Of a stretch of 64,000 nucleotides of DNA, positions 1 through 64,000 are shown piece after piece (position 1 is the stretch's first letter; each line of letters begins with the position of its first letter). The stretch comes from Cyanobacterium sp. uoEpiScrs1 (GTDB taxonomy: Bacteria > Cyanobacteriota > Cyanobacteriia > Cyanobacteriales > Microcystaceae): positions 1,661,376-1,725,375 of the forward strand of contig NZ_OX373462.1 of NCBI RefSeq assembly GCF_947331815.1, written 5' to 3'. Under the pieces are notes generated by a model, which ran no database searches, was not told the origin of the DNA, and was given only the letters and a program-made list of their open reading frames with translations. A program made the translations under genes and the position numbers.

Positions 1-2
1 GA

Positions 3-95
3 GGAAATCTTATTGAAGTAGATTATTGGGCTTCTGTTTTATTCATGGCCTTCGCCATTGCTTTTAGAGTTAGAACTGACTACCATTTGGGGTGA
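3..95 (+). CDS. 3' end of an unidentified gene (partial)
   Basis: An open frame enters from the left edge and stops with TGA at 93-95, giving about 30 residues that end in FRVRTDYHLG. The residues before it (WASVLFMAFAIAF) are hydrophobic, as in a C-terminal membrane helix. I do not recognise the family. It may equally be a decayed fragment, because the window cuts it off. Confidence 0.3.
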   Translation, partial: GNLIEVDYWASVLFMAFAIAFRVRTDYHLG

Positions 96-469
96 TGTCT
101 TGACAGGTTAGGCGGTTATGGGTTGAGAATCAATACTTACACTTTTTGTTCCTCGATAAGGTTACATCGCTTTATTGACTTTTGTAAAGCTCATGGCGTG
201 TTTAGTCGATCTGGCCTCTTTATAAGAAAATATAATTATTGGGATAGATTACCTAAATTAGCAAAAAACAAATGCAACCTATGAAACAAAATGTTAAGAA
301 CTATTAAAGTAGGAGCATTCATGACTAAAAATACTGATATTGGACTATGGTCCAATGTCAGTATTCTGGATATTTTGCCTTCTCCTCTTTTTAATGGCTG
401 TAACGACAGAGTAAATAGAGAAAAGTGAAATATATTATGGTAGTCTAGACTCCTATTAAAACAAAAAAA
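96..469. other. spacer upstream of trpD
   Basis: No supportable gene. A 92-codon minus-strand frame overlaps it and the trpD start, but it has no family resemblance. I see no clear promoter. Confidence 0.5.
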
Positions 470-1519
470 GTGACTCAAGATTTTTCTAACCTCTGGATTG
501 AACTTCTGCAACAACTTCTAGATAAAAAGTCTTTATCTAAACCTCAGGCTTCCAAACTGATGCAAGGATGGATATCAGAAACTATCCCTCCTATAGTTTC
601 CGGAGCAATTTTGGCAGCAATTCAATCTAAAGGAGTTTCTGGAAGCGAGTTGGCAGGAATGGCGCAAGTGTTACAGTCCCAATCGTTATACCGAACAAGT
701 ATCAATCACGGTGAGCCAGTGATTGATACTTGTGGAACTGGAGGTGACGGAGCTTCCACTTTTAATATTTCCACTGCAGTAGCATTTGTAGCCGCAACAG
801 CTGGAGTAAAAGTAGCTAAACACGGTAACCGTTCAGCATCGAGCAAGGTAGGTTCTGCTGATGTTTTAGAGTATTTGGGAATTAAACTTTCCACTCCTTT
901 AGAGAAAGTGGAAGAGGCTTTGAGTGAGGTAGGAATTACATTTTTATTTGCTCCAGGATGGCATCCTGCAATGAAACATGTCGCGTCTTTCCGTAAAGCC
1001 CTGAAAGTTCGTACTATTTTTAATTTATTAGGTCCATTAGTTAATCCATTACGTCCCACAGGGCAGATTATTGGGGTCTATTCCTCTGAATTTATTAGAC
1101 CAATGGCAGAGGCATTAAATCAACTAGGAACATCTAAAGCAATCATTGTACACGGACGAGACAAACTCGATGAAGCAGGATTACAAGATCCTACTGATTT
1201 AGTTTTATTAAACAAGAAAACCTTTAAAGATAGTTATATAATTCCCTCAAAGTTAGGGTTGAATTCTGCTCCTTTATCAGCATTAAAAGGAGGAAATATA
1301 GAAAAAAACGCTACTATTATCAAAGATATCTTACAAGGTAAAGGGACTATTGCTCAAGAAGAAGTGGTAGCGTTGAATGCTTCTTTAGCTTTACAAGTGG
1401 GTGAAATTACTCCTTGGGAATCGCATACTCAAGGAATTGCAAAGGCAAAAGATATTTTAAAAAGTGGAGCTGCTTGGGAAAAATTAGAGGCTTTAGCTAA
1501 ATTTTTGGGACAATTTTAA
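470..1519 (+). CDS. trpD: anthranilate phosphoribosyltransferase
   Basis: TrpD transfers phosphoribosyl from PRPP to anthranilate, the second step of tryptophan synthesis in the cytosol. The 349-residue protein has the usual family length. It shows the PRPP-binding GTGGD motif near residue 89, then [20 protein letters not shown] for substrate binding, and further on [13 protein letters not shown]. The start is a GTG at 470; the ATG just upstream runs straight into a TAG. No other trp gene is adjacent, so it appears to be transcribed alone. An imperfect hairpin follows about 40 bases after the stop. The frame is intact, which suggests tryptophan synthesis is kept. Confidence 0.96.
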
Positions 1520-1558
1520 TTGTCTTAGTTATAGAAGACTATATTAGTAATAATAGTA

Positions 1559-1590
1559 AAAACACATTTTAAATAATTAAAATATGTTTT
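1559..1590 (+). terminator. imperfect hairpin after trpD
   Basis: Arms 1559-1571 and 1578-1590 pair at 12 of 13 positions around a 6-base loop, and the right arm ends in four T. It lies 40 bases after the trpD stop. A terminator role is inferred. Confidence 0.45.
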
Positions 1591-2033
1591 ATGTTTTTAA
1601 TGTTTGTTGAAATAAATTATATATACGTCAATGCTAACAATAATAAATATGTTTAAAGGAGAGTATTAGCTATTATAGATACATATTAGCTATATAGTAT
1701 TTTTATATATATGGAGTAGTAGTATTAAGTAATCAGTACTTACCTGAGAGATGTTAACTTTATAAAAATAATTTTTCAAAAAATAAACTTATAAACATAT
1801 AAGATGTTTTATTTAAAATTCAATGCTTGTTTAATTAACGTACACTTTATAATGTAAATAAATTACAATATAAAAGTTAAGTAATTGCAATAGTTAAAAG
1901 TTTATATAAATCTAAAATAAATTTCTGTATAAACAAAAAACTTAATTATAACTAACACCACTAGACTAAATTTTACTTTTCTCTGATAGTTAGTTTAGAC
2001 TTGAGTATCAATATCTACAAAAAGGCCATTAAG
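1591..2033. other. AT-rich spacer
   Basis: Very AT-rich, no frame with family resemblance on either strand. No RNA gene seen. Confidence 0.5.
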
Positions 2034-2516
2034 ATGAATATTCGTATTGGTAATGGATATGATATCCACCGTTTAGTTAAAAATCGTCCCTTTATTTTAG
2101 GGGGAGTTGAGATTCCCCATACTGTCGGCTTATTGGGTCACAGTGATGCTGATGCATTGACTCATTCTATAATGGACGCTATGTTGGGAGCGTTAAGTCT
2201 AGGAGATATTGGTCATTACTTTCCTCCTTCTGACCCTCGATGGAAAGGAGCAAATAGTATTATATTACTTAAACAAGTTAATAAATTGGTGCAATCACGA
2301 GGCTGGCAAATTGGTAATATTGATTCAGTTATCGTTGCTGAACGTCCAAAAATGCAACCTTATCTCTTAGATATGAGAGAAAAATTAGCTGAAACTTTAA
2401 ATGTTCAATTTGATAAAATTGGGATTAAAGCAACAACAAATGAAAAATTAGGACCGACTGGGCGAGAAGAAGGTATTTTAGTTTATACAGTTGCTTTATT
2501 AGTAGAAGAGGATTAA
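2034..2516 (+). CDS. ispF: 2-C-methyl-D-erythritol 2,4-cyclodiphosphate synthase
   Basis: IspF cyclises CDP-methylerythritol 2-phosphate to MEcPP in the non-mevalonate isoprenoid pathway. The metal ligands appear as GYDIHRL at the N-terminus and [18 protein letters not shown] near residue 31. The C-terminal [16 protein letters not shown] matches the family signature. I chose the ATG at 2034 (160 residues, the family length). The upstream TTG at 2001 would add 11 residues that do not belong to the family. The gene stands alone and is intact. It fits with the squalene/phytoene synthase-like gene at the other end of the window, since both need isoprenoid precursors. Confidence 0.95.
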
Positions 2517-2599
2517 TATAAATGTTTAATTTTACCCGTAGTATGCCTATCAAGTGTTTTGTCTTGTCTAGCGGGGAGATTAACTTTTTCAAAGTGTAA

Positions 2600-2605
2600 T
2601 ATAAT
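2600..2605 (+). promoter_or_regulatory. possible -10 box before asnS
   Basis: A perfect TATAAT lies 47 bases before the asnS ATG. No convincing -35 element sits 17 bases upstream, so this is weak evidence. Confidence 0.25.
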
Positions 2606-2652
2606 GTTAGACTTAAGGAGATTTGAGCCTGAAAAGACCCTAAGACGTCAAT

Positions 2653-4044
2653 ATGCCCACCAAACGCATTAGAGATATTTTAAAGAACGGTCAGCCCAAT
2701 GATACGGTTAAGGTTCAAGGTTGGGTACGAACCAAACGAGAATTGAAAGAATTTGCCTTTGTAGAAGTCAATGATGGTTCCTCCATGGTTAGTATTCAAG
2801 TGATTCTTGATACTACCCTAGCTAATTATGAAAATATTCTTAGATGCTTGAATACTGGTGCTTCTGTAGAAGTAATAGGGCTCTTAGTTCCGTCTCCAGG
2901 AAAAGGGCAACGTATCGAGGTTAAAGCGTCGTCCATACTGGTTTGTGGAGAGTCCGATCCTGAAACCTATCCCCTTCAGAAAAAACGTCATTCTTTTGAA
3001 TTTTTACGTACTATTGGACATCTGCGAGCACGCACTAATACTATAAGCGCTATTATACGAGTTCGTAACGCCTGTTCAATTGCAATTCACCGTTTTTTCC
3101 AAGAGAGAGACTTCATATGGGTTCATACTCCTATTATTACCTCCAATGATTGTGAAGGAGCGGGGGAATTATTTACTGTTACTAATTTGGACTTAAATAA
3201 AGTTCCCAAAAATGAAGATAAAATTGTTGATTACAGTCAAGATTTTTTTGGAAAGCGAGCATATCTAACTGTTAGTGGACAGTTAGAAGCAGAAGTGATG
3301 GCCATGGCATTTAAGAATGTGTATACTTTTGGACCAACATTTCGAGCAGAAAATTCTAATACTTCTCGTCATTTAGCTGAATTTTGGATGGTAGAGCCTG
3401 AAATAGCTTTTTGTGATCTTGAGGGTAATCAAGACCTAGCTGAAGCATTGCTCAAATATGTTTTTAAATCTGTCTTAGAGACTTGTCCAGAAGATATAGA
3501 GTTTTTTAACAAACGTATTGATAAAACAGTTTTAGAAACGGCTGATAATATCATAGATAATGATTTCGAACGGATCACTTATACTGAAGCGATTAAATTC
3601 TTGGAAAAGGCAAAACAACAATTTAAATATTCCATTGAATGGGGAATGAATTTACAATCAGAACATGAACGATATTTAGCTGAGAAATTGGTTGCTAAGC
3701 CATTGATAGTAACTGATTATCCTAAGAAAATTAAGGCATTTTATATGCGGTTGAATAATGATGGTAGAACTGTGGCAGCAATGGATGTTTTAGTTCCAAA
3801 AATTGGTGAAATTATTGGGGGGGCCCAACGAGAAGAAAGATTACATATGTTGCAAAAAAGAACCTGTGAGTTAGGTCTTCTAGAGGAAGAAATTTGGTGG
3901 TATTTAGATCTGCACCGTTATGGGACAGTTCCCCATTCCGGATTTGGATTGGGATTGGAAAGACTAGTACAATTTATAACAGGAATGGGAAATATTCGGG
4001 ATGTTATTCCCTTCCCTAGAACCCCTTTAAGTGCCGAATTTTAA
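2653..4044 (+). CDS. asnS: asparaginyl-tRNA synthetase
   Basis: AsnRS charges tRNA-Asn with asparagine. It is a class IIb enzyme, and 463 residues is the usual bacterial length. An N-terminal OB-fold for the anticodon starts near residue 18 ([20 protein letters not shown]). Class II motif 2 is [20 protein letters not shown], and motif 3 is [15 protein letters not shown] close to the C-terminus. The start ATG at 2653 gives the expected N-terminus. No damage is visible. It is an isolated housekeeping gene with a small convergent gene 37 bases after its stop. Confidence 0.97.
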
Positions 4045-4081
4045 TTATCAATAGATAATATAACGATTTACCATTAGCTAT

Positions 4082-4297
4082 TTACCTACCAAGAAGTTCC
4101 TGAATTATTTTTGGAAAACTAAGAATTTGATCCCATAATTGTTGAGGAGAAATTCCTAAAGTAATTTGTAAAGCCATAACAATAGCGACAATCATAAAGG
4201 CAGTTGTAACACTGGCTTTTATGACTTTAGTTGTCCAGTTGAAAACTAACCAAGTAATCAACAAGGAGGCTATTAGGACAATTAAATTAATTGGCAT
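4082..4297 (-). CDS. small membrane protein, function unknown
   Basis: The 71-residue product has two predicted hydrophobic helices, about residues 4-20 and 31-50, and a short amphipathic tail ending in IIQELLGR. I do not recognise a named family. Similar small two-helix proteins are common in cyanobacteria. The frame is complete, lies downstream of msrB on the same strand 100 bases away, and is separated from it by a strong hairpin, so the two may be transcribed separately. Given how fast non-essential frames decay here, an intact frame suggests but does not prove function. Confidence 0.6.
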   Translation of the reverse strand: MPINLIVLIASLLITWLVFNWTTKVIKASVTTAFMIVAIVMALQITLGISPQQLWDQILSFPKIIQELLGR

Positions 4298-4353
4298 TAC
4301 TTTTAGATTTTAAAATATTAAAGTAACTAAGTATCAGTGAGATTAGCTATGCT

Positions 4354-4393
4354 TACTTTACATTCGAATAAATAATTATTCGAATGTAAAGTA
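4354..4393 (-). terminator. perfect 18-bp hairpin after msrB
   Basis: Arms 4354-4371 and 4376-4393 are perfectly complementary around a 4-base loop. It begins 5 bases after the msrB stop on the minus strand and is a likely terminator for that gene. Confidence 0.75.
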
Positions 4394-4397
4394 GAAT

Positions 4398-4814
4398 TTA
4401 ACTATTTTCTTTAGGAAAAAATTTTAACGATACTCCATTGATACAGTAACGTTGTCCGGTTGGGGGCGGCCCGTCATTAAACACATGGCCTAAATGACCG
4501 CCACAGTGACGACAATGGACTTCCGTACGAGTCATGAATAAAGACCGATCAGCAAAAGTGGAGATCGCCCCTGTAATAGAATCAAAAAAACTAGGCCAAC
4601 CTGTACCACTGTCGTATTTAGTATCTGAGGTAAATAAAGGATTTCCACAACCCCCACAGACATAAATCCCCACCCCATATTGTTTATTGAGGGGGCTAGT
4701 TCCAGCTATTTCAGTTTTATGTTTGCGTAAAACATCAAATTGTTCTGGCTTTAATATTCTCTGCCATTCTCGCTCAGTTTTAACAATTTTAAAATTATCT
4801 TGTGAAATTTCCAT
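4398..4814 (-). CDS. msrB: peptide-methionine (R)-S-oxide reductase
   Basis: MsrB reduces the R form of methionine sulfoxide in oxidised proteins. The 138-residue protein has the two zinc-binding CxxC pairs (CGGCGNPLF and CRHCGGHLGHVFNDGP) and the catalytic cysteine in RYCINGVSLKF near the C-terminus. The length is normal. No msrA is nearby. Retention fits oxidative stress, for example in a cell doing respiration or nitrogen fixation, but that is inference. The gene is followed at once by a perfect 18-bp hairpin. Confidence 0.96.
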   Translation of the reverse strand: MEISQDNFKIVKTEREWQRILKPEQFDVLRKHKTEIAGTSPLNKQYGVGIYVCGGCGNPLFTSDTKYDSGTGWPSFFDSITGAISTFADRSLFMTRTEVHCRHCGGHLGHVFNDGPPPTGQRYCINGVSLKFFPKENS

Positions 4815-5331
4815 TAGTTTATAAGTTCAATAATTCAGTGTAGTTAATTAATTATGATCTATGTGGTGTTATTCTGTTTAAGACAGAAACTTATCACTGT
4901 GCTGACAATCTAAACAGTTAAAATTGTCTGATTTTTAAAGTTACTAGAGTTACTTCCATTTTACGGCAATCTAATTTCTTGTAGTCAAGAATCAATCGTT
5001 CCCTTTTCATAATATTGAGACAATTCAAATTGATACGACTCCAGCATGGAGACTCTTCTATCCAAAGTTATAACATTAATATTTAATGTAACGTCATTTT
5101 ACTAAATTTGCGATTAGAAGAATTTTCTTACCTCATAGTATAATCGGTATCTTATTTAAACTACTTACAAGCTTATGTAAAATATCAACTCATTTTAGCT
5201 TACTACTCCCCTCTTTAATAATTTTGTTATAAAAATTGTAAAGCTTAAATATTTTTAAATAGAATATGATTCCTCAACATATTCTATTAATAATTAGAAT
5301 TTATTAGGATAATCATTAATTAGTACGACAC

Positions 5332-5392
5332 CAATTATGTTACTAACAGTATTCTGCTGACAAATAGCAGAATACTGTTAGTAACATAATTG
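5332..5392. repeat. perfect 27-bp inverted repeat
   Basis: Arms 5332-5358 and 5366-5392 are fully complementary, loop of 7 bases. It stands about 370 bases from the nearest gene end, so it may be an orphan terminator of a lost gene. Confidence 0.85.
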
Positions 5393-5636
5393 AAAACTAT
5401 TGTTAATATTTTATCCTTCCTGTTAGAAGCTAAGTAGATTTTCTTAAGTAAAAGATACTATATTTATACTATAAATATAGTATAAAAAACATATAAATAG
5501 ACAATACTATTTTTAAATAGTAAATGATAAATTCAAAAATTTTTATAGATATTTTATAAGTTCTACTATTCACAAGCCCTGATTATAATTAGTATTTTTT
5601 GTTGATCAGTAGTCTTTTCAAGTACTTATGAAAAAT

Positions 5637-5692
5637 AATAATTATTGTTATATGATAGGCTTAATAAAACTTATCATATAACAATAATTATT
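5637..5692 (-). terminator. perfect 21-bp hairpin downstream of glyS
   Basis: Arms 5637-5657 and 5672-5692 pair perfectly around a 14-base loop. It lies 70 bases past the glyS stop on the minus strand. The terminator role is inferred from position. Confidence 0.6.
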
Positions 5693-5761
5693 CTCGTAAA
5701 GAAAGTTATTTACAATCTTATTCTAAACTGTCCATATGTCATATAAATATTAGAAGTAAAA

Positions 5762-7906
5762 TCAATTAACTCCTTCCCTAACAATAGCTCCAAAGTCTGA
5801 TAAAACTCGCCCGTGGTTTCTGAGTACTCCTAATAAATTCAAACGATTTTGTCTGATTTTAAGATCTTTATCCATAACTAAAACACTATCGTTTCCATCA
5901 AAAAAGTTACTTACTGTCGGAGTTATTTTAACTAAACCTTCCACCAACAATTGATAGTTACGTTTAGATTTTGCCGACAAAGTTTTAGGAAGTAAATCTA
6001 CTAATTCTTGATAGAATAATTTCTCTGAATTATGCTTAAATAGTTTAGGAACAACGACTTTCCTCGGATCAAGTTCAAGAAATCCTAAGTTTCCCTTAGA
6101 TGCAAGATTAGTTGAACGATTAACCGTTTTGTAGATAGCATTTAACTGACCACTATTACGTATTTTTTGTAAAAATAGTGCGCGATCATAAACATCTAAT
6201 AAATTATGTAAGGCGCGTTCATGAAATATAGGATCATCTTCTCCTAAGGTTGCATTAACTAAATCATAATCAATCTTTAATTCATCTTGCAGTATAGTTT
6301 GAAGGCGTTGAATAAAGAAACATTTTAATCTTACTATGGGAGATTCTTTTTGATTATGAATTGCTACAAAATTTTGACTTTCTTGTTCTAATATTTTTGC
6401 TAAATCAATGTCTAATTGCGCTTTCCAAATAATACTAATAATTCCATTAGCTGCTCTTCTTAAAGCAAAAGGATCGGATGAACCAGTAGGTATCAGACCC
6501 AATCCAAAAATACTTACCAAGGTGTCTAGGCGATCAGCAATTCCTACCACTTGACCCGTCAGGGACTGTGGCATGATGTCATCTGCTCCACGAGGCAAAT
6601 AATGCTCAAAAATTCCTTGGGCCACTGTTTTCGATTCCCCACTAACCAGAGCATATTTTTGTCCCATAACCCCTTGTAGTTCAGGAAATTCGTAAACCAT
6701 CTGGCTGACAAGATCTGCTTTACATAGCATAGCTGTAGTTTCAATTTCCTTACATTTTTGTTCGGTTAACTCCAGTTGTTGGGTAATTCGTTGAGATATT
6801 GTCACAATACGATCAACTTTATCTCTCATAGTCCCCAATTCTTCTTGAAAAGTGACAGTTTTGAGTTGAGGAAGGAAACTCGCGAATGGTTGGCTACAAT
6901 CTACATTGTAAAAAAATTGAGCATCTGCTAAACGAGCCCGGATCACTCGTGCATTTCCCCTGGCAATAATCTCAGACTTTGTACGATCACCATTGGAAAT
7001 GGTAATAAAGTTGGGTAGTAATGATCCTTGAGAATTTTTAACCGTAAAATAACGCTGATGAGTCGTCATTACTGTAGTAATGACTTCGATGGGAAGTTCA
7101 AGGAATTCTTTATCAAATTTTCCGGCAATTGCAGTAGGATATTCTACTAGGTTTGTTACTTCCATTAACAAATTAGAGGGAATATCCGAGGATCCTTTGA
7201 AGTTTTTGGCTATTGTACCCACCTCTTTTTCAATAATTTTACGACGGTTAACCTGATCCACTTCAACGAATACAGTGTGTAAGATTTCTCTATACTGGGA
7301 CGCGTGGGGGATACTAACAGGATCAGGATGAAGGATACGATGACCGTAGGAAATACGATCACTTGTCAAACTAGTTTCTGCATTGATTAATTGCCAATGA
7401 AGTACTTGACTATCACACAGGCTCACTAACCAACGAATAGGACGGGGAAAACGTAAGTCTCCATTCCCCCACCGCATAAACCTTCTTCCTTCCAATTTTG
7501 TAATCCAGATGGGGATTAACTTCTGTAAAATTATTGATGTTGGTTGTCCTTTGAGTTTTTTCTCAATAAATACAAATTTTCCCTTCTCTGTAGAGCGAAT
7601 TTCTAGATCAACAATATTTACCTTGTGTTTACGCGAGAATCCTTCTGCTGATTTAGTTGGAGTTCCATTTTGAAATGCTGCTTTTACTGATGGTCCCTTA
7701 ATTGTTATGGTGCGATCATCTTGTTGATCGGGAAGTCCGGCAATTAAGACTGCTAGGCGACGGGGTGTCCCATACACAGTGATAGACTCAGAAGTGAGGA
7801 ATTCTTTTTCTAGACTACGGGGGATGTATTGTTCCCATTGTACTATTGCACTATCAATAAAATCTGCAGGTAATTCTTCTGTTCCGACTTCTAATAAAAA
7901 GAACAT
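5762..7906 (-). CDS. glyS: glycyl-tRNA synthetase beta subunit
   Basis: GlyS is the large subunit of the bacterial alpha2-beta2 glycyl-tRNA synthetase; it binds tRNA-Gly and works with GlyQ, whose gene lies at 62.1-63.0 kb. The N-terminus [14 protein letters not shown] is the family signature. The middle has the HD-domain region and the C-terminal third is the DALR-like anticodon-binding part ([15 protein letters not shown] near residue 500). I chose the ATG ending at 7906 (714 residues). The upstream ATG ending at 7984 would add 26 residues that precede the conserved start. The frame is intact throughout. The divergent neighbour upstream is 1.5 kb away. Confidence 0.96.
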
Positions 7907-8019
7907 ATTCACTGACGATGGTAGAATCAAGACTAATGGATTATTATGCCATGCGAAGATAAAAGATAAAAAAGCTGATTTCATAAAGATTTCAGCAATA
8001 CTACTTCATTTAACTTGGC

Positions 8020-8077
8020 TAATACTGATAAGTACTACTGTAAAAGTTACACCATTTAGTAGTACTTGTCAGTATTA
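8020..8077. repeat. 19/20-bp inverted repeat upstream of glyS
   Basis: Arms 8020-8039 and 8058-8077 pair with one mismatch around an 18-base loop. It sits in a spacer between divergent genes, where no terminator would be expected for the present gene order. Confidence 0.75.
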
Positions 8078-8359
8078 ATTATTGCTTTTAATGTTCATAA
8101 TTTGTTTGGTTTTACTTAACTACTTGGTTAGTTTCAATTTTGATGATGAATTAATTGATAACAATGGTTATTTTACTCTGTAGAGAGTAAATCTAGATAT
8201 TAAAATAAATGTAAACTAATACTTTTTAGTATGTTGAAAACAAGTAGACATTCTTAAATAAATATAAATCATTAGTTTTTATCGAAAAACTATCAAATTG
8301 TACTGAAGTATAACTTTTTTTAAAAAAAGTTAATGTAGTAATGAATACTTAACATTTAA

Positions 8360-8392
8360 ACCCTATAAGTTATTATATATAACTTATAGGGT
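8360..8392. repeat. perfect 14-bp inverted repeat
   Basis: Arms 8360-8373 and 8379-8392, loop of 5 bases. Orphan hairpin between divergent genes. Confidence 0.8.
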
Positions 8393-8440
8393 GATTATTT
8401 TTATAAATAAATTAGATAACTCTCCTTAGAGAATAGAATT

Positions 8441-8490
8441 ATATTAATATCTCTATTTGTTAATTAAATATCAAATAGAGATATTAATAT
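8441..8490. repeat. perfect 19-bp inverted repeat
   Basis: Arms 8441-8459 and 8472-8490 are fully complementary around a 12-base loop. Orphan hairpin, 50 bases from the previous one. Confidence 0.85.
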
Positions 8491-9316
8491 TTAGTTAAAA
8501 CGTTTTTAGTTCAACAATCAACAAAATTAATTAATGATCTATGCTTACAATCAGTCTCAATAATTTCTTCTGTAAGTTTATTGATTTAAATATATAATAT
8601 GATGATGTAGAGTATTTTAATACTATTCTACATCAGAAGACTACCTATTTGCGGTACATTATCATAATTTTAGATATTTATATATTGAATTTTAGTAAAA
8701 AAGAACAAGTTCTCTGATAGGTAAGTTGGTCTTTTTTTCTGTTGTTACTTTTGTAATTTATTTTTGTCTAAACTGTATAAATTTTATTTTTATAGATTGT
8801 CAACTATTTTAGTCTATTAGTTTTTTTGTTATTATTTTTTAGGATTATTTATAATTTTTGATAAATTGAATTAACTAGTTGAAGTTAAAGTCTAAAATAA
8901 TAGTATTTATTTCTTTTTAGAAAATTAAAATTATTTTAAGTCAATTAAAATAGTCCAAAACAAACAATATAAGTACTTAAGCTTTAAAAAAAGTATTAAT
9001 GAAATTATGTTAACATAAACTTAGATCTACGTATATAGGATAAATTTTATATATCATAGATACAATCTATTCTCAATTGAGAATAATATTTACTTTTACA
9101 AATATAAATATTTATTGAAAATAATTTAATTATTAATGCAATTAATGTTGCTAGCTCCTTCTATTTTAGTGGCTGTATTTAATGATTGTAAAAATATAAA
9201 TTGCTCTCAGAACTAGTAAGTTAATTAATATGTTTTAGGTTCATAAAGCTATTTTTATTTATCTGATTTTTACAACAAAAATTGTGTTGTAGTAATAATA
9301 TACTACATGTTTTTTA

Positions 9317-9345
9317 TTGACTTGAATAAAGTATGTCATGATAAA
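9317..9345 (+). promoter_or_regulatory. possible promoter of the HAD gene
   Basis: TTGACT at 9317-9322 and GATAAA at 9340-9345 are 17 bases apart, resembling a sigma-70 type promoter, 35 bases before the start codon. Judged by eye only. Confidence 0.3.
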
Positions 9346-9380
9346 AAGAGAATAGTAACTACAAAAGTTGATAAACGCTA

Positions 9381-10172
9381 ATGGTTATTTCTACTGCTCC
9401 CCAAATTTTAGCTCTGGATTTTGATGGTGTTATTTGTAATGGGTTATTGGAATATTTCCAGACTGCTAAATCTACCTATATCCAGGTTTGGACTGAGCAC
9501 GCTTCAGATTTTCTTGATAATTTTGCTGATAGTTTTTATCGATTGCGTCCTGTAATTAAAACTGGATGGGAAATGCCTATTCTATTAAGAGCATTAGTTC
9601 TAGGTTTAGAGGAAGATAAGATACAATATGATTGGTCTAATCTTTGTAAAAGAATTCTTGAACTAGATAACTTAAATAAACAAAACATTATAATTAAACT
9701 TGATGAGGTGAGAGATGATTATATTTATTCTGATTTAGAAGGCTGGTTAAAATTGCATCGATTCTATCCTGGAGTAATAAAAACAATTAGTAAAATAATT
9801 AAATCTTCTACTCTCTTGTATATTATCACCACAAAGGAAGGACGGTTTGTTCAACAGTTATTAGAAAAACAAGGAGTAGAATTACCTAAAAACAGTATTT
9901 TGGGGAAAGAAATAAAACAACCTAAATATGAAACTTTAAGACAATTGATTCAATATCATAACCAAATTCCCAATCAATTGTGGTTTGTAGAGGATCTACT
10001 GAAAACATTATATCAAGTTCAACAACAACCTGATTTAAAAGAAGTCAAGCTGTTTTTAGCTAACTGGGGATTTAATACACCTGAAAATCATAATTTAGCC
10101 CAAAATAGCTATGGTATTAATTTACTCTCTTTAGGACAATTCAACGACAACTATTCATCTTGGCTAAGTTAA
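9381..10172 (+). CDS. HAD-superfamily hydrolase
   Basis: The 263-residue protein belongs to the haloacid dehalogenase phosphatases. Motif I is LALDFDGVICNG with the nucleophile Asp at about residue 13, motif II is the YIITTK stretch near residue 148, and motif IV is WFVEDLLKT near residue 203. The cap region between residues 30 and 130 is helical and resembles the phosphoglycolate-phosphatase type. The substrate cannot be read from sequence. It is followed 53 bases later by a RibD-C type reductase on the same strand and may share a transcript with it. Frame and length are normal. Confidence 0.85.
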   Translation: MVISTAPQILALDFDGVICNGLLEYFQTAKSTYIQVWTEHASDFLDNFADSFYRLRPVIKTGWEMPILLRALVLGLEEDKIQYDWSNLCKRILELDNLNKQNIIIKLDEVRDDYIYSDLEGWLKLHRFYPGVIKTISKIIKSSTLLYIITTKEGRFVQQLLEKQGVELPKNSILGKEIKQPKYETLRQLIQYHNQIPNQLWFVEDLLKTLYQVQQQPDLKEVKLFLANWGFNTPENHNLAQNSYGINLLSLGQFNDNYSSWLS

Positions 10173-10225
10173 TTTAAATTATTTAACCACTTGTTGTATC
10201 TTTTTGTAACTTTATAAAAATAAAA

Positions 10226-10918
10226 ATGTCACAAAAACGACCACAGACAACAGTTATTTTGTCCATGACAGCTGATGGCAAGATTGCAGATTTCCGACGT
10301 AGTCCTTCACGATTTGGCTCTCAAATGGATAAAGCTCATTTAGAGGAGCAAATCTCTCTAATGGATGGAGTTCTCTTCGGGGCAAAAACATTAAGAGCGT
10401 ATGGAACAACTTTATCAATTACAAACCCTCTCTTATTAGAGACCAGAAAACAAAAAGATAAACCGCTACAACCTGTACAGATTGTAGTTTCTGGTTCTGG
10501 AAATATAGATCCTAATATGCGCTTTTTTTCTCAATTAATTCCTCGTTGGCTAATAACGACAATAGATGGAGCTAATACTTGGAATACAAAATGTCATCAG
10601 GGATTTGAAAAATTAGTTATTTCTAATGTGAATCAGGGAAGACAAATAAATTGGCATAATATATTTGAACAATTATATGAACTAAAATTAAGTAAGCTAG
10701 CTATTTTAGGGGGAGGGGATCTAATTGCTTCCCTTTTAGAAGCCAATTTAATTGATAATTTATGGCTCACTATTTGTCCCTTTCTGCTTGGTGGGACGAC
10801 ATCCCCTACACCAGTTGAGGGAATAGGTTTTCTATCTCATCAAGCTAAACCCTTACAATTATTAACAGTTAAGTACATTAAACAAGAGATTTTTCTCCAT
10901 TATCGGCTACATCCTTAA
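10226..10918 (+). CDS. RibD C-terminal (dihydrofolate-reductase-like) reductase
   Basis: The 230-residue protein is a stand-alone RibD_C domain (COG1985 type). In riboflavin synthesis this domain reduces the ribosyl side chain of the deaminated pyrimidine with NADPH. Features are the N-terminal MTADGKIA, the DGVLFGAKTLRAYGTTLS stretch at about residues 47-64, and the nucleotide-binding ILGGGDLIASLLEANLID near residue 159. It lacks the N-terminal deaminase domain of full RibD. It could be the riboflavin reductase proper or a relative of unknown substrate. Spacing to the HAD gene before and the COG3146 gene after suggests a three-gene cluster. Confidence 0.82.
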   Translation: MSQKRPQTTVILSMTADGKIADFRRSPSRFGSQMDKAHLEEQISLMDGVLFGAKTLRAYGTTLSITNPLLLETRKQKDKPLQPVQIVVSGSGNIDPNMRFFSQLIPRWLITTIDGANTWNTKCHQGFEKLVISNVNQGRQINWHNIFEQLYELKLSKLAILGGGDLIASLLEANLIDNLWLTICPFLLGGTTSPTPVEGIGFLSHQAKPLQLLTVKYIKQEIFLHYRLHP

Positions 10919-10972
10919 AAGATATTTATTGCTATATACAAGATAACTCTCCTCTTATTTACAATATTATTC

Positions 10973-12145
10973 ATGGTTAAAGAAACTACATCCCCATACT
11001 CTATCGTTTGGAGCAAACAAATCGCTGAAATTCCTAAACATGTCTGGGATGAACTTGCCAAAACTTTAAAAACACCATTTTTAGAATGGGAATGGCTTAA
11101 TAATATTGAAGTATCCCGAAGTGTCATTGCCGGTACTGGATGGCAACCTAATCATCTTACAATATGGAAAGATGAACAACTTATTGGCGCGGCACCTCTC
11201 TACATTAAAAGTCATAGTTATGGAGAGTTCGTCTTTGATCACAAATGGGCAGATTTGTCCTATCGATTAGGTATTTCTTATTATCCTAAATTATTAGGAA
11301 TGACTCCTTTTACCCCAGTAGTGGGATATCGTTTTTTAATTACACCTAAGGAAAACGAAGTAGAGATCACCCAATTAATGATAACTGCGATTGACCATTT
11401 TTGTAATCGCAATCGACTATCAGGATGTCATTTCTTGTTTGTTGATCCTGACTGGCAGCACTTGATGGAAAATAATGGGTTTAGTTCGTGGCTTCATCAT
11501 AATTATATTTGGTCTAATAAAGAATTCAATAGTTTTGACGATTATCTAGCCGTTTTTAACGCTAATCAGCGCCGTAACATTAAGCGGGAACGAAAGGCAA
11601 TTACTAAAGCAGGTTTAAATGTTAGAGTCTTTGTAGGAAAAAATATCCCCCATGATCTTTTTCCTTTAATTTATAAATTTTATAGTAGTACTTGTGGAAA
11701 ATTTTCTTGGGGAAGTCAGTATTTAACTAGTAAGTTTTTTGAACAACTCTATCCACATTATTCGCATCGAATAGTTTTGATAGCTGCTTATACCAAAGAT
11801 AATAATAAATCTCCTGTGGGAATGTCTTTTTGTATTAGAAAGGGAGAAAAATTATATGGGCGTTATTGGGGTTGTTTAGAGGAATATAACTATCTTCATT
11901 TTGAAGCTTGTTATTACAAACCTATTCAATGGGCAATTCAACAGGGAATCTCTACATTTGATCCCGGGGCAGGAGGGTTACATAAACAACGCAGAGGTTT
12001 TATAGCGACTCCTAACAATAGTTTACACCGTTTTTACAATCAAAAAATGAATGGGATTTTTAGACACTATATTGGGGAGGTAAACGAGATAGAAAAGGAA
12101 GAAATTTGTAGTACTAACCTAAACTTACCCTTCAGTAAACACTAA
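10973..12145 (+). CDS. COG3146/DUF482 acyltransferase-like protein
   Basis: The 390-residue protein matches the DUF482 (COG3146) family, which has a GNAT fold related to FemAB-type peptidyl transferases. Recognisable parts are ANQRRNIKRERKAI near residue 195, the YGRYWGCLEEYNYLHFEACY stretch near residue 290, and STFDPGAGGLHKQRRGF near residue 328, all typical of the family. Its substrate is not known. It lies 54 bases after the RibD-C gene on the same strand. The frame is intact. A 19-bp perfect hairpin occurs 265 bases downstream. Confidence 0.82.
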   Translation: MVKETTSPYSIVWSKQIAEIPKHVWDELAKTLKTPFLEWEWLNNIEVSRSVIAGTGWQPNHLTIWKDEQLIGAAPLYIKSHSYGEFVFDHKWADLSYRLGISYYPKLLGMTPFTPVVGYRFLITPKENEVEITQLMITAIDHFCNRNRLSGCHFLFVDPDWQHLMENNGFSSWLHHNYIWSNKEFNSFDDYLAVFNANQRRNIKRERKAITKAGLNVRVFVGKNIPHDLFPLIYKFYSSTCGKFSWGSQYLTSKFFEQLYPHYSHRIVLIAAYTKDNNKSPVGMSFCIRKGEKLYGRYWGCLEEYNYLHFEACYYKPIQWAIQQGISTFDPGAGGLHKQRRGFIATPNNSLHRFYNQKMNGIFRHYIGEVNEIEKEEICSTNLNLPFSKH

Positions 12146-12410
12146 ATTGAGAGTCTTATCAGATTGCTAGTGCTTCAATCTGTACTTTTGGTTGAGGTAA
12201 ACCTCATAAGTTTACAATCTGTGTACCACTATTACTTTATGGTAAAAGTTAACTTTTATTTGTATCTTTTTCTTTTGTTAGATATCTTTTTCATGGATTT
12301 TAATTGATAAAGTAAAGAAGTTTTTAAATAAAAAAAGTCAGAGATTTTTGATACGTAGTCTTTAGATCCAATCATACAAAAAATCGCTATGATTAGAAAG
12401 AGTAAGATGT

Positions 12411-12450
12411 ATCTAACATTAGATGCTTAAATAAGCATCTAATGTTAGAT
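12411..12450. repeat. perfect 19-bp inverted repeat
   Basis: Arms 12411-12429 and 12432-12450 with only two bases between them. It lies 265 bases after the COG3146 gene; it may end that transcript or a lost gene. Confidence 0.85.
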
Positions 12451-13138
12451 CGAAATATATAGATTCACAGTATATACTTTTATGATTAAATCATTTGTTA
12501 CTATTCTTGAGGAAATACAGTTAACCAATGAAAACGAATTATCGAAATTGAAAATCTCTAATAGGAGATTACCTAATTACTGGCTCGGCTAATGGATATT
12601 AATGCTAGTGCAGTAACCAGTTGAAGTGAACATTGGTCTTGGTGCAACTGGATAACATCACGAGTAAGAAGAGAAGGGAATCAGATTCTTTGAAAACTTG
12701 AACGAATTAATTTAAAGTAGAGACAGATAGACCTTACTCCACATTTAGAACTTAAAAGTAATTTGATTATTATCTATCCTTCCATTATATTTGATAATAT
12801 CCCTATATAAAAAGTGAAATAACTACATTTTTATATTAACTATTGAACTAAGATTTGAGAAACTATTACTGTCAATTATTTATTTATAACTTCTTATATA
12901 TTTATTATAATACGAATTAGTTATCTTTGTTGAAGATAGTTAATAAATTAATACTTAAAGCATTTATTAACTAATATAGAATCTTTATAATTGCGGTAGC
13001 TATTTTTTTACATGGGAAATATTTTATATAAATTTTTACTAAAAAATGCTCGCTAATTTTACTGTATAGCTATCCAATATATTTCGAAATACTATAAAAG
13101 TAAATACTTATAAATTACTAGATATAAAATAACTAGAA

Positions 13139-13167
13139 GTAATTACAGTAGTCTCTACTGTAATTAC
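13139..13167. repeat. perfect 13-bp inverted repeat
   Basis: Arms 13139-13151 and 13155-13167, loop of 3 bases, in a spacer far from any gene. The right arm is followed by a short T-rich run. Confidence 0.8.
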
Positions 13168-13897
13168 CGATTTTTTATTTGAAATAATTATATGTAGTCT
13201 TATTGATTATCATTAAAAACTATGTATTTTTTTTAATTAAAGTTTCGTTAATAAGAAACGATAATTAGCTAGTAATGGTTTTAAACAGTTGGCTTTAACT
13301 TCTTAATTGATTGTTAATAATCTATATTATAAATTACAAATATTTACATCTTCTGGAGAAAGGATAAATAATTTTACTTTTGGTAAAGAGAAATATAAAT
13401 GTCATAAAAAAATCTGTATAAGATAGAGAGTTAATTTTAATTTTGATTAAACTAACGCTTAAAATTATAAACTTGTATCTAATCACTTCAGAACTTTTAG
13501 AACAGCGATTCCTGTTATGTTAGACTATCTTAAGATTCGCCCTAATAAGGATCGTAAGAATTAGAGAAAAAGAGTAATGGTATAATTCATCATCTAAGAT
13601 TGTTTTAATTAATGAAAGCTGCTATTTAATCGTACTATTTCCTTTTTTGGATTGCTGGGAGGAGAACCGAGAATAGCAAGTAAAAACCATGTAGTCAGGG
13701 AAAAAGAAAAAATTGCAGAATCAGCCAGAAACAAGCATAACCTACATTAAACTAGAAAATATTTTTGTTATTAAAATTACCGAAAGAGATGGATATAGAA
13801 ATTCATAATTGAGTATATATAATGATGAAATTTAAAAATTAAAATGATTTAAGCAAGTACAATAATAGTATTCTAGGTAAATTTAGTTAGTTTTGTT

Positions 13898-14239
13898 ATG
13901 AGTGAAACAGTTTTTGCCAAAATTATTCGTAAAGAAATTCCTGTGGATATTGTTTATGAAGATGATGTGTCCTTAGCATTTAAAGATATTAATCCTCAAG
14001 CACCTGTTCATATTCTAGTTATTCCTAAAAAGTCAATTACTAAATTAGAGATAGTAACTGAAGAGGATATAACTTTATTAGGGCATTTGTTACTAATAGT
14101 TAAAAAAATAGCCCAAGAAGTAGGATTAGATAATGGCTATCGGGTTGTTATTAATAATGGTAATGATGGGGGACAAACAGTAAACCATCTACACTTGCAT
14201 ATTTTAGGAAAACGTAAGATGACTTGGCCACCAGGTTAA
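13898..14239 (+). CDS. HIT-family nucleotide-binding protein
   Basis: The 113-residue protein carries the histidine triad as NHLHLHILG near residue 95 and the family N-terminus FAKIIRKEIP. HIT proteins of this HINT/PKCI type hydrolyse nucleoside phosphoramidates and related adenylates. The natural substrate in cyanobacteria is not established. Length is normal. A 34-base perfect palindrome begins inside the stop codon, so transcription probably ends right there. Confidence 0.93.
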   Translation: MSETVFAKIIRKEIPVDIVYEDDVSLAFKDINPQAPVHILVIPKKSITKLEIVTEEDITLLGHLLLIVKKIAQEVGLDNGYRVVINNGNDGGQTVNHLHLHILGKRKMTWPPG

Positions 14240-14271
14240 TGCTAACTTTATTAATTAATAAAGTTAGCATT
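14238..14271 (+). terminator. perfect palindrome overlapping the HIT stop codon
   Basis: A 34-base perfect palindrome whose first two bases are the last two of the TAA stop. Its position suggests a terminator for the HIT gene. Confidence 0.75.
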
Positions 14272-15218
14272 ATTCGTTAAATTGCTCATTAGCCGTAAAT
14301 AATAACAATTGTATTTTCTAATTGCTGTCATTTGTATTGGTTATTATCAAAAAGTAATTTCCTAAAATCACAATGTAGTTGATTATATTACTAATAGTCT
14401 TCAGGGAGCATAAATACAAGCAAACCCTAATAATTTTACAATTAGACTCAAGATTTTAGCCTAACTTTTCGGGATAATTAGAAATTGAATAATAAAGGTA
14501 AATTCATTAAAAAATAAAAAGAGGTATTTACATGTTAATGTAAAAAATATTAATAATAATTTTGAAGTTAAACCTCCCACAATCTAACTAATGAGATTGT
14601 CTAAGATTTTTTCAAAGTTAGTATAAATAACACAATGTCTATATTTTAAGCCAAATATGTCAGAAAAACAAATGATTTTACTAAAGTTGAATGCTAAATT
14701 TGTCAACAATTTATTTGAGATATGATTTAATTTAAAAGGTTGATTTTTAATAAAATCCACGTGCACTCATCGCTTCATAAAAAACTACTGATAAATGTAG
14801 AGTAGGAGTTAGTCTATTTCACTTTTAAGGTTACTTATTCTGAACTAGCTATAACCATAGTTTAAAATAAAAATAGCAATCATGTAAAAAAATATAAATG
14901 GGGTAATGACAATATAACTCTATAAAAACAATTTTTTCAAGCTTAAAATTATTAGCTTGTGGTCAAGAAAACCCTATAAAGATTGTGGCTACAATGGTAT
15001 CATATGAATGATAATCAAGATAAATAATGGTAAATTTCAAATACTGAGTTTGTTTGAGATGAGTTTTGCTGTTAGTATAATTAATTATGAATTTAACTGG
15101 TAATTAGTTAATTAATTTAAAAGTTATCGAAACTAGTATCAAACTCAGGACAATAACTCGCTATTATAGAGACTGGAAAGCTTGTATAGTTTATAGCTTT
15201 TAGGAGTCACCATCACTG
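14272..15218. other. AT-rich spacer
   Basis: No supportable gene. A 60-codon minus-strand frame at 14584-14766 has no family resemblance and AT-driven composition. Nothing else seen. Confidence 0.5.
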
Positions 15219-15575
15219 ATGACACAAGTTACTCAAACTCAGTTTAAAGGAATTCAACTTACAGAAAATGCCCTGAAGCATGTTCTGATGTTACGCGAAC
15301 AACAAGGGACAGATCTCTGTCTGCGTGTCGGTGTCCGTCAAGGAGGATGTTCCGGAATGTCTTATACAATGGACTTTGAAGACGAATGTAAAATTACTGA
15401 GCACGATCAGGTGTTTGATTACGAAGGATTTAAAATTGTTTGCGATTGCAAAAGCATTCTCTACTTATACGGACTTATTTTAGACTACAGTGATGCTATG
15501 ATCGGTGGTGGTTTTCAATTTACTAACCCCAATGCTAGTCAGACCTGTGGTTGCGGCACCTCGTTTGCAGTTTAA
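15219..15575 (+). CDS. sufA: SufA-type iron-sulfur cluster carrier
   Basis: This A-type scaffold or carrier passes Fe-S clusters to target proteins. The 118-residue protein has the three conserved cysteines: one in QGGCSGMSY and two in QTCGCGTSF at the C-terminus. It resembles the Synechocystis SufA-like protein (slr1417 type) over its full length. It is a single gene here, with no sufBCDS cluster adjacent, and the TPR gene starts 124 bases later on the same strand. Keeping it fits a cell with a high need for Fe-S proteins, which would include ferredoxin and, if present, nitrogenase. Confidence 0.93.
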   Translation: MTQVTQTQFKGIQLTENALKHVLMLREQQGTDLCLRVGVRQGGCSGMSYTMDFEDECKITEHDQVFDYEGFKIVCDCKSILYLYGLILDYSDAMIGGGFQFTNPNASQTCGCGTSFAV

Positions 15576-15699
15576 AAACATCGCTTTTTAGAAGTTGTAT
15601 TGTACTTTTGACAAGGAAAGGATCGGGATAGGCTAATTGACTAAAATGTCTGTCTCGGTTGTTTCCTGATATGTATAAATTTATCTGCCATAAATTTTT

Positions 15700-16122
15700 A
15701 TGACTGACTCTCTTGAAACTGTTTTCGAACAGGGATTAAAACGTTATAAACAAGGGGAATCTCCCGAAACACTAATCCCTCATTTTAAGGATATTTGTGA
15801 TCGCGCGCCAAAAAATAGCACTGCTTGGACCTGTTTAGCCTGGCTTTACCTTCTTATCGATAAACCTGAAAGTGCCCTCAAAGCTGCTAATAAAAGTATT
15901 AAAATCAATGATAGGCCTCCCCAAGCAAGGATAAACTTAGCTCTCGCCATGCTAGATATTGGAGCTAAGGGAGTTCGTGACCATATTGAAGCAGCTGAAC
16001 GAATGATGTCTCTTGATGACGGAATTCGTCAAGATATTAAAGAAAATATTGAAGATGGCTTAGCCCGTAAACCAGACTGGAAGAATCTCCAGCGAGTTAA
16101 ACAATGGTTATTCCCTATATAA
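15700..16122 (+). CDS. TPR-repeat protein, function unknown
   Basis: The 140-residue protein has about two tetratricopeptide repeats between residues 35 and 105, for example AWTCLAWLYLLIDKPESALK followed by AANKSIKINDRPPQARINLA. Such helical repeats bind partner proteins. There is no signal peptide and no membrane segment. The start ATG at 15700 gives a natural N-terminus. It follows sufA on the same strand. The partner cannot be inferred from sequence. Confidence 0.8.
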   Translation: MTDSLETVFEQGLKRYKQGESPETLIPHFKDICDRAPKNSTAWTCLAWLYLLIDKPESALKAANKSIKINDRPPQARINLALAMLDIGAKGVRDHIEAAERMMSLDDGIRQDIKENIEDGLARKPDWKNLQRVKQWLFPI

Positions 16123-16142
16123 TGACAATGGCGTGGATTTCT

Positions 16143-16691
16143 AAAAGAATTTTGCATTACCCCAAAAAATGACGATTTTTATAGTCCCCTCGATATACAA
16201 ATTACTACTGCTCTCAAACAACTTTCTGGGCTCGACATAGTAGTACATAATTTGCTATGATCAATAATTTTTTACGTAAGTAACATCGCTTGAAGTATTT
16301 GCGTAAGTGACAGGTAACTTCCCAAGGTCCACATTCTATAGAAGCTTCTCCTCTCTTGGTTTTTGAGCAATCTCAACTTCTCTTATCCCAAAGAACTATC
16401 TGTTATATGTAAAAAACAGATTTTCATTATAATCAATACTTTTTTGATGGAAATTTTGATTACTAAATAAATTTAAGAGATGATGACCAATAAATTAGAA
16501 TGCTTCAAATGCGACCATGAGGTTTATTTGGTATGGTCCCATATTATGGGTGTTGGCGACAAGATTTTGACTTATTTAGGGAGTGCCTATTGCTTGATTA
16601 TTCACAAAGTAAAATTCTAAATAGTTCTGTTGGTATCGTTTTGTTAGTAAACAAAAACCGTAAAATAATAATGTCGATGTTAATCAAATGA
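16143..16691 (+). pseudogene. decayed gene of unknown family
   Basis: Protein-like sequence is spread over two frames. The first part reads FLKEFCITPKNDDFYSPLDI and continues to about 16259. The second part, 16326-16691, holds a single frame for 121 codons but contains four internal stops, the first TAA at 16410. It includes MLQMRP-stop-GLFGMVPYYG and ends SVGIVLLVNKNRKIIMSMLI. The frame kept open apart from point nonsense changes marks it as a gene lost fairly recently. I could not name the family. A perfect 26-bp hairpin 122 bases downstream may have been its terminator. Confidence 0.6.
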
Positions 16692-16812
16692 GTTAGTATT
16701 TTTTTAACTATTTTTCCTCAACTAAGTTTGAATGAATTTATCCAACAGGGAGAAGACGAAGAAAATATTAATAATACCTTCTTAGGAAGAAGAACAAAAA
16801 CAGTACAAACTG

Positions 16813-16877
16813 AGCAACTAATGAGATTGCCAAGAACTTGTATAATGATCGAGTTCTTGGCAATCTCATTAGTTGCT
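16813..16877 (+). terminator. perfect 26-bp hairpin before tRNA-Leu
   Basis: Arms 16813-16838 and 16852-16877 are fully complementary around a 13-base loop. It lies between the decayed gene and tRNA-Leu and probably insulated the tRNA from upstream transcription. Confidence 0.65.
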
Positions 16878-16924
16878 AAAAACTGGAAAAACAAAGTATA
16901 ATCGAAAGCGCGTACCAAAGCTGA

Positions 16925-17006
16925 GGGCGGATGGCGAAATTGGTAGACGCACCACACTCAAAATGTGGCGGCTTCGGTCATGGGGGTTCGAGTCCCCCTC
17001 TGCCCA
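16925..17006 (+). tRNA. tRNA-Leu (anticodon CAA)
   Basis: An 82-base class II tRNA. The acceptor stem GGGCGGA pairs with TCTGCCC (one G-T pair), the anticodon stem CCACA/TGTGG encloses the loop CTCAAAA with anticodon CAA, and the T arm is GGGGGTTCGAGTCCCCC. It reads UUG codons. CCA is not encoded. There is no intron, unlike the cyanobacterial tRNA-Leu(UAA). Confidence 0.96.
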
Positions 17007-17136
17007 CTCAAGAGTTAAGGGGTTGTAAGTTTTAACTTTTAGAGAGATAGCTACGAAATCAATTGAGAGAAAGAGCTAGAAAAGCACTAAAAATTTCCTT
17101 TCTCCATACTATGGTCTACTGAACTATACTTTTTGA

Positions 17137-18345
17137 TTAAATTTCAGAAGGATTTACGGGAAAATAAAACTCCGTTCCCTGCTCAACAAGATGTTGATTG
17201 TTAGCTAAAATTTCTTTTTTGAAATTCCAGGCTAATACGTAGTAAATATCAGGAAGTTCTTTTAATTCCTTTTCTATAAGGATGGGAATGTGCATTCCAG
17301 GTGAGTAGAGTCCTCGTCGTAGCTCGTTCTTTTCGACCAAATAATCGAGATATTGGGTTCCAATTCCAAAATAATTCAACATAGTATTCCCTTTAACCGG
17401 TGCACCAAACCCCCAAATTTGCTTACCGTCTTTTTTCGCTTTTTCAAGATAGACTAAATTATCTACTTTCATTTGTTCGATACGCTCAGCGAAATCTAAA
17501 TAGGTAGATAATTCATTACTTTTTTCATCTACTTCTGCTTTTCTCATTTTAAGAAGACGATCACTGGGTTTTTTAGTCCCTTTATGAGTAACAAATCCGA
17601 TAATTGAACCTCCGTGAATAGGAGATAAATAGGCATCAAACATGGAGAGTCCATGACGGTTAAGTAATATTTCAATGGTTTTGAGATTATAGTAAAGTAA
17701 ATGTTCGTGATAAATCTGATCAAAAGCTAGATTATCAACAATACGTTTCATATAAAGAAACTGTACTATAAATACTCCATCTTTATGTAATGCTTCTCTA
17801 ATTCCTTCAGTAACTGAGTGGAGTTCCTCAAGATGAAAAAATACACCGGCTGCATTGATAACGTGAAACTTACGGTCAATATGTTTAACTACTGTTAAGT
17901 TAAAGAAATCATTGAGAGTAGGAATACCCACATCATTAGCAATTTTAGCTGTAGTTTTTGATGATTCCACTCCTAGAACATCATAACCAAGAGTTTGAAA
18001 ATGTTTTAATTGTGTTCCATCATTAGAGCCAATATCTAAGACAGATTTGTTAGGGGTTTTTTTGAAAAAACGATCATCAATTTCATAAGCAACTTGTTTA
18101 AAATGTTCACTTAAAGACTTTGTTACGCCAGATAAATAAGTATGATTTCCAAACATGATTTCTTTTTTAACAGTATAATCAAGTTGAACAGTTCCACAGT
18201 CGTGGCAGTAAAGCACTCGTAAGGGGTAGAAAGGTTCTGTTCCGACTTCTTCAGATTTTAAAAAATGATTACACCAAGGTTGAGTTCCTAAGTCAATCGC
18301 TAATTCTAAATTACTAGAGTCACAGACACGACAGATAGTATTCAA
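17137..18345 (-). CDS. sugar C-methyltransferase-like SAM methyltransferase
   Basis: The 402-residue protein has the three-part layout of NDP-sugar C-methyltransferases: an N-terminal zinc-binding part (CRVCDSS and YCHDCGTVQLDY), a central Rossmann SAM domain (VLDIGSNDGTQLKHF near residue 100), and a C-terminal Methyltransf_14-like domain (IWGFGAPVKGNTMLNYFG near residue 310). Relatives modify deoxysugars in polysaccharide and antibiotic pathways. It is the outermost gene of the glycan island on this side, which supports a role in making or tailoring a sugar nucleotide. The exact sugar is unknown. Confidence 0.88.
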   Translation of the reverse strand: MNTICRVCDSSNLELAIDLGTQPWCNHFLKSEEVGTEPFYPLRVLYCHDCGTVQLDYTVKKEIMFGNHTYLSGVTKSLSEHFKQVAYEIDDRFFKKTPNKSVLDIGSNDGTQLKHFQTLGYDVLGVESSKTTAKIANDVGIPTLNDFFNLTVVKHIDRKFHVINAAGVFFHLEELHSVTEGIREALHKDGVFIVQFLYMKRIVDNLAFDQIYHEHLLYYNLKTIEILLNRHGLSMFDAYLSPIHGGSIIGFVTHKGTKKPSDRLLKMRKAEVDEKSNELSTYLDFAERIEQMKVDNLVYLEKAKKDGKQIWGFGAPVKGNTMLNYFGIGTQYLDYLVEKNELRRGLYSPGMHIPILIEKELKELPDIYYVLAWNFKKEILANNQHLVEQGTEFYFPVNPSEI

Positions 18346-19152
18346 GTTGATTTTCTCTCCTAAGTTAATTTAGTAAACTATGATAGTTCATCTTAAGAAC
18401 TGATAATTAATTTAATCGATAACCAAATTTATTATTTTTGTAGATTTATTTTGTTCATTTTTACTGACTATCATCTATCTATACAAGAGAACTGTAAAGA
18501 GCTTCCTCCTAGCTAAATATTTTCATCTGTTTTCTAGTTTTGAATAATTGAGAAAAATATTGTTTCTAGTTAGGGGAGATAAGGGTATCAATAGGTCTTA
18601 AGCTAAGATTTTAACTTGATTGTCAGTCGCTAATAAATAGACTCCTAACATATATTGTTCGTTCCAATACTAGTTTTTAAACTTATCAGGATAACCATAA
18701 GGAGACATAATATCATAGATTTTAATAACAAGATCATACTTTAGCATAAGGACAACGTTTGTTGTAAATACAATAGCATTAAAGATCAATGATAAAAAAA
18801 TATGTTTATTCCAATTTTAAAAAATACATAAATTCCATATTTATAATTATCTAGCTAACTGCAAATAATTATAAATATCCACTCAGAATAGTTTTCAAAA
18901 TTCGTTTATTAAGTTTTTAAATTGTATTAATTAATAATAAAAACGAGTAGTGTTAGTGCTGATAAATTAATTTAAATATAAAGTAATTAATTATAGAAGT
19001 TGGGCTTTAATTGATAACATGACTCAACAATCTAATATCTACAAAACTGAATATAGTACAAAGTGTAGTTTTTAAGGTATTCTGATTCAGAATAATAATA
19101 GTTAAAACGGTGTATAATCTACTAGGGGTATAAATAATTTATAAATTATACT
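18346..19152. other. spacer with a gene remnant
   Basis: Mostly AT-rich spacer without an intact frame. It contains the remnant at 18602-18765 described separately. Confidence 0.5.
18602..18765 (-). pseudogene. remnant, possibly FemAB/GNAT-like
   Basis: One minus-strand frame reads IKIYDIMSPYGYPDKF, meets a TAG, then continues YWNEQYMLGVYLLATDNQ. The SPYGYP stretch recalls FemAB-type transferases common in polysaccharide clusters. Only about 54 codons are readable, so the family call is tentative. Confidence 0.3.
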
Positions 19153-21078
19153 CTAATATGTTGATGTAATTTTGTCTAGAGAATTATAAAAATCACCAAA
19201 AAATTTTTTTAATACTTGAGGATCTTTACTGCTTATGTAAGGAACCTTAATTATGGCAGTTTTTTCACGATTAATATCTAAGTATTTTTCATATTCTTCT
19301 TCATTAACTTTTTTCATAGTTACTGTTTTTTCCGCAGATGATAAGACTATTTTATTATTTCGATCATAATGTTTAACTTGATATCCTTCAAGCTCAAGAT
19401 AAAAAGTAGTAAATGTCCAAATCCATACTTCTTTAGCAAAATTATCAGATTTATCTGAATAAATTACAGTAACATTTTTGTCTATTTCTTGGATAATCTG
19501 TGCCATTTTACGAGACAGCTTAATAGGTATATGATGACTATTAAGCTGTGCTTTTCTTACTTCATTATATCCTTGTAAGTATCCTCCAGGTACTCTAGTT
19601 CCATCATGAGTATATATATAGTTTGGATTAGCTGTAATTTCTATAAAAGGAATTCTAGGAACCCATTGTATAGCGACACTTTGCAGAAAAAAACTTAGAA
19701 TTATAAAACCAAAAACTAAAGATCTAAATTTATTTTGATCCAGCCTAAATTTTATTTTTAAAGTAATTACAGCACATAAAAAAGGCAAAAAAATAATTCC
19801 AGGCATCAAATATTTAGGACTAGTCAAAGTTGGTAAAGGAGACAATAATGGCAAAATGCATAAAATAAGTAAAATTAGTCTATAGTCTTTATTCTTTGCC
19901 TTTGTTAGTATAAAACAAATTGAGCTTATTATTAAAATAATCCAGATTACTAAATTAGTAATACTAAATAAGTTAACTAATGATTTTTGAATTGTCCAAG
20001 TATTAACTCCTTCATGATGACTAGTAGCAATATAAATAATTTTATCTAAGTTAAAAATATCAGTAACTAGGAAGACTAGCAATAAACTAAAACTAGTTAA
20101 AATATAAATAAAATAAACTTTTAATCTTTGTTCTAATTTCTGTCCTAGAGACTTGTCAAATAACATTAAATACCACAATAGTGGTAGAGAAAGTAAAAAA
20201 TCAATTCTAAAAAATATTGAAAAAACTGAGGTTATACCAATTGTAAAATAGCGAAAATTATTCCATATCTTTTTTGTTTTAATAGGATTATCTGTCCAAA
20301 ATAAAAGCAAAATAGTTATAGACATAGGAAACATGGCAAAAACAGTTGAATTATAATATAAACTACAAAATAAAATTTCTGGAAAAATAATTAAAAAGCA
20401 AAAACATAAAACTAAATTTAGATTTTTCTTGGCAAAAATATAGATAGCTATCAATAAAATAGAAATATTCGCTGCACCAATTATTTGAGGAATTAAAAAA
20501 AGATGTTTAGGATTATTTAGCCAAGAATTAAGCCAGAGATTGAATTGATAAGTTAAAGGTTGCCAATAATAACGATAAACTAAATCTTTACCCTTGTGAG
20601 AAAAATTTATAATCCCATCAAGCTGATCAATGTCATCTCCCTCCCATCCGACGCGATCACCAAAAAATAAAAAGAACAGCAAAATTGTAATATAAAAAAT
20701 AATAATTCCTAAAAAAGGATAAATTTTTGAAAATAATTTTTTATCTATTATAAAAATTGTAGAAAAATAAGATACAAAAAATATTTTTTTTATATATTGA
20801 AAGCTCTGGACTACAAATAAGCTGATATAATACCAACTTCCAGTCAACAAAAGGAATCGTATTGTTCTTAAAAGAGAGGGGTGAATGTAATTCAGCTGTC
20901 CAATTATACTTAATATTAGACTTAAGGAAAGACAACTAAAACTAATAAGAAATAAATTATCTCTTCTTAGTTTTAAAAATAAATGAATGCCATGGAAAAT
21001 AGAATGACCTTTATATATTAGAATAGTAAAAACTAATACTAGTATTCCAAGAATTAAACTTGCTATGGGAATTAGCAT
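19153..21078 (-). CDS. integral membrane glycosyltransferase-like protein (GT-C type)
   Basis: The 641-residue protein has at least ten hydrophobic helices over residues 1-470 and a soluble C-terminal domain of about 170 residues. An acidic loop after the fourth or fifth helix (WEGDDIDQLDG near residue 150) followed by YYWQPLTYQFN is reminiscent of GT-C enzymes that take sugars from polyprenyl-phosphate donors. The first 70 residues (MLIPIASLILGILVLVFTIL) resemble the start of the 611-residue protein at 32.7-34.5 kb, so the two are paralogues. It lies 42 bases after the FAD oxidoreductase on the same strand. Very rich in Ile, Leu, Phe and Lys. Acceptor unknown. Confidence 0.72.
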   Translation of the reverse strand: MLIPIASLILGILVLVFTILIYKGHSIFHGIHLFLKLRRDNLFLISFSCLSLSLILSIIGQLNYIHPSLLRTIRFLLLTGSWYYISLFVVQSFQYIKKIFFVSYFSTIFIIDKKLFSKIYPFLGIIIFYITILLFFLFFGDRVGWEGDDIDQLDGIINFSHKGKDLVYRYYWQPLTYQFNLWLNSWLNNPKHLFLIPQIIGAANISILLIAIYIFAKKNLNLVLCFCFLIIFPEILFCSLYYNSTVFAMFPMSITILLLFWTDNPIKTKKIWNNFRYFTIGITSVFSIFFRIDFLLSLPLLWYLMLFDKSLGQKLEQRLKVYFIYILTSFSLLLVFLVTDIFNLDKIIYIATSHHEGVNTWTIQKSLVNLFSITNLVIWIILIISSICFILTKAKNKDYRLILLILCILPLLSPLPTLTSPKYLMPGIIFLPFLCAVITLKIKFRLDQNKFRSLVFGFIILSFFLQSVAIQWVPRIPFIEITANPNYIYTHDGTRVPGGYLQGYNEVRKAQLNSHHIPIKLSRKMAQIIQEIDKNVTVIYSDKSDNFAKEVWIWTFTTFYLELEGYQVKHYDRNNKIVLSSAEKTVTMKKVNEEEYEKYLDINREKTAIIKVPYISSKDPQVLKKFFGDFYNSLDKITSTY

Positions 21079-21120
21079 AATATATAGAAAAATTAATAAA
21101 AGTTGTCAGTAGCTAATGAC

Positions 21121-22503
21121 CTAATTACCTAATTTAGTTAATTTTATTTGATTGTCAACAAAATTACCTATTTTTCGTCCTTCACGAATTGCATAATTAG
21201 TCCCCCTATCTTCGGGATAAATTTGGGACATTGTACAAATATAGAAATTATTCAATGGAGTTGTTGTCTCAGGAATTAGTTGACTATAGTTATTTAAAAC
21301 AATTGGTTGTGAGTACCGTGCTTTCCATAAATGATAATCAACAATCCAGTCACGATTAAATTCAGGAAACATTTTTATTAAATAAGGAATTGAGTAATCC
21401 AAAGCTTCTTCCTTACTTCTTTGATAAAGATCTTCTGTTTCTAATAGATATTTAGACAAGTAGATAATATGTCGTCCACCATAAATTTTCTCAGATTCAA
21501 AGTTAGTATGTTCAATTACTCCTACAAAAGGAAAATTAGGGTCATTAACATTAAGCCAATAGGTTTTAGATAAACTTCGATTTAATTCTAAGACCAAACA
21601 AACATTGGCTAAGTATTTAATTTGTCGAAGTCGCTCGACATATTCAGCATTAACGTGAGGAGCCATCAGATCAGCAATAATAGGTAAAGCAGGAGTTGCA
21701 ATTACTGCATCAGCATTAACACGTCCTTGTGAGGTTTCAATAGCTATTACGTGGTTATCTTCTACTATTAATTCTTTCACAATTACATTAGTTTTTATTT
21801 CACCACCACTGATATCAATTTTAGTCTTTAAACATTCAGCTAAAGCTGCAAATCCTCCACGATAATAAGCCAACATTTCCTCCCCATTTTTATTACGACT
21901 TCCTCCTCTCAACTTAACTTTATTCCAAAACCAAACAGCAGATATACTTTCGGCAAATATGCCAAATTTTCCTCTTAATAAAGGTTCCCAAACCACCTGA
22001 TAAACTTGTCTTCCACAAACTTTTGATAACCATTCTTTAGCATAAATTGATTCTAATTTTTTCCAATTTTTAATACGGCGAACCCAGAGAACAAAAAGTC
22101 CTAAACGAATCCTGTTTAATAAGTGTAAAGGCTTAAAATTTAATAAATCAAAGGGTGAACTAAGTTTAAAAAAATTCTTGGAATAATAAACTCCTGTACG
22201 AGTTGGTCTATAGGTAACTTGATCTTCAACATTTAGTTCTTTAACTAATTCCATGATATATTTATCATTGGTAAACCAATGGTGGTAGAATTTCTCTAAT
22301 TTTTCTCCGTTAACATTAAAACTACCTGCTAATCCGCCTACCTCTTCTTCTTTTTCTAAAATAGTTACCCTATATCCTTGACGAGTTAATTGGTAAGCGG
22401 CAGTTAATCCAGTAAATCCTCCACCAATAATAACAATGTGAGGAGCAATTTTATTACGATTTTTTGAAAAATGATGATGATCAATAGATGAGTTTTTTAA
22501 CAT
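21121..22503 (-). CDS. FAD/NAD(P)-binding oxidoreductase, amine-oxidase/PPO-like
   Basis: The 460-residue protein opens with a dinucleotide-binding fold (IVIIGGGFTGLTAAYQLTRQ, then VTILEKEEEVGGLAGSF) typical of the flavin amine oxidase, protoporphyrinogen oxidase and UDP-galactopyranose mutase-like group. A conserved C-terminal FAD contact is seen in IYPEDRGTNYAIREGRKIG. It is placed between a GT2 sugar synthase and a membrane glycosyltransferase, and relatives occur in polysaccharide clusters. A role in sugar or lipid-carrier modification is therefore more likely than one in haem synthesis. The substrate is not known. Frame intact. Confidence 0.8.
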   Translation of the reverse strand: MLKNSSIDHHHFSKNRNKIAPHIVIIGGGFTGLTAAYQLTRQGYRVTILEKEEEVGGLAGSFNVNGEKLEKFYHHWFTNDKYIMELVKELNVEDQVTYRPTRTGVYYSKNFFKLSSPFDLLNFKPLHLLNRIRLGLFVLWVRRIKNWKKLESIYAKEWLSKVCGRQVYQVVWEPLLRGKFGIFAESISAVWFWNKVKLRGGSRNKNGEEMLAYYRGGFAALAECLKTKIDISGGEIKTNVIVKELIVEDNHVIAIETSQGRVNADAVIATPALPIIADLMAPHVNAEYVERLRQIKYLANVCLVLELNRSLSKTYWLNVNDPNFPFVGVIEHTNFESEKIYGGRHIIYLSKYLLETEDLYQRSKEEALDYSIPYLIKMFPEFNRDWIVDYHLWKARYSQPIVLNNYSQLIPETTTPLNNFYICTMSQIYPEDRGTNYAIREGRKIGNFVDNQIKLTKLGN

Positions 22504-22763
22504 AAAAAATTAAAATAATTATAAATTAGTTATTTTACTGTTTTTATATAGCGTCTTTTTCCTGTTAGCTAATACTGAAAACTAATGCATTCTACAGATG
22601 TAGCACCTGTTATATGAAACTTAAGCATTAAAACTATAAATAGTAGTATAAATTGTAAAAATCTTATAGCAAAATAATTATAGCTTTTACGATAAAATAA
22701 TTACCTATTTTTCAGATTTTACTAAACTAAAGATAGTTAATATCCGTATTTTTTACGACTTAG

Positions 22764-23696
22764 TCATTTTTTATCAAAACCCAATCGTTCTCGAATTAAA
22801 TATAAAGGACGTTGTTTATTTTCTCGATAAATACGTCCAGTATATTCACCAATCACTCCTAAAAAAACTAGTTGAATTCCTCCAATAAATAACACAGAAA
22901 TAAAAAGTAATGTCCACCCTGGCACCCAAATTGAAGTAAACAAACGGAGAACTAAAGCATAGATAATACCAATTAAAGAGAATCCGAAGGTAAAAATACC
23001 AATCCAAATAGCCATTCTTAACGGAATTAATGAAAAAGAAAGAATACCATCGGCAGCAAAACGAAGCATTTTCCATAAAGAATACTTACTTACACCTGCA
23101 AGTCGAGGAGATCTTTGGTAGGGAATAGCAATTTGTCGAAAACCAACCCAACTAACCATTCCCCTCAAAAAGCGATCACGTTCAGGCATGATTTTCAAAG
23201 CTTCAACTACTTGACGGTCCATTAAGCGGAAATCTCCAGTATCAAGGGGAATTTGAACATCAGATAAGCAATTAATTAACCGGTAAAAAACTTTTGCAGT
23301 CCAACGTTTAAAAGCGGTTTCTCCTGTCCTCTCTGTTCGAACTCCATAGGCAACATGATACCCTTGACTCCATTGGTAGACCATTTCTTTAATTACTTCA
23401 GGAGGATCTTGTAAATCCGCATCGATTAAAACAATAGCATCTCCAGCTGCATAGTCTAAACCTGCAGTTACAGCCATTTGGTGCCCAAAATTGCGGGATA
23501 ATAAAATAGCATGAACTCTTGGATCCGCTTGTTGTAATTGGCGTAGCAAATGGGGAGTTTGATCATAGCTACCATCATCAACGTAAATTAGTTCAAATTG
23601 AGGAGTGAGATTTTCTATAACATTTACTAAGCGATGATTAGTTTCGTTGATAACTTCTTCTTCGTTGTAGCAGGGAATAATTACTGAAATAAACAA
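22764..23696 (-). CDS. GT2 polyprenyl-phosphate hexosyltransferase (DPM1/GtrB type)
   Basis: The 310-residue enzyme has a GT-A domain (SVIIPCYNEEEVINETNHRL at the start, the DDGS at residues 41-44, and DADLQDPPE near residue 93) and two C-terminal membrane helices (about residues 230-255 and 266-290). This is the build of GtrB/DPM1-like enzymes. They move a hexose from UDP- or GDP-sugar to undecaprenyl or dolichyl phosphate. In this island it would supply the lipid-linked sugar for the GT-C-like membrane proteins on both sides. It is the first gene of the minus-strand block and is divergent from the plus-strand operon at 24.0 kb. Confidence 0.9.
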   Translation of the reverse strand: MFISVIIPCYNEEEVINETNHRLVNVIENLTPQFELIYVDDGSYDQTPHLLRQLQQADPRVHAILLSRNFGHQMAVTAGLDYAAGDAIVLIDADLQDPPEVIKEMVYQWSQGYHVAYGVRTERTGETAFKRWTAKVFYRLINCLSDVQIPLDTGDFRLMDRQVVEALKIMPERDRFLRGMVSWVGFRQIAIPYQRSPRLAGVSKYSLWKMLRFAADGILSFSLIPLRMAIWIGIFTFGFSLIGIIYALVLRLFTSIWVPGWTLLFISVLFIGGIQLVFLGVIGEYTGRIYRENKQRPLYLIRERLGFDKK

Positions 23697-24018
23697 ATCT
23701 AGTTCCTCCTTGAGGTGATAAGGGGTTAAGTTTTAAATAAAAAGGTTCAACTCCAAACAACACTGATTTTCTACTTCTAATGTTTTCATCAATATTAAGA
23801 GCCTTTCAGTTGGCTAAATTCATTAAGTATTCCTCTAACAGTTTTTCGGGATGGAATTAGCTAACTAGTATGTCAGTCTACTGTCAATTGCTTTAATTGA
23901 CTATCCGTTCAGTATTAATGTACAAAATAATTGAGACAATGGGCAACACAAACTAATATTTTATGATTATTTTTGAGTTTTTAGCTAATTCGTCATTCTT
24001 AACTTACTTATTACTTTT
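23697..24018. other. divergent intergenic region of the glycan island
   Basis: The spacer holds the start regions of the GT2 gene (minus) and of the plus-strand operon. An AGGAGG-like Shine-Dalgarno (CTCCTT on the plus strand near 23704-23709) precedes the GT2 start. No clear operator seen. Confidence 0.4.
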
Positions 24019-25815
24019 ATGAATTTAAAAAAAATAAACTTATATGCTTTGCCAAATAGATTAATTTTTACGGTATTTATATTAGTATATTTTATATTAG
24101 GAATTTACTTAATTAATCAAACTTCTATTACTTCTGACGAGTCTGCTTATATTGGAGCCGCTTATTCTTATACTCAAGGACTGGGGTTGAACCAGGAACA
24201 TCCTCTCTTTTTTAAGTTAGTTAATTCTCTAATTATTAACCTTTTTTTTTCTGATTATCAGATAGTAGTTCCTCCTGTAAATATTATCAGTGGCGAAGAA
24301 AATAGAGAGGTGCGTCTAGCCGCTTTTAATCTTGGTTATAGTTTTTTACTGGAACATCCAGAAAATTTCAAAAAAATAGTTTTTATCTTAAGATATTGTT
24401 ATCTATTTATCAATAGTATATTTTTAATTTGGATATATTTTTTTACTTTTATATTTCCACAGATACCTTTTAAACTCTCTATATGTCTAGAAATATTGTA
24501 TGTATTTTCTCCTAGTTTTTATAGCCATAATTTTTTAATATCTTTTGATGTTCCTGTTAGTATTTATGCTTTATTATCTATCTGGACAGTTATTATTATA
24601 ATTCATAAATCAGAATTATTTAAAATGACTGAGCTAATAATTTGCTTCTTTATTCTGAATCTTGTTTTTTTTCTTGCAATTAATGCTAAATTTAGTAATC
24701 TTATTTTGACTCCTATAATTCTATCTGCCTATTTAATTAATCTAATTTATTTAGCAAGAAAAAATCTTAAAATTTTAGCAATTAAATTCGGTATTTTAGG
24801 CTTTGTTAGTTTGTTGATACAACCGATATTAATTGTTTTGATGTATGGCTATGCTTTTCGCAATTTACCAAATCAATCAATTATCGATAATCTGCTACGT
24901 TATATACAGGGAATACAAATGAACTTAAGTACAGTAGGAGGAATTCGTAAACCTTTTTGGGACAAAAATTTTGTATCTATAACTTCCTTTGAATATCTAA
25001 ACAAAATATTTTGGTTCAAAGAAAATCCTGCTCTTTTTGTGCTTATTATATTTGTCATTATTATGATTGTTTATCAACTGATCATAAAGTATCGTCATAT
25101 TCCACGTATTTATCAAAAATTAGTAAATACAAAAAAATATATCGTTCGTCTATCTTTTTTTGTATTATGTATCTCTTATCCGTTAACTTATTTTCTTTTA
25201 ATCTATAAAAGTCGTTTTATTATTGGCTATCGATATTTTTATCCTTTGATTATTTTTATTTATTCTGGTATTGCCTATCTTACAATTTTTTTTAATAAAA
25301 AATGGCAACAGTATATTTTAATAGGTAGTTTTAGTTTGTATATATATTTTGGATTATTAGGAATTCCTCAATCTTTGAGTTATGTTAATCCTCTATGGAC
25401 CCTAGAAAAATGGCGCTTAACAGATGATTCAACTATTAACTGGGGACAAGAAACTCAACATGCTGTTGAATATTTACTGAATAATCATCTTTTACCAGAA
25501 AAAAATGTTGATGCTATTGTTCATAAGACTTTTGGTGTTAACATCAACTTTGTCCAATATTTATATATATTAAGCCAGCAAAAAAAATATACAATTGACA
25601 TTCAATCCTATCATAGTTATGATAATTTCAATCCAGAAACTACAAACATTACTGAATTAAACGCAAAGTATTTATTAATTGATAGTACTGTCAAACAACA
25701 AATTGTTTCCCAATCTTTTAATAATTATATAGCGACTAATAACCGGAATTTTTTAGATAATCACGTCCCTATTTACTCACGAAATGACATAATTTTTATT
25801 TACCAACTTAGATAG
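24019..25815 (+). CDS. GT-C-like membrane glycosyltransferase (GT39/PMT-type)
   Basis: The 598-residue protein has about ten or eleven hydrophobic helices. The first extracytoplasmic loop carries SDESAYIGAAYSYTQG and EHPLFFKLVNSL, the acidic pair and downstream EHP expected of the GT39/ArnT group that uses polyprenyl-phosphate sugars. The C-terminal 150 residues are soluble. It is the first gene of a four-gene plus-strand operon; only 3 bases separate it from the next start. Codon use is unusually AT-rich even for this window. The sugar and acceptor are unknown. Confidence 0.75.
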   Translation: MNLKKINLYALPNRLIFTVFILVYFILGIYLINQTSITSDESAYIGAAYSYTQGLGLNQEHPLFFKLVNSLIINLFFSDYQIVVPPVNIISGEENREVRLAAFNLGYSFLLEHPENFKKIVFILRYCYLFINSIFLIWIYFFTFIFPQIPFKLSICLEILYVFSPSFYSHNFLISFDVPVSIYALLSIWTVIIIIHKSELFKMTELIICFFILNLVFFLAINAKFSNLILTPIILSAYLINLIYLARKNLKILAIKFGILGFVSLLIQPILIVLMYGYAFRNLPNQSIIDNLLRYIQGIQMNLSTVGGIRKPFWDKNFVSITSFEYLNKIFWFKENPALFVLIIFVIIMIVYQLIIKYRHIPRIYQKLVNTKKYIVRLSFFVLCISYPLTYFLLIYKSRFIIGYRYFYPLIIFIYSGIAYLTIFFNKKWQQYILIGSFSLYIYFGLLGIPQSLSYVNPLWTLEKWRLTDDSTINWGQETQHAVEYLLNNHLLPEKNVDAIVHKTFGVNINFVQYLYILSQQKKYTIDIQSYHSYDNFNPETTNITELNAKYLLIDSTVKQQIVSQSFNNYIATNNRNFLDNHVPIYSRNDIIFIYQLR

Positions 25816-25818
25816 CAA

Positions 25819-28023
25819 ATGAATTTTAAATTAAATTTACATATATCGCAATTTATCTCATTACTTAAATTGTTGGTTATTCGTTACCGCAAGAATTTAT
25901 TAGTAATTTTTCTTTATAGTATAATTGCTGTTGGATTAATGGGACCAATGGCTTCAGATTCTGTTATTTTCTCTACAGGAGAAACTCAGTCCCATTTAGC
26001 ATATCTTATTCAGGGTAGAATGGCGTTAGAAAATGGACAATTTCCATTACGAATCGCTCCCTATGAAAATAATGGTTTGCGTTATGCTAGCTTTCAATTT
26101 TATAGTCAAATACCCTATACTTTAGGGGGATTAATTTATAAGTTTATCACCCCAAATAATCCTTATATAGCATATAAAATTATGCTCTGGGGGGCTTTAT
26201 TTCTTGGAGGTATATTTATATACCGTCTAAGTCATTGGTTAACTGGGGATAGAATCGCCGCCGTTTTGGCGGGACTATCTTATATGTCGGCTCCCTATTT
26301 TCTCAACACAGTACATGCCCGTGGAGCCTTTCCTGAAGCGATTGCCCAAGGTATTTTACCTATCGTTTTATACTACACTATTTGCGCCTATAATAGTCCA
26401 AAAGTTTACTACATTTTACTTAGCAGCATAGCTTGGTTTGCTCTAGCAACAACCCACATTATTACTTTTGTTTATGGATCTTTATTCTTTGGTATTTTTG
26501 GACTATTACTTGTTTTAAAAACTCCTAAAAATATTACTTTAATAAATCAGTTAGTCCGAGTTACTATAAGTTATATTTCAGGATGGCTTCTAGGAATGTA
26601 TTTTCTAATGCCTGTTGTCCTGGAATCTAAGTACGTTAGTATGAGATTTTATGTTGATCAAATTAGTCCTTATTTCACTAATTGGATGACTCCCTTGGTC
26701 AACTTATTTTCTCCTACTGCTCTTCCACCTATCCCTACAGGAGAAGGAATTACCTACGGGTTGACTCCTGCCGTTGGGTGGATTTTTTTAACTGCTTGGA
26801 TAGTCGTTTTTTATTACTATTCTCCCTTAAAAACTTTGCCCTCTCGTTTAAGTGCCACTCGTCCTTATATATTTGCACTACTTTGTATTTTTCCTCTGGT
26901 TTTATTTATTGCCTGGAGCCCCATCAATTTTTGGCATTTCTTACCAAGATCATTGTGGGTAACACAATTTACTTTTCGTTTTTTAATTCATGTTATGTGG
27001 AGTGGATCCTTATTAATAGGGTTTGCTTCAGTTGTACTATGTAAATGGCGTTTAAATAGCCGTCATTTACTAATAGGTATTTTAGTAATTATCATAGCTA
27101 ATCGTTCTTGGTTACCAACTCCTAAAGGCAATATCACTGTCAATGAAGTACTTGAAGATCCTAAATTTGGTTATTCAGGTGCTGTCGATTATCTAAATCG
27201 TAGTTCTGTAGATACCTTATATGGTAACGCCCAATTACCTTTATTGGCTAATACTTGGGTTCCTAGTCATGGAAGTTGGGATCATATCACTCGTAGGCTT
27301 TTACCAGTGGTTTTAGAAGATGAACCCAGTTGGCGTGTTTTACCTATGTGGAAAGAAACAGACAATCCTGTTCTCGTCTTAGAAGGAAAAATAGTTCAAG
27401 ATACTGTACCCAATTCAAGCACTTTATTAGTGACAGTATTAGAGTTACATTCGGACGAAAATAAAGAAATTCTTGGAAAAATTTCTTTAAATCAATCCAG
27501 AATAAGTGCGCGAATTCCTTTTACTTCAAAGAAACTAAAAAATTTGAAATTTCATGAAGGGTTGTTCCGTCTCAAATTCATTGTTCAAGGAGATATTGAA
27601 CAAGGTCAACGCCCTAGAATTGAACTAGACAATTTCGCTTTTGAAGGAATGTCTGTTGAAGATACTATCATTCCCCTTGATATGACTAAAGATAAATGTG
27701 TGTCACAAGGAACGAAAACTAGTTGCGAAGTATCTGTAGGAGCACAAGCAGGAGTAGTTCAACTCCCAGCAATATACTATCCTAGAATGCAACGTGTGAC
27801 AATTAATGGCAGACTAGTCGAATATTTTCCTGTAAACTATTACGATTATAATCTAGTTGGTTTACGTCTAAAACCTGGCAATCATAATATTCAAGTTACC
27901 TTTACTGGATTGGACTGGGCTAACTCAATCAGTTTTATTGCTTGGCTTAGTGTTATTGTAATTGCAGTAACTTTAAATACAAACAATATCAAGAAAATGT
28001 CTAATAAAATTAGAGAAAATTAA
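25819..28023 (+). CDS. PTPS-related integral membrane protein, copy 1
   Basis: The 734-residue protein matches the 6-pyruvoyl-tetrahydropterin-synthase-related membrane family (PF10131, COG5617 type), which is GT-C-like in fold. After an N-terminal helix containing VGLMGPMASD it has TQSHLAYLIQGRMALENGQF, about ten more helices to residue 420, and a beta-rich periplasmic domain of about 280 residues. A last helix sits at the C-terminus (about 705-725). It is strongly similar along its full length to the protein at 28.8-30.9 kb. The methyltransferase gene lies between the two. The family is thought to act in envelope glycan assembly, but the reaction is not established. Confidence 0.8.
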   Translation: MNFKLNLHISQFISLLKLLVIRYRKNLLVIFLYSIIAVGLMGPMASDSVIFSTGETQSHLAYLIQGRMALENGQFPLRIAPYENNGLRYASFQFYSQIPYTLGGLIYKFITPNNPYIAYKIMLWGALFLGGIFIYRLSHWLTGDRIAAVLAGLSYMSAPYFLNTVHARGAFPEAIAQGILPIVLYYTICAYNSPKVYYILLSSIAWFALATTHIITFVYGSLFFGIFGLLLVLKTPKNITLINQLVRVTISYISGWLLGMYFLMPVVLESKYVSMRFYVDQISPYFTNWMTPLVNLFSPTALPPIPTGEGITYGLTPAVGWIFLTAWIVVFYYYSPLKTLPSRLSATRPYIFALLCIFPLVLFIAWSPINFWHFLPRSLWVTQFTFRFLIHVMWSGSLLIGFASVVLCKWRLNSRHLLIGILVIIIANRSWLPTPKGNITVNEVLEDPKFGYSGAVDYLNRSSVDTLYGNAQLPLLANTWVPSHGSWDHITRRLLPVVLEDEPSWRVLPMWKETDNPVLVLEGKIVQDTVPNSSTLLVTVLELHSDENKEILGKISLNQSRISARIPFTSKKLKNLKFHEGLFRLKFIVQGDIEQGQRPRIELDNFAFEGMSVEDTIIPLDMTKDKCVSQGTKTSCEVSVGAQAGVVQLPAIYYPRMQRVTINGRLVEYFPVNYYDYNLVGLRLKPGNHNIQVTFTGLDWANSISFIAWLSVIVIAVTLNTNNIKKMSNKIREN

Positions 28024-28044
28024 TCAAGTAATTTTGAGAGTTAT

Positions 28045-28776
28045 ATGGGTGAGTGTCTGTCAAATAATCGCTATCAGTATGTAGGGTCAGAACTGGAAAT
28101 TGCCCGCGAAGCAAAAAACTGGAAAACTTACTTTTGTAATCTAATTGAGCAGTATCTAGGCAACGAGGTTTTAGAAGTGGGTGCTGGAATGGGAGGGACA
28201 ACTAAAGTTCTTTGTAAGACTGACCATAAACACTGGATTTGTTTAGAGCCAGATCCTCAATTAGCATCCGTAATTCAAGGTTTAATTTCTCGAGGAGAAT
28301 TGCCAAATTTTTGTTTAGTCAAAAATGGAACTTTAATTGATTTAAAAGATTCAGATCAATTTGACTCTCTAATTTATATAGACGTTTTAGAGCATATTGA
28401 AGATGACAAAAATGAAGTTTATTTAGCGACTAATTATCTAAAAACAGGAGGATATTTAATTATTCTTTGTCCGGCTCATCAATGGCTTTTTACTCCTTTT
28501 GATCTAGCCCTTGGACATTATCGTCGTTATGATAAACAAACCTTGTTATCAATAATGCCTGATAATTTAGACTGTCAAAAACTAAACTATTTAGATTCTG
28601 TCGGAGTTTTAGCTTCTTTAGGGAATCGTTTACTTTTGAAAAGTTCTAGTCCAACCCCCAAACAAATTAAATTTTGGGATACTTTGATGGTGCCATTATC
28701 AAAAAAGATAGATCCTTTGATTAGCTATTCTTTAGGTAAATCAATTCTAGGGATTTGGAAAAAGGTTAATAATTAG
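28045..28776 (+). CDS. class I SAM-dependent methyltransferase
   Basis: The 243-residue protein has motif I as VLEVGAGMGGTTKVL (about residues 39-53), an acidic residue after beta-2 (ICLEPDPQL), and the motif IV region SLIYIDVLEHIEDD near residue 112. It resembles Methyltransf_23/UbiE-like enzymes found in polysaccharide clusters. It sits 21 bases after one PTPS-related gene and 12 bases before its paralogue, so it is clearly part of that operon. The acceptor could be a sugar or lipid-linked intermediate. The start ATG at 28045 lies just after the previous stop. Confidence 0.85.
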   Translation: MGECLSNNRYQYVGSELEIAREAKNWKTYFCNLIEQYLGNEVLEVGAGMGGTTKVLCKTDHKHWICLEPDPQLASVIQGLISRGELPNFCLVKNGTLIDLKDSDQFDSLIYIDVLEHIEDDKNEVYLATNYLKTGGYLIILCPAHQWLFTPFDLALGHYRRYDKQTLLSIMPDNLDCQKLNYLDSVGVLASLGNRLLLKSSSPTPKQIKFWDTLMVPLSKKIDPLISYSLGKSILGIWKKVNN

Positions 28777-28788
28777 GGATAGTTTTTA

Positions 28789-30915
28789 ATGAAAATTAGA
28801 AAAATTTATCACACAGTAACTACATTTTTACAACCGTATAAAACTAATTTGTTAATCATTTTTCTTTATGGTGTGATTGCTATTGGATTGATGGGACCGA
28901 TGGCTTCATCAGAAATTATTTTTCCCCATCCTGACCCTCAGTCTCATATTGGCTATGTTCACCAAGCACGTCTGGCTTTAGAAGAAGGCCAATTTCCCTT
29001 GAGAGTTGCTCCTATTGAAAATCATGGCTTGCGTTATCCAGGGTTTCAATTCTACAGCCAGATTCCCTATCTTTTCGGTGCATTACTCTATAAATTTATT
29101 ACTCCATCAAACCCATATGATGCCTATAAGTTAGTCATTTGGACATCATTTTTAGTAGGAGGTCTTTATATCTACCGCCTTAGCCTCTGGTTAATTGACT
29201 CTCGAATTGGAGCAATTTTGTCCGGGGTATCTTATATCTCAGCTCCTTATTTCCTTAATAATATCCATGCCAGAGGGGCTTTTACTGAAGCGATTGCCCA
29301 AGGTATTTTACCCGTTGTTCTTTATTACACTATTCAATGCTACGCAACGGGAAAAAGACGTTATCTCCTTATGAGTAGTTTGAGTTGGTTTTTATTAGCA
29401 ACCACCCATATTATCACCTTTATCTATACTACTCTAGCGGTAGGAGTATTAAGTTTCATTGTTTTTTTCAAAACCCGTAAAACAGAGTTTAAATGGTCCC
29501 AACTATTTCCTCCTCTGTCCGCTTATGGACTAGGGTGGCTATTAGCCTTCTATTTTCTTATTCCCGTAGTTTTTATGTCAGGCAACCTAGCTGTTGGTCA
29601 GCAAGTAGGAGGTTCTAATCCCTTTCATAGTCGTTGGTACACCCCCTTATCTACTCTAATTTCCCCTACTTCTTTACCTCCTGCACCTTCGGAAACTGGG
29701 TTTGCACCTACCTATGGATTACACCCCGCCGTTGGATGGATTTTTCTAGCTGCTTGGGGAGTAGTGATTTACTATTGCTACTTCTTCCGTCGAGTCCCTT
29801 CTAAATTACAGTCAACCCAACCCTATCTTATCGGGTTACTATGGGTCTTTTTAATTGCCTTGTTTGCGACTTGGAGTCCAATCGATTTCTGGAAAGTTCT
29901 ACCTCGTCAATTGTGGGTAACTCAATTCACCTTCCGTATTTTGACTCATGTTATGTGGTCAGGGGCATTATTAACAGGTTACGCAGCAGTGTTGATATTT
30001 CGCCAACGGTTAGATCGTCGCCATTTAGTTATCGGTATTTTAATTATCGTTATTGCAAGTCGTCCTTGGCTTCCTATTCCTCGCAGTACAGCTACAGTTA
30101 CAGACTTGATTAAAGAACCTCTATTTCGGTATTCTGGCGCACTTGATTATTTATATCGCACCCCTATTACTACATTGTACGGAGGAGCAGAATTACCTTT
30201 ACTTCCACAGGACTGGCTTCCTGGATATGCCACTTGGGATGTTTTTGTCAACCATCCGTTATTATTAGATGCTGAGTTTCGTTACCCTTTATGGCAAGAC
30301 AATGAAAAACCAATTCTCCACCTTCAAGGAGAGGTTGATATAAATAATATTAAGGGAACAGCCTCGCTTGAGATTCAGTCTGATGGTAGACCATTTGATA
30401 CGGTTCCTTTAACTTCCCGTACATTGAATTGGGCAATTCCCTTTGATAAAGCTCCCGTTTTTGGGAAAGATTTTGGACTTAAATTTGTACTTAAAGGATC
30501 AACTAATGATGATCAAATGTTGAAAATACGGGTTAATCGACTCTCTTTTGAAGGAATGTCTCCAGAACATATGGTCGTCCCTGTTTTTGTTACCAACAGT
30601 AACTGTTCCCAACAAGGCATAAGCACTTTTTGTGAAATTACTGTTAACCAAGATGCTCAGATCATTCAACTTCCTATTTTATATTATCCCCAAATGTTGA
30701 GAGTTTTGGTTGATGATCAGTCAGTACAATACTTCCCTGTAAATCATAGAGATTATAATTTAGTTGGATTAAATTTAAAGCCAGGAATTCATAAGATTCA
30801 TGTAACCTTTCATGGTTTGGCTTGGACTAATTGGATTAGTTGTCTGGCTTGGTTATATTTTACTTTTATAAGTATCACTCTTTTTGTCCGAAATAAACTA
30901 AACATAGAGGCTTAG
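28789..30915 (+). CDS. PTPS-related integral membrane protein, copy 2
   Basis: At 708 residues this is the paralogue of the protein at 25.8-28.0 kb. Shared blocks include IGLMGPMAS near the start, FQFYSQIPY, YFLNNIHARGAFTEAIAQGI near residue 158, and DYNLVGLNLKPGIHKIHVTF near the C-terminus. The same layout holds: a helical membrane part, a beta-rich periplasmic part, and a final helix. By eye, well over half of the aligned residues in the N-terminal part agree. It ends the plus-strand operon and converges on the minus-strand GT-C gene 66 bases later, with no strong hairpin between them. Confidence 0.8.
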   Translation: MKIRKIYHTVTTFLQPYKTNLLIIFLYGVIAIGLMGPMASSEIIFPHPDPQSHIGYVHQARLALEEGQFPLRVAPIENHGLRYPGFQFYSQIPYLFGALLYKFITPSNPYDAYKLVIWTSFLVGGLYIYRLSLWLIDSRIGAILSGVSYISAPYFLNNIHARGAFTEAIAQGILPVVLYYTIQCYATGKRRYLLMSSLSWFLLATTHIITFIYTTLAVGVLSFIVFFKTRKTEFKWSQLFPPLSAYGLGWLLAFYFLIPVVFMSGNLAVGQQVGGSNPFHSRWYTPLSTLISPTSLPPAPSETGFAPTYGLHPAVGWIFLAAWGVVIYYCYFFRRVPSKLQSTQPYLIGLLWVFLIALFATWSPIDFWKVLPRQLWVTQFTFRILTHVMWSGALLTGYAAVLIFRQRLDRRHLVIGILIIVIASRPWLPIPRSTATVTDLIKEPLFRYSGALDYLYRTPITTLYGGAELPLLPQDWLPGYATWDVFVNHPLLLDAEFRYPLWQDNEKPILHLQGEVDINNIKGTASLEIQSDGRPFDTVPLTSRTLNWAIPFDKAPVFGKDFGLKFVLKGSTNDDQMLKIRVNRLSFEGMSPEHMVVPVFVTNSNCSQQGISTFCEITVNQDAQIIQLPILYYPQMLRVLVDDQSVQYFPVNHRDYNLVGLNLKPGIHKIHVTFHGLAWTNWISCLAWLYFTFISITLFVRNKLNIEA

Positions 30916-30981
30916 TTTTTCCACAAAAGATTTGAATAAAAAACTTAAAAAGTAGTTTAAATATACAGCAATTAATGGTGA

Positions 30982-32550
30982 TCAATCTTTAATTAATTTA
31001 ACTAATCGGTAATATTGTTCACCATTAATTGTCTTGAACGTCTTAATATCCTGCCAATGATATCCTTCTTTGTCTAAAACATTTTGATCACGATAAAAAT
31101 GCAATAAATAAAGACAATTATTGTTTAAATTATGCTTAATTTTTGGTAAGTTTCCTTGATTATAAGGTTCAAAATCTATGATTTTCCATCGTTTCATATC
31201 TAGTCTATCAGCAGTAACGTCAATATTAAGTTTTTGATATTCTGCTGCTGGCATTTTTGTATAAAATGGAATCAATATATAAACATACTTACTCTCAATA
31301 TTATCACTAATAAGTATACAATCAGTTTTACTATTATCTGCCTCAGAAATAACCTCCTGAAAAGTTGGTAACCAAGCATCAGACTTTAACTTAGGATAGT
31401 CAACAAAATAATGTTTAGTAAATATAGTGAAATTAGCGAAAATAATCAATAAACTTGTCCATCTTAATATAGGCTTGAACGTACCATTTAACTCATCTAA
31501 CAAAAAGACCATTCCATAGCCAGATATTATTGCAAAGAGAGGTGCCCCGACACAAGTTCTAACAGCACTATACGGACTAACTAATGCTGCTGGAATAGGA
31601 TATAAAAATAACCATAGAATAAGTATTGGTCTATAGTTAATTTGATTTCTAATTAATCCTACTACTCCTAAGATCAAAGTCACTATTTCAAATAAATATA
31701 ACTCTCCCATGTTATTAATAGTGTGTCTAGGAATAGTATCTCCTTTAAAAAATAAATAGTTAGGACTAAAATAGGAAAAGTATTGACCAACAATTTGAGG
31801 AATATTGTTTAAAATCCCCACTTCGTTAGCTCTAGCCATTCCTTGAGGTGAAAGTTGATATATAAATTGAGGAATAAATAAAATAGCAAAAAGTATCAAT
31901 GCAAGAATCGTTTGATTTGTATGTTTAATGAAGTATTGTCTATAAACGATTACTGAGCCGATCATAAAAAGAGGAACAAATACCCTGGCGGAGTAAAAAG
32001 TATAGATGCTGATTGCAAATAATAAACCTGATACAGAAATTAATTTAGGGGTTTTTAGACTTTTCAAAAAAATCAGTAACGTAATACAAAATAATAAAGG
32101 AAATAAGATAGCTCTAAAAGTAATCCTACTAAATTGAATATGCCAAGGAGAAATCGCTAAAAATAAAGCAGAAAATAAGGCAATACGTTGAGAAAAGATT
32201 TCTTTAGTTAAATAGTATAAAACGAAAACAGTCAAAGTTCCGATAACAGCCGAAGTTATTCTGGACCCAAATATATTAAGTCCAAAAATTTTAATAAAAG
32301 GGATTATAAGATATATATATAATCCTTCACGATAATCGTTAGCTGACCTAAAATATGCTGGGAGAAATTCTCCGTACTGATCTCTTAAGGTGTTAATTAT
32401 AGAATAGGCATCATAGGCATTAGAGGCCTCATCAGGAAAAAATCCATTGGGAATACTTCCCAAAAATACTACTCTCAATAAGAATCCTAAAATAATAATT
32501 CCCAAGAGGTAAAAAATACTGAGATTTTTAATCTTAGTATATTTAAACAT
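30982..32550 (-). CDS. GT39-family membrane glycosyltransferase
   Basis: The 522-residue protein has about eleven helices. The first loop carries GFFPDEASNAYDAYS and then SANDYREGLYIYLIIPF, matching the PMT/ArnT-like GT39 family that transfers sugar from a polyprenyl-phosphate carrier on the outer side of the membrane. The C-terminal 130 residues are soluble. It is the last gene of the second minus-strand block, 157 bases after the 611-residue membrane protein. Donor supply by the GT2 enzyme at 22.8-23.7 kb is a reasonable inference. Intact. Confidence 0.85.
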   Translation of the reverse strand: MFKYTKIKNLSIFYLLGIIILGFLLRVVFLGSIPNGFFPDEASNAYDAYSIINTLRDQYGEFLPAYFRSANDYREGLYIYLIIPFIKIFGLNIFGSRITSAVIGTLTVFVLYYLTKEIFSQRIALFSALFLAISPWHIQFSRITFRAILFPLLFCITLLIFLKSLKTPKLISVSGLLFAISIYTFYSARVFVPLFMIGSVIVYRQYFIKHTNQTILALILFAILFIPQFIYQLSPQGMARANEVGILNNIPQIVGQYFSYFSPNYLFFKGDTIPRHTINNMGELYLFEIVTLILGVVGLIRNQINYRPILILWLFLYPIPAALVSPYSAVRTCVGAPLFAIISGYGMVFLLDELNGTFKPILRWTSLLIIFANFTIFTKHYFVDYPKLKSDAWLPTFQEVISEADNSKTDCILISDNIESKYVYILIPFYTKMPAAEYQKLNIDVTADRLDMKRWKIIDFEPYNQGNLPKIKHNLNNNCLYLLHFYRDQNVLDKEGYHWQDIKTFKTINGEQYYRLVKLIKD

Positions 32551-32707
32551 ATTAAAAATTAAGCTCCAGAATACATACTACATACTTATATTTTAATAAC
32601 CTAATTTATATTAAATCCCATCTAATAATTTACTTATCTTTATAAGCTATATGGATAAAGTTTTTATCTATATAAACAACTAGGCGAAATAATGTAATCA
32701 ATAGCAG

Positions 32708-34543
32708 TTATCGAACGATTCTTTTCCCTTTACATTTCTCTTCTATATACTCTGGTGACATATCAAATTCTGCCTTAATTGAATAATTAGAGTAAGGGTG
32801 GAAATAAGAATTATAAAGAAAAGAATGGGGAACTTTTGCTACTAGACAGATCTGCTCCCCATCTTCAAAACTTTTTAGTAGATCTTGATTAATAATATCA
32901 GTTCTTTGAACCTGATCATAAAATGATGAAAATTCTGGCATTGTAAAAAAGTATCGAGTTTTAGTAACAAAAATTATCATAAAACCAGCAGCAATCAAAG
33001 CTAAATTTTTAGGATTAATCCATGGTATTTTTGGAGAATGACTTTCTGCCAAATGGCAAATCAGATAACAATTTAAGGAAACAAAAACAATTATCCAGTA
33101 CATATAATACCGAAGTTCGTAAGACTGAGGCATAATTGATGTAAGTAGGGTCATAACAACCATCAATGCAGTAGCCACTTTTGACTCAATATTGTTACCT
33201 TTCCAAGAAAGATAGATGAATAATAATATGTTAAAAACTACATATCCACCAAAATATCCCCCCATTCCAAATCTTTCTTCATTCCAGGAAATAAAGTCCA
33301 TTCCTAGAGTCCATTGCCAGGGTCTTCTTGAATCAAAAGCATCAATTTCTAGAACTGACTTTGCCCAACGAAAAGTAGGAGGAAGTTTTTTAATATTTTC
33401 ATGCATAAAGTCTGGTGCCGCTTCATTGTGGTTAAGAACCACTCCAGCAATTTCCACTTTAACGGGATAAAATGGATTTTGATACAAAACTAAATTTTTA
33501 ATCGGTGTAGCAAAAATTATTAGACCAGCAACAAAGCTAATTAATAATGGTTTTGTTAAACCGATTATCCTATGTTTTCTTTGGGTATTATTCTTCCAAA
33601 ATTGAATTAGGACTTTAGCTAAAGTGAAACAGAGTATTATAAAAGTAACAGGAATAAGTTGAAACTTTATATTTGCTGCTAAAGTGGCAGACAAGAATAT
33701 AACCAATAAGTTTTTAAAGTTAATATTAATTCTATTCACATAGAAAAGATAAGTTGTCAAGATAAGAATTGAAACGGCAACATTTCCAGGTAGATCAATA
33801 TAACTTCTAGCTGCATGCATATGAATCATAGGAACTGCTAAAAGAGCAATTGTTCCTAAATAGAAAGGAATTTTTAAATAAAAAATTAGATAAACGATGA
33901 AACCTATCAAGCTGACATAACACAATAAGTTAGTAGCTTCTGGTCTTTGGAAAATAAACCAAAAGAAACCTTGTAGAAAGTTAGCTAATAAAGGAAATCC
34001 TAGAAAACGGTGTTCTGTGTTGTATTCAAAAGCATATTGCTCTACTGGAATAATGCCCCAAATTCTAGCTGCAAAGGGGATGTGGTACATAAAGGCATCG
34101 CCACCATAATTAGCATCGAAGAAACTAATTAAAAATATAGAAAATAAGATCAAACTTGAAACAATTGTCAGAAGGATCTTGACATTAAAATATTTTAAAA
34201 ATGTTGTGGCTGCATTAATAATTTTATCTGATCGATTATATTGGTTAAATACTTTAGAATCCTTAATATTTTCTAGAAAACTTAAACCAATAAAACCTAA
34301 CCCCAATCCCCCTAAGCAAATCCTCATTATTCTGAGAATCGAAGCATCAGCATAATTTAAGTAACCAGCAATTCCTAAGATTAAAGCTAAGGAAACTAAA
34401 CTAATACCTCCGGCAAAACGTGGCTCATTCTTTAACTTCAATAGCCAGGAGATACTTTGAGGGATAGGAAATCCTAAATAAACTAGTACAGTTATGCTCA
34501 ACAAAGCAATACCTAAGATAAGGCTCAATAATGGGACTAGCAT
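32708..34543 (-). CDS. integral membrane glycosyltransferase-like protein (GT-C type)
   Basis: The 611-residue protein has about twelve helices and a short soluble tail. An extracytoplasmic loop carries ANYGGDAFMYHIPFAARIW near residue 143, the acidic-plus-His pattern seen in GT-C enzymes that handle lipid-linked sugars. Its N-terminal 75 residues (MLVPLLSLILGIALLSITVL) match the 641-residue protein at 19.2-21.1 kb, so they form a paralogous pair at two places in the island. It follows the FkbM gene by 46 bases on the same strand. Confidence 0.72.
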   Translation of the reverse strand: MLVPLLSLILGIALLSITVLVYLGFPIPQSISWLLKLKNEPRFAGGISLVSLALILGIAGYLNYADASILRIMRICLGGLGLGFIGLSFLENIKDSKVFNQYNRSDKIINAATTFLKYFNVKILLTIVSSLILFSIFLISFFDANYGGDAFMYHIPFAARIWGIIPVEQYAFEYNTEHRFLGFPLLANFLQGFFWFIFQRPEATNLLCYVSLIGFIVYLIFYLKIPFYLGTIALLAVPMIHMHAARSYIDLPGNVAVSILILTTYLFYVNRININFKNLLVIFLSATLAANIKFQLIPVTFIILCFTLAKVLIQFWKNNTQRKHRIIGLTKPLLISFVAGLIIFATPIKNLVLYQNPFYPVKVEIAGVVLNHNEAAPDFMHENIKKLPPTFRWAKSVLEIDAFDSRRPWQWTLGMDFISWNEERFGMGGYFGGYVVFNILLFIYLSWKGNNIESKVATALMVVMTLLTSIMPQSYELRYYMYWIIVFVSLNCYLICHLAESHSPKIPWINPKNLALIAAGFMIIFVTKTRYFFTMPEFSSFYDQVQRTDIINQDLLKSFEDGEQICLVAKVPHSFLYNSYFHPYSNYSIKAEFDMSPEYIEEKCKGKRIVR

Positions 34544-34589
34544 AATTTTAAATTTTAAAGTAATTCCTGAAAAAACTTGACTATATTTT

Positions 34590-35753
34590 TTATATATAAA
34601 GGTTGGTTGATTGATGGTAAAAATTAGTTACTTTTCTAATTTTGGCTCCTTGCACCGACAGAGTGTGGTCTTTTGTCCCATTAAGAAATTCAAAATAAAA
34701 ATTAACTTTTGAAGTTTCGGACAAATGTATTACCCAGTCACGATAACTAGAAGCTAGTAAATTGCTATAAGCATGATAACGAAAAATAGTCTTTTTCCCT
34801 ACTCTAACACCACAGGTTAGGTCATTATCTTTACCCTGAGCCACAAAATCAATATCAATCAGATAACGTCCTTTATCTAGTATCAAAGGTGTTTTTAGAT
34901 AAATTGAGCCGCCAGTTGTGGATTCAAAATCTGTTGCTTCTAAGAAAGCATATTGCTCAAAATTAAAGGGGGGATTATAAACTACTTCAGACAACCTATC
35001 TTTATGAATATAAAGGTTATTCCTAATTCCCACCCCTTTGGGATAGTCTTGTGGACTCTCAATGATTTGATAGGTGTTTAAATCAATAGAAATGTAACCA
35101 GCTTCTTTCAAAAAATTAAGACAGTTAGTATCCTCTGGTTGAGTTTCTAAAATAAGATGAGGTTTAGCTAATTTTATAGTTTTGTTCATTCCTTTTATTG
35201 CATCAAATTCAGCTCCCTCAATATCCATTTTTACTAGTTCAGGAACTAGCTTAGTGTGTTCCACAAAATCATCTAAGGCAATAGTTGAAACCTGATAAGT
35301 AGCAGACTCATCTTGTTTATCTGTATAGATACTATCGTTAAGATGACTACCTAAATAAATGGGAACAGTCCCATAGGATTTAGAATAAACTGCAGTGTGA
35401 AAAAGTTGTACATTACTACAGCCACTCAAAACTATGTTACGTTGACATTTATCAACAATTCGAGGACTAGCTTCAAAAGAACACACCACTCCCTTTGGTC
35501 CCACCATACGAGACATAATAGTGGTTAACCCCCCAAAATTAGCTCCTACATCAAACACTACATGTCCAGGACGACATAGGTCTCGTAATGCTAGTTGGAC
35601 AGGCGGTTCCCAGAAGTTCTCTTTATACCAAGGAGCAACACCATAGAGTCTGACCTCTTCTAATTTTTGATTAACTCCCAATTGTTGATCAATTTCTGGA
35701 GCTAATGCTCTACTTAGACGAACTTTTAACCAGTCTTTAAATTGATTAATCAT
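34590..35753 (-). CDS. FkbM-family methyltransferase with extra C-terminal domain
   Basis: The 387-residue protein has a SAM domain of the FkbM family, seen in VFDVGANFGGLTTIMSRMVG near residue 70 and VKMDIEGAEFDAIKGMNK near residue 174. About 130 more residues (from 258 on) form a beta-rich region of unknown type. FkbM-type enzymes O-methylate sugars and related groups. The ATG overlaps the stop of the preceding two-domain glycosyltransferase by one base, so the two are translationally coupled and likely work on the same glycan, perhaps as a chain-capping step. That last point is inference. Confidence 0.88.
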   Translation of the reverse strand: MINQFKDWLKVRLSRALAPEIDQQLGVNQKLEEVRLYGVAPWYKENFWEPPVQLALRDLCRPGHVVFDVGANFGGLTTIMSRMVGPKGVVCSFEASPRIVDKCQRNIVLSGCSNVQLFHTAVYSKSYGTVPIYLGSHLNDSIYTDKQDESATYQVSTIALDDFVEHTKLVPELVKMDIEGAEFDAIKGMNKTIKLAKPHLILETQPEDTNCLNFLKEAGYISIDLNTYQIIESPQDYPKGVGIRNNLYIHKDRLSEVVYNPPFNFEQYAFLEATDFESTTGGSIYLKTPLILDKGRYLIDIDFVAQGKDNDLTCGVRVGKKTIFRYHAYSNLLASSYRDWVIHLSETSKVNFYFEFLNGTKDHTLSVQGAKIRKVTNFYHQSTNLYI

Positions 35754-38700
35754 TAACTTTTTTCTACCTCAGTGAACCAAAGAAAAGCGTGTTGTTCATG
35801 ACGATTGTCATTGAAGATTTTATAGTTTGGCTGTAATCCAAAACTTTTATCTGAATTCCAATATTTTAGATGTTCTTGCTCAACTTTATGAGCAATATTT
35901 CTAGTTTGTAACATACTCCCTAGAGGAGAAAGATGAGAAAGTTTAGGCATCCAATCTAACTCTCGATATGCATTAAGTAAAGTTTTTATTCCAGGTGAAT
36001 ATTTGAGAGCTTGAGATTCTGGAGCAATCTCTTTTAGATATAAACTTAAGTTGTAAGCATACTCTAAATCGGTACTGGTATGACGACAGTAAGATTTGCG
36101 ATAACCTAAGCATAGATGAAGTAATTGCTCTATTTCCTGAGGTTTTCGATTAACAAAAGCATAGCGTACACCCGCTAAGGTTCGATGAATATACCAGGCT
36201 CGCAAATCTTCAATTTCTGCTTGAGGACTTTGAGTAGTTCGTTCATCAGGATAGTTCCAAAAAACTCCTAAAGTTCGATCAATGACTTTGCTTTTGATAA
36301 AGGGCAAAACTCTACTCTTAAACTCTGTATCTCCTGCTCCTCGAAATGTTCCATCATAGTATCCAAAACGATCATGAATTGAACGACGATATAATGCCCC
36401 TACCCAAGATAAATAACAAGTTTCTAGATAAACTAAATCTTGTTTATATTTACTTCGATGATAGGGCATTATATCCTCAATCCAACTGCCTTGTTTATCC
36501 ACATTTGTAACTAGACTGTTACCAATTACCCAGTCAAGTTTAGGATCTTTATCTAGTTCTTCTGCTAGAACTTCTAAACACTCAGGAAGAATGGTTTCAT
36601 CTACTCCTAAAAAAGACAAATAAGGAGCTCTAGAAAGAGATATGCCACGATTCCAAGCGGACTGGATAGTTTCTCGTTTGTGCGATCTTACATAAATAAT
36701 TGGTAGATTAAGTTTAGGTACTAACTGTTGAAAAATCGCGTATTCATCCCCTGGAGAGCCACTATCCACTAGAATAACTTCCCCACATCCTGATTGTATC
36801 AAAGTCTGATGATGTAAGGTTTTCAGGAATAATGGTAGTTTTTCTGCCGCATTATAGAGAGAAACAATAACACTTACACGATAGTTAGACTTTTCTCGAC
36901 GATCATCAATAATTTCATAATTACCGTCAGGATTATTGTGTTTATTGTCGTTAAAAGCCTCCTCGATTAGAGTTTTACACCGACTATCTCGTTCAGCTAA
37001 GTTGCCATACATTGCTTGTAAAACTTGTGCTTCACGAGTTAACCCTTTATTTTCTAATGTTTGTAGGACAAAGGGGAGATCGCCAAAGTTATCGCTATCT
37101 AATAAACGCATTCCCCGAACTTTATAAGTAGCAGCAACAAAGTCATTACCCCGCAATTCTTCAAGTCTAGCAATTTCTCTCCACAAACGCACTCTATCAA
37201 TACGATAGCCATTCTCTAATCGAGAGCGCCAATTTTGAATATCTGCTTCAAAAGCTGATCCTAATTTCCAGCATTCTTTAACTTTATTAGCCAAATCTTT
37301 CTGGGTTAATTCTGATGTATTAAATAGGTGTTTGTAACGTCTGGTTAATTTAGAAGCTTTTAATACTTGAGCGTTACTTGTTTCCTCTAACGGTTTTCTT
37401 AGTTGTTCTTTTACCTCTCCAATAGTTTGTTTAAGTTGCTTATAGGCAGGTTTAATTTTAGACTTAACCTTAGATTTTGTCACTTTAATAATTGAAAGAT
37501 TGGAGAAGCTAAAACTAGATTGACCTGACTCCCAATAATCAATAAGTTTAGAATACCATTGGTCTAATTCATCTCCAATTTGTACATCAGCTACAGAAGA
37601 TTGATTATAAATTTCTTCTAGGGTAGGATCATTGATTTCTAAATTAGTATTGAAAATCGTGTCTACTAAGTTTTGGCGGTATTCTTCATAGTTTTCTAAT
37701 ACCTGAGTAATTGCGGGCAGACTTGAATAAATATCGTTAATGTCAATGATTATAAAAGGTATTTTGGGAAACTGTTCTTTTAAGAAGTGACAGACTCCGG
37801 CTCCATTACCTACTACTGTTGGGCAACCAGAAAATAAAGATTCTAAAGCGACTAAATTAAAAGTATCATATCTTGACGGTACAAAAGTAATAGATTTACT
37901 TGCAAATAATTCTAGCAATCCCCCCTTGCTAACTGGAGGACTAATACAGAGATCCTTAAGTCGGTTTTTCAACATCTTTTCAAGATAAAATTGAGAAGAT
38001 ATTGTATTGTTGTAGTTATAACTATGAGGTCCAATGATTTGAGCTTTAGTATAGCTAGATCGGGGTAACCACCATACTAAATCAATAAAAATATCGGGTC
38101 CTTTTCTCTTTTCTGTTCGTCCAATAAAATTTAAGTTTGGGGCAGTTTCTGATGTTAAACATTGGGTGGGCTTAGGAAGATCAAAAAAGTGGAGAGGATT
38201 ATAATAATGTGATGGTAGTTCGGAAATTTCTCTCCATTCATCTAGATAACTTTTACTAATACCATAGCGAATATCTACAGCTTTGTACTGCATTACTTCT
38301 TGAATATTTAGGGGTATATTATCTCTTCCAAAATCAAACCAATCTAACCGTAAGGTCTTAGATATTTTTCCATGCATTGATAGAGCAATACTTTTGAAAT
38401 TGACTTTATAACGATTTAGTGCTGGTCGTAAAAAAATCCCCCATTGTTCATAATCTGGGACGTCAACAATATCAAATTGTTGGCCAGCAATAGAAGCAGC
38501 AATATTGCTAGCCATAACACAAGATCTTTCAACCCATTTAGGAGGAGTTACTTCAAAAAAATTTTTAAAGTCAGTAACTAGAAATTTCTCCTGATACTCA
38601 AAAACGTTAGCATTATGCGGACGATCAGTATTTAAAGGTTCTTTTGCAATAAGATAATAAAATTCAATCTGAGGATTTTTTCTAATGATACTTTTGTAAA

Positions 38701-38758
38701 AGGTTTGTCCACCTCCTACTTTACTGAATAGGTCAAAATCTGCAATCAAAACTTTCAT
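35753..38758 (-). CDS. two-domain glycosyltransferase (GT4 + GT2)
   Basis: The 1001-residue protein joins two enzymes. Residues about 1-390 form a GT4 (GT-B) domain with NFIGRTEKRKGPDIFIDLVW and the donor-binding PSRYDTFNLVALESLFSGCP. Residues about 630-870 form a GT2 (GT-A) domain with VSVIVSLYNAAEKLPLFLKT and VILVDSGSPGDE, followed by SFLGVDETILPECLEVLAEE. A linker of about 240 residues rich in charged helices lies between. No membrane helix, so it acts in the cytosol, probably on a growing chain. Its stop overlaps the FkbM start by one base. It is the first intact gene of the block. Confidence 0.88.
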   Translation of the reverse strand: MKVLIADFDLFSKVGGGQTFYKSIIRKNPQIEFYYLIAKEPLNTDRPHNANVFEYQEKFLVTDFKNFFEVTPPKWVERSCVMASNIAASIAGQQFDIVDVPDYEQWGIFLRPALNRYKVNFKSIALSMHGKISKTLRLDWFDFGRDNIPLNIQEVMQYKAVDIRYGISKSYLDEWREISELPSHYYNPLHFFDLPKPTQCLTSETAPNLNFIGRTEKRKGPDIFIDLVWWLPRSSYTKAQIIGPHSYNYNNTISSQFYLEKMLKNRLKDLCISPPVSKGGLLELFASKSITFVPSRYDTFNLVALESLFSGCPTVVGNGAGVCHFLKEQFPKIPFIIIDINDIYSSLPAITQVLENYEEYRQNLVDTIFNTNLEINDPTLEEIYNQSSVADVQIGDELDQWYSKLIDYWESGQSSFSFSNLSIIKVTKSKVKSKIKPAYKQLKQTIGEVKEQLRKPLEETSNAQVLKASKLTRRYKHLFNTSELTQKDLANKVKECWKLGSAFEADIQNWRSRLENGYRIDRVRLWREIARLEELRGNDFVAATYKVRGMRLLDSDNFGDLPFVLQTLENKGLTREAQVLQAMYGNLAERDSRCKTLIEEAFNDNKHNNPDGNYEIIDDRREKSNYRVSVIVSLYNAAEKLPLFLKTLHHQTLIQSGCGEVILVDSGSPGDEYAIFQQLVPKLNLPIIYVRSHKRETIQSAWNRGISLSRAPYLSFLGVDETILPECLEVLAEELDKDPKLDWVIGNSLVTNVDKQGSWIEDIMPYHRSKYKQDLVYLETCYLSWVGALYRRSIHDRFGYYDGTFRGAGDTEFKSRVLPFIKSKVIDRTLGVFWNYPDERTTQSPQAEIEDLRAWYIHRTLAGVRYAFVNRKPQEIEQLLHLCLGYRKSYCRHTSTDLEYAYNLSLYLKEIAPESQALKYSPGIKTLLNAYRELDWMPKLSHLSPLGSMLQTRNIAHKVEQEHLKYWNSDKSFGLQPNYKIFNDNRHEQHAFLWFTEVEKS

Positions 38759-39205
38759 AATATTTCTGTTAATAACGCTCTTCTAGTTTAAACATATTTT
38801 TTTATTTGTAATAAATCTCCAAGGGGCTTATTCCATAGGGCTAAAACATTTAGGGCAAATTTTATAAGAAAAAAACAGCTAATTTTGCTTTGGAACTGAT
38901 TTAGTGGATTAAAATCATTGCACTCGTAAAATCTTAGGCACAAGAGTCAAGTAAGTCAACTCATAACTGGTCAATAAGATTAATGTCTGACCTAATTTAG
39001 CTTTAAAATGCTTAATCATTCATATTGATCAAATTTACATCCCTAAAAAGTAACAAATTCAATAACTATCAGACTTTTTACTAGTCGACCTAGTCGACGC
39101 GTTAGTTTCAAAGTAGGTTCCTTCTGAAGGAGAAAGAGAGTGATACAAATAACTAATTAGATATAAACGAAATTTACATTCCTCGAATGCTCCCGAAAGT
39201 AATTG
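38759..39205. other. spacer between two-domain GT and decayed GT
   Basis: No supportable frame. The two-domain GT promoter probably lies here. Nothing else seen. Confidence 0.4.
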
Positions 39206-40332
39206 TTAAAGTTCAATCAATTCTTTATATAAAGAATATAAAGTGCGGTAATCGTAATCTTGAGCAAATTCTCTAGTATTACACCCAATTCCTTGTTTTT
39301 TTTGTTCATCATGTAGTAAATTAGCTATATGCGAAAGAAAATTATCCAAGCAGTCACATATAATAACTTCATGTTGTGATTTTACGGGATAACCTCTAAA
39401 TGCAACAGTAGTCCCTAAAATAACTTTTCCATAGTCCGTCCCCTCTATGATTTTTAAGGAAGTTCCCGTTCCCGACATCATGGGTGAAATAATTAAATAG
39501 ACTTTCTGATAGAGTAGTGATAATACTTGATTTTCAACTTTTCCCAAGGAAAAAAGTTATCTTGATGTTCCCGTTTCCAGCAACTTCCAACTACGACAAA
39601 ATTACAATCAATATCGGGATATTCTTGAGCGAAAGATTGCGCTATTTGATTGATTTTTTTACTCCTTCTATATTAGGTGGATGCTGACTATCTACGAATA
39701 AACAAAATGGTTTGGTAAACAATTTTAGACATTTTTTATCTAACTCTTGAATTATCTTTTCCTGATTATCTACAAATTTATTCAAATCTAAATCAACAGG
39801 ATTAGGAATTATCTGAGCATCTAATTTATACTTTTTAAGAAAATCCTTATCATCTTGGGAAACACAAACTAAATGTTCAGCCTGTTTAAGTCCTTCAATT
39901 TCTTCAACTAAAGCAATTCTCCCTGAAAGAGTTGAACTATCTAATTGTTGTGAAATAACGTCATGGGCTGCTATGATTAGTTTTGTCTTATATTGACGAC
40001 AAATATTAGTAACTATTGAAGACTAAAAAGGATATTCTAAGATAACTACATCGGCCCATTCTACTATGGTTTCTACTTGGCTAATAAAATTACTATCGAA
40101 ACGATACTAATAATAAGTATAGCAGGTCGAAAATCTTTTTTTCTCCCGTTGTAAATAACCAAACTTGATATGATTCTGATTTAAGATAATCTGTTAATAG
40201 TCCTACTCGTTTACTCGCTCCACTTTTACGTTCTAAAATATATCCCCAAGGATATAAAATAGCAATTTTTTTATAGTTATTTTGCAAGGATAGAGCTTGT
40301 CTTTTAAGTAATGAAGATAATACATCATCCAT
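39206..40332 (-). pseudogene. decayed GT4 glycosyltransferase
   Basis: Pieces of one GT4 enzyme in order on the minus strand. The N-terminal part is KIAILYPWGYILERKSGASK, broken after about 80 codons. A middle part (EWADVVILEYPF, then LIIAAHDVISQQLDSSTLSG and ICVSQDD-like sequence) has a stop and shifts. The C-terminal part is YLIISPMMSGTGTSLKIIEG (113 codons). At least one frameshift near 39.65 kb and several stops separate them. The GT4 donor-site region is recognisable, so the original function is clear. It is the decaying outer edge of the glycan island. Confidence 0.85.
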
Positions 40333-41461
40333 TAAATTATAATATTTTTCATTTAGACAATAGTTGTCTTCTTTTGTTTTACTAGAAGGTAAAATATAGA
40401 CGGAAGAATCTTTTATCTTTTCTTTGGTTTTTTATAAATCATAATCATAGTGAAATACTAGTGAACTACACTTATTAAGTAATTCGTATTCTAGTTCATA
40501 TTCAGTGATATTAATATCTCTATGATTGTTTAAAGCATACTGATAAAACAAAATATCATAAACTTAACAAACAATTGGAATTTTATCTAAAAAATATCTT
40601 TTAATAATACTCAAATTAGTAATGGAGTTCATAAAAATAAGATCAAATTGATTATCTCTTAATAAGAACTGAATATCTAAATTATATTTTTTGACTAGAT
40701 CTCGTTCTAAGCTTGTTTGTTTTGTATAAAAATATTGAGCGTATTTACGAGCATTAATATTTTCAGGAAATAAATCAGGAGTTCTATAATTAATAATGTT
40801 ACTTTGAGCTAGAAAAAATTTTTAATTAATTTGGGTAATTACTTGATTTAATTTATTCTTAAAACTCTCAAACTCATCTTGTATTTCATTTTGATAGTTA
40901 GGAAAAAACAATCCATATATTTTGTAGCCGCAACGAGATAAGTATTCAATTTATTTTAATATCAATTTTGTCTTATTACTCTGTTCTAATAAACAGTCAC
41001 TGTCTATAAAAAGAATTAAACAAAGGAATAAATTGTAAAAGCCTAATATCTTTTTTGAAGGAATTCCACATTCTCAAGGTGCTTCCTTGAACTTTTTCTA
41101 GAAAAAACGTAATTTAGGTTTAATCAAACTTCAATAAATTAAGTTGACTTTTAAGGTTGATTCTACTTTTTGATAAAATTTATATAATAGTTTATATTTG
41201 AATATTTCTCTTAATTTATGTAAATATAGTTTCCACCCTCGAAATATTTGAATATAAACATAGTTGTTAAACCAATCTACTTCAAAAATAGGAAGTATCT
41301 TAATATGGGGATGATATAGTTTTTCTTAAAAATTACGATTAGCAATAATAATTGGTTGATAACCCTGTCTCGCAGCCGCCTCAGCAATAGACATACTATA
41401 TTCATAGTGATGTCCTTGAAGATTAGATAGTGAATGGTCAATAATCAAAAATTTTTTCATA
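40333..41461 (-). pseudogene. decayed glycosyltransferase, upstream part
   Basis: The minus-strand frame starts MKKFLIIDHSLSNLQGHHYE, followed by AEAAARQGYQPIIIANRNF and a TAA. Protein-like sequence then continues through several stops and frameshifts (EVDWFNNYVYIQIFRGWKLY; later YRTPDLFPENINARKYAQYF). Its last stretch, 40333 to about 40430, reads in frame into the ATG of the GT4 pseudogene, so both may once have been one large two-domain protein like the intact 1001-residue neighbour. N-terminus typical of GT-B enzymes. Confidence 0.75.
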
Positions 41462-41689
41462 AAAAATCTAGGATAAAAATCCATAATGATAAACTCCCTA
41501 TATGTTATAAACGACTAGAGGAGTAATATTTTAATTGATAATCAGTAATTAGTGAGTATGACTTAAAATAACAGCTTGACAAAGTCTGTAACGGTGAGAT
41601 TAATTAGAGTAGTATTTAACACTCTAAGAATCATACTCTATCAGCATCATTACTTATTTTACCTAATCTTAGTTACAGTATCAAAATTA

Positions 41690-42170
41690 ATACTTTTAGA
41701 TAAACTAGTATGATATTCAACATCATTAATAGTGTCAAACTTATCTGAACTTATAAGAGTTAACAAGATAAAAATATTTTATTTATCACCACTAATTAGT
41801 TTGTATGATTCACTGTTACTAGCCTTAATATCATGGTCGATACATTTACTAACACTATTATTTCCTTTAAAATATCTGTCTCTTAATTACCGATAGGTAA
41901 TCCATTATCTCTGTATTTATTAGTATAACTATTCCCATGGGAGTCAATCAAGAGGTCATTATTATTTTTTCTAGAGACAAGCTTAATATCGTCACTTTTA
42001 TACATTTTATCGATATCAGTATTAAAGTCTTAATTTATCAAATTTATCGATGATGTTGTTCTACTGTCACTCACAAAAAAATTGTCGCTAATACTCGCTA
42101 AGAACAAGTCTGCACTACCATCTTTCCTGGAAGTATCATCTTCTTGATAACCATTCAAGGAGTCCTAACC
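41690..42170 (-). pseudogene. possible decayed RTX-like calcium-binding repeat protein
   Basis: Minus-strand reading gives Asp/Gly/Asn-rich pieces such as DSLNGYQEDDTSRKDGSADL, KSDDIKLVSRKNNNDLLIDS and SSDKFDTINDVEYHT, separated by stops. They recall the repeats and the end module of RTX proteins, which are secreted and bind calcium. The repeats are blurred, so the call is tentative. Confidence 0.35.
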
Positions 42171-42380
42171 TTGTATTCATTTAAATTAATCACTTTCATT
42201 GTTTTTCATTAAAAGATTATGGCTAACTACACCAATGAGCAAGTCTTTATCCTTTGAAATCTAACTTATATTGTTCGATTGCACGTTAGTTAGGATAACA
42301 TTTTTAATAGTTATAAAAAAATCAGCCATAATTTGTAAAATAATTAACTCGTATGTTTAATTGTCAACTTTAAAATCATG

Positions 42381-42402
42381 AGCCCTCTTTATAAAGAGGG
42401 CT
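42381..42402. repeat. perfect 22-base palindrome
   Basis: Two 11-base arms meet without a loop; GC-rich in the outer half, unlike the surrounding spacer. It could be a terminator stem or a protein-binding site. Confidence 0.75.
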
Positions 42403-43350
42403 AAGTAAGTAGTTCTCAATAAATTACATAAAATATAAAAATATTATACCTTGTGTAAACAGTCTATATTAAAGTTCATATTATTTTGATTTAGTCTTGT
42501 AATATTATTACAGTAATAATATGGAGATTAATTCTATCTAATTTTTTTTATCTCAGCTATTTTTCAAATTTATCTTTTGATTTGTAAAACTGCTTTTATA
42601 ATTATTTCTCTTGGATGAATAAATAATTTTACCACTATTATAGTTATTGATTATTTCTAATGTCAAAAAAATATAAGTATTTTAATCGTTTTCTTTTTTT
42701 AAACTATATCTCAGACATAAATAAACACCTAAATATTATTTCATAAGTATGTTTTTTTGAGCTTTATATACTTTAAAGTAAAAAGTAATATTTTTTACCT
42801 TAGTTTTTTCTCATTCTGTAAGCTATTTTTAGTACAGGTAAACTTAAATAGTTTTTGTATTTATATCAAGCACTTTCCTGTTTCACTCTTCTTGAAACTT
42901 GTCTAACTATATATTTTTAAATTATTGTGAGTATATAGTGATTGCTTTAATTATTTTAGCCAAAACATTATATTTTGAGCATTATAGTTTACTTTATACA
43001 ATTTTTGTATTAGGGAAAATAGATTAGTTAACTTGACCTTGTAATTTGATATTTTCCCTCAATGTTTTTTGTAAAAGTTACTAGAGTTACAGTAACAATA
43101 CTGATTTACTATCCAATACATTCAATTATTACTCGATAAATGGCTTTTGAATAAGCTAGGACAATCATCCAGTATTTTTGGGGAAGATTTTTATCACACA
43201 GAAAAACTAAGTCTAGAATCATCTGTAGAATGGTAGTAACTGAAGAAGTTTCAACTAAATTACAGATAGCATAATTAAATTTCTTTTAAATAATCCCTGT
43301 ATCTTTTAGCATGGAGAGGATATCAAAGCCAATTATAGATTGACGTTATT

Positions 43351-43614
43351 GTGAATTCTCAACATCGGTTAGAAACCATTGCTTATGTATGCATAGTCCA
43401 GCAGTCTTGGACGCATGGACAAATTGAAGGAGAAGTTAGGGCATCTCAGTATAAATGGCGATTCAAGTGGCATTTTAAGCGGGGTCGTTTATGGGTTCAT
43501 CCAGCCTTAGGACGAGCTTTAATTTATGAACCGTTAGAACGTTTTTTAGAACACTGCGACTATCAGCTAGAACCAGGAGGAAATTATCAGTTTACAATGA
43601 GAGCTGAACTTTAA
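43351..43614 (+). CDS. DUF3143 protein
   Basis: The 87-residue protein matches the cyanobacterial DUF3143 family: SWTHGQIEGEVRASQYKWRF in the first half and RFLEHCDYQLEPGGNYQFTM at the end. No function is known. The start is GTG at 43351; no ATG in frame gives the family N-terminus. It is isolated in a gene-poor stretch, and its intact frame suggests it is under selection. Confidence 0.8.
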   Translation: MNSQHRLETIAYVCIVQQSWTHGQIEGEVRASQYKWRFKWHFKRGRLWVHPALGRALIYEPLERFLEHCDYQLEPGGNYQFTMRAEL

Positions 43615-44169
43615 TCCTAATAACAGTTAAACAAATTGTCAAAGAAATTTCTAATTAGTTTGAATTAAGACTATTTTTTATGTTATAAGGTAGGATACTT
43701 ATACTTAATTTCAAAATCAAAATAAATAGTTCCCAATTAATTTAGGAGTAGTGTACAGCGAGTTTTATAAATATTAAATAAAAACAAGTCCAAAATAGTT
43801 TCCTAAGACCAACTAGTCTAGATCTCTTAAAACAGGACAAGTTACTTTTACCCAGTTTACTGATAATCTTAGTCAAGACAAAATAGAAAATCTATTGCTA
43901 TGCTTTATTACGTGCAGATTAATATAAATGAACTGTTGGATAAACATTGCCACTGCAGTATTGTCTAGTATTTAACGATGTTAATGACACTGTAGTCGAG
44001 TTATTAGGTGCGGATACACCATTTTTTAAAAGGAACAGAGTTCTTTACTTCTCAGAATTAAATAATGATTAAGGTATCTTTGATTGCTCCTATTAAGTTT
44101 TTAGTATTGTAGATGATGGTTTGTTTATTATGGTTGAATATGAAGTGGCATAGTAACCCTATGTTAATC
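43615..44169. other. spacer
   Basis: No intact gene. Some stretches near 43.85-44.05 kb look protein-like on the plus strand but with stops; I cannot name a family. Confidence 0.4.
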
Positions 44170-45165
44170 TCACTTAACATTCAATTTAAGGCCTAACTGA
44201 GAAGACTGGTAAGCAAGATCAGCGACTTGAAGTGCATAAAGACTTGATTGCGGCTTAACATAAAGAGGATGTTCTTCGAACAGATGATCTAAAATCTGCT
44301 TAGTATCTCGAGCAAATAAACCGCGACGACTGCCTAATTCGATAGTTTTAGTACCTTCTTCCGTAATTAACGTTCCTAAATTACCATCAAAACTTAAAGT
44401 TCCACAACTGCCATATAACTTAAAGGTTCGTTCACTTTTCCAAAACACCTCTCCTTTTCCATATACCACATCAACCTTTAACTGATTATTAAATTCTAAT
44501 TGAGCACTGCATAAACAAGCTGTAAAATATCCCTTTTCCGGAGCATCCCAATAGCGAATATTAGAGTACACACTATAAACTGTGCCAAATAAGTCGGTAA
44601 AACGATGAATACGGGGTAAGGCAGCTATCAGAGGAAAACCAAACATTTCTCGATGGTAAGTCCAACGGCGTGGGGCCAACTTTTGAGAGGTAATCGTTTT
44701 ATAACGACCATAGAAGACTTGACCTAATTGAGGAAGATATTGATAAATTTTTTGATGCATTTGCCCCAAAAGTTCAATATGTTCAATGTGTAAAAGTGTT
44801 TTTTGTTGAATGGCTAAGGATAGTAATTCAGCTCCTTCAGTAAAATTGAGGGCTAATGGATATTCTAAAACTACGTGTTTTCCAGCTTTAAGAGCTGCGC
44901 GAGCGATCAAAGCATGATCTTGATTAATGGTACAAATAACTACTAAATCAACTTCTCGATTGTTAATCATTGTTTCCCAAGACTTACAAGTAGAAATACT
45001 GTAGGTCTGTCCAAAATCAGCTGTTTTGTTTGGGGTATTTCCTGTAACACAACACAATTTTGCTCGATCATCTTGGAGAAACGCCTCTACTCGTCTCTGG
45101 GCTACATATCCTGTGCCAATAATGCCGACTTTTATGGGTTGTGGGAGGGAATATATTTTCCTCAT
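44170..45165 (-). CDS. bvdR: biliverdin reductase, Gfo/Idh/MocA family
   Basis: BvdR reduces biliverdin IX-alpha to bilirubin with NAD(P)H. The 331-residue protein has the N-terminal Rossmann motif VGIIGTGYVAQRRVEAFLQD, then AGKHVVLEYPLALNF and HIEHIELLGQMHQKI. The C-terminal half contains FGFPLIAALPRIHRFTDLFG and ELGSRRGLFARDTKQILDHL. It agrees closely, from memory, with the Synechocystis enzyme slr1784, also about 328 residues. It is divergent from petF. An intact copy is notable in a reduced genome, because bilins mainly serve phycobilisomes and photoreceptors in cyanobacteria. A general sugar oxidoreductase is the less likely alternative. Confidence 0.88.
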   Translation of the reverse strand: MRKIYSLPQPIKVGIIGTGYVAQRRVEAFLQDDRAKLCCVTGNTPNKTADFGQTYSISTCKSWETMINNREVDLVVICTINQDHALIARAALKAGKHVVLEYPLALNFTEGAELLSLAIQQKTLLHIEHIELLGQMHQKIYQYLPQLGQVFYGRYKTITSQKLAPRRWTYHREMFGFPLIAALPRIHRFTDLFGTVYSVYSNIRYWDAPEKGYFTACLCSAQLEFNNQLKVDVVYGKGEVFWKSERTFKLYGSCGTLSFDGNLGTLITEEGTKTIELGSRRGLFARDTKQILDHLFEEHPLYVKPQSSLYALQVADLAYQSSQLGLKLNVK

Positions 45166-45817
<652 letters not shown>

Positions 45818-45927
45818 CTCTTTAACAAGAGTTTGATCTCCATTAATTTTGACTATAATTGAATGCGGTTCAGCAGGGCTAGATTAAACTATAATTCCTG
45901 CTGTATCATTTTGTTCGACATTTACTG

Positions 45928-46011
45928 TTAATTTTTTATTAGAGTCAGGACAAATAATTTTAACTATAAGACTAGTTAAAATTATTTGTCCTGACTCTAA
46001 TAAAAAATTAA
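45928..46011 (+). terminator. perfect 38-bp hairpin downstream of petF
   Basis: Arms 45928-45965 and 45974-46011 are fully complementary around an 8-base loop, the longest perfect inverted repeat I found here. It probably ends the petF transcript or protects its 3' end. Confidence 0.75.
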
Positions 46012-46467
46012 ACTCTCTTGAAAGAAAAGAAAATTGAACTATATTCCGTTGCTATCAAGCATATATTTAGGTTGTCATCCGTATTTGCCATTTAACTTTA
46101 GGATAGTAATTTAAAAATAAAAGTTGAGGTTAAATTTGGATGGTCGCACTTTTATTAATCTTTGAAGATTTTTTAAGTTAATTGAATAAAATAGCTTAAG
46201 ATGTATAAAATATTTTCTATACTTCCATTTACAAAACAAATTTCGAGGTTTAGAGAAAACAGATTTTTAAGTTGTTTCAGTAATTTAATAGGTAGGTATT
46301 GAGTTAGTATTATATTCTATTGCTTTTTATAAAAAGTATTTTAAGAGAGTATGTCACCTAAGAAAATAATTTCTAAAATTACGTTAATTATTGAGAATAT
46401 AAGCCTAATAAAAATTTCAATAGAAAAAATAACAACAAACACTTAACAAGTATACAATAGTAAGTGT
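46012..46467. other. AT-rich spacer
   Basis: No gene seen between the petF hairpin and the end of the helicase-like gene. Confidence 0.5.
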
Positions 46468-47967
46468 TTAATGTTGGAACCAACTAACATCAAGATAGTT
46501 TATTTTTGCGAAAGGTTCCAAAGCTGTTAATATTCGACTGCCATAACTTCTATAATTAACCCGGTTATCTAATATAGCTACCACGCCTTGAGGTTCTCTT
46601 AACGGCATTACTACCCGTTGAATTATCTTGATAGCTGTTGGTAAAAGATAAAAGCGAAACCAATCTTTATGTTGTTTTTTATAAAAGCTAACACGAGCAG
46701 CTACTAAAGGATTTTCTAAGGAAGGAATTGGTAAAGTTGCTATTACCAATAATTGAGGTATGGGCAATGTTTCATTATTATGATACCAAAAGTCCCAGCC
46801 ACTAATTAAAATTCCATTATTAGGAATTTGAGTTTTTTCTACTTGTACTCGCGAGCCAAATTCAGCGGCTAAAGCCGTTCCAATTCGTGCTTTTAAAGGT
46901 ACATCGTCAGTTAGAATAATAATTAGTTGTGAACGATGACAACATAAGGTGACAAGACGATGCACTTGGTCGAGCATTACTCCCTGGAATTCGGGGGTGT
47001 TTGGCATGGGCAGGCGGTCACGAATATACAATTTAATAAATTCATTTTGTCTATTAGGAGAGAATCTAAGACACAGAATATTATTTGTAAATCCGATGCT
47101 ATCACGATAAGTCGCTGCAATTTTATCACTATCAAGGACTCCTCCCATTAAAACAACGGGGGATCTTTGCCAAATTGGCTGTAGCAGAGAACCTACTTCT
47201 AAGGGACTACTATGAAGAGAAAAATCTTTAGCATCATCATCTATAGAAGCCCAAAGCAATTGACTTTGCATTGACATTTTTCCCCAGAATTGTTTAAAAG
47301 ATGATTCTCCTGTAAGTACTTCTCCTAAATGTTGTAGAGTCTTATGTTCCTCTTGACTTAAAAGATAACATCGATAAGGATTAATGGAACGGCTTAAAAT
47401 TTTTTTTGTCAAGTAAAGACGTACTTCTTGAATTAAATTGCCATACGCAGAGTATTTTTTTTGTAACTGTTGCCAATGATGTGGTCTAAGAGTGTTAGTA
47501 TAATACTCTCTTGTCCAATGTTCTAATTCATCAGCATTATCGATTAAAGTAGGAATTTTAAGGAGAGAATAACTGTTTTTTTTCAGGCGAGTACTTAACC
47601 AAGTTTGAGGCGATACCATTAATATTCCTTCAAAATTATCCCAGGTTAATTTTTCATCTTCTGTATGGATAACTTGGTCAGTTTTTAACCACTCTTGCAG
47701 CCGGGGAATAATTCCTGTTAATAATTTTTTTTGAAGTGTGGAAGAGGCAACCAACAAAACAGGGTGAGCGCTCAATAATGCTGGCATTAAGTAACTATAT
47801 CCATAACAAGATACAGTACTTCCAGTTTGAATAATTGCTGAACGTCCCAAACGCAAACCCCTTGAGACTAATCTTGCCATACTGAGATGGTGATCCCATG
47901 AAGGCAATCCTTGCTGGCGTAAAAACGCTCGCAGTGAGGCATGGACTTCTGCTTCAAGTATGGTCAT
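46468..47967 (-). CDS. DinG/XPD-like helicase-related protein with degenerate ATPase motifs
   Basis: The 499-residue protein resembles the superfamily 2 helicase-like proteins of cyanobacteria. The C-terminal part fits the DinG C-terminal domain (VVMPLREPQGVVAILDNRVN and then YRSYGSRILTAL). Where a Walker A would be expected, it reads IIQTGSTVSCYGYSYLMPAL near residue 43, with no GKT or GKS. The Walker B/DEAH position reads TLIDNADELEHW. So ATP hydrolysis is doubtful. Whether this is typical of the family or specific to this lineage cannot be settled here. The gene is full length and alone. Confidence 0.7.
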   Translation of the reverse strand: MTILEAEVHASLRAFLRQQGLPSWDHHLSMARLVSRGLRLGRSAIIQTGSTVSCYGYSYLMPALLSAHPVLLVASSTLQKKLLTGIIPRLQEWLKTDQVIHTEDEKLTWDNFEGILMVSPQTWLSTRLKKNSYSLLKIPTLIDNADELEHWTREYYTNTLRPHHWQQLQKKYSAYGNLIQEVRLYLTKKILSRSINPYRCYLLSQEEHKTLQHLGEVLTGESSFKQFWGKMSMQSQLLWASIDDDAKDFSLHSSPLEVGSLLQPIWQRSPVVLMGGVLDSDKIAATYRDSIGFTNNILCLRFSPNRQNEFIKLYIRDRLPMPNTPEFQGVMLDQVHRLVTLCCHRSQLIIILTDDVPLKARIGTALAAEFGSRVQVEKTQIPNNGILISGWDFWYHNNETLPIPQLLVIATLPIPSLENPLVAARVSFYKKQHKDWFRFYLLPTAIKIIQRVVMPLREPQGVVAILDNRVNYRSYGSRILTALEPFAKINYLDVSWFQH

Positions 47968-48798
47968 TGATAATTGTTTTTTCTACCAAAATATATCCTA
48001 GCATTTTTATAAAAAAACATACAATTTATTTTTAGTATCAAACTAAATTTATTTTTAAGTTTTGTTATTTCTATTTTATTTATTTGTTTTATCTTAATTA
48101 GTTAAAAAATAATTTTAGCAATTTTTTTGTATACAATATTTATCTTGATGTACTTAAAAAGCACTCATGAATATTATTAAATAAATATAATTTTATGACT
48201 ATTTTAGTTCATAAAATATAAAATTATAGCTAACAAAAGTTTAGTTTTTTAATAAATGCTTCGAAAAAAGATCTCTGGAAGTTATTGTCTATAAAATTAT
48301 CACATTTAGTCTGAAAAGATCAGTTGATACTGTATGTTGCTTGAACAATATTTATCGATACATTTTTTTTACTGAAATTTTATTCGACTGCGTTGTTTAA
48401 ATCGTATTCATATACAAACACATTTTTGATAGTTTTATAGACTTTTATTTTAAATTATTTTTTATATTGATATTTAGCTGTTATTTAACAAAAATACATA
48501 TTGCTTATTATAATACTATAGTTTTGATTCTTACTTTTGATAGTATCCCTCAATTATTTTATAGCTTTTGCCTTTATTTATTATTATTTAAATTTACAGA
48601 GTAAGTAGTAAGTTACTTTATTTTTACCTGCTGGCTTTAACAGATAAATATACCAACAGAAGTAAAAGTTAAGACATAAATAATCGTATATAATTTTTTA
48701 TTCATTTTAAACTTATCTAAATTAATAAGCATCTTGAAAGTTAAATTTGTATTAAGAAGACAGTTTTTGTGAAAGTAGTTGATAAGATGCCTGTTTAG
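47968..48798. other. AT-rich spacer
   Basis: No supportable gene on either strand. Confidence 0.5.
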
Positions 48799-48812
48799 AT
48801 GAATAAATTTTT

Positions 48813-48816
48813 GGAG
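48813..48816 (+). promoter_or_regulatory. ribosome binding site that sets the PCP_red start
   Basis: GGAG lies 6 bases before the ATG at 48823, while the ATG at 48799 has no such site. This favours the shorter protein. Confidence 0.55.
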
Positions 48817-48822
48817 ACTAAC

Positions 48823-49008
48823 ATGGAAGAAATAGATTTAGATGATGTTCTACATTGGACTCCTGAGGCCAAGAGAAAATTAGAAAATATTCCTTTTTTT
48901 GTACGCACTCAAGCTCGCCAGCGGATTGAAGCATTTGCTAGAAAAGCAGGTTCTCATGATGTTACAGTTGAGATCGTCGAACAAACTCGGTTAGAATTTG
49001 GACAGTAA
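48823..49008 (+). CDS. small PCP_red-domain protein
   Basis: The 61-residue protein is almost entirely a PCP_red domain: [20 protein letters not shown], then [12 protein letters not shown] and [15 protein letters not shown]. The same domain forms the C-terminal end of ChlB, the light-independent protochlorophyllide reductase subunit, and also occurs as small stand-alone proteins in cyanobacteria. The function of the stand-alone form is not established. I chose the ATG at 48823 on the basis of its Shine-Dalgarno; the ATG at 48799 would give 69 residues. No chl gene is adjacent. Confidence 0.85.
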
Positions 49009-49871
49009 TTCTTCTAAAAAACTTAAATATTTTCTTTTTGCGAATATTGTTTATCTGGTTAATCTTAAAATAGTTGCCGAATATTTCAAGTTGCGTTGAG
49101 CAGATAAACTTAAGGTAGTGTTGCATCTAAAAATGCTTAAATAAAAAAAGTAGTCGTTAGATATTAGTCATACTAAAAACCTAACTAATGTGATTGAAGT
49201 AATTAGTAACTATCAAAGTTTGTTCGTGACTAACAGACTTCTTATTATATAAAAATTAAAATATAAATTTTATATTCACAGGAGAATACAAACTTGCAAA
49301 AGTAGAAACTGTAGACTACGTATCCTCATCATAAAAAATAATTTTCAGATCAATTATTTAAGAATTAAAATGATTATAGATAAAATCTATAAAAATAACA
49401 AATAACTCATAAGGAGGAAGCTATTAAATCTTATTCAAAATTCTCAAAAAAAATGAAGTGAGCTAATAATAGTCAACCATTATTTAAGATAATAAAAAAA
49501 GGAGTCAAAAACAACAACAAAATAAAGAAAGTATAAGATAATAATTAGGCTATATCGTAAGAATATAAAATAATTTGTTAAAAAATTTTACTAGAATTGA
49601 TGTATAGAATTAACTAATAATACGCTAGGTAAAGATAGTTCGGAGTTAAAAGTCTATTATTGTTTAATCCATAGACTTCTATTTTAATTAATTGATATTT
49701 TTTAAGTTATTGAATGTGAAAAAGTTTAAACTATTATTTAATAATTTTTTGAACTCTTTTGAATTAAATTAATTACCTAAAACTCATGCATAATACTTTA
49801 TTTTTAGAGAAGTATATCCATATTATGTCTATTCATATGCCCTAAAACTTAACTCCTTTTATCTTCATAAA
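49009..49871. other. AT-rich spacer
   Basis: No supportable gene or RNA seen. Confidence 0.5.
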
Positions 49872-50606
49872 ATGAAGCTTTTCGTCTATCGTACTCCTGA
49901 ACTAACTCCACTCAATAATTTGCTGGAATGTACTGTAGTAATTGACGTTTTGCGAGCCACAACTACAATAGCCACTGCCTTAGACGCCGGTGCAGAAGCA
50001 GTACAAGTGTTCAGTGACATTGATAATTGGATAATTTGAGAGAAACAAACGATCTACTGGCTCCCAGAAAAAAGTCTTCGGGCTGGTGAGAGAGGAGGAG
50101 TCAAAATAGAAGGGTTCGATTTAGATAATTAGCTACTTAATTGTAGCCCTGAAATAGTGGGAAATAAACAATTATTTTTGACTACCACTAATGGTACTCG
50201 TGCTTTACAAAAAGTAGAAAACTCTACTACGGTGATCACCGCTGATATGGTTAATCGTCAGGCAACTGTGCGCTATTTGTTAGGTGCGCAATCAGCAGCC
50301 ATTGCTTTAGTTGGATCGGGATAGCAGGAAGGCTATTCTATCGAAGATACAATATGTGCAGGAGCAATTGCCCCTGCTTTACTATTAACTAATACCCTAA
50401 CTGTAGGAAACGATGAAGTAATCGCTTCAGTTGCTCTTTATACCCAATGGCAAGAAAATTTACTTGAACTGTTTTGTCAAGCAAGTCATGGACAACGATT
50501 GCTAAGATCGAAACATGAAAAAGATTTAATATACTGTGCCAAAATCGATATCATAGAGGTGTTTCCAATTCAAAAAGAACCAGGGATTTTAGTAAAATTC
50601 TCCTAG
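49872..50606 (+). pseudogene. comB: 2-phosphosulfolactate phosphatase, inactivated
   Basis: A 244-codon frame without any frameshift encodes Com[21 protein letters not shown] near the start, [19 protein letters not shown], and EDTICAGAI. Three in-frame stops break it: TGA at 50037, TAG at 50130 and TAG at 50322. The last one stands where the family usually has Trp in SGWQEG-like sequence, so a single G-to-A change explains it. ComB takes phosphate from 2-phosphosulfolactate. In cyanobacteria the role is uncertain. Since the frame is still intact in length, loss is recent. Programmed readthrough of three stops of two kinds is very unlikely. Confidence 0.92.
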
Positions 50607-51252
50607 TTGCTTCTATGGAATTGAGTAATTAATAAAATAAATTTTTAAAAAATTAGTGACTTTACGTTAAGCTCAAGTCAATGTGGTTGAGTTTAAGAAT
50701 ATTATAAAATATAAATTAGTGAAAAAATTGATGTTTATTGCATTACTCTTGCTAAGATAGATGATTTTCCCATTTGGTTGCCAAAATAAACGATAATATT
50801 ATTTATAGAATAAAAATTTTATTCTAAGTGTCTATTATTGTTTTGAAAAAGATAATGGCGAGAATATTGATCATATAAATAAAATCAAATAACTTCTCTT
50901 AACAAATTTTTTGTTTCATTAAAAAATATAGTTAATCAATAATACTTACAAAAACATTGAATAGTATTTTGTTTATATGAGATTGAAACATTACGTCTAA
51001 ATAGACTATTGTTTAGTGTATAAAATAAAAGTTATTACTTGCCGGAATATAACTGAAAAGATTATTAGGTAAATACAATCACCCTTCTCAATCTAATTAA
51101 GTAATTTAAAATATTTCCATAAAATGGAGTTATGTGTTATAAACGAGAGGCATGCATAATTTATAACCATAATGTATATAAGGAATATAATATGATATTT
51201 ATTTTGCCTAACTAACTAAATGTTCTAGTCCTAGAATATTGAATTTATACAC
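50607..51252. other. AT-rich spacer
   Basis: No supportable gene between the comB pseudogene and the end of ackA. Confidence 0.5.
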
Positions 51253-52482
51253 CTATAAATGTAAATCTTTTTGATTAAATATACTCCAACATTCCTGAGC
51301 AATTGCCAAGTCTTCTTCGGTATGAATAACAATAATTCTGACAGTTGAATCATCGGTTGCAATATCAGTATTGACTGGAGAATTATTATTTTTTTTTCTG
51401 TCTAATTTTAATCCTAAGAATCTAAATGCTTCACAAGTTTTCTCACGTACAATTGCCGAATTTTCTCCTACTCCTGCAGTAAAAACCAGTGTATCTAATC
51501 CACCTAAACTACCTAGCATTGCGCCTAGATGTAATCGTAGACGATGAATATACATGTCAAAAGCTAATTGTGCGCGAGAATTTCCTTCATTAACTGCTTG
51601 AATAATGGATCGTAGATCAGAAGAAATCCCTGAAATTCCTTGAAACCCTGATTTTGTGTTTAACATTGTATTTAATTGATTGGCCGTAAAATCATATTTA
51701 TGTATTAAGTGAATTAAAATAGCAGGATCAATGGAACCACTACGGGTTCCCATCATTAAACCTTCAAGGGGAGTAAATCCCATCGTTGTATCAATACTAA
51801 TTCCATTTTTGATCGCGGCTAAAGAACAGCCGTTGCCTAAATGACAGGTAACTAATTTCAAAGATGTTAGAGGTCTATTTAAAATTTGAGATGCTTTTTC
51901 AGCACAATACTTATGACTTATTCCATGAAAACCATAGCGACGAATCCCTTTTTCTAACCATTCATAAGGAATGGGATAAGCTGCTGATTTCAGCGGGATG
52001 TGACAATGAAAAGCTGTGTCAAACACTGCTACTTGTGGAATCTTTCCTAAGATCTGTTCAATAGCTTGTATTCCCTGTAGGTTCAATGAATTATGGGTTG
52101 GAGCTAACGGAATTAAACTAGCTATTGCTGCCTTAACATCCGGAGTAATTAAGGTTGCTGCAGAATAATCTTTACCTCCATAAACTATTCTATGTCCGAC
52201 AATATCAATCTCTGAAAAATTTTTAAGTACTCGTGTTTTTCCTTGAATTAAGGTATTAAGTATTTTTGATATCTGTTGACAATAATTATCATAGTTTATG
52301 ATATCGTTTGTTATAGTTCCATTGGCTTTAACTGTTAAAATTCCTTGATGTTTAGCTTCTGTCCAATCAATATCAGCTATCCAGATGGGTTCTATAGAAT
52401 GTTTAGATAAATGATTATCAGTCAAATCATATAGGCAACTTTTTTGACTGCTTGAACCTGCATTAATGACTAGTATTTTCAC
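51253..52482 (-). CDS. ackA: acetate kinase
   Basis: AckA converts acetyl phosphate and ADP to acetate and ATP, or the reverse. The 409-residue protein has the N-terminal VINAGSSSQKSCLYDL, the catalytic-region FDTAFH, RRYGFHGISHKYC near residue 180, and THLG-type phosphate site as CHLGNGCSLAAIKNG. These fit the ASKHA fold. No pta gene is adjacent. In a symbiont it could give ATP from acetyl phosphate in the dark or let acetate be exchanged with the host; both are inference. Frame intact. Confidence 0.96.
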   Translation of the reverse strand: MKILVINAGSSSQKSCLYDLTDNHLSKHSIEPIWIADIDWTEAKHQGILTVKANGTITNDIINYDNYCQQISKILNTLIQGKTRVLKNFSEIDIVGHRIVYGGKDYSAATLITPDVKAAIASLIPLAPTHNSLNLQGIQAIEQILGKIPQVAVFDTAFHCHIPLKSAAYPIPYEWLEKGIRRYGFHGISHKYCAEKASQILNRPLTSLKLVTCHLGNGCSLAAIKNGISIDTTMGFTPLEGLMMGTRSGSIDPAILIHLIHKYDFTANQLNTMLNTKSGFQGISGISSDLRSIIQAVNEGNSRAQLAFDMYIHRLRLHLGAMLGSLGGLDTLVFTAGVGENSAIVREKTCEAFRFLGLKLDRKKNNNSPVNTDIATDDSTVRIIVIHTEEDLAIAQECWSIFNQKDLHL

Positions 52483-53230
52483 AGCTAGTTTGTTAGTAAA
52501 AATTAATATTTTTTCTCTGTAAAAATTTTACTGAATTTAACTAAGTCGATAGCAAATCAAGAGTAATATCTTTACAGTCAATGTAGAATCAATATATATT
52601 TATTGTATTGATTCTACATGATAAAAAATATTAAAAAAATCAAATATCCTAATGATCATATAATTGAAAGTGATTATAAATATCATAAGCCATTAACTAG
52701 CCTAAACCAATTGCATTAGCTTAATATTGTTTGTTATTAGTTTTTTAAATATTTAAATCGCCTATTTTATAATTAATTTATATTGTTTTATTTGAGAATT
52801 AATCTTGCTCTTCATCTCTTTTCTTTTTGTAAAAAAATAATTGCTAGCTATATTCATGGCTAGGGTAAAAATGTACTATTAGGCAAATAATATCTTATAT
52901 TGAAACTAAAAATTATTCTTATCTTTTTTACTAAAAAAAATTAAATATACATTCTAAACTATCAATTTATCTATATTTTAGCCACGGGTATCATTGTTAT
53001 AAGTATTATGCTATTAATGATTAATATTCTAATTTTGTACTTTAAACACTTAGCTTATATAATTATTACTCAGTAATATAAAAATCATTACTGCTATTTT
53101 TTATACTCTATTTATTTTACTAACTATATAAACTCATCAGCCAATTTTGTGTAGTTTACATAGAGTAATGATTTTTATATTCCCTATGAGCAAATACTTA
53201 CATTTTGTATTTTATTGATTTATTTTTGGT
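52483..53230. other. AT-rich spacer
   Basis: No gene. Contains a 14-bp perfect hairpin at 52581-52619. Confidence 0.5.
52581..52619. repeat. perfect 14-bp inverted repeat upstream of ackA
   Basis: Arms 52581-52594 and 52606-52619, loop of 11 bases. It stands 99 bases before the ackA start and could be a regulatory stem or a leftover terminator. Confidence 0.75.
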
Positions 53231-53527
53231 CTATAAATCATTACTATTTTTTAGCTTAGCATGAACTATTTTAAGTTTTAAAAAACCCCCTAATCCTGCC
53301 ATTATCAAGAAAAAAATAACAGTGATAGATTGAGGAATAGCTAAAGACATAATTGGATTTTGCACCTCTATAACAGTCTTCGTCCCTGACAGTGTAGAAT
53401 GTCTTCGAATCAACTTTGTAGAAGGAGATTGTAAATTATCTTTAGTTTTATCCTGGCTTAAATTAGTGTAACTTTCAGTTAAAAAACTTCCTATAGTCGA
53501 AGTAAAAGTAGTGGTGGAAGTAACCAT
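53231..53527 (-). CDS. small Ser/Thr-rich protein with C-terminal anchor, PEP-CTERM-like
   Basis: The 98-residue product starts with a Ser/Thr-rich stretch and ends with one hydrophobic helix, SITVIFFLIMAGLGGFLKLK, followed by basic residues. The tail resembles a PEP-CTERM sorting signal in layout (Pro-containing lead, helix with Gly, basic end), but the PEP triplet is replaced by IPQ. There is no obvious signal peptide. It may be the worn-down end of a larger exported protein or a small anchored protein. It has no recognised homologue in my memory. Confidence 0.4.
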   Translation of the reverse strand: MVTSTTTFTSTIGSFLTESYTNLSQDKTKDNLQSPSTKLIRRHSTLSGTKTVIEVQNPIMSLAIPQSITVIFFLIMAGLGGFLKLKIVHAKLKNSNDL

Positions 53528-54268
53528 AATAAACCTATCGATTATAACTATTTACATAAATATAACTATTTATATAAAAATTTTAATAAAAAAAAAGTAT
53601 CTTGGCGAAGATTATAAATGATTGTTTATATACAATTATATTTCTTCATATTTTTTTTATCTTTAAATCAATTCAGCAAGTATTAATCGTTACAATATCT
53701 GAAAGACATTTCCTCAATACAGAATAATATAGAGACTTTGTCTTTATATACGACTAAAATTTTTAGTGCTTAAAGCCTATTAAGTCCTTTTAACTTTACA
53801 AGAAAGATAGTGTTTATCTTAAAAAGAAGTAAACAAATTGTCAGTTGACCTGTGTGTACTTCAAAAAACTTAATTTGTTGTGGACAAAAAATAGCACCGA
53901 GAGGAGTAATCTGTCCATTGCCAGTGAAGAAAGAAGAATTAGGCTTAGTCAAATATTACGTCTATTAACAAATTTCTCAAAACAGAATCGATATCGATAT
54001 AGGAGTAATTTGGGAGATTAGCATCGGAATCAGACAGAGTATCAAATTTAGAAAATTGGTTAATATTTTTGATGCCTCAGATAATCAAGAAAAGGTAAAA
54101 AGAAAAGAAATGCTACCTTGTCGAAATGTTTGAAACAACGTCAGGTTAATTACACATGCACTATCAATACTCGTCAAGTGACCATAACTGACGCTACGAT
54201 ACAATGACTGAGAGCAAACTGTACTCTAAAATTCTTATCCTGTCCTATCTTAGATATAAAGAAGGCTA
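53528..54268. other. spacer with a possible broken gene
   Basis: The stretch 53770-54060 is described separately. The rest up to the RodZ-like start shows no supportable gene. Confidence 0.4.
53770..54060 (-). pseudogene. possible frameshifted gene, unknown
   Basis: A 60-codon minus-strand frame (TKPNSSFFTGNGQITPLGAI, then FCPQQIKFFEVHTGQL) is preceded in another frame by KFDTLSDSDANLPNYSYIDI. Together they look like one protein broken by a frameshift near 53.95 kb. No family recognised. Confidence 0.25.
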
Positions 54269-55318
54269 ATGAGTAACTATAATTCCAGCCAAATTCAACA
54301 ACTCCGAGAACTGGGGGCTTATTTATGCCAACAGCGATTAGATCAATCTTTAACTCTAGAACAAATATCGACAAGTACCTTCATTAATTTATCTGTTTTA
54401 CAAGCCCTCGAGCAAGGGCTGGTGGATCAGTTACCTGAACTAATCTATGTGCAGGGCTTTGTACGCCGTTATGGAGAAACTTTAAGTCTCGACGGACACA
54501 GCTTAGCTAATCAACTTCTCCCCCAGCGAATCGAGGAGTCTTCTCCTAAAATATCTTCTGAATTAGCGATACTGTCGCCCATTAAATCTTTAAGAGAAAA
54601 TTTTTTATTTCTCCCCTTAGTAGGTATACAGACAACTGTAAACATACCTAAAAAAGCATTTTACTTCCTAAAAAATTTAATCTCTATAACCTCTATAACC
54701 TCTGAAAAAGCATTGACTATTCCTATCTTATTACCGCATAAACTTAGAGTTTATGGATTTATTTTAGTATCGCTAGGAGCTATAACGGGGCTTTTTCATC
54801 TTTTCTCTGTCTCTCAATCATCTAAATCTTTTTCCCAAAAAAATATCTCTGAAGTGGTAACAAGACTTTCAATAAAGGCTAAAAACTTAGAAAATCAAAA
54901 ACCAAAGACTGTTTCCACTTCTAACCCTAATGCCACTTCAGAGGCTAAAAAGATCAGTCAAAAGTCAGTTAGGGATAAAAAGGAAAAATCATCAGCTCCT
55001 ACTGTGGTAAACACAAACACGAAAGAGAATAATGCCCTCAATAAGAATAATTCTACCTCTAATCTTGAGTTAGATGCCCCCGTAGCCGCTGCCATCATCT
55101 TAGAAGGTGATTCTTGGATAAGGGTTAAGATAGATGGTAAGATTGAATACGAAGGTATTTTAAGAAAAGGCACTCAGCAAACTTGGACTGCCCAAAAGAG
55201 TTTAACTATCCGGGCTGGTAATGCGGGGGCAATCGGTCTTGCTGTTAATAACCAGCCCAGCCAGAAGCTAGGAAATATTGGCGAAGTACAAGAAGTAACT
55301 TTAACTGCCAATAATTGA
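54269..55318 (+). CDS. RodZ-like protein (HTH + DUF4115)
   Basis: The 349-residue protein has an N-terminal helix-turn-helix of the Cro/HTH_25 type (residues about 8-70: LGAYLCQQRLDQSLTLEQIS, then QALEQGLVDQLPELIYVQGF). It continues with a single membrane helix (about 165-183), a long Ser/Asn/Lys-rich linker, and a C-terminal DUF4115 domain (about 270-347, with VKIDGKIEYEGILRKGTQQT). This is the layout of RodZ, which links MreB to the membrane in shape control. In cyanobacteria the function is less well shown. Intact and alone. Confidence 0.85.
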   Translation: MSNYNSSQIQQLRELGAYLCQQRLDQSLTLEQISTSTFINLSVLQALEQGLVDQLPELIYVQGFVRRYGETLSLDGHSLANQLLPQRIEESSPKISSELAILSPIKSLRENFLFLPLVGIQTTVNIPKKAFYFLKNLISITSITSEKALTIPILLPHKLRVYGFILVSLGAITGLFHLFSVSQSSKSFSQKNISEVVTRLSIKAKNLENQKPKTVSTSNPNATSEAKKISQKSVRDKKEKSSAPTVVNTNTKENNALNKNNSTSNLELDAPVAAAIILEGDSWIRVKIDGKIEYEGILRKGTQQTWTAQKSLTIRAGNAGAIGLAVNNQPSQKLGNIGEVQEVTLTANN

Positions 55319-55373
55319 ACGTTAGTTTTTGGTCCAGACTAAATCGCTTTTTACTTCTGTTTTACAATTTTTC

Positions 55374-55700
55374 TTAAACTGTCTCAAGGGAAGCTAAAGG
55401 ATTGGGAATAGAGCCCGATGGGGCTTCAAATTCACCCTTAATAACATATTCTAAACGTAACTTTAGCCAAGTAATAAACTCAGAATTTAGGGATATTATA
55501 GCAACAGATGGTTGGGGGCATTTACTCTTAATTTCTGCAAATTCTAGGATTTCTATAAAAGCAGGTTGTCTAATCAACCAAAAATCAATTTTTTTATTTG
55601 TCTCTTTATAGTTCCGCGTTCTTTCCCGAAAAACCTCATCAAGGGGCTCTTCGTCCAAGAGAAAGTGTTGACTGGCTAAAATGTAATAGTAGGTCGTCAT
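55374..55700 (-). CDS. ycf54: Ycf54, accessory factor of Mg-protoporphyrin ester cyclase
   Basis: The 108-residue protein matches Ycf54/DUF2488 over its full length: MTTYYYILASQHFLLDEEPL at the start, then DFWLIRQPAFIEILEFAEIK, and ITWLKLRLEYVIKGEFEAPS near the end. In Synechocystis (slr1780) it binds the cyclase that forms ring E in chlorophyll synthesis and is needed for its activity. The gene follows pdxJ on the same strand, the order also seen in Synechocystis (slr1779-slr1780). A hairpin lies between them. An intact copy implies that chlorophyll synthesis is, or was recently, under selection. Confidence 0.93.
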   Translation of the reverse strand: MTTYYYILASQHFLLDEEPLDEVFRERTRNYKETNKKIDFWLIRQPAFIEILEFAEIKSKCPQPSVAIISLNSEFITWLKLRLEYVIKGEFEAPSGSIPNPLASLETV

Positions 55701-55719
55701 TAGTTAGTAATTAATTTCT

Positions 55720-55758
55720 AAATTTATTCAAGATTAATTATTAATCTTGAATAAATTT
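55720..55758 (-). terminator. perfect 19-bp hairpin between pdxJ and ycf54
   Basis: Arms 55720-55738 and 55740-55758 with one central base. It begins 24 bases after the pdxJ stop and ends 19 bases before the ycf54 start on the minus strand, so it could end the pdxJ transcript or attenuate ycf54. Confidence 0.7.
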
Positions 55759-55782
55759 TCTAAGTTAAGGATTATTAATGAT

Positions 55783-56505
55783 TTAGAATTCTCCTCTCAT
55801 GGCTAGTTTCATTTCTCGGACTGCTCGTTCCATCCCCACTAAAACTGCACGACTAACAATAGTATGGCCGATATTCAATTCCTCTATACCTGGTAAACAA
55901 GTAATAGGGTAAATATTCCAGTAGGTTAAACCATGACCAGCATTTATCCGTAATCCTAAGTCTAACGCTTGTTCACATCCTTGTCTTAAAAATTCTAACT
56001 CTCTTTCGCGTATCCTAGCATTAGGAGCATCTGCATATTTACCAGTATGAAGTTCAATAAATTGAGCTTTGATATCAGCTGATGCCTGAATCTGGTTTTC
56101 TTGTGCATCTATGAACAAGCTCACCGGAATGTCTGCACTTTGCAGATGGGCAACAATTTCTTTTAGACGATAATAATTTCTTACAATATCTAACCCTCCT
56201 TCGGTAGTTACTTCTTCTCTCTTCTCGGGCACTAAAGTCACGTAATCTGGTTTAATATCGAGAGCTATGACAATCATTTCATCAGTGGGAGCCATTTCTA
56301 AATTTAGATGAGTGCGGACGGTTTTACGTAATAACCGTACGTCCATCTCTTGAATATGACGACGATCTTCTCGAAGATGTGTAGTAATACCATTTGCCCC
56401 TCCTAATTCTGCCAAAATGGCAGCAGCGACGGGATTAGGTTCTACAGTACGTCTTGCTTGGCGAATAGTGGCTATATGATCGATATTTACACCGAGAGTC
56501 AGCAA
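55783..56505 (-). CDS. pdxJ: pyridoxine 5'-phosphate synthase
   Basis: PdxJ joins 1-deoxyxylulose 5-phosphate and 3-amino-2-oxopropyl phosphate to make vitamin B6. The 240-residue protein has the family N-terminus [17 protein letters not shown], then [15 protein letters not shown], the catalytic [16 protein letters not shown] region, and [15 protein letters not shown] near the end. Length normal. It shares the deoxyxylulose phosphate precursor with the pathway of ispF. Intact, with ycf54 downstream. Confidence 0.97.
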
Positions 56506-57721
56506 TTAATTTAACCTCGTCTTTAAAACTTATGCGTATCCTAATATCTACCATCCTAACTGAACTTCTTATCATTATTACTGTTAATGATATAATCAAA
56601 TCAATTTATTTTTTATGTAAAATATTGTAATAAAAATAGGACATCAGTATAGTAAGTAAATGACCATAATTTTTTGGGAAACAATACGACAATAGAACTT
56701 AGAATTATTTCAATATAAATTAGTAAACTATCTGATTAATATCATATGAGTTTAAAATTTAAAAATAGATAAGTAAATTATTTTTTGCTTTTGGTCGTTT
56801 TGTAAAAAACAGTAGAGCTAAGCAGCAATAAAAAATAAATATTGACCTATTTATATACTCAAACACTAGACTCAAGCCATACTTTTTTAGTATGTAGCTA
56901 TAAGTTATTTATTTTATAACTTTATAAAGATTTATATAACTAATGTAATAAAAAAACTCAATTTTTAATGGCAGACTTATAAAAAAACGATAAAAGTTAA
57001 CAATTCATCTAATTAAAGCAATAAAGCTTGAATTTTGCAAAAACTATTATATGCTATCCAGCTTAGAAATAAATAAAGCTAGTTAGTGTTTAAAAACTAT
57101 ACTTCAAAGTAACTTATATATCGTATAATACAACTACAGAAACAACGAATTAATTATGATAATATTTATATTATAGTTAAAAACTAGTATGTTTGGTATT
57201 GACTATTATCATATTTCTTATAAATTGGATAAAAAAGATAAACAAAAAATATGTACTTAAAGAATTGATATCGAATCTTGATAAAATTAATATTTCGAAT
57301 TACTAAAGTTAAATATTGTTCTTAAAAACTCATTTTTTATTTATAAAGTATATAAAGTAGACGACAAATTTTATACTATTTTTATATTTAAATAGTATAA
57401 AATTACTTAAATATATAGCATTTAATAGTCATTGAAATAATGTATTTTTTTATAAAAAAGCTTATCATTACTGCTAAGTTATTGTAAATAAAATTCTTAA
57501 CACTATGTAATTAAACGAATAAACGAAATTATATAAATTAATTTTGGAATCGATTAATTATCCATTTAGTGAACTTAGTTTGACTATTTTTGTATGATTA
57601 TTTTTATGGGTATATAACTGAATCGTTATTTATTAACTTTCGTAGAAACTATGAAACTATCCTTACTTAATTATCAAATTTTGTTGTAGACAGAAATGTT
57701 TCCTGCATTCTACTAATAATT
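56506..57721. other. 1.2-kb gene desert
   Basis: No intact or clearly broken gene seen on either strand. Contains a 15-bp hairpin at 57367-57404. Confidence 0.5.
57367..57404. repeat. perfect 15-bp inverted repeat
   Basis: Arms 57367-57381 and 57390-57404, loop of 8 bases. It lies about 320 bases beyond the ABC ATPase gene end. Confidence 0.8.
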
Positions 57722-58456
57722 TTAACAAATTTGCCCATCCCGAAACCAAATAGTCCGTTGACAGTGACTAGCTACTTCAGACTCGTGAGTCACCATTACT
57801 AGAGTAATACCAGTATCATTGAGTTCTTGAAAAAGTTTCAGAATTTCTTGAGTAGTTTGGGAATCGAGAGCTCCTGTCGGTTCATCGGCCAGAAGTAACA
57901 AAGGATTATTAACAATAGCTCGAGCTATAGCTACCCGTTGTTGCTGTCCTCCAGATAGTTGATTAGGCTTATTGTGAAGGCGATTTTTCAGTCCTACTTT
58001 TTCTAAAGCTACAATAGCGCGCTCGCGCCGCTTTCGAGTAGCAATTCCCGCATAAATCATTGGCAGGATGACATTTTCCAAGGCTGTCATCTGGGTTAAA
58101 AGGTGAAATTGCTGAAAAACAAAACCAATTTTGCTATTACGAATGGCAGCTAATTGTGTTTCTCCCAGTCCCGATATATTCACACTATCGAGATAATAAT
58201 AACCTGAAGTAGGACGATCCAGACAGCCAATAATATTCATTAAAGTCGACTTTCCTGAGCCTGATGCACCCATAATAGCACAAGATTCTCCTTTTTTTAT
58301 AGTTAGACTAACGTTTGTGAGGGCATGGACAGCGGCACCGCCACTACCATAAATTTTAGAAATTTTTTCTAAGTAGATAATGGTAGAGTTCTGTTCATTA
58401 ATCTTATTGGAGTACCTCAATACTTTCCGGGGAAACGATAGATTATTAGAGTCCAT
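57722..58456 (-). CDS. ABC transporter ATP-binding protein (MacB/LolD/DevA type)
   Basis: The 244-residue ATPase has Walker A (GASGSGKST), the Q-loop (FQQFHLL), the signature ([14 protein letters not shown]), Walker B ([13 protein letters not shown]) and the switch histidine (VTHE). The class is that of MacB, LolD and DevA, whose permeases export lipoproteins, peptides or glycolipids. No permease or membrane-fusion gene is next to it, although such genes usually cluster. Downstream, 1.2 kb holds no gene. Either the partner is elsewhere or it was lost. Frame intact. Confidence 0.9.
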
Positions 58457-58954
58457 TGTTAAGTAAGCTTTAATCTAAAATTATGTTTGTCTTGTATTAT
58501 GGCGTACATCAGAAGAATGAGACATTTTTTGATAGATAGTTACCAATCACTGTGTTGAGATAATTTTCATCAAGTAAAAACTTGTAGCAAATTCGAGTAT
58601 TTCTGTTAGATATTGATTATGACATTTTTGATTTATTTAGCAATTTATTTTGTATACTTAACAAATAAATTGCCATTTATCTTATACTATATATTTTAAT
58701 TATTTAGTTCATATACATAGTTTTTACTACTAATAAACGACTATTGATTTAAGTTATTTAAAATGTCTTTTCTTATTAAATATCATTCAAATCCAGTCTT
58801 TAGATAAATATGTCGTTAGATTATAATAAATTAAAATCTTTTTTATTTCCATACCTAACTAATTGGTTTACCATAAGCGAAAAGAAACTTATCATTATTT
58901 TATTTTCAATAGCCATATAGTAAGAATAATTCATTGACAACTTAACTAGTTCAA
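58457..58954. other. divergent spacer between ABC ATPase and ruvB
   Basis: AT-rich, with an 11-bp hairpin at 58640-58673. No gene. Confidence 0.45.
58640..58673. repeat. perfect 11-bp inverted repeat
   Basis: Arms 58640-58650 and 58663-58673, loop of 12 bases, between divergent genes. Confidence 0.65.
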
Positions 58955-60031
58955 ATGACAGTCCAACGCCTAGCTAATTCTCAGTTATCTGTTTCTCAAT
59001 CATCATCTAGACAGAGGAAATCTTCCACATCTTCTACAATCGCACTGTCAGGTAAAGCCACAAACCAAGAAAAACAAAGCATAGACGAGATACTTCGTCC
59101 TAGTTGTTTAGCTGACTATATCGGACAAGAAAACCTTAAAAAGATTTTATCTATTGCAATAGGAGCCGCTAAAACTAGACAAGACGTTCTTGACCACTTG
59201 CTCTTGTATGGACCCCCCGGACTAGGAAAAACAACTATTTCTTTGATTATAGCTAGAGAAATGGGAGTTGACTGTAAAATCACATCTGCTCCTGCTTTAG
59301 AGCGTCCTAGGGATATTACAGGACTGCTAGTTAACCTTAAACCAGGGGATATTCTCTTTGTTGATGAAATTCATCGTCTTAACCGATTGACTGAAGAATT
59401 ACTTTACCCAGCAATGGAAGATTATCGCCTTGATATTACTCTTGGAAAGGGACAAGCTGCTAGAATTCGCTCTATCCCTCTGCCCAAGTTTACTTTAGTT
59501 GGAGCAACGACTAAGATCGGGGCACTAACATTTCCCTTACGTGATCGCTTTGGGCTCATCCAACGATTACAATTCTACAAAACACATGAATTGACGTTAA
59601 TAGTATCACGGACTGCCAAAATTCTGAACACGGAAATTACCACGGATGGAGCGGCAGAAATAGCTCATCGTTCGCGAGGCACTCCTAGAATTGCCAATCG
59701 TTTATTACGACGAGTTAGAGATTATATGCAAGTTAAAAAACTCGATTGTATTAGTAAACAATTAGCAGCAGAAGCCTTAGATATTTATCAAGTCGATATT
59801 CAAGGACTTGATTGGACGGATCGCTTAATCTTAGAAACTATGATTAATCAATTTCAGGGAGGTCCAATTGGGCTAGAAGCGATAGCGGCTGCTACAGGAG
59901 AAGATTCAAAAACTATTGAAGAAGTTCATGAACCCTATTTACTACAAATTGGTTATCTTCGTCGCACCCTGAGAGGGAGAGTCGTTACAGACCGAGCCTA
60001 CCGACATTTAGGACAAACAACTGAGGTATAG
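58955..60031 (+). CDS. ruvB: Holliday junction branch migration ATPase RuvB
   Basis: RuvB is the AAA+ motor of the RuvAB complex, which moves Holliday junctions in recombination repair. The 358-residue protein has Walker A (GPPGLGKTT), Walker B (DEIHRL), the PLRDRFG segment with the arginine finger, and the C-terminal winged-helix domain ([20 protein letters not shown]). The first 45 residues are a low-complexity Ser/Thr/Gln extension, seen also in other cyanobacterial RuvB. Two small departures: GATTK where most have GATTR, and RTLRGR where most have RTPRGR. Keeping recombination genes is not universal in reduced genomes. Confidence 0.96.
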
Positions 60032-60254
60032 TTACCTATTTTTAATAAATAGTTAATAAAAACTTCTGAATTAGTCAGTTTTTCTATAATAGGCATAGTA
60101 AAGTAATACAATAAAAAATTGAGAATCTTGCTTTATGAAGATTATAAGATTCAAAGATCTTTGTATGTGTAAGGATAAAGCTTTTGGAGTTACTGTTAAC
60201 TTATCTATCATCAGTTGATTTAAAAGCTGAAATAGATTGTCGATTTAATCACTA
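60032..60254. other. convergent spacer after ruvB
   Basis: AT-rich; ends in the strong terminator at 60255-60290. No gene seen. Confidence 0.5.
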
Positions 60255-60290
60255 AAAAAATAATCTCTCTTCGGAGAGAGATTATTTTTT
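60255..60290. terminator. bidirectional terminator between ruvB and the synthase gene
   Basis: Perfect 16-bp arms (60255-60270 and 60275-60290) with a TCGG tetraloop. The right arm ends in T6 and the left begins in A6, so it works for both the plus-strand ruvB and the minus-strand synthase gene. Confidence 0.9.
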
Positions 60291-60322
60291 CAACTTAATC
60301 ACTACTTTTTAAATTAATGATT

Positions 60323-61135
60323 CTAACCTGTTACTTGTTGGACTAAAGCAATCACATCACTACGGCTTAGTTTTCTTTTGCCTAAAGCCATTACTTCTAA
60401 AGTTCCATAGGCTAATGCCAACGGGATTTTACAGAAATCTAAAGCTGGGCCTGGAGGCAAGGACTTAGTGTAATAGTCAGCTAATGTAAGGTTATAACGA
60501 GCATATTGATGAATATCTTGTTCCAACCATCCTTGGGGCAGAAAATTAACTCCACGTTGCAAATCTTCGCGGTGATTACGAATAATATTAACTGCTTGTA
60601 ACCCTCTACCAAATCCAATAGCATAGGTTCGATTAGTTTGAGTCCCATCATACCAAGTCCACAAGTCAGATAAAAGCAACCCTACTGCTCCAGCTACACT
60701 AAAAGTATATTGATCTAAGTTAGCTTTCGTATGGATTGTCCAATTATTTTCAGCCCAATAGGCCATACGATCAGCCATTGCTGCTGTAGCATCCCAAATA
60801 CGAGGAGCAATAGAGTTAGGAGCTAATAAAGCCCATTCCCCTACCCGTAAGCTGACATCAGGCAAAATAGCATTGTGGGAGATTAATCCGGCTGAAAAAT
60901 CCTCAATCTTAGTGTTTTCTGTTCCTGACTGTAAATTGAGACTCATGCGGCGTAATAGTTTAGCCTTCGTAAAATTATCAAGTTGAGGATGATCTTCTAC
61001 TTCATCAATAGCCCGCATACATAAATAAGCAGAGGAGACGGCCTCCTGTAATCTATCTGGGAGACGACTAATAGGGATGTAAAATGTTCTACTGGTTTCT
61101 TTGAGAGTTTTTAGGGCATTATTTCGTAAAGTCAT
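60323..61135 (-). CDS. squalene/phytoene synthase family protein
   Basis: The 270-residue protein belongs to the head-to-head prenyl synthases. It has the substrate region SRTFYIPISRLPDRLQEAVS, the first acidic motif as AIDEVEDHP, the TFSVAGAVGLLLSDLW stretch near residue 150, and the second acidic motif as NIIRNHREDLQRGVNFLP. It is shorter than typical CrtB and differs from it at the first acidic motif. It also differs from the squalene synthase type. So phytoene, squalene or another C30/C40 product is possible. It depends on isoprenoid supply from the ispF pathway. Intact and alone. Confidence 0.82.
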   Translation of the reverse strand: MTLRNNALKTLKETSRTFYIPISRLPDRLQEAVSSAYLCMRAIDEVEDHPQLDNFTKAKLLRRMSLNLQSGTENTKIEDFSAGLISHNAILPDVSLRVGEWALLAPNSIAPRIWDATAAMADRMAYWAENNWTIHTKANLDQYTFSVAGAVGLLLSDLWTWYDGTQTNRTYAIGFGRGLQAVNIIRNHREDLQRGVNFLPQGWLEQDIHQYARYNLTLADYYTKSLPPGPALDFCKIPLALAYGTLEVMALGKRKLSRSDVIALVQQVTG

Positions 61136-62097
61136 TTATTCAACTCCTCACATCGATTTAGGCAATGGCATAGACTTACTTATTTGAGAGATCTAACTAA
61201 ACTATTATGAAGTTCCTAACTAAAGGAAAATTTACTATCTATACATGTCGGATATTTTAAAGACGGTCTCTATTGTATTATGCCTAAGTAAAATTTGCCT
61301 TAATACAGATGTTTGTTTTGAATAAATTGCATCTGATTTGAGTAGACAATGGCTCTTCATTCTAAATCAAACAAAAAGTCAATGAGCCCTAAAGATTTAG
61401 TCGTCACTCACGGCACAAATAAATCTTATCTAAGATGAGACGAACTATTAAGGGGTTCTCGATATTAAAACTATTCTCCGACTTAATCAAAATATAATTG
61501 TGGTTTCTATAGAAATATATCTCCTGAATTGGTGCAGTTGAGCAGAGTGTCATCGTTGATTTTTATTTAGAATTGCAATAACAGGACTAACGATAATTAC
61601 AGTTCAAATAATATTTCGGTTAAACTCTTGCCAATTTGTTCTTCTAATTACCTCAGCTATTATTATTATAATTAGTCTGATTAGTTATTAATTTGTGCTG
61701 CTCAAAGAGCCATACCCCACAGATAATTCTACCTAAGATGGTCAAGTCAATTATCGGGTCCTATTAATTTTTATTCCTTTGATGAAGCAGTAACTAGCAT
61801 TAATCCTTGAAGGTCACCTATTGTTAGTTTGTGAGTTTGCACAAAATTCCATGACTGTACTAAAAAATAAAAATCTACCTCATAGATATATTCATCATTT
61901 TTTTCTAGTCACACGTAAAAGTTTTCCCGTTAAGGTAACAGATAGAAATTGAACCATCCTAATCACTACTTTTAACATGACATCGTTAACGCTTTCTTTC
62001 ATCAATATCCAACTTGAGCCTTGCTAAGTTATCCTGATCTGATGTGTTTACATCGTAAATGATCTTTCATATTAGAAACTAGAAATTGTTATCTATC
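61136..62097. other. spacer containing a decayed membrane protein gene
   Basis: The pseudogene at 61566-62042 is listed separately. Upstream, about 61350-61560, a frame starting MALHSKSNKKSMSPKDLVVT stops after about 29 codons and may be part of the same or another lost gene. Confidence 0.45.
61566..62042 (+). pseudogene. decayed gene, probably a membrane protein
   Basis: A single frame of 158 codons has five internal stops and no frameshift. It reads FRIAITGLTIITVQIIFRLN, then a hydrophobic stretch, KEPYPTDNST-stop-DGQVNYRVLLIFIPL, and VTRKSFPVKVTDRN. Two hydrophobic helices are seen in the first half. I do not recognise the family. It converges on glyQ. Confidence 0.5.
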
Positions 62098-62970
62098 CTA
62101 TTTAGCTAGAGGAAATCCTAATTCCTTTCTTTGTTGTAAGTATAATTTGGCAACTTCTCTAGCTAAATAGCGAATGCGTCCAATATAACGAGTTCTTTCA
62201 GTTACTGAGATAACTCCCCGTGAGTCCAATAGATTAAAGCTATGGGAGCATTTAAGAATATAATCTAAACTCGGTGACACTAAACTTCGTTCAAGGAGTT
62301 GTTTTGCTTCCTGTTCGTATAGTTCAAATAATTTGAATAATAATTCCGGATCGGAGGCTTCAAAATTGTATGTACACTGCTCTACTTCACTTTTGAGAAA
62401 AATATCACCATAACTTATCTGATCGTTCCATTTAATTTTGATGATGGCTTCTACATCTTGAAGATACATGGCTAACCGTTCTAACCCATAGGTAATTTCG
62501 ATAGAGACAGGACGACAATCAATCCCTCCACATTGTTGAAAATAGGTAAACTGGGTAATTTCCATACCGTCCAACCAAACTTCCCAACCCACGCCCCAGG
62601 CTCCTAGAGTAGGAGACTCCCAATTATCCTCGACAAAACGAATATCATGATCTTCAGGATAAATTCCTAACTTTCTGAGGGAATCAAGATAAATTTCTTG
62701 AATATTGTCGGGTGATGGTTTAATAATTACTTGATATTGAAAATAGTGCTGAAAACGATTAGGATTTTCTCCATAGCGTCCATCTGTAGGTCGACGACAA
62801 GGTTCTACATAGGCTACTGCCCAAGGTTCTGGTCCTATTGTCCGTAAGAAAGTATAAGGACTCATAGTTCCTGCTCCTTTCTCTGTGTCGTAGGGTTGAG
62901 TTATCAAGCATCCGTAATCGCCCCAAAACTCGTGTAATTTAGTAATGATTTTTTGAAAGTTAATCGACAC
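62098..62970 (-). CDS. glyQ: glycyl-tRNA synthetase alpha subunit
   Basis: GlyQ is the catalytic alpha subunit of the bacterial alpha2-beta2 glycyl-tRNA synthetase; its partner GlyS is encoded at 5.8-7.9 kb. The 290-residue protein has the family signatures [40 protein letters not shown], and [20 protein letters not shown], then CGGIDC. Length normal. The two subunit genes are about 54 kb apart, which is usual for cyanobacteria, where they are not in one operon. Intact. Confidence 0.97.
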
Positions 62971-63747
62971 CTAAATATCCTCGCGCCCCAAAGTAAATTT
63001 CAATAAATCGCCCAATGTCTATTCTGACATCCTAACCATTACATTTTCAAGAGCGCTCTTGAGTTATGTTAATTACTATTCGTAATAGTAAAGTACTGAA
63101 GCAAGTATGATAAACCCAAAATGGGTAATGTTTCTTCCTTTTTTGTGGGGTGGGATGTGAGGCGACTTAATTAGCATCTATTGAACCTGTTCAAGTTAAT
63201 TGTCAGTTACCTTGATAGGTTATTTATCCAACGTACTAATAAGTTACTTAAAAACTTTAATCAGTGGATATATTGCTGATTTTAATCTTTTGGTAAAAAT
63301 TTCCAGCTGATGTAATTGTTCATACATTTATCTCAATTAAATTGAAGATAAAAAATATATAAATATGAAACAAACTAATGTAAGAAAGTAAATCAATAAA
63401 TATTAAATATTATAAGGAACCATTTCCATAATTGGCTTCGAATTTAACGACAGTCTTGTTGCTTATCATTATCATATCATATTAAGAACTTGTCATAAAC
63501 AACATATTAATAAAATGGATTAAACTGATTGTTATTAGTCTCAAGATAATAACCAATATAAAATCACAGTTTAATGTTTTAAAATTAATTGATTTAAAGT
63601 ATTATATATAACTTGCTATAATTAGTAATATTTATTAAAATAAAAGCCTTTTATAAAAATCAAATTGTTGATAGTATTTAGCAATCAATACTTAGGAAAG
63701 TTGACTTATGGTGTTATTGGGAATAGGATATATTTTGATATAAAAAT
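62971..63747. other. AT-rich spacer
   Basis: No supportable gene or RNA seen between glyQ and the partial gene at the edge. Confidence 0.5.
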
Positions 63748-64000
63748 TTAAGGTTCTAATTCTTGATTAGCTATTACTAAGCGAGAGGTTAACAGCCTAT
63801 CCATCCATGCTTCTAAATAAACTCTATTCTCTTTTTTTTGCTCAACTTTAGTTGTATTTAAGGAATGGGGTGCTAACTCTTTTATAGCAGCTGTCATTAC
63901 ACAAAACATAGATTTTTGAAAAGTATTACAAATTTTTACTAATAAGTCATCTTCTTGACGAACACTTTTTTGGTAAAATTGATAGAGGTAGTTTGGCAAG
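63748..64000 (-). CDS. unidentified protein, C-terminal part (runs off the window)
   Basis: The minus-strand frame is open to the right edge; the first in-window codon that could start is a TTG at 63999, so the true N-terminus probably lies outside. The 83 visible residues are mainly helical with charged stretches (SVRQEDDLLVKICNTFQKSM, then TTKVEQKKENRVYLEAWMDR) and no membrane helix. No family recognised. Composition is like that of real genes here rather than AT noise. Confidence 0.5.
   Translation of the reverse strand, partial: LPNYLYQFYQKSVRQEDDLLVKICNTFQKSMFCVMTAAIKELAPHSLNTTKVEQKKENRVYLEAWMDRLLTSRLVIANQELEP

What the first reader, a model, noticed from the sequence alone, without database searches (positions are those of the whole stretch)
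17137..38758. Retained envelope glycan island with six GT-C-like membrane proteins
One GT2 polyprenyl-phosphate sugar synthase is surrounded by six large integral membrane proteins of GT-C or GT-C-like type (19153, 24019, 25819, 28789, 30982, 32708), three methyltransferases, an FAD oxidoreductase and a two-domain GT4/GT2. Most reduced symbionts lose surface polysaccharide genes, yet here about 21 kb remains intact while neighbouring genes are gone. It may build a glycan needed at the symbiont-host membrane. I know of no described pathway with this set.
Basis: partly seen in the sequence, partly recalled or inferred. Interest (0 to 1): 0.65.

Follow-up and report, generated by a model that had tools for sequence, protein, structure and literature searches.

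The report
Retained envelope glycan pathway in nitrogen-fixing endosymbionts
A 12-gene set of enzymes that probably builds and decorates a sugar chain on the cell envelope is kept intact by natural selection in the shrinking genomes of diatom endosymbionts, and part of it also in the nitrogen-fixing organelle UCYN-A; it was inherited from ancestors that lived before the symbiosis and has no known product.

Summary
Window 17137-38758 carries 12 intact genes: a GtrB-like lipid-sugar synthase (GT2), six large membrane proteins, three methyltransferases, an FAD enzyme and a GT4-GT2 protein. GT-C assignment is supported for four membrane proteins, weakly for 32708, not for 19153. Genome size (2.48 Mb) matches the endosymbiont of Epithemia pelagica. 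The same 12 genes, in order and open, lie in EtSB, EcSB and RgSB, with dN/dS 0.05-0.34 in every gene and pair, so 'only slow to decay' is refuted. Decay is visible beside them: a 13th cluster gene is a relic at 39212-41463 (broken in EtSB too, open in EcSB and RgSB), and a methyltransferase relic lies at 18604-18780. The symbiosis-specific reading is not supported: the genes occur in larger-genome relatives, often as two or three loci, within one cyanobacterial family. Two genomes that by size are UCYN-A, a separate lineage, keep seven of the 12 in two loci, also under purifying selection. Best reading: a clade-specific envelope glycosylation pathway of the three-component type (polyprenyl-phosphate sugar, flippase, GT-C), with many GT-Cs, kept even inside hosts. 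Sugars, acceptor and product are unknown.

The parts
17137..18345 (-). Cmt14: C-methyltransferase (Methyltransf_13 + Methyltransf_23 + Methyltransf_14), 402 aa
   Evidence: Pfam; orthologues 90-92% in three diatom endosymbionts and 82% in G013 (UCYN-A by size); dN/dS 0.08-0.12
18604..18780 (-). Relic of a methyltransferase gene (MT368; Methyltransf_24) that stands between GTC1 and Cmt14 in SU2 and G008
   Evidence: tblastn 56% over 59 aa with 1 stop; intact copies in SU2 and G008
19153..21078 (-). GTC1: 641 aa membrane protein, GT-C-like by topology only; N-terminal ~99 residues shared with GTC6
   Evidence: no Pfam family
21121..22503 (-). FAD-dependent amino-oxidase-like enzyme (NCBIfam NF005560/PRK07233), 460 aa
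   Evidence: (521 bits, cut-off 252)
22764..23696 (-). GT2: GtrB-like polyprenyl-phosphate sugar synthase, 310 aa
   Evidence: Pfam; closest solved protein Synechocystis GtrB sll0501, 317 bits, DADLQDPPE stretch identical
24019..25815 (+). GTC2: PMT/ArnT-like GT-C fold, 598 aa
   Evidence: AF2 and structure comparison; present in the same 11 of 29 relatives as GTC4
25819..28023 (+). GTC3: paralogue of GTC4, GT-C, 734 aa
   Evidence: 51% identity to GTC4; tree
28045..28776 (+). MT12: class I methyltransferase, 243 aa
   Evidence: Pfam; orthologues
28789..30915 (+). GTC4: GT-C with C-terminal beta-sandwich domain and last TM helix, 708 aa
   Evidence: AF2 and structure comparison
30982..32550 (-). 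GTC5: PMT_2-family GT-C, 522 aa
   Evidence: Pfam; relatives
32708..34543 (-). GTC6: GT-C-like membrane protein, 611 aa
   Evidence: PMT_2 in 3 of 15 family members, not in this one; 26 of 50 family genomes
34590..35753 (-). FkbM-type methyltransferase with C-terminal extension, 387 aa
   Evidence: Pfam; relatives
35753..38758 (-). GT4-GT2 two-domain glycosyltransferase without TM segments, 1001 aa
   Evidence: Pfam; relatives
39212..41463 (-). Pseudogene of the 13th cluster gene, a ~1190 aa GT4-type glycosyltransferase (its C-terminal piece is the ORF 39206-39547)
   Evidence: six tblastn pieces, 8 stops in all, shifted frames, ~380 residues missing; open in EcSB and RgSB

Best explanation
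The island is a vertically inherited, clade-specific envelope glycosylation pathway that works like a multi-enzyme three-component system. Inferred steps: (1) the GtrB-like GT2 charges undecaprenyl phosphate with a hexose (glucose by analogy with Synechocystis GtrB); (2) the lipid-sugar is flipped, perhaps by the GtrA-domain protein encoded elsewhere; (3) the GT-C enzymes add sugars at the periplasmic face; (4) cytoplasmic GTs (GT4-GT2, the ~1190-aa GT where intact, and a WecG/GT26 encoded elsewhere) build the acceptor oligosaccharide; (5) the methyltransferases and the FAD enzyme modify sugars or cap chains; (6) a retained Wzy_C-type protein may ligate or polymerise the product. Shown: gene content, fold of two GT-Cs, homology of the donor synthase, synteny, purifying selection, retention in two endosymbiont lineages. 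Inferred: sugars, acceptor, order of steps, place in the envelope.
For: GT2 is a homologue over 305 residues of GtrB sll0501, which makes UndP-glucose (PMC4728340, passages). GT-C folds of GTC4 and GTC2 and PMT_2 in GTC5. The genes travel together across genomes: GTC2 and GTC4 in the same 11 of 29 relatives; GTC3/4 and GTC6 in 26 of 50 family genomes each, 25 shared, although unlinked in SU2 and both UCYN-A-sized genomes (Fisher p 8e-12 without correction for kinship). Purifying selection in 4 diatom endosymbionts and between the two UCYN-A-sized genomes (NG86 dN/dS 0.05-0.19 for nine genes; Era 0.11, EF-G 0.11). One GtrA-domain protein in 9 of 9 genomes searched; one intact WecG protein and two Wzy_C proteins in each of 5 endosymbionts. 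The GTC4 tree fits vertical descent.
Against: No flippase gene in the island, and the GtrA-domain protein elsewhere has its own GT2 part, so it may serve another route. SU2 has a second GtrB-like protein (50% identical to the GT2) near GTC6, so the donor for module C may be another one. Sugars and acceptor unknown. GTC1 not shown to be a GT-C, GTC6 only weakly. No expression or glycan data seen. G013 (UCYN-A by size) lacks GT4-GT2 at its locus and has neither GTC1 nor an orthologue of the FAD enzyme, so the 12-gene set is not one indispensable unit. Three of four g24 (Synechocystis-like) genomes in the phylum sample have GTC3/4 without GTC2. Two intact neighbours outside the island have similar dN/dS (MocA-like 0.17-0.36, helicase 0.11-0.25), so the island is constrained like other surviving genes, not more.
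Confidence: 0.65

Rival explanations
1. Retention reflects importability: very hydrophobic proteins cannot be imported from the host, so their genes stay in the symbiont genome; the function is ordinary envelope upkeep.
For: Genes kept in the nitroplast and in spheroid bodies encode more hydrophobic proteins than those of free-living relatives (PMC11221429, abstract and passages). Six of the 12 proteins have 7-12 TM-like segments.
Against: Cmt14, FkbM, MT12, the FAD enzyme and GT4-GT2 have no TM-like segment and are just as intact. Other membrane glycan genes were lost: five Wzy_C genes in SU2, two in each of five endosymbionts.
Confidence: 0.2
2. The island is a passenger: a neutral or slowly decaying remnant of a free-living EPS or O-antigen locus.
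For: Two cluster genes are relics; the ~1190-aa GT has dN/dS 0.32 in the one pair where it is open in both.
Against: dN/dS 0.05-0.34 for all 12 genes in all 6 pairs, dS 0.16-0.69, no internal stop; seven of the genes are also kept in two UCYN-A-sized genomes under purifying selection.
Confidence: 0.03
3. The GT-Cs are protein glycosyltransferases (PMT/STT3-like) that glycosylate outer-membrane or periplasmic proteins rather than a polysaccharide.
For: Best fold matches are STT3 for GTC4 and Pmt4 for GTC2; the GT2 also scores well against the PgfS model of a protein glycosylation system (295 bits, below its cut-off of 500; role of PgfS recalled).
Against: GT-C folds are shared by protein, lipid and polysaccharide transferases; GTC4 has no WWD motif (sequence; motif recalled); GTC4 also aligns with the arabinan transferase AftD up to residue 699; the multi-domain GT4-GT2 protein and WecG suggest a lipid-linked oligosaccharide (inference).
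Confidence: 0.2

Closest known systems
Three-component periplasmic glycosylation (GtrA-GtrB-Gtr; GT136 pentofuranose systems, PMC11127046, passages)
   Same: Polyprenyl-phosphate sugar synthase plus GT-C enzymes; loci with several candidate GT-Cs are mentioned there
   Different: Up to six GT-C-like proteins beside one GT2 and no flippase gene in the island; an FAD enzyme, three methyltransferases and a GT4-GT2 alongside; acceptor unknown
Synechocystis GtrB (sll0501; PDB 5ekp)
   Same: Homologous over 305 residues, same DADLQDPPE stretch
   Different: Sugar specificity of the window GT2 untested
Mycobacterial AftD/Emb arabinan transferases
   Same: GTC4 aligns over residues 17-699 with AftD, Z 21.3, rmsd 4.2, 442 residues, so reaching the C-terminal domain and last helix
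   Different: 10% identity; Foldseek TM-scores only 0.2-0.4; no arabinose donor pathway looked for; much shorter protein
Streptococcal Pgf glycosylation (PgfS)
   Same: GT2 scores 295 bits to the PgfS model
   Different: Below the curated cut-off (500); GT-C partners not compared

Membership tests
Three-component extracytoplasmic glycosylation system | Polyprenyl-phosphate sugar synthase | tested here: met
   GT2 homologous over 305 residues to GtrB sll0501, E 1e-93; by homology only, activity not tested
Three-component extracytoplasmic glycosylation system | Flippase for the lipid-linked sugar | tested here: inconclusive
   None in the island; one GtrA-domain protein elsewhere in 9 of 9 genomes, link to this pathway unknown
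Three-component extracytoplasmic glycosylation system | GT-C enzyme using the flipped donor | tested here: met
   GT-C fold for GTC4 and GTC2, PMT_2 for GTC5; donor use not tested
Three-component extracytoplasmic glycosylation system | Acceptor glycan modified in the periplasm | not testable with these tools
   no glycan data
Oligosaccharyltransferase STT3/PglB/AglB | GT-C fold | tested here: met
   GTC4, Z 23.9, rmsd 4.3, 349 residues to 8agb_A
Oligosaccharyltransferase STT3/PglB/AglB | WWDYG motif (recalled) | tested here: not met
   no WW in the GTC4 sequence, read by eye
PMT/ArnT family | GT-C fold of PMT/ArnT type | tested here: met
   GTC2, Z 17.6 Pmt4, 12.1 ArnT; Foldseek best E only 1.8e-3, model pLDDT 71
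PMT/ArnT family | Pfam PMT_2 match | tested here: inconclusive
   GTC5 met; GTC2 none in 15 members; GTC6 in 3 of 15 members
AftD/Emb arabinosyltransferases | Use of decaprenyl-phospho-arabinose | not tested
   no search for the donor pathway made

The most novel reading that the evidence does not exclude
A multi-GT-C assembly line fed by one UndP-sugar makes a hitherto unseen glycan that belongs to the minimal envelope of nitrogen-fixing organelles: kept independently in diatom diazoplasts and in the UCYN-A nitroplast because the symbiont-host interface (barrier, recognition or protein import) depends on it.
Probability: 0.15. Interest if true: 0.8.

Novelty: new variant of a known kind. Interest (0 to 1): 0.5.

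Why it matters
How the envelope of recent endosymbionts was transformed is called barely understood (PMC12176269, one section read), and a study of E. clementina states that pathways for polysaccharide synthesis other than glycogen were not detected in its diazoplast genome (PMC11070190, passage). Yet the EcSB genome holds this cluster with all 13 genes open. Two endosymbiont lineages keep a common set (Cmt14, GT2, GTC2, GTC4, GTC5, GTC6, FkbM) under purifying selection. This names a concrete, testable envelope pathway in an organelle in the making, and free-living relatives offer a place to test its function.

Tried and rejected
Neutral decay: rejected by dN/dS. Symbiosis-specific novelty: rejected by presence in relatives with large genomes. 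Horizontal acquisition: not favoured; the GTC4 tree places the diatom endosymbionts with SU2 and G013/G400 with Crocosphaera, and GTC2 has no match in the plasmid collection. Anti-phage defence: no convincing PADLOC match in ten of the 12 proteins scanned; weak methyltransferase hits to mad2 and a desaturase-like hit of the FAD enzyme only. Promoter and terminator scans of 17000-36900 gave about what shuffles give (94 against 94.7; 12 against 8.6, sd 2.8). Profiles of GTC2, GTC3/4 and GTC6 found no solved structure by sequence. Profile comparisons of GTC5 with GTC6, GTC2, GTC1 and GTC3/4 gave nothing. A find in the EtSB/RgSB genome comparison (PMC5638926) for glycosyl-, polysaccharide, cell wall, glycan and outer-membrane terms gave none. 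Statistical caveats: co-occurrence tests ignore kinship; six endosymbiont genomes stand for about two lineages; in genus g1 7 of 7 and in g155 9 of 9 genomes have GTC3/4, so presence in the ancestors was expected and only retention informs. PMC12903740 raises the possibility that EpSB was acquired separately from the others, so pairs with EpSB may include time outside a host; among EtSB, EcSB and RgSB alone dN/dS is 0.07-0.34. YN00 failed for two UCYN-A genes. GTC1 and the FAD enzyme were sought in G013, not in G400. I made no search for lipid A genes or for an initiating glycosyltransferase.
Full report
What the window is. It lies at 1661376-1725375 of a single-contig genome of 2,483,960 bases. 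The nearest large genome held, by GTC4 identity (83%), is 'Unicellular cyanobacterium SU2', 5.2 Mb; its way of life is not stated in the record title.

Check of the observation. Twelve ORFs fill 92% of 17137-38758, against 45% for ORFs of 100 aa or more in the rest of the window. I call the six membrane proteins GTC1 (19153), GTC2 (24019), GTC3 (25819), GTC4 (28789), GTC5 (30982) and GTC6 (32708). GTC5 matches PMT_2 above its cut-off. AlphaFold2 models of GTC4 (pLDDT 76) and GTC2 (pLDDT 71) have GT-C folds: GTC4 aligns with STT3 (Z 23.9, rmsd 4.3, 349 residues), AftD (Z 21.3, 442 residues, up to residue 699) and ArnT (Z 19.1); GTC2 with Pmt4 (Z 17.6, rmsd 4.2, 331 residues) and ArnT (Z 12.1). 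Foldseek alone was weaker: best E 4.7e-6 for GTC4 with TM-scores of 0.2-0.4 in its leading rows, and 1.8e-3 for GTC2. GTC3 is 51% identical to GTC4. GTC6 has weak PMT_2 support in 3 of 15 members, the window's own not among them. GTC1 has none; it shares a ~99-residue N-terminal membrane module with GTC6 (hhalign probability 98.9).

Selection. All 12 genes are open in EpSB, RgSB, EcSB and EtSB. Pairwise dN/dS over 12 genes and 6 pairs is 0.05-0.34 by NG86 and YN00, with dS 0.16-0.69, so sites are not saturated. GT2, Cmt14, FkbM and GT4-GT2 are the most constrained, GTC1 and GTC2 the least. Among EtSB, EcSB and RgSB alone the range is 0.07-0.34. Two intact genes outside the island, a MocA-like oxidoreductase (0.17-0.36) and a helicase (0.11-0.25), lie in the same range: the island is constrained like other surviving genes.

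Decay next door. A ~1190-aa GT4-type glycosyltransferase stands upstream of GT4-GT2 in SU2, G004, G006, G010, G014, G040, G100 and G404. In the window it is a relic at 39212-41463 in six pieces with 8 stops; in EtSB it is also broken; in EcSB and RgSB it is open over 1189 codons, with dN/dS 0.32 between these two. A methyltransferase that stands beside Cmt14 in SU2, G008 and G014 is a 59-residue relic at 18604-18780 in the window and is in pieces with stops in the other three endosymbionts. Loss is thus active within this very cluster, which makes the intactness of the other 12 genes meaningful.

Relatives with larger genomes. In SU2 the genes lie in three loci: GT2-FAD-GTC1-MT368-Cmt14; GTC2-GTC3-MT12-GTC4 with GTC5; and the ~1190-aa GT, GT4-GT2, FkbM, GTC6, with a second GtrB-like gene (50% identical to the GT2) nearby. 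In G014 they form one run like the endosymbionts' but without FAD, GTC1 and MT12; G010 also has one run, of fewer genes. Cyanothece BG0011 has Cmt14-GTC1-FAD-GT2-FkbM-like-GTC2-GTC4. GTC2 was found in 8 and GTC3/4 in 11 of 386 genomes drawn across the phylum, all in the window's own family; three of the four g24 genomes in that sample have GTC3/4 without GTC2. In 50 genomes of that family GTC3/4 occurs in 26 and GTC6 in 26, with 25 in common. These numbers ignore kinship: whole genera have or lack the pair.

UCYN-A. Two single-contig genomes of one genus (1,443,806 and 1,491,611 bp; by size UCYN-A) keep Cmt14-GT2-FkbM-like-GTC2-GTC4 followed by a WecG/GT26 gene, and at a second locus FkbM-GTC6-GTC5. 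All nine genes are open in both, with NG86 dN/dS 0.05-0.19; Era, EF-G and an 812-aa neighbour give 0.11, 0.11 and 0.03. UCYN-A1 and A2 are put at about 91 million years apart, with 873 of 887 shared genes under purifying selection (PMC4804200, passages), so this is ordinary for UCYN-A genes that survive; what counts is that they survive. G013 has no GTC1 and no orthologue of the FAD enzyme; neither genome has GT4-GT2 at the FkbM-GTC6 locus. The GTC4 tree places these two with Crocosphaera and the diatom endosymbionts with SU2, in line with separate acquisitions (PMC12903740, section 5 first part). Common to both lineages are Cmt14, GT2, GTC2, GTC4, GTC5, GTC6 and FkbM, seven of the 12.

Other glycan genes. 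WecG/GT26: four in SU2, one intact in each of five endosymbiont genomes searched, with broken second copies in RgSB, EtSB and EcSB. Wzy_C: 3-5 in four larger genomes (one of G014's three below the cut-off), two in each of five endosymbionts. One GtrA-domain protein in 9 of 9 genomes; in the own genome it is a 397-aa protein with a GT2 part 27% identical to the island's GT2. Fourteen core external-polysaccharide proteins are absent from rhopalodian endosymbionts (PMC12903740). So loss of surface-glycan genes is common here, and this pathway was largely spared.

How it most likely works. The GT2 is homologous to Synechocystis GtrB over 305 residues, which makes UndP-glucose (PMC4728340, passages). 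GT-C enzymes use such flipped donors at the periplasmic face; this scheme of synthase, flippase and GT-C is the three-component system described in PMC11127046 (passages), where loci with several candidate GT-Cs are noted and their complexity left open. Here one donor synthase, a flippase encoded elsewhere (inferred) and up to six GT-C-like proteins would elaborate a lipid-linked glycan started by GT4-GT2, the ~1190-aa GT and WecG, with methylation by Cmt14, MT12 and FkbM. The sugars, the acceptor (LPS, peptidoglycan-bound polysaccharide, protein) and the role of the FAD enzyme are not known. The protein-glycosylation alternative stays open.

Place among known things. It works like a three-component system and meets two of its features by homology and fold; the flippase is unproven and the acceptor untestable here, so I file it as a variant, not a proven member. 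My literature searches listed no paper that by title or abstract describes this gene set; they cover open-access papers only. Interest lies in the retention across two endosymbiont lineages rather than in new chemistry that can be shown now.

Noticed in passing
window 39212-41463: Relic of a ~1190-aa GT4-type glycosyltransferase, broken in EpSB and EtSB, open in EcSB and RgSB: a case of lineage-by-lineage loss inside one cluster.
   Followed up: yes
window 19153-21078 and 32708-34543: GTC1 and GTC6 share an N-terminal ~99-residue membrane module although the rest of the proteins is not detectably alike in the profile comparison.
   Followed up: partly
window 16925-17007: tRNA-Leu(CAA) lies directly at the left edge of the island; not examined in relatives.
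   Followed up: no
window 51253-52482: Intact acetate kinase gene in an endosymbiont group said to have lost carbon fixation (PMC12903740); may bear on its energy metabolism.
   Followed up: no
G000:C1:1111304-1111423: Four adjacent 30-base units elsewhere in the genome match one 30-base stretch of the FkbM gene at 90%, perhaps chance.
   Followed up: no
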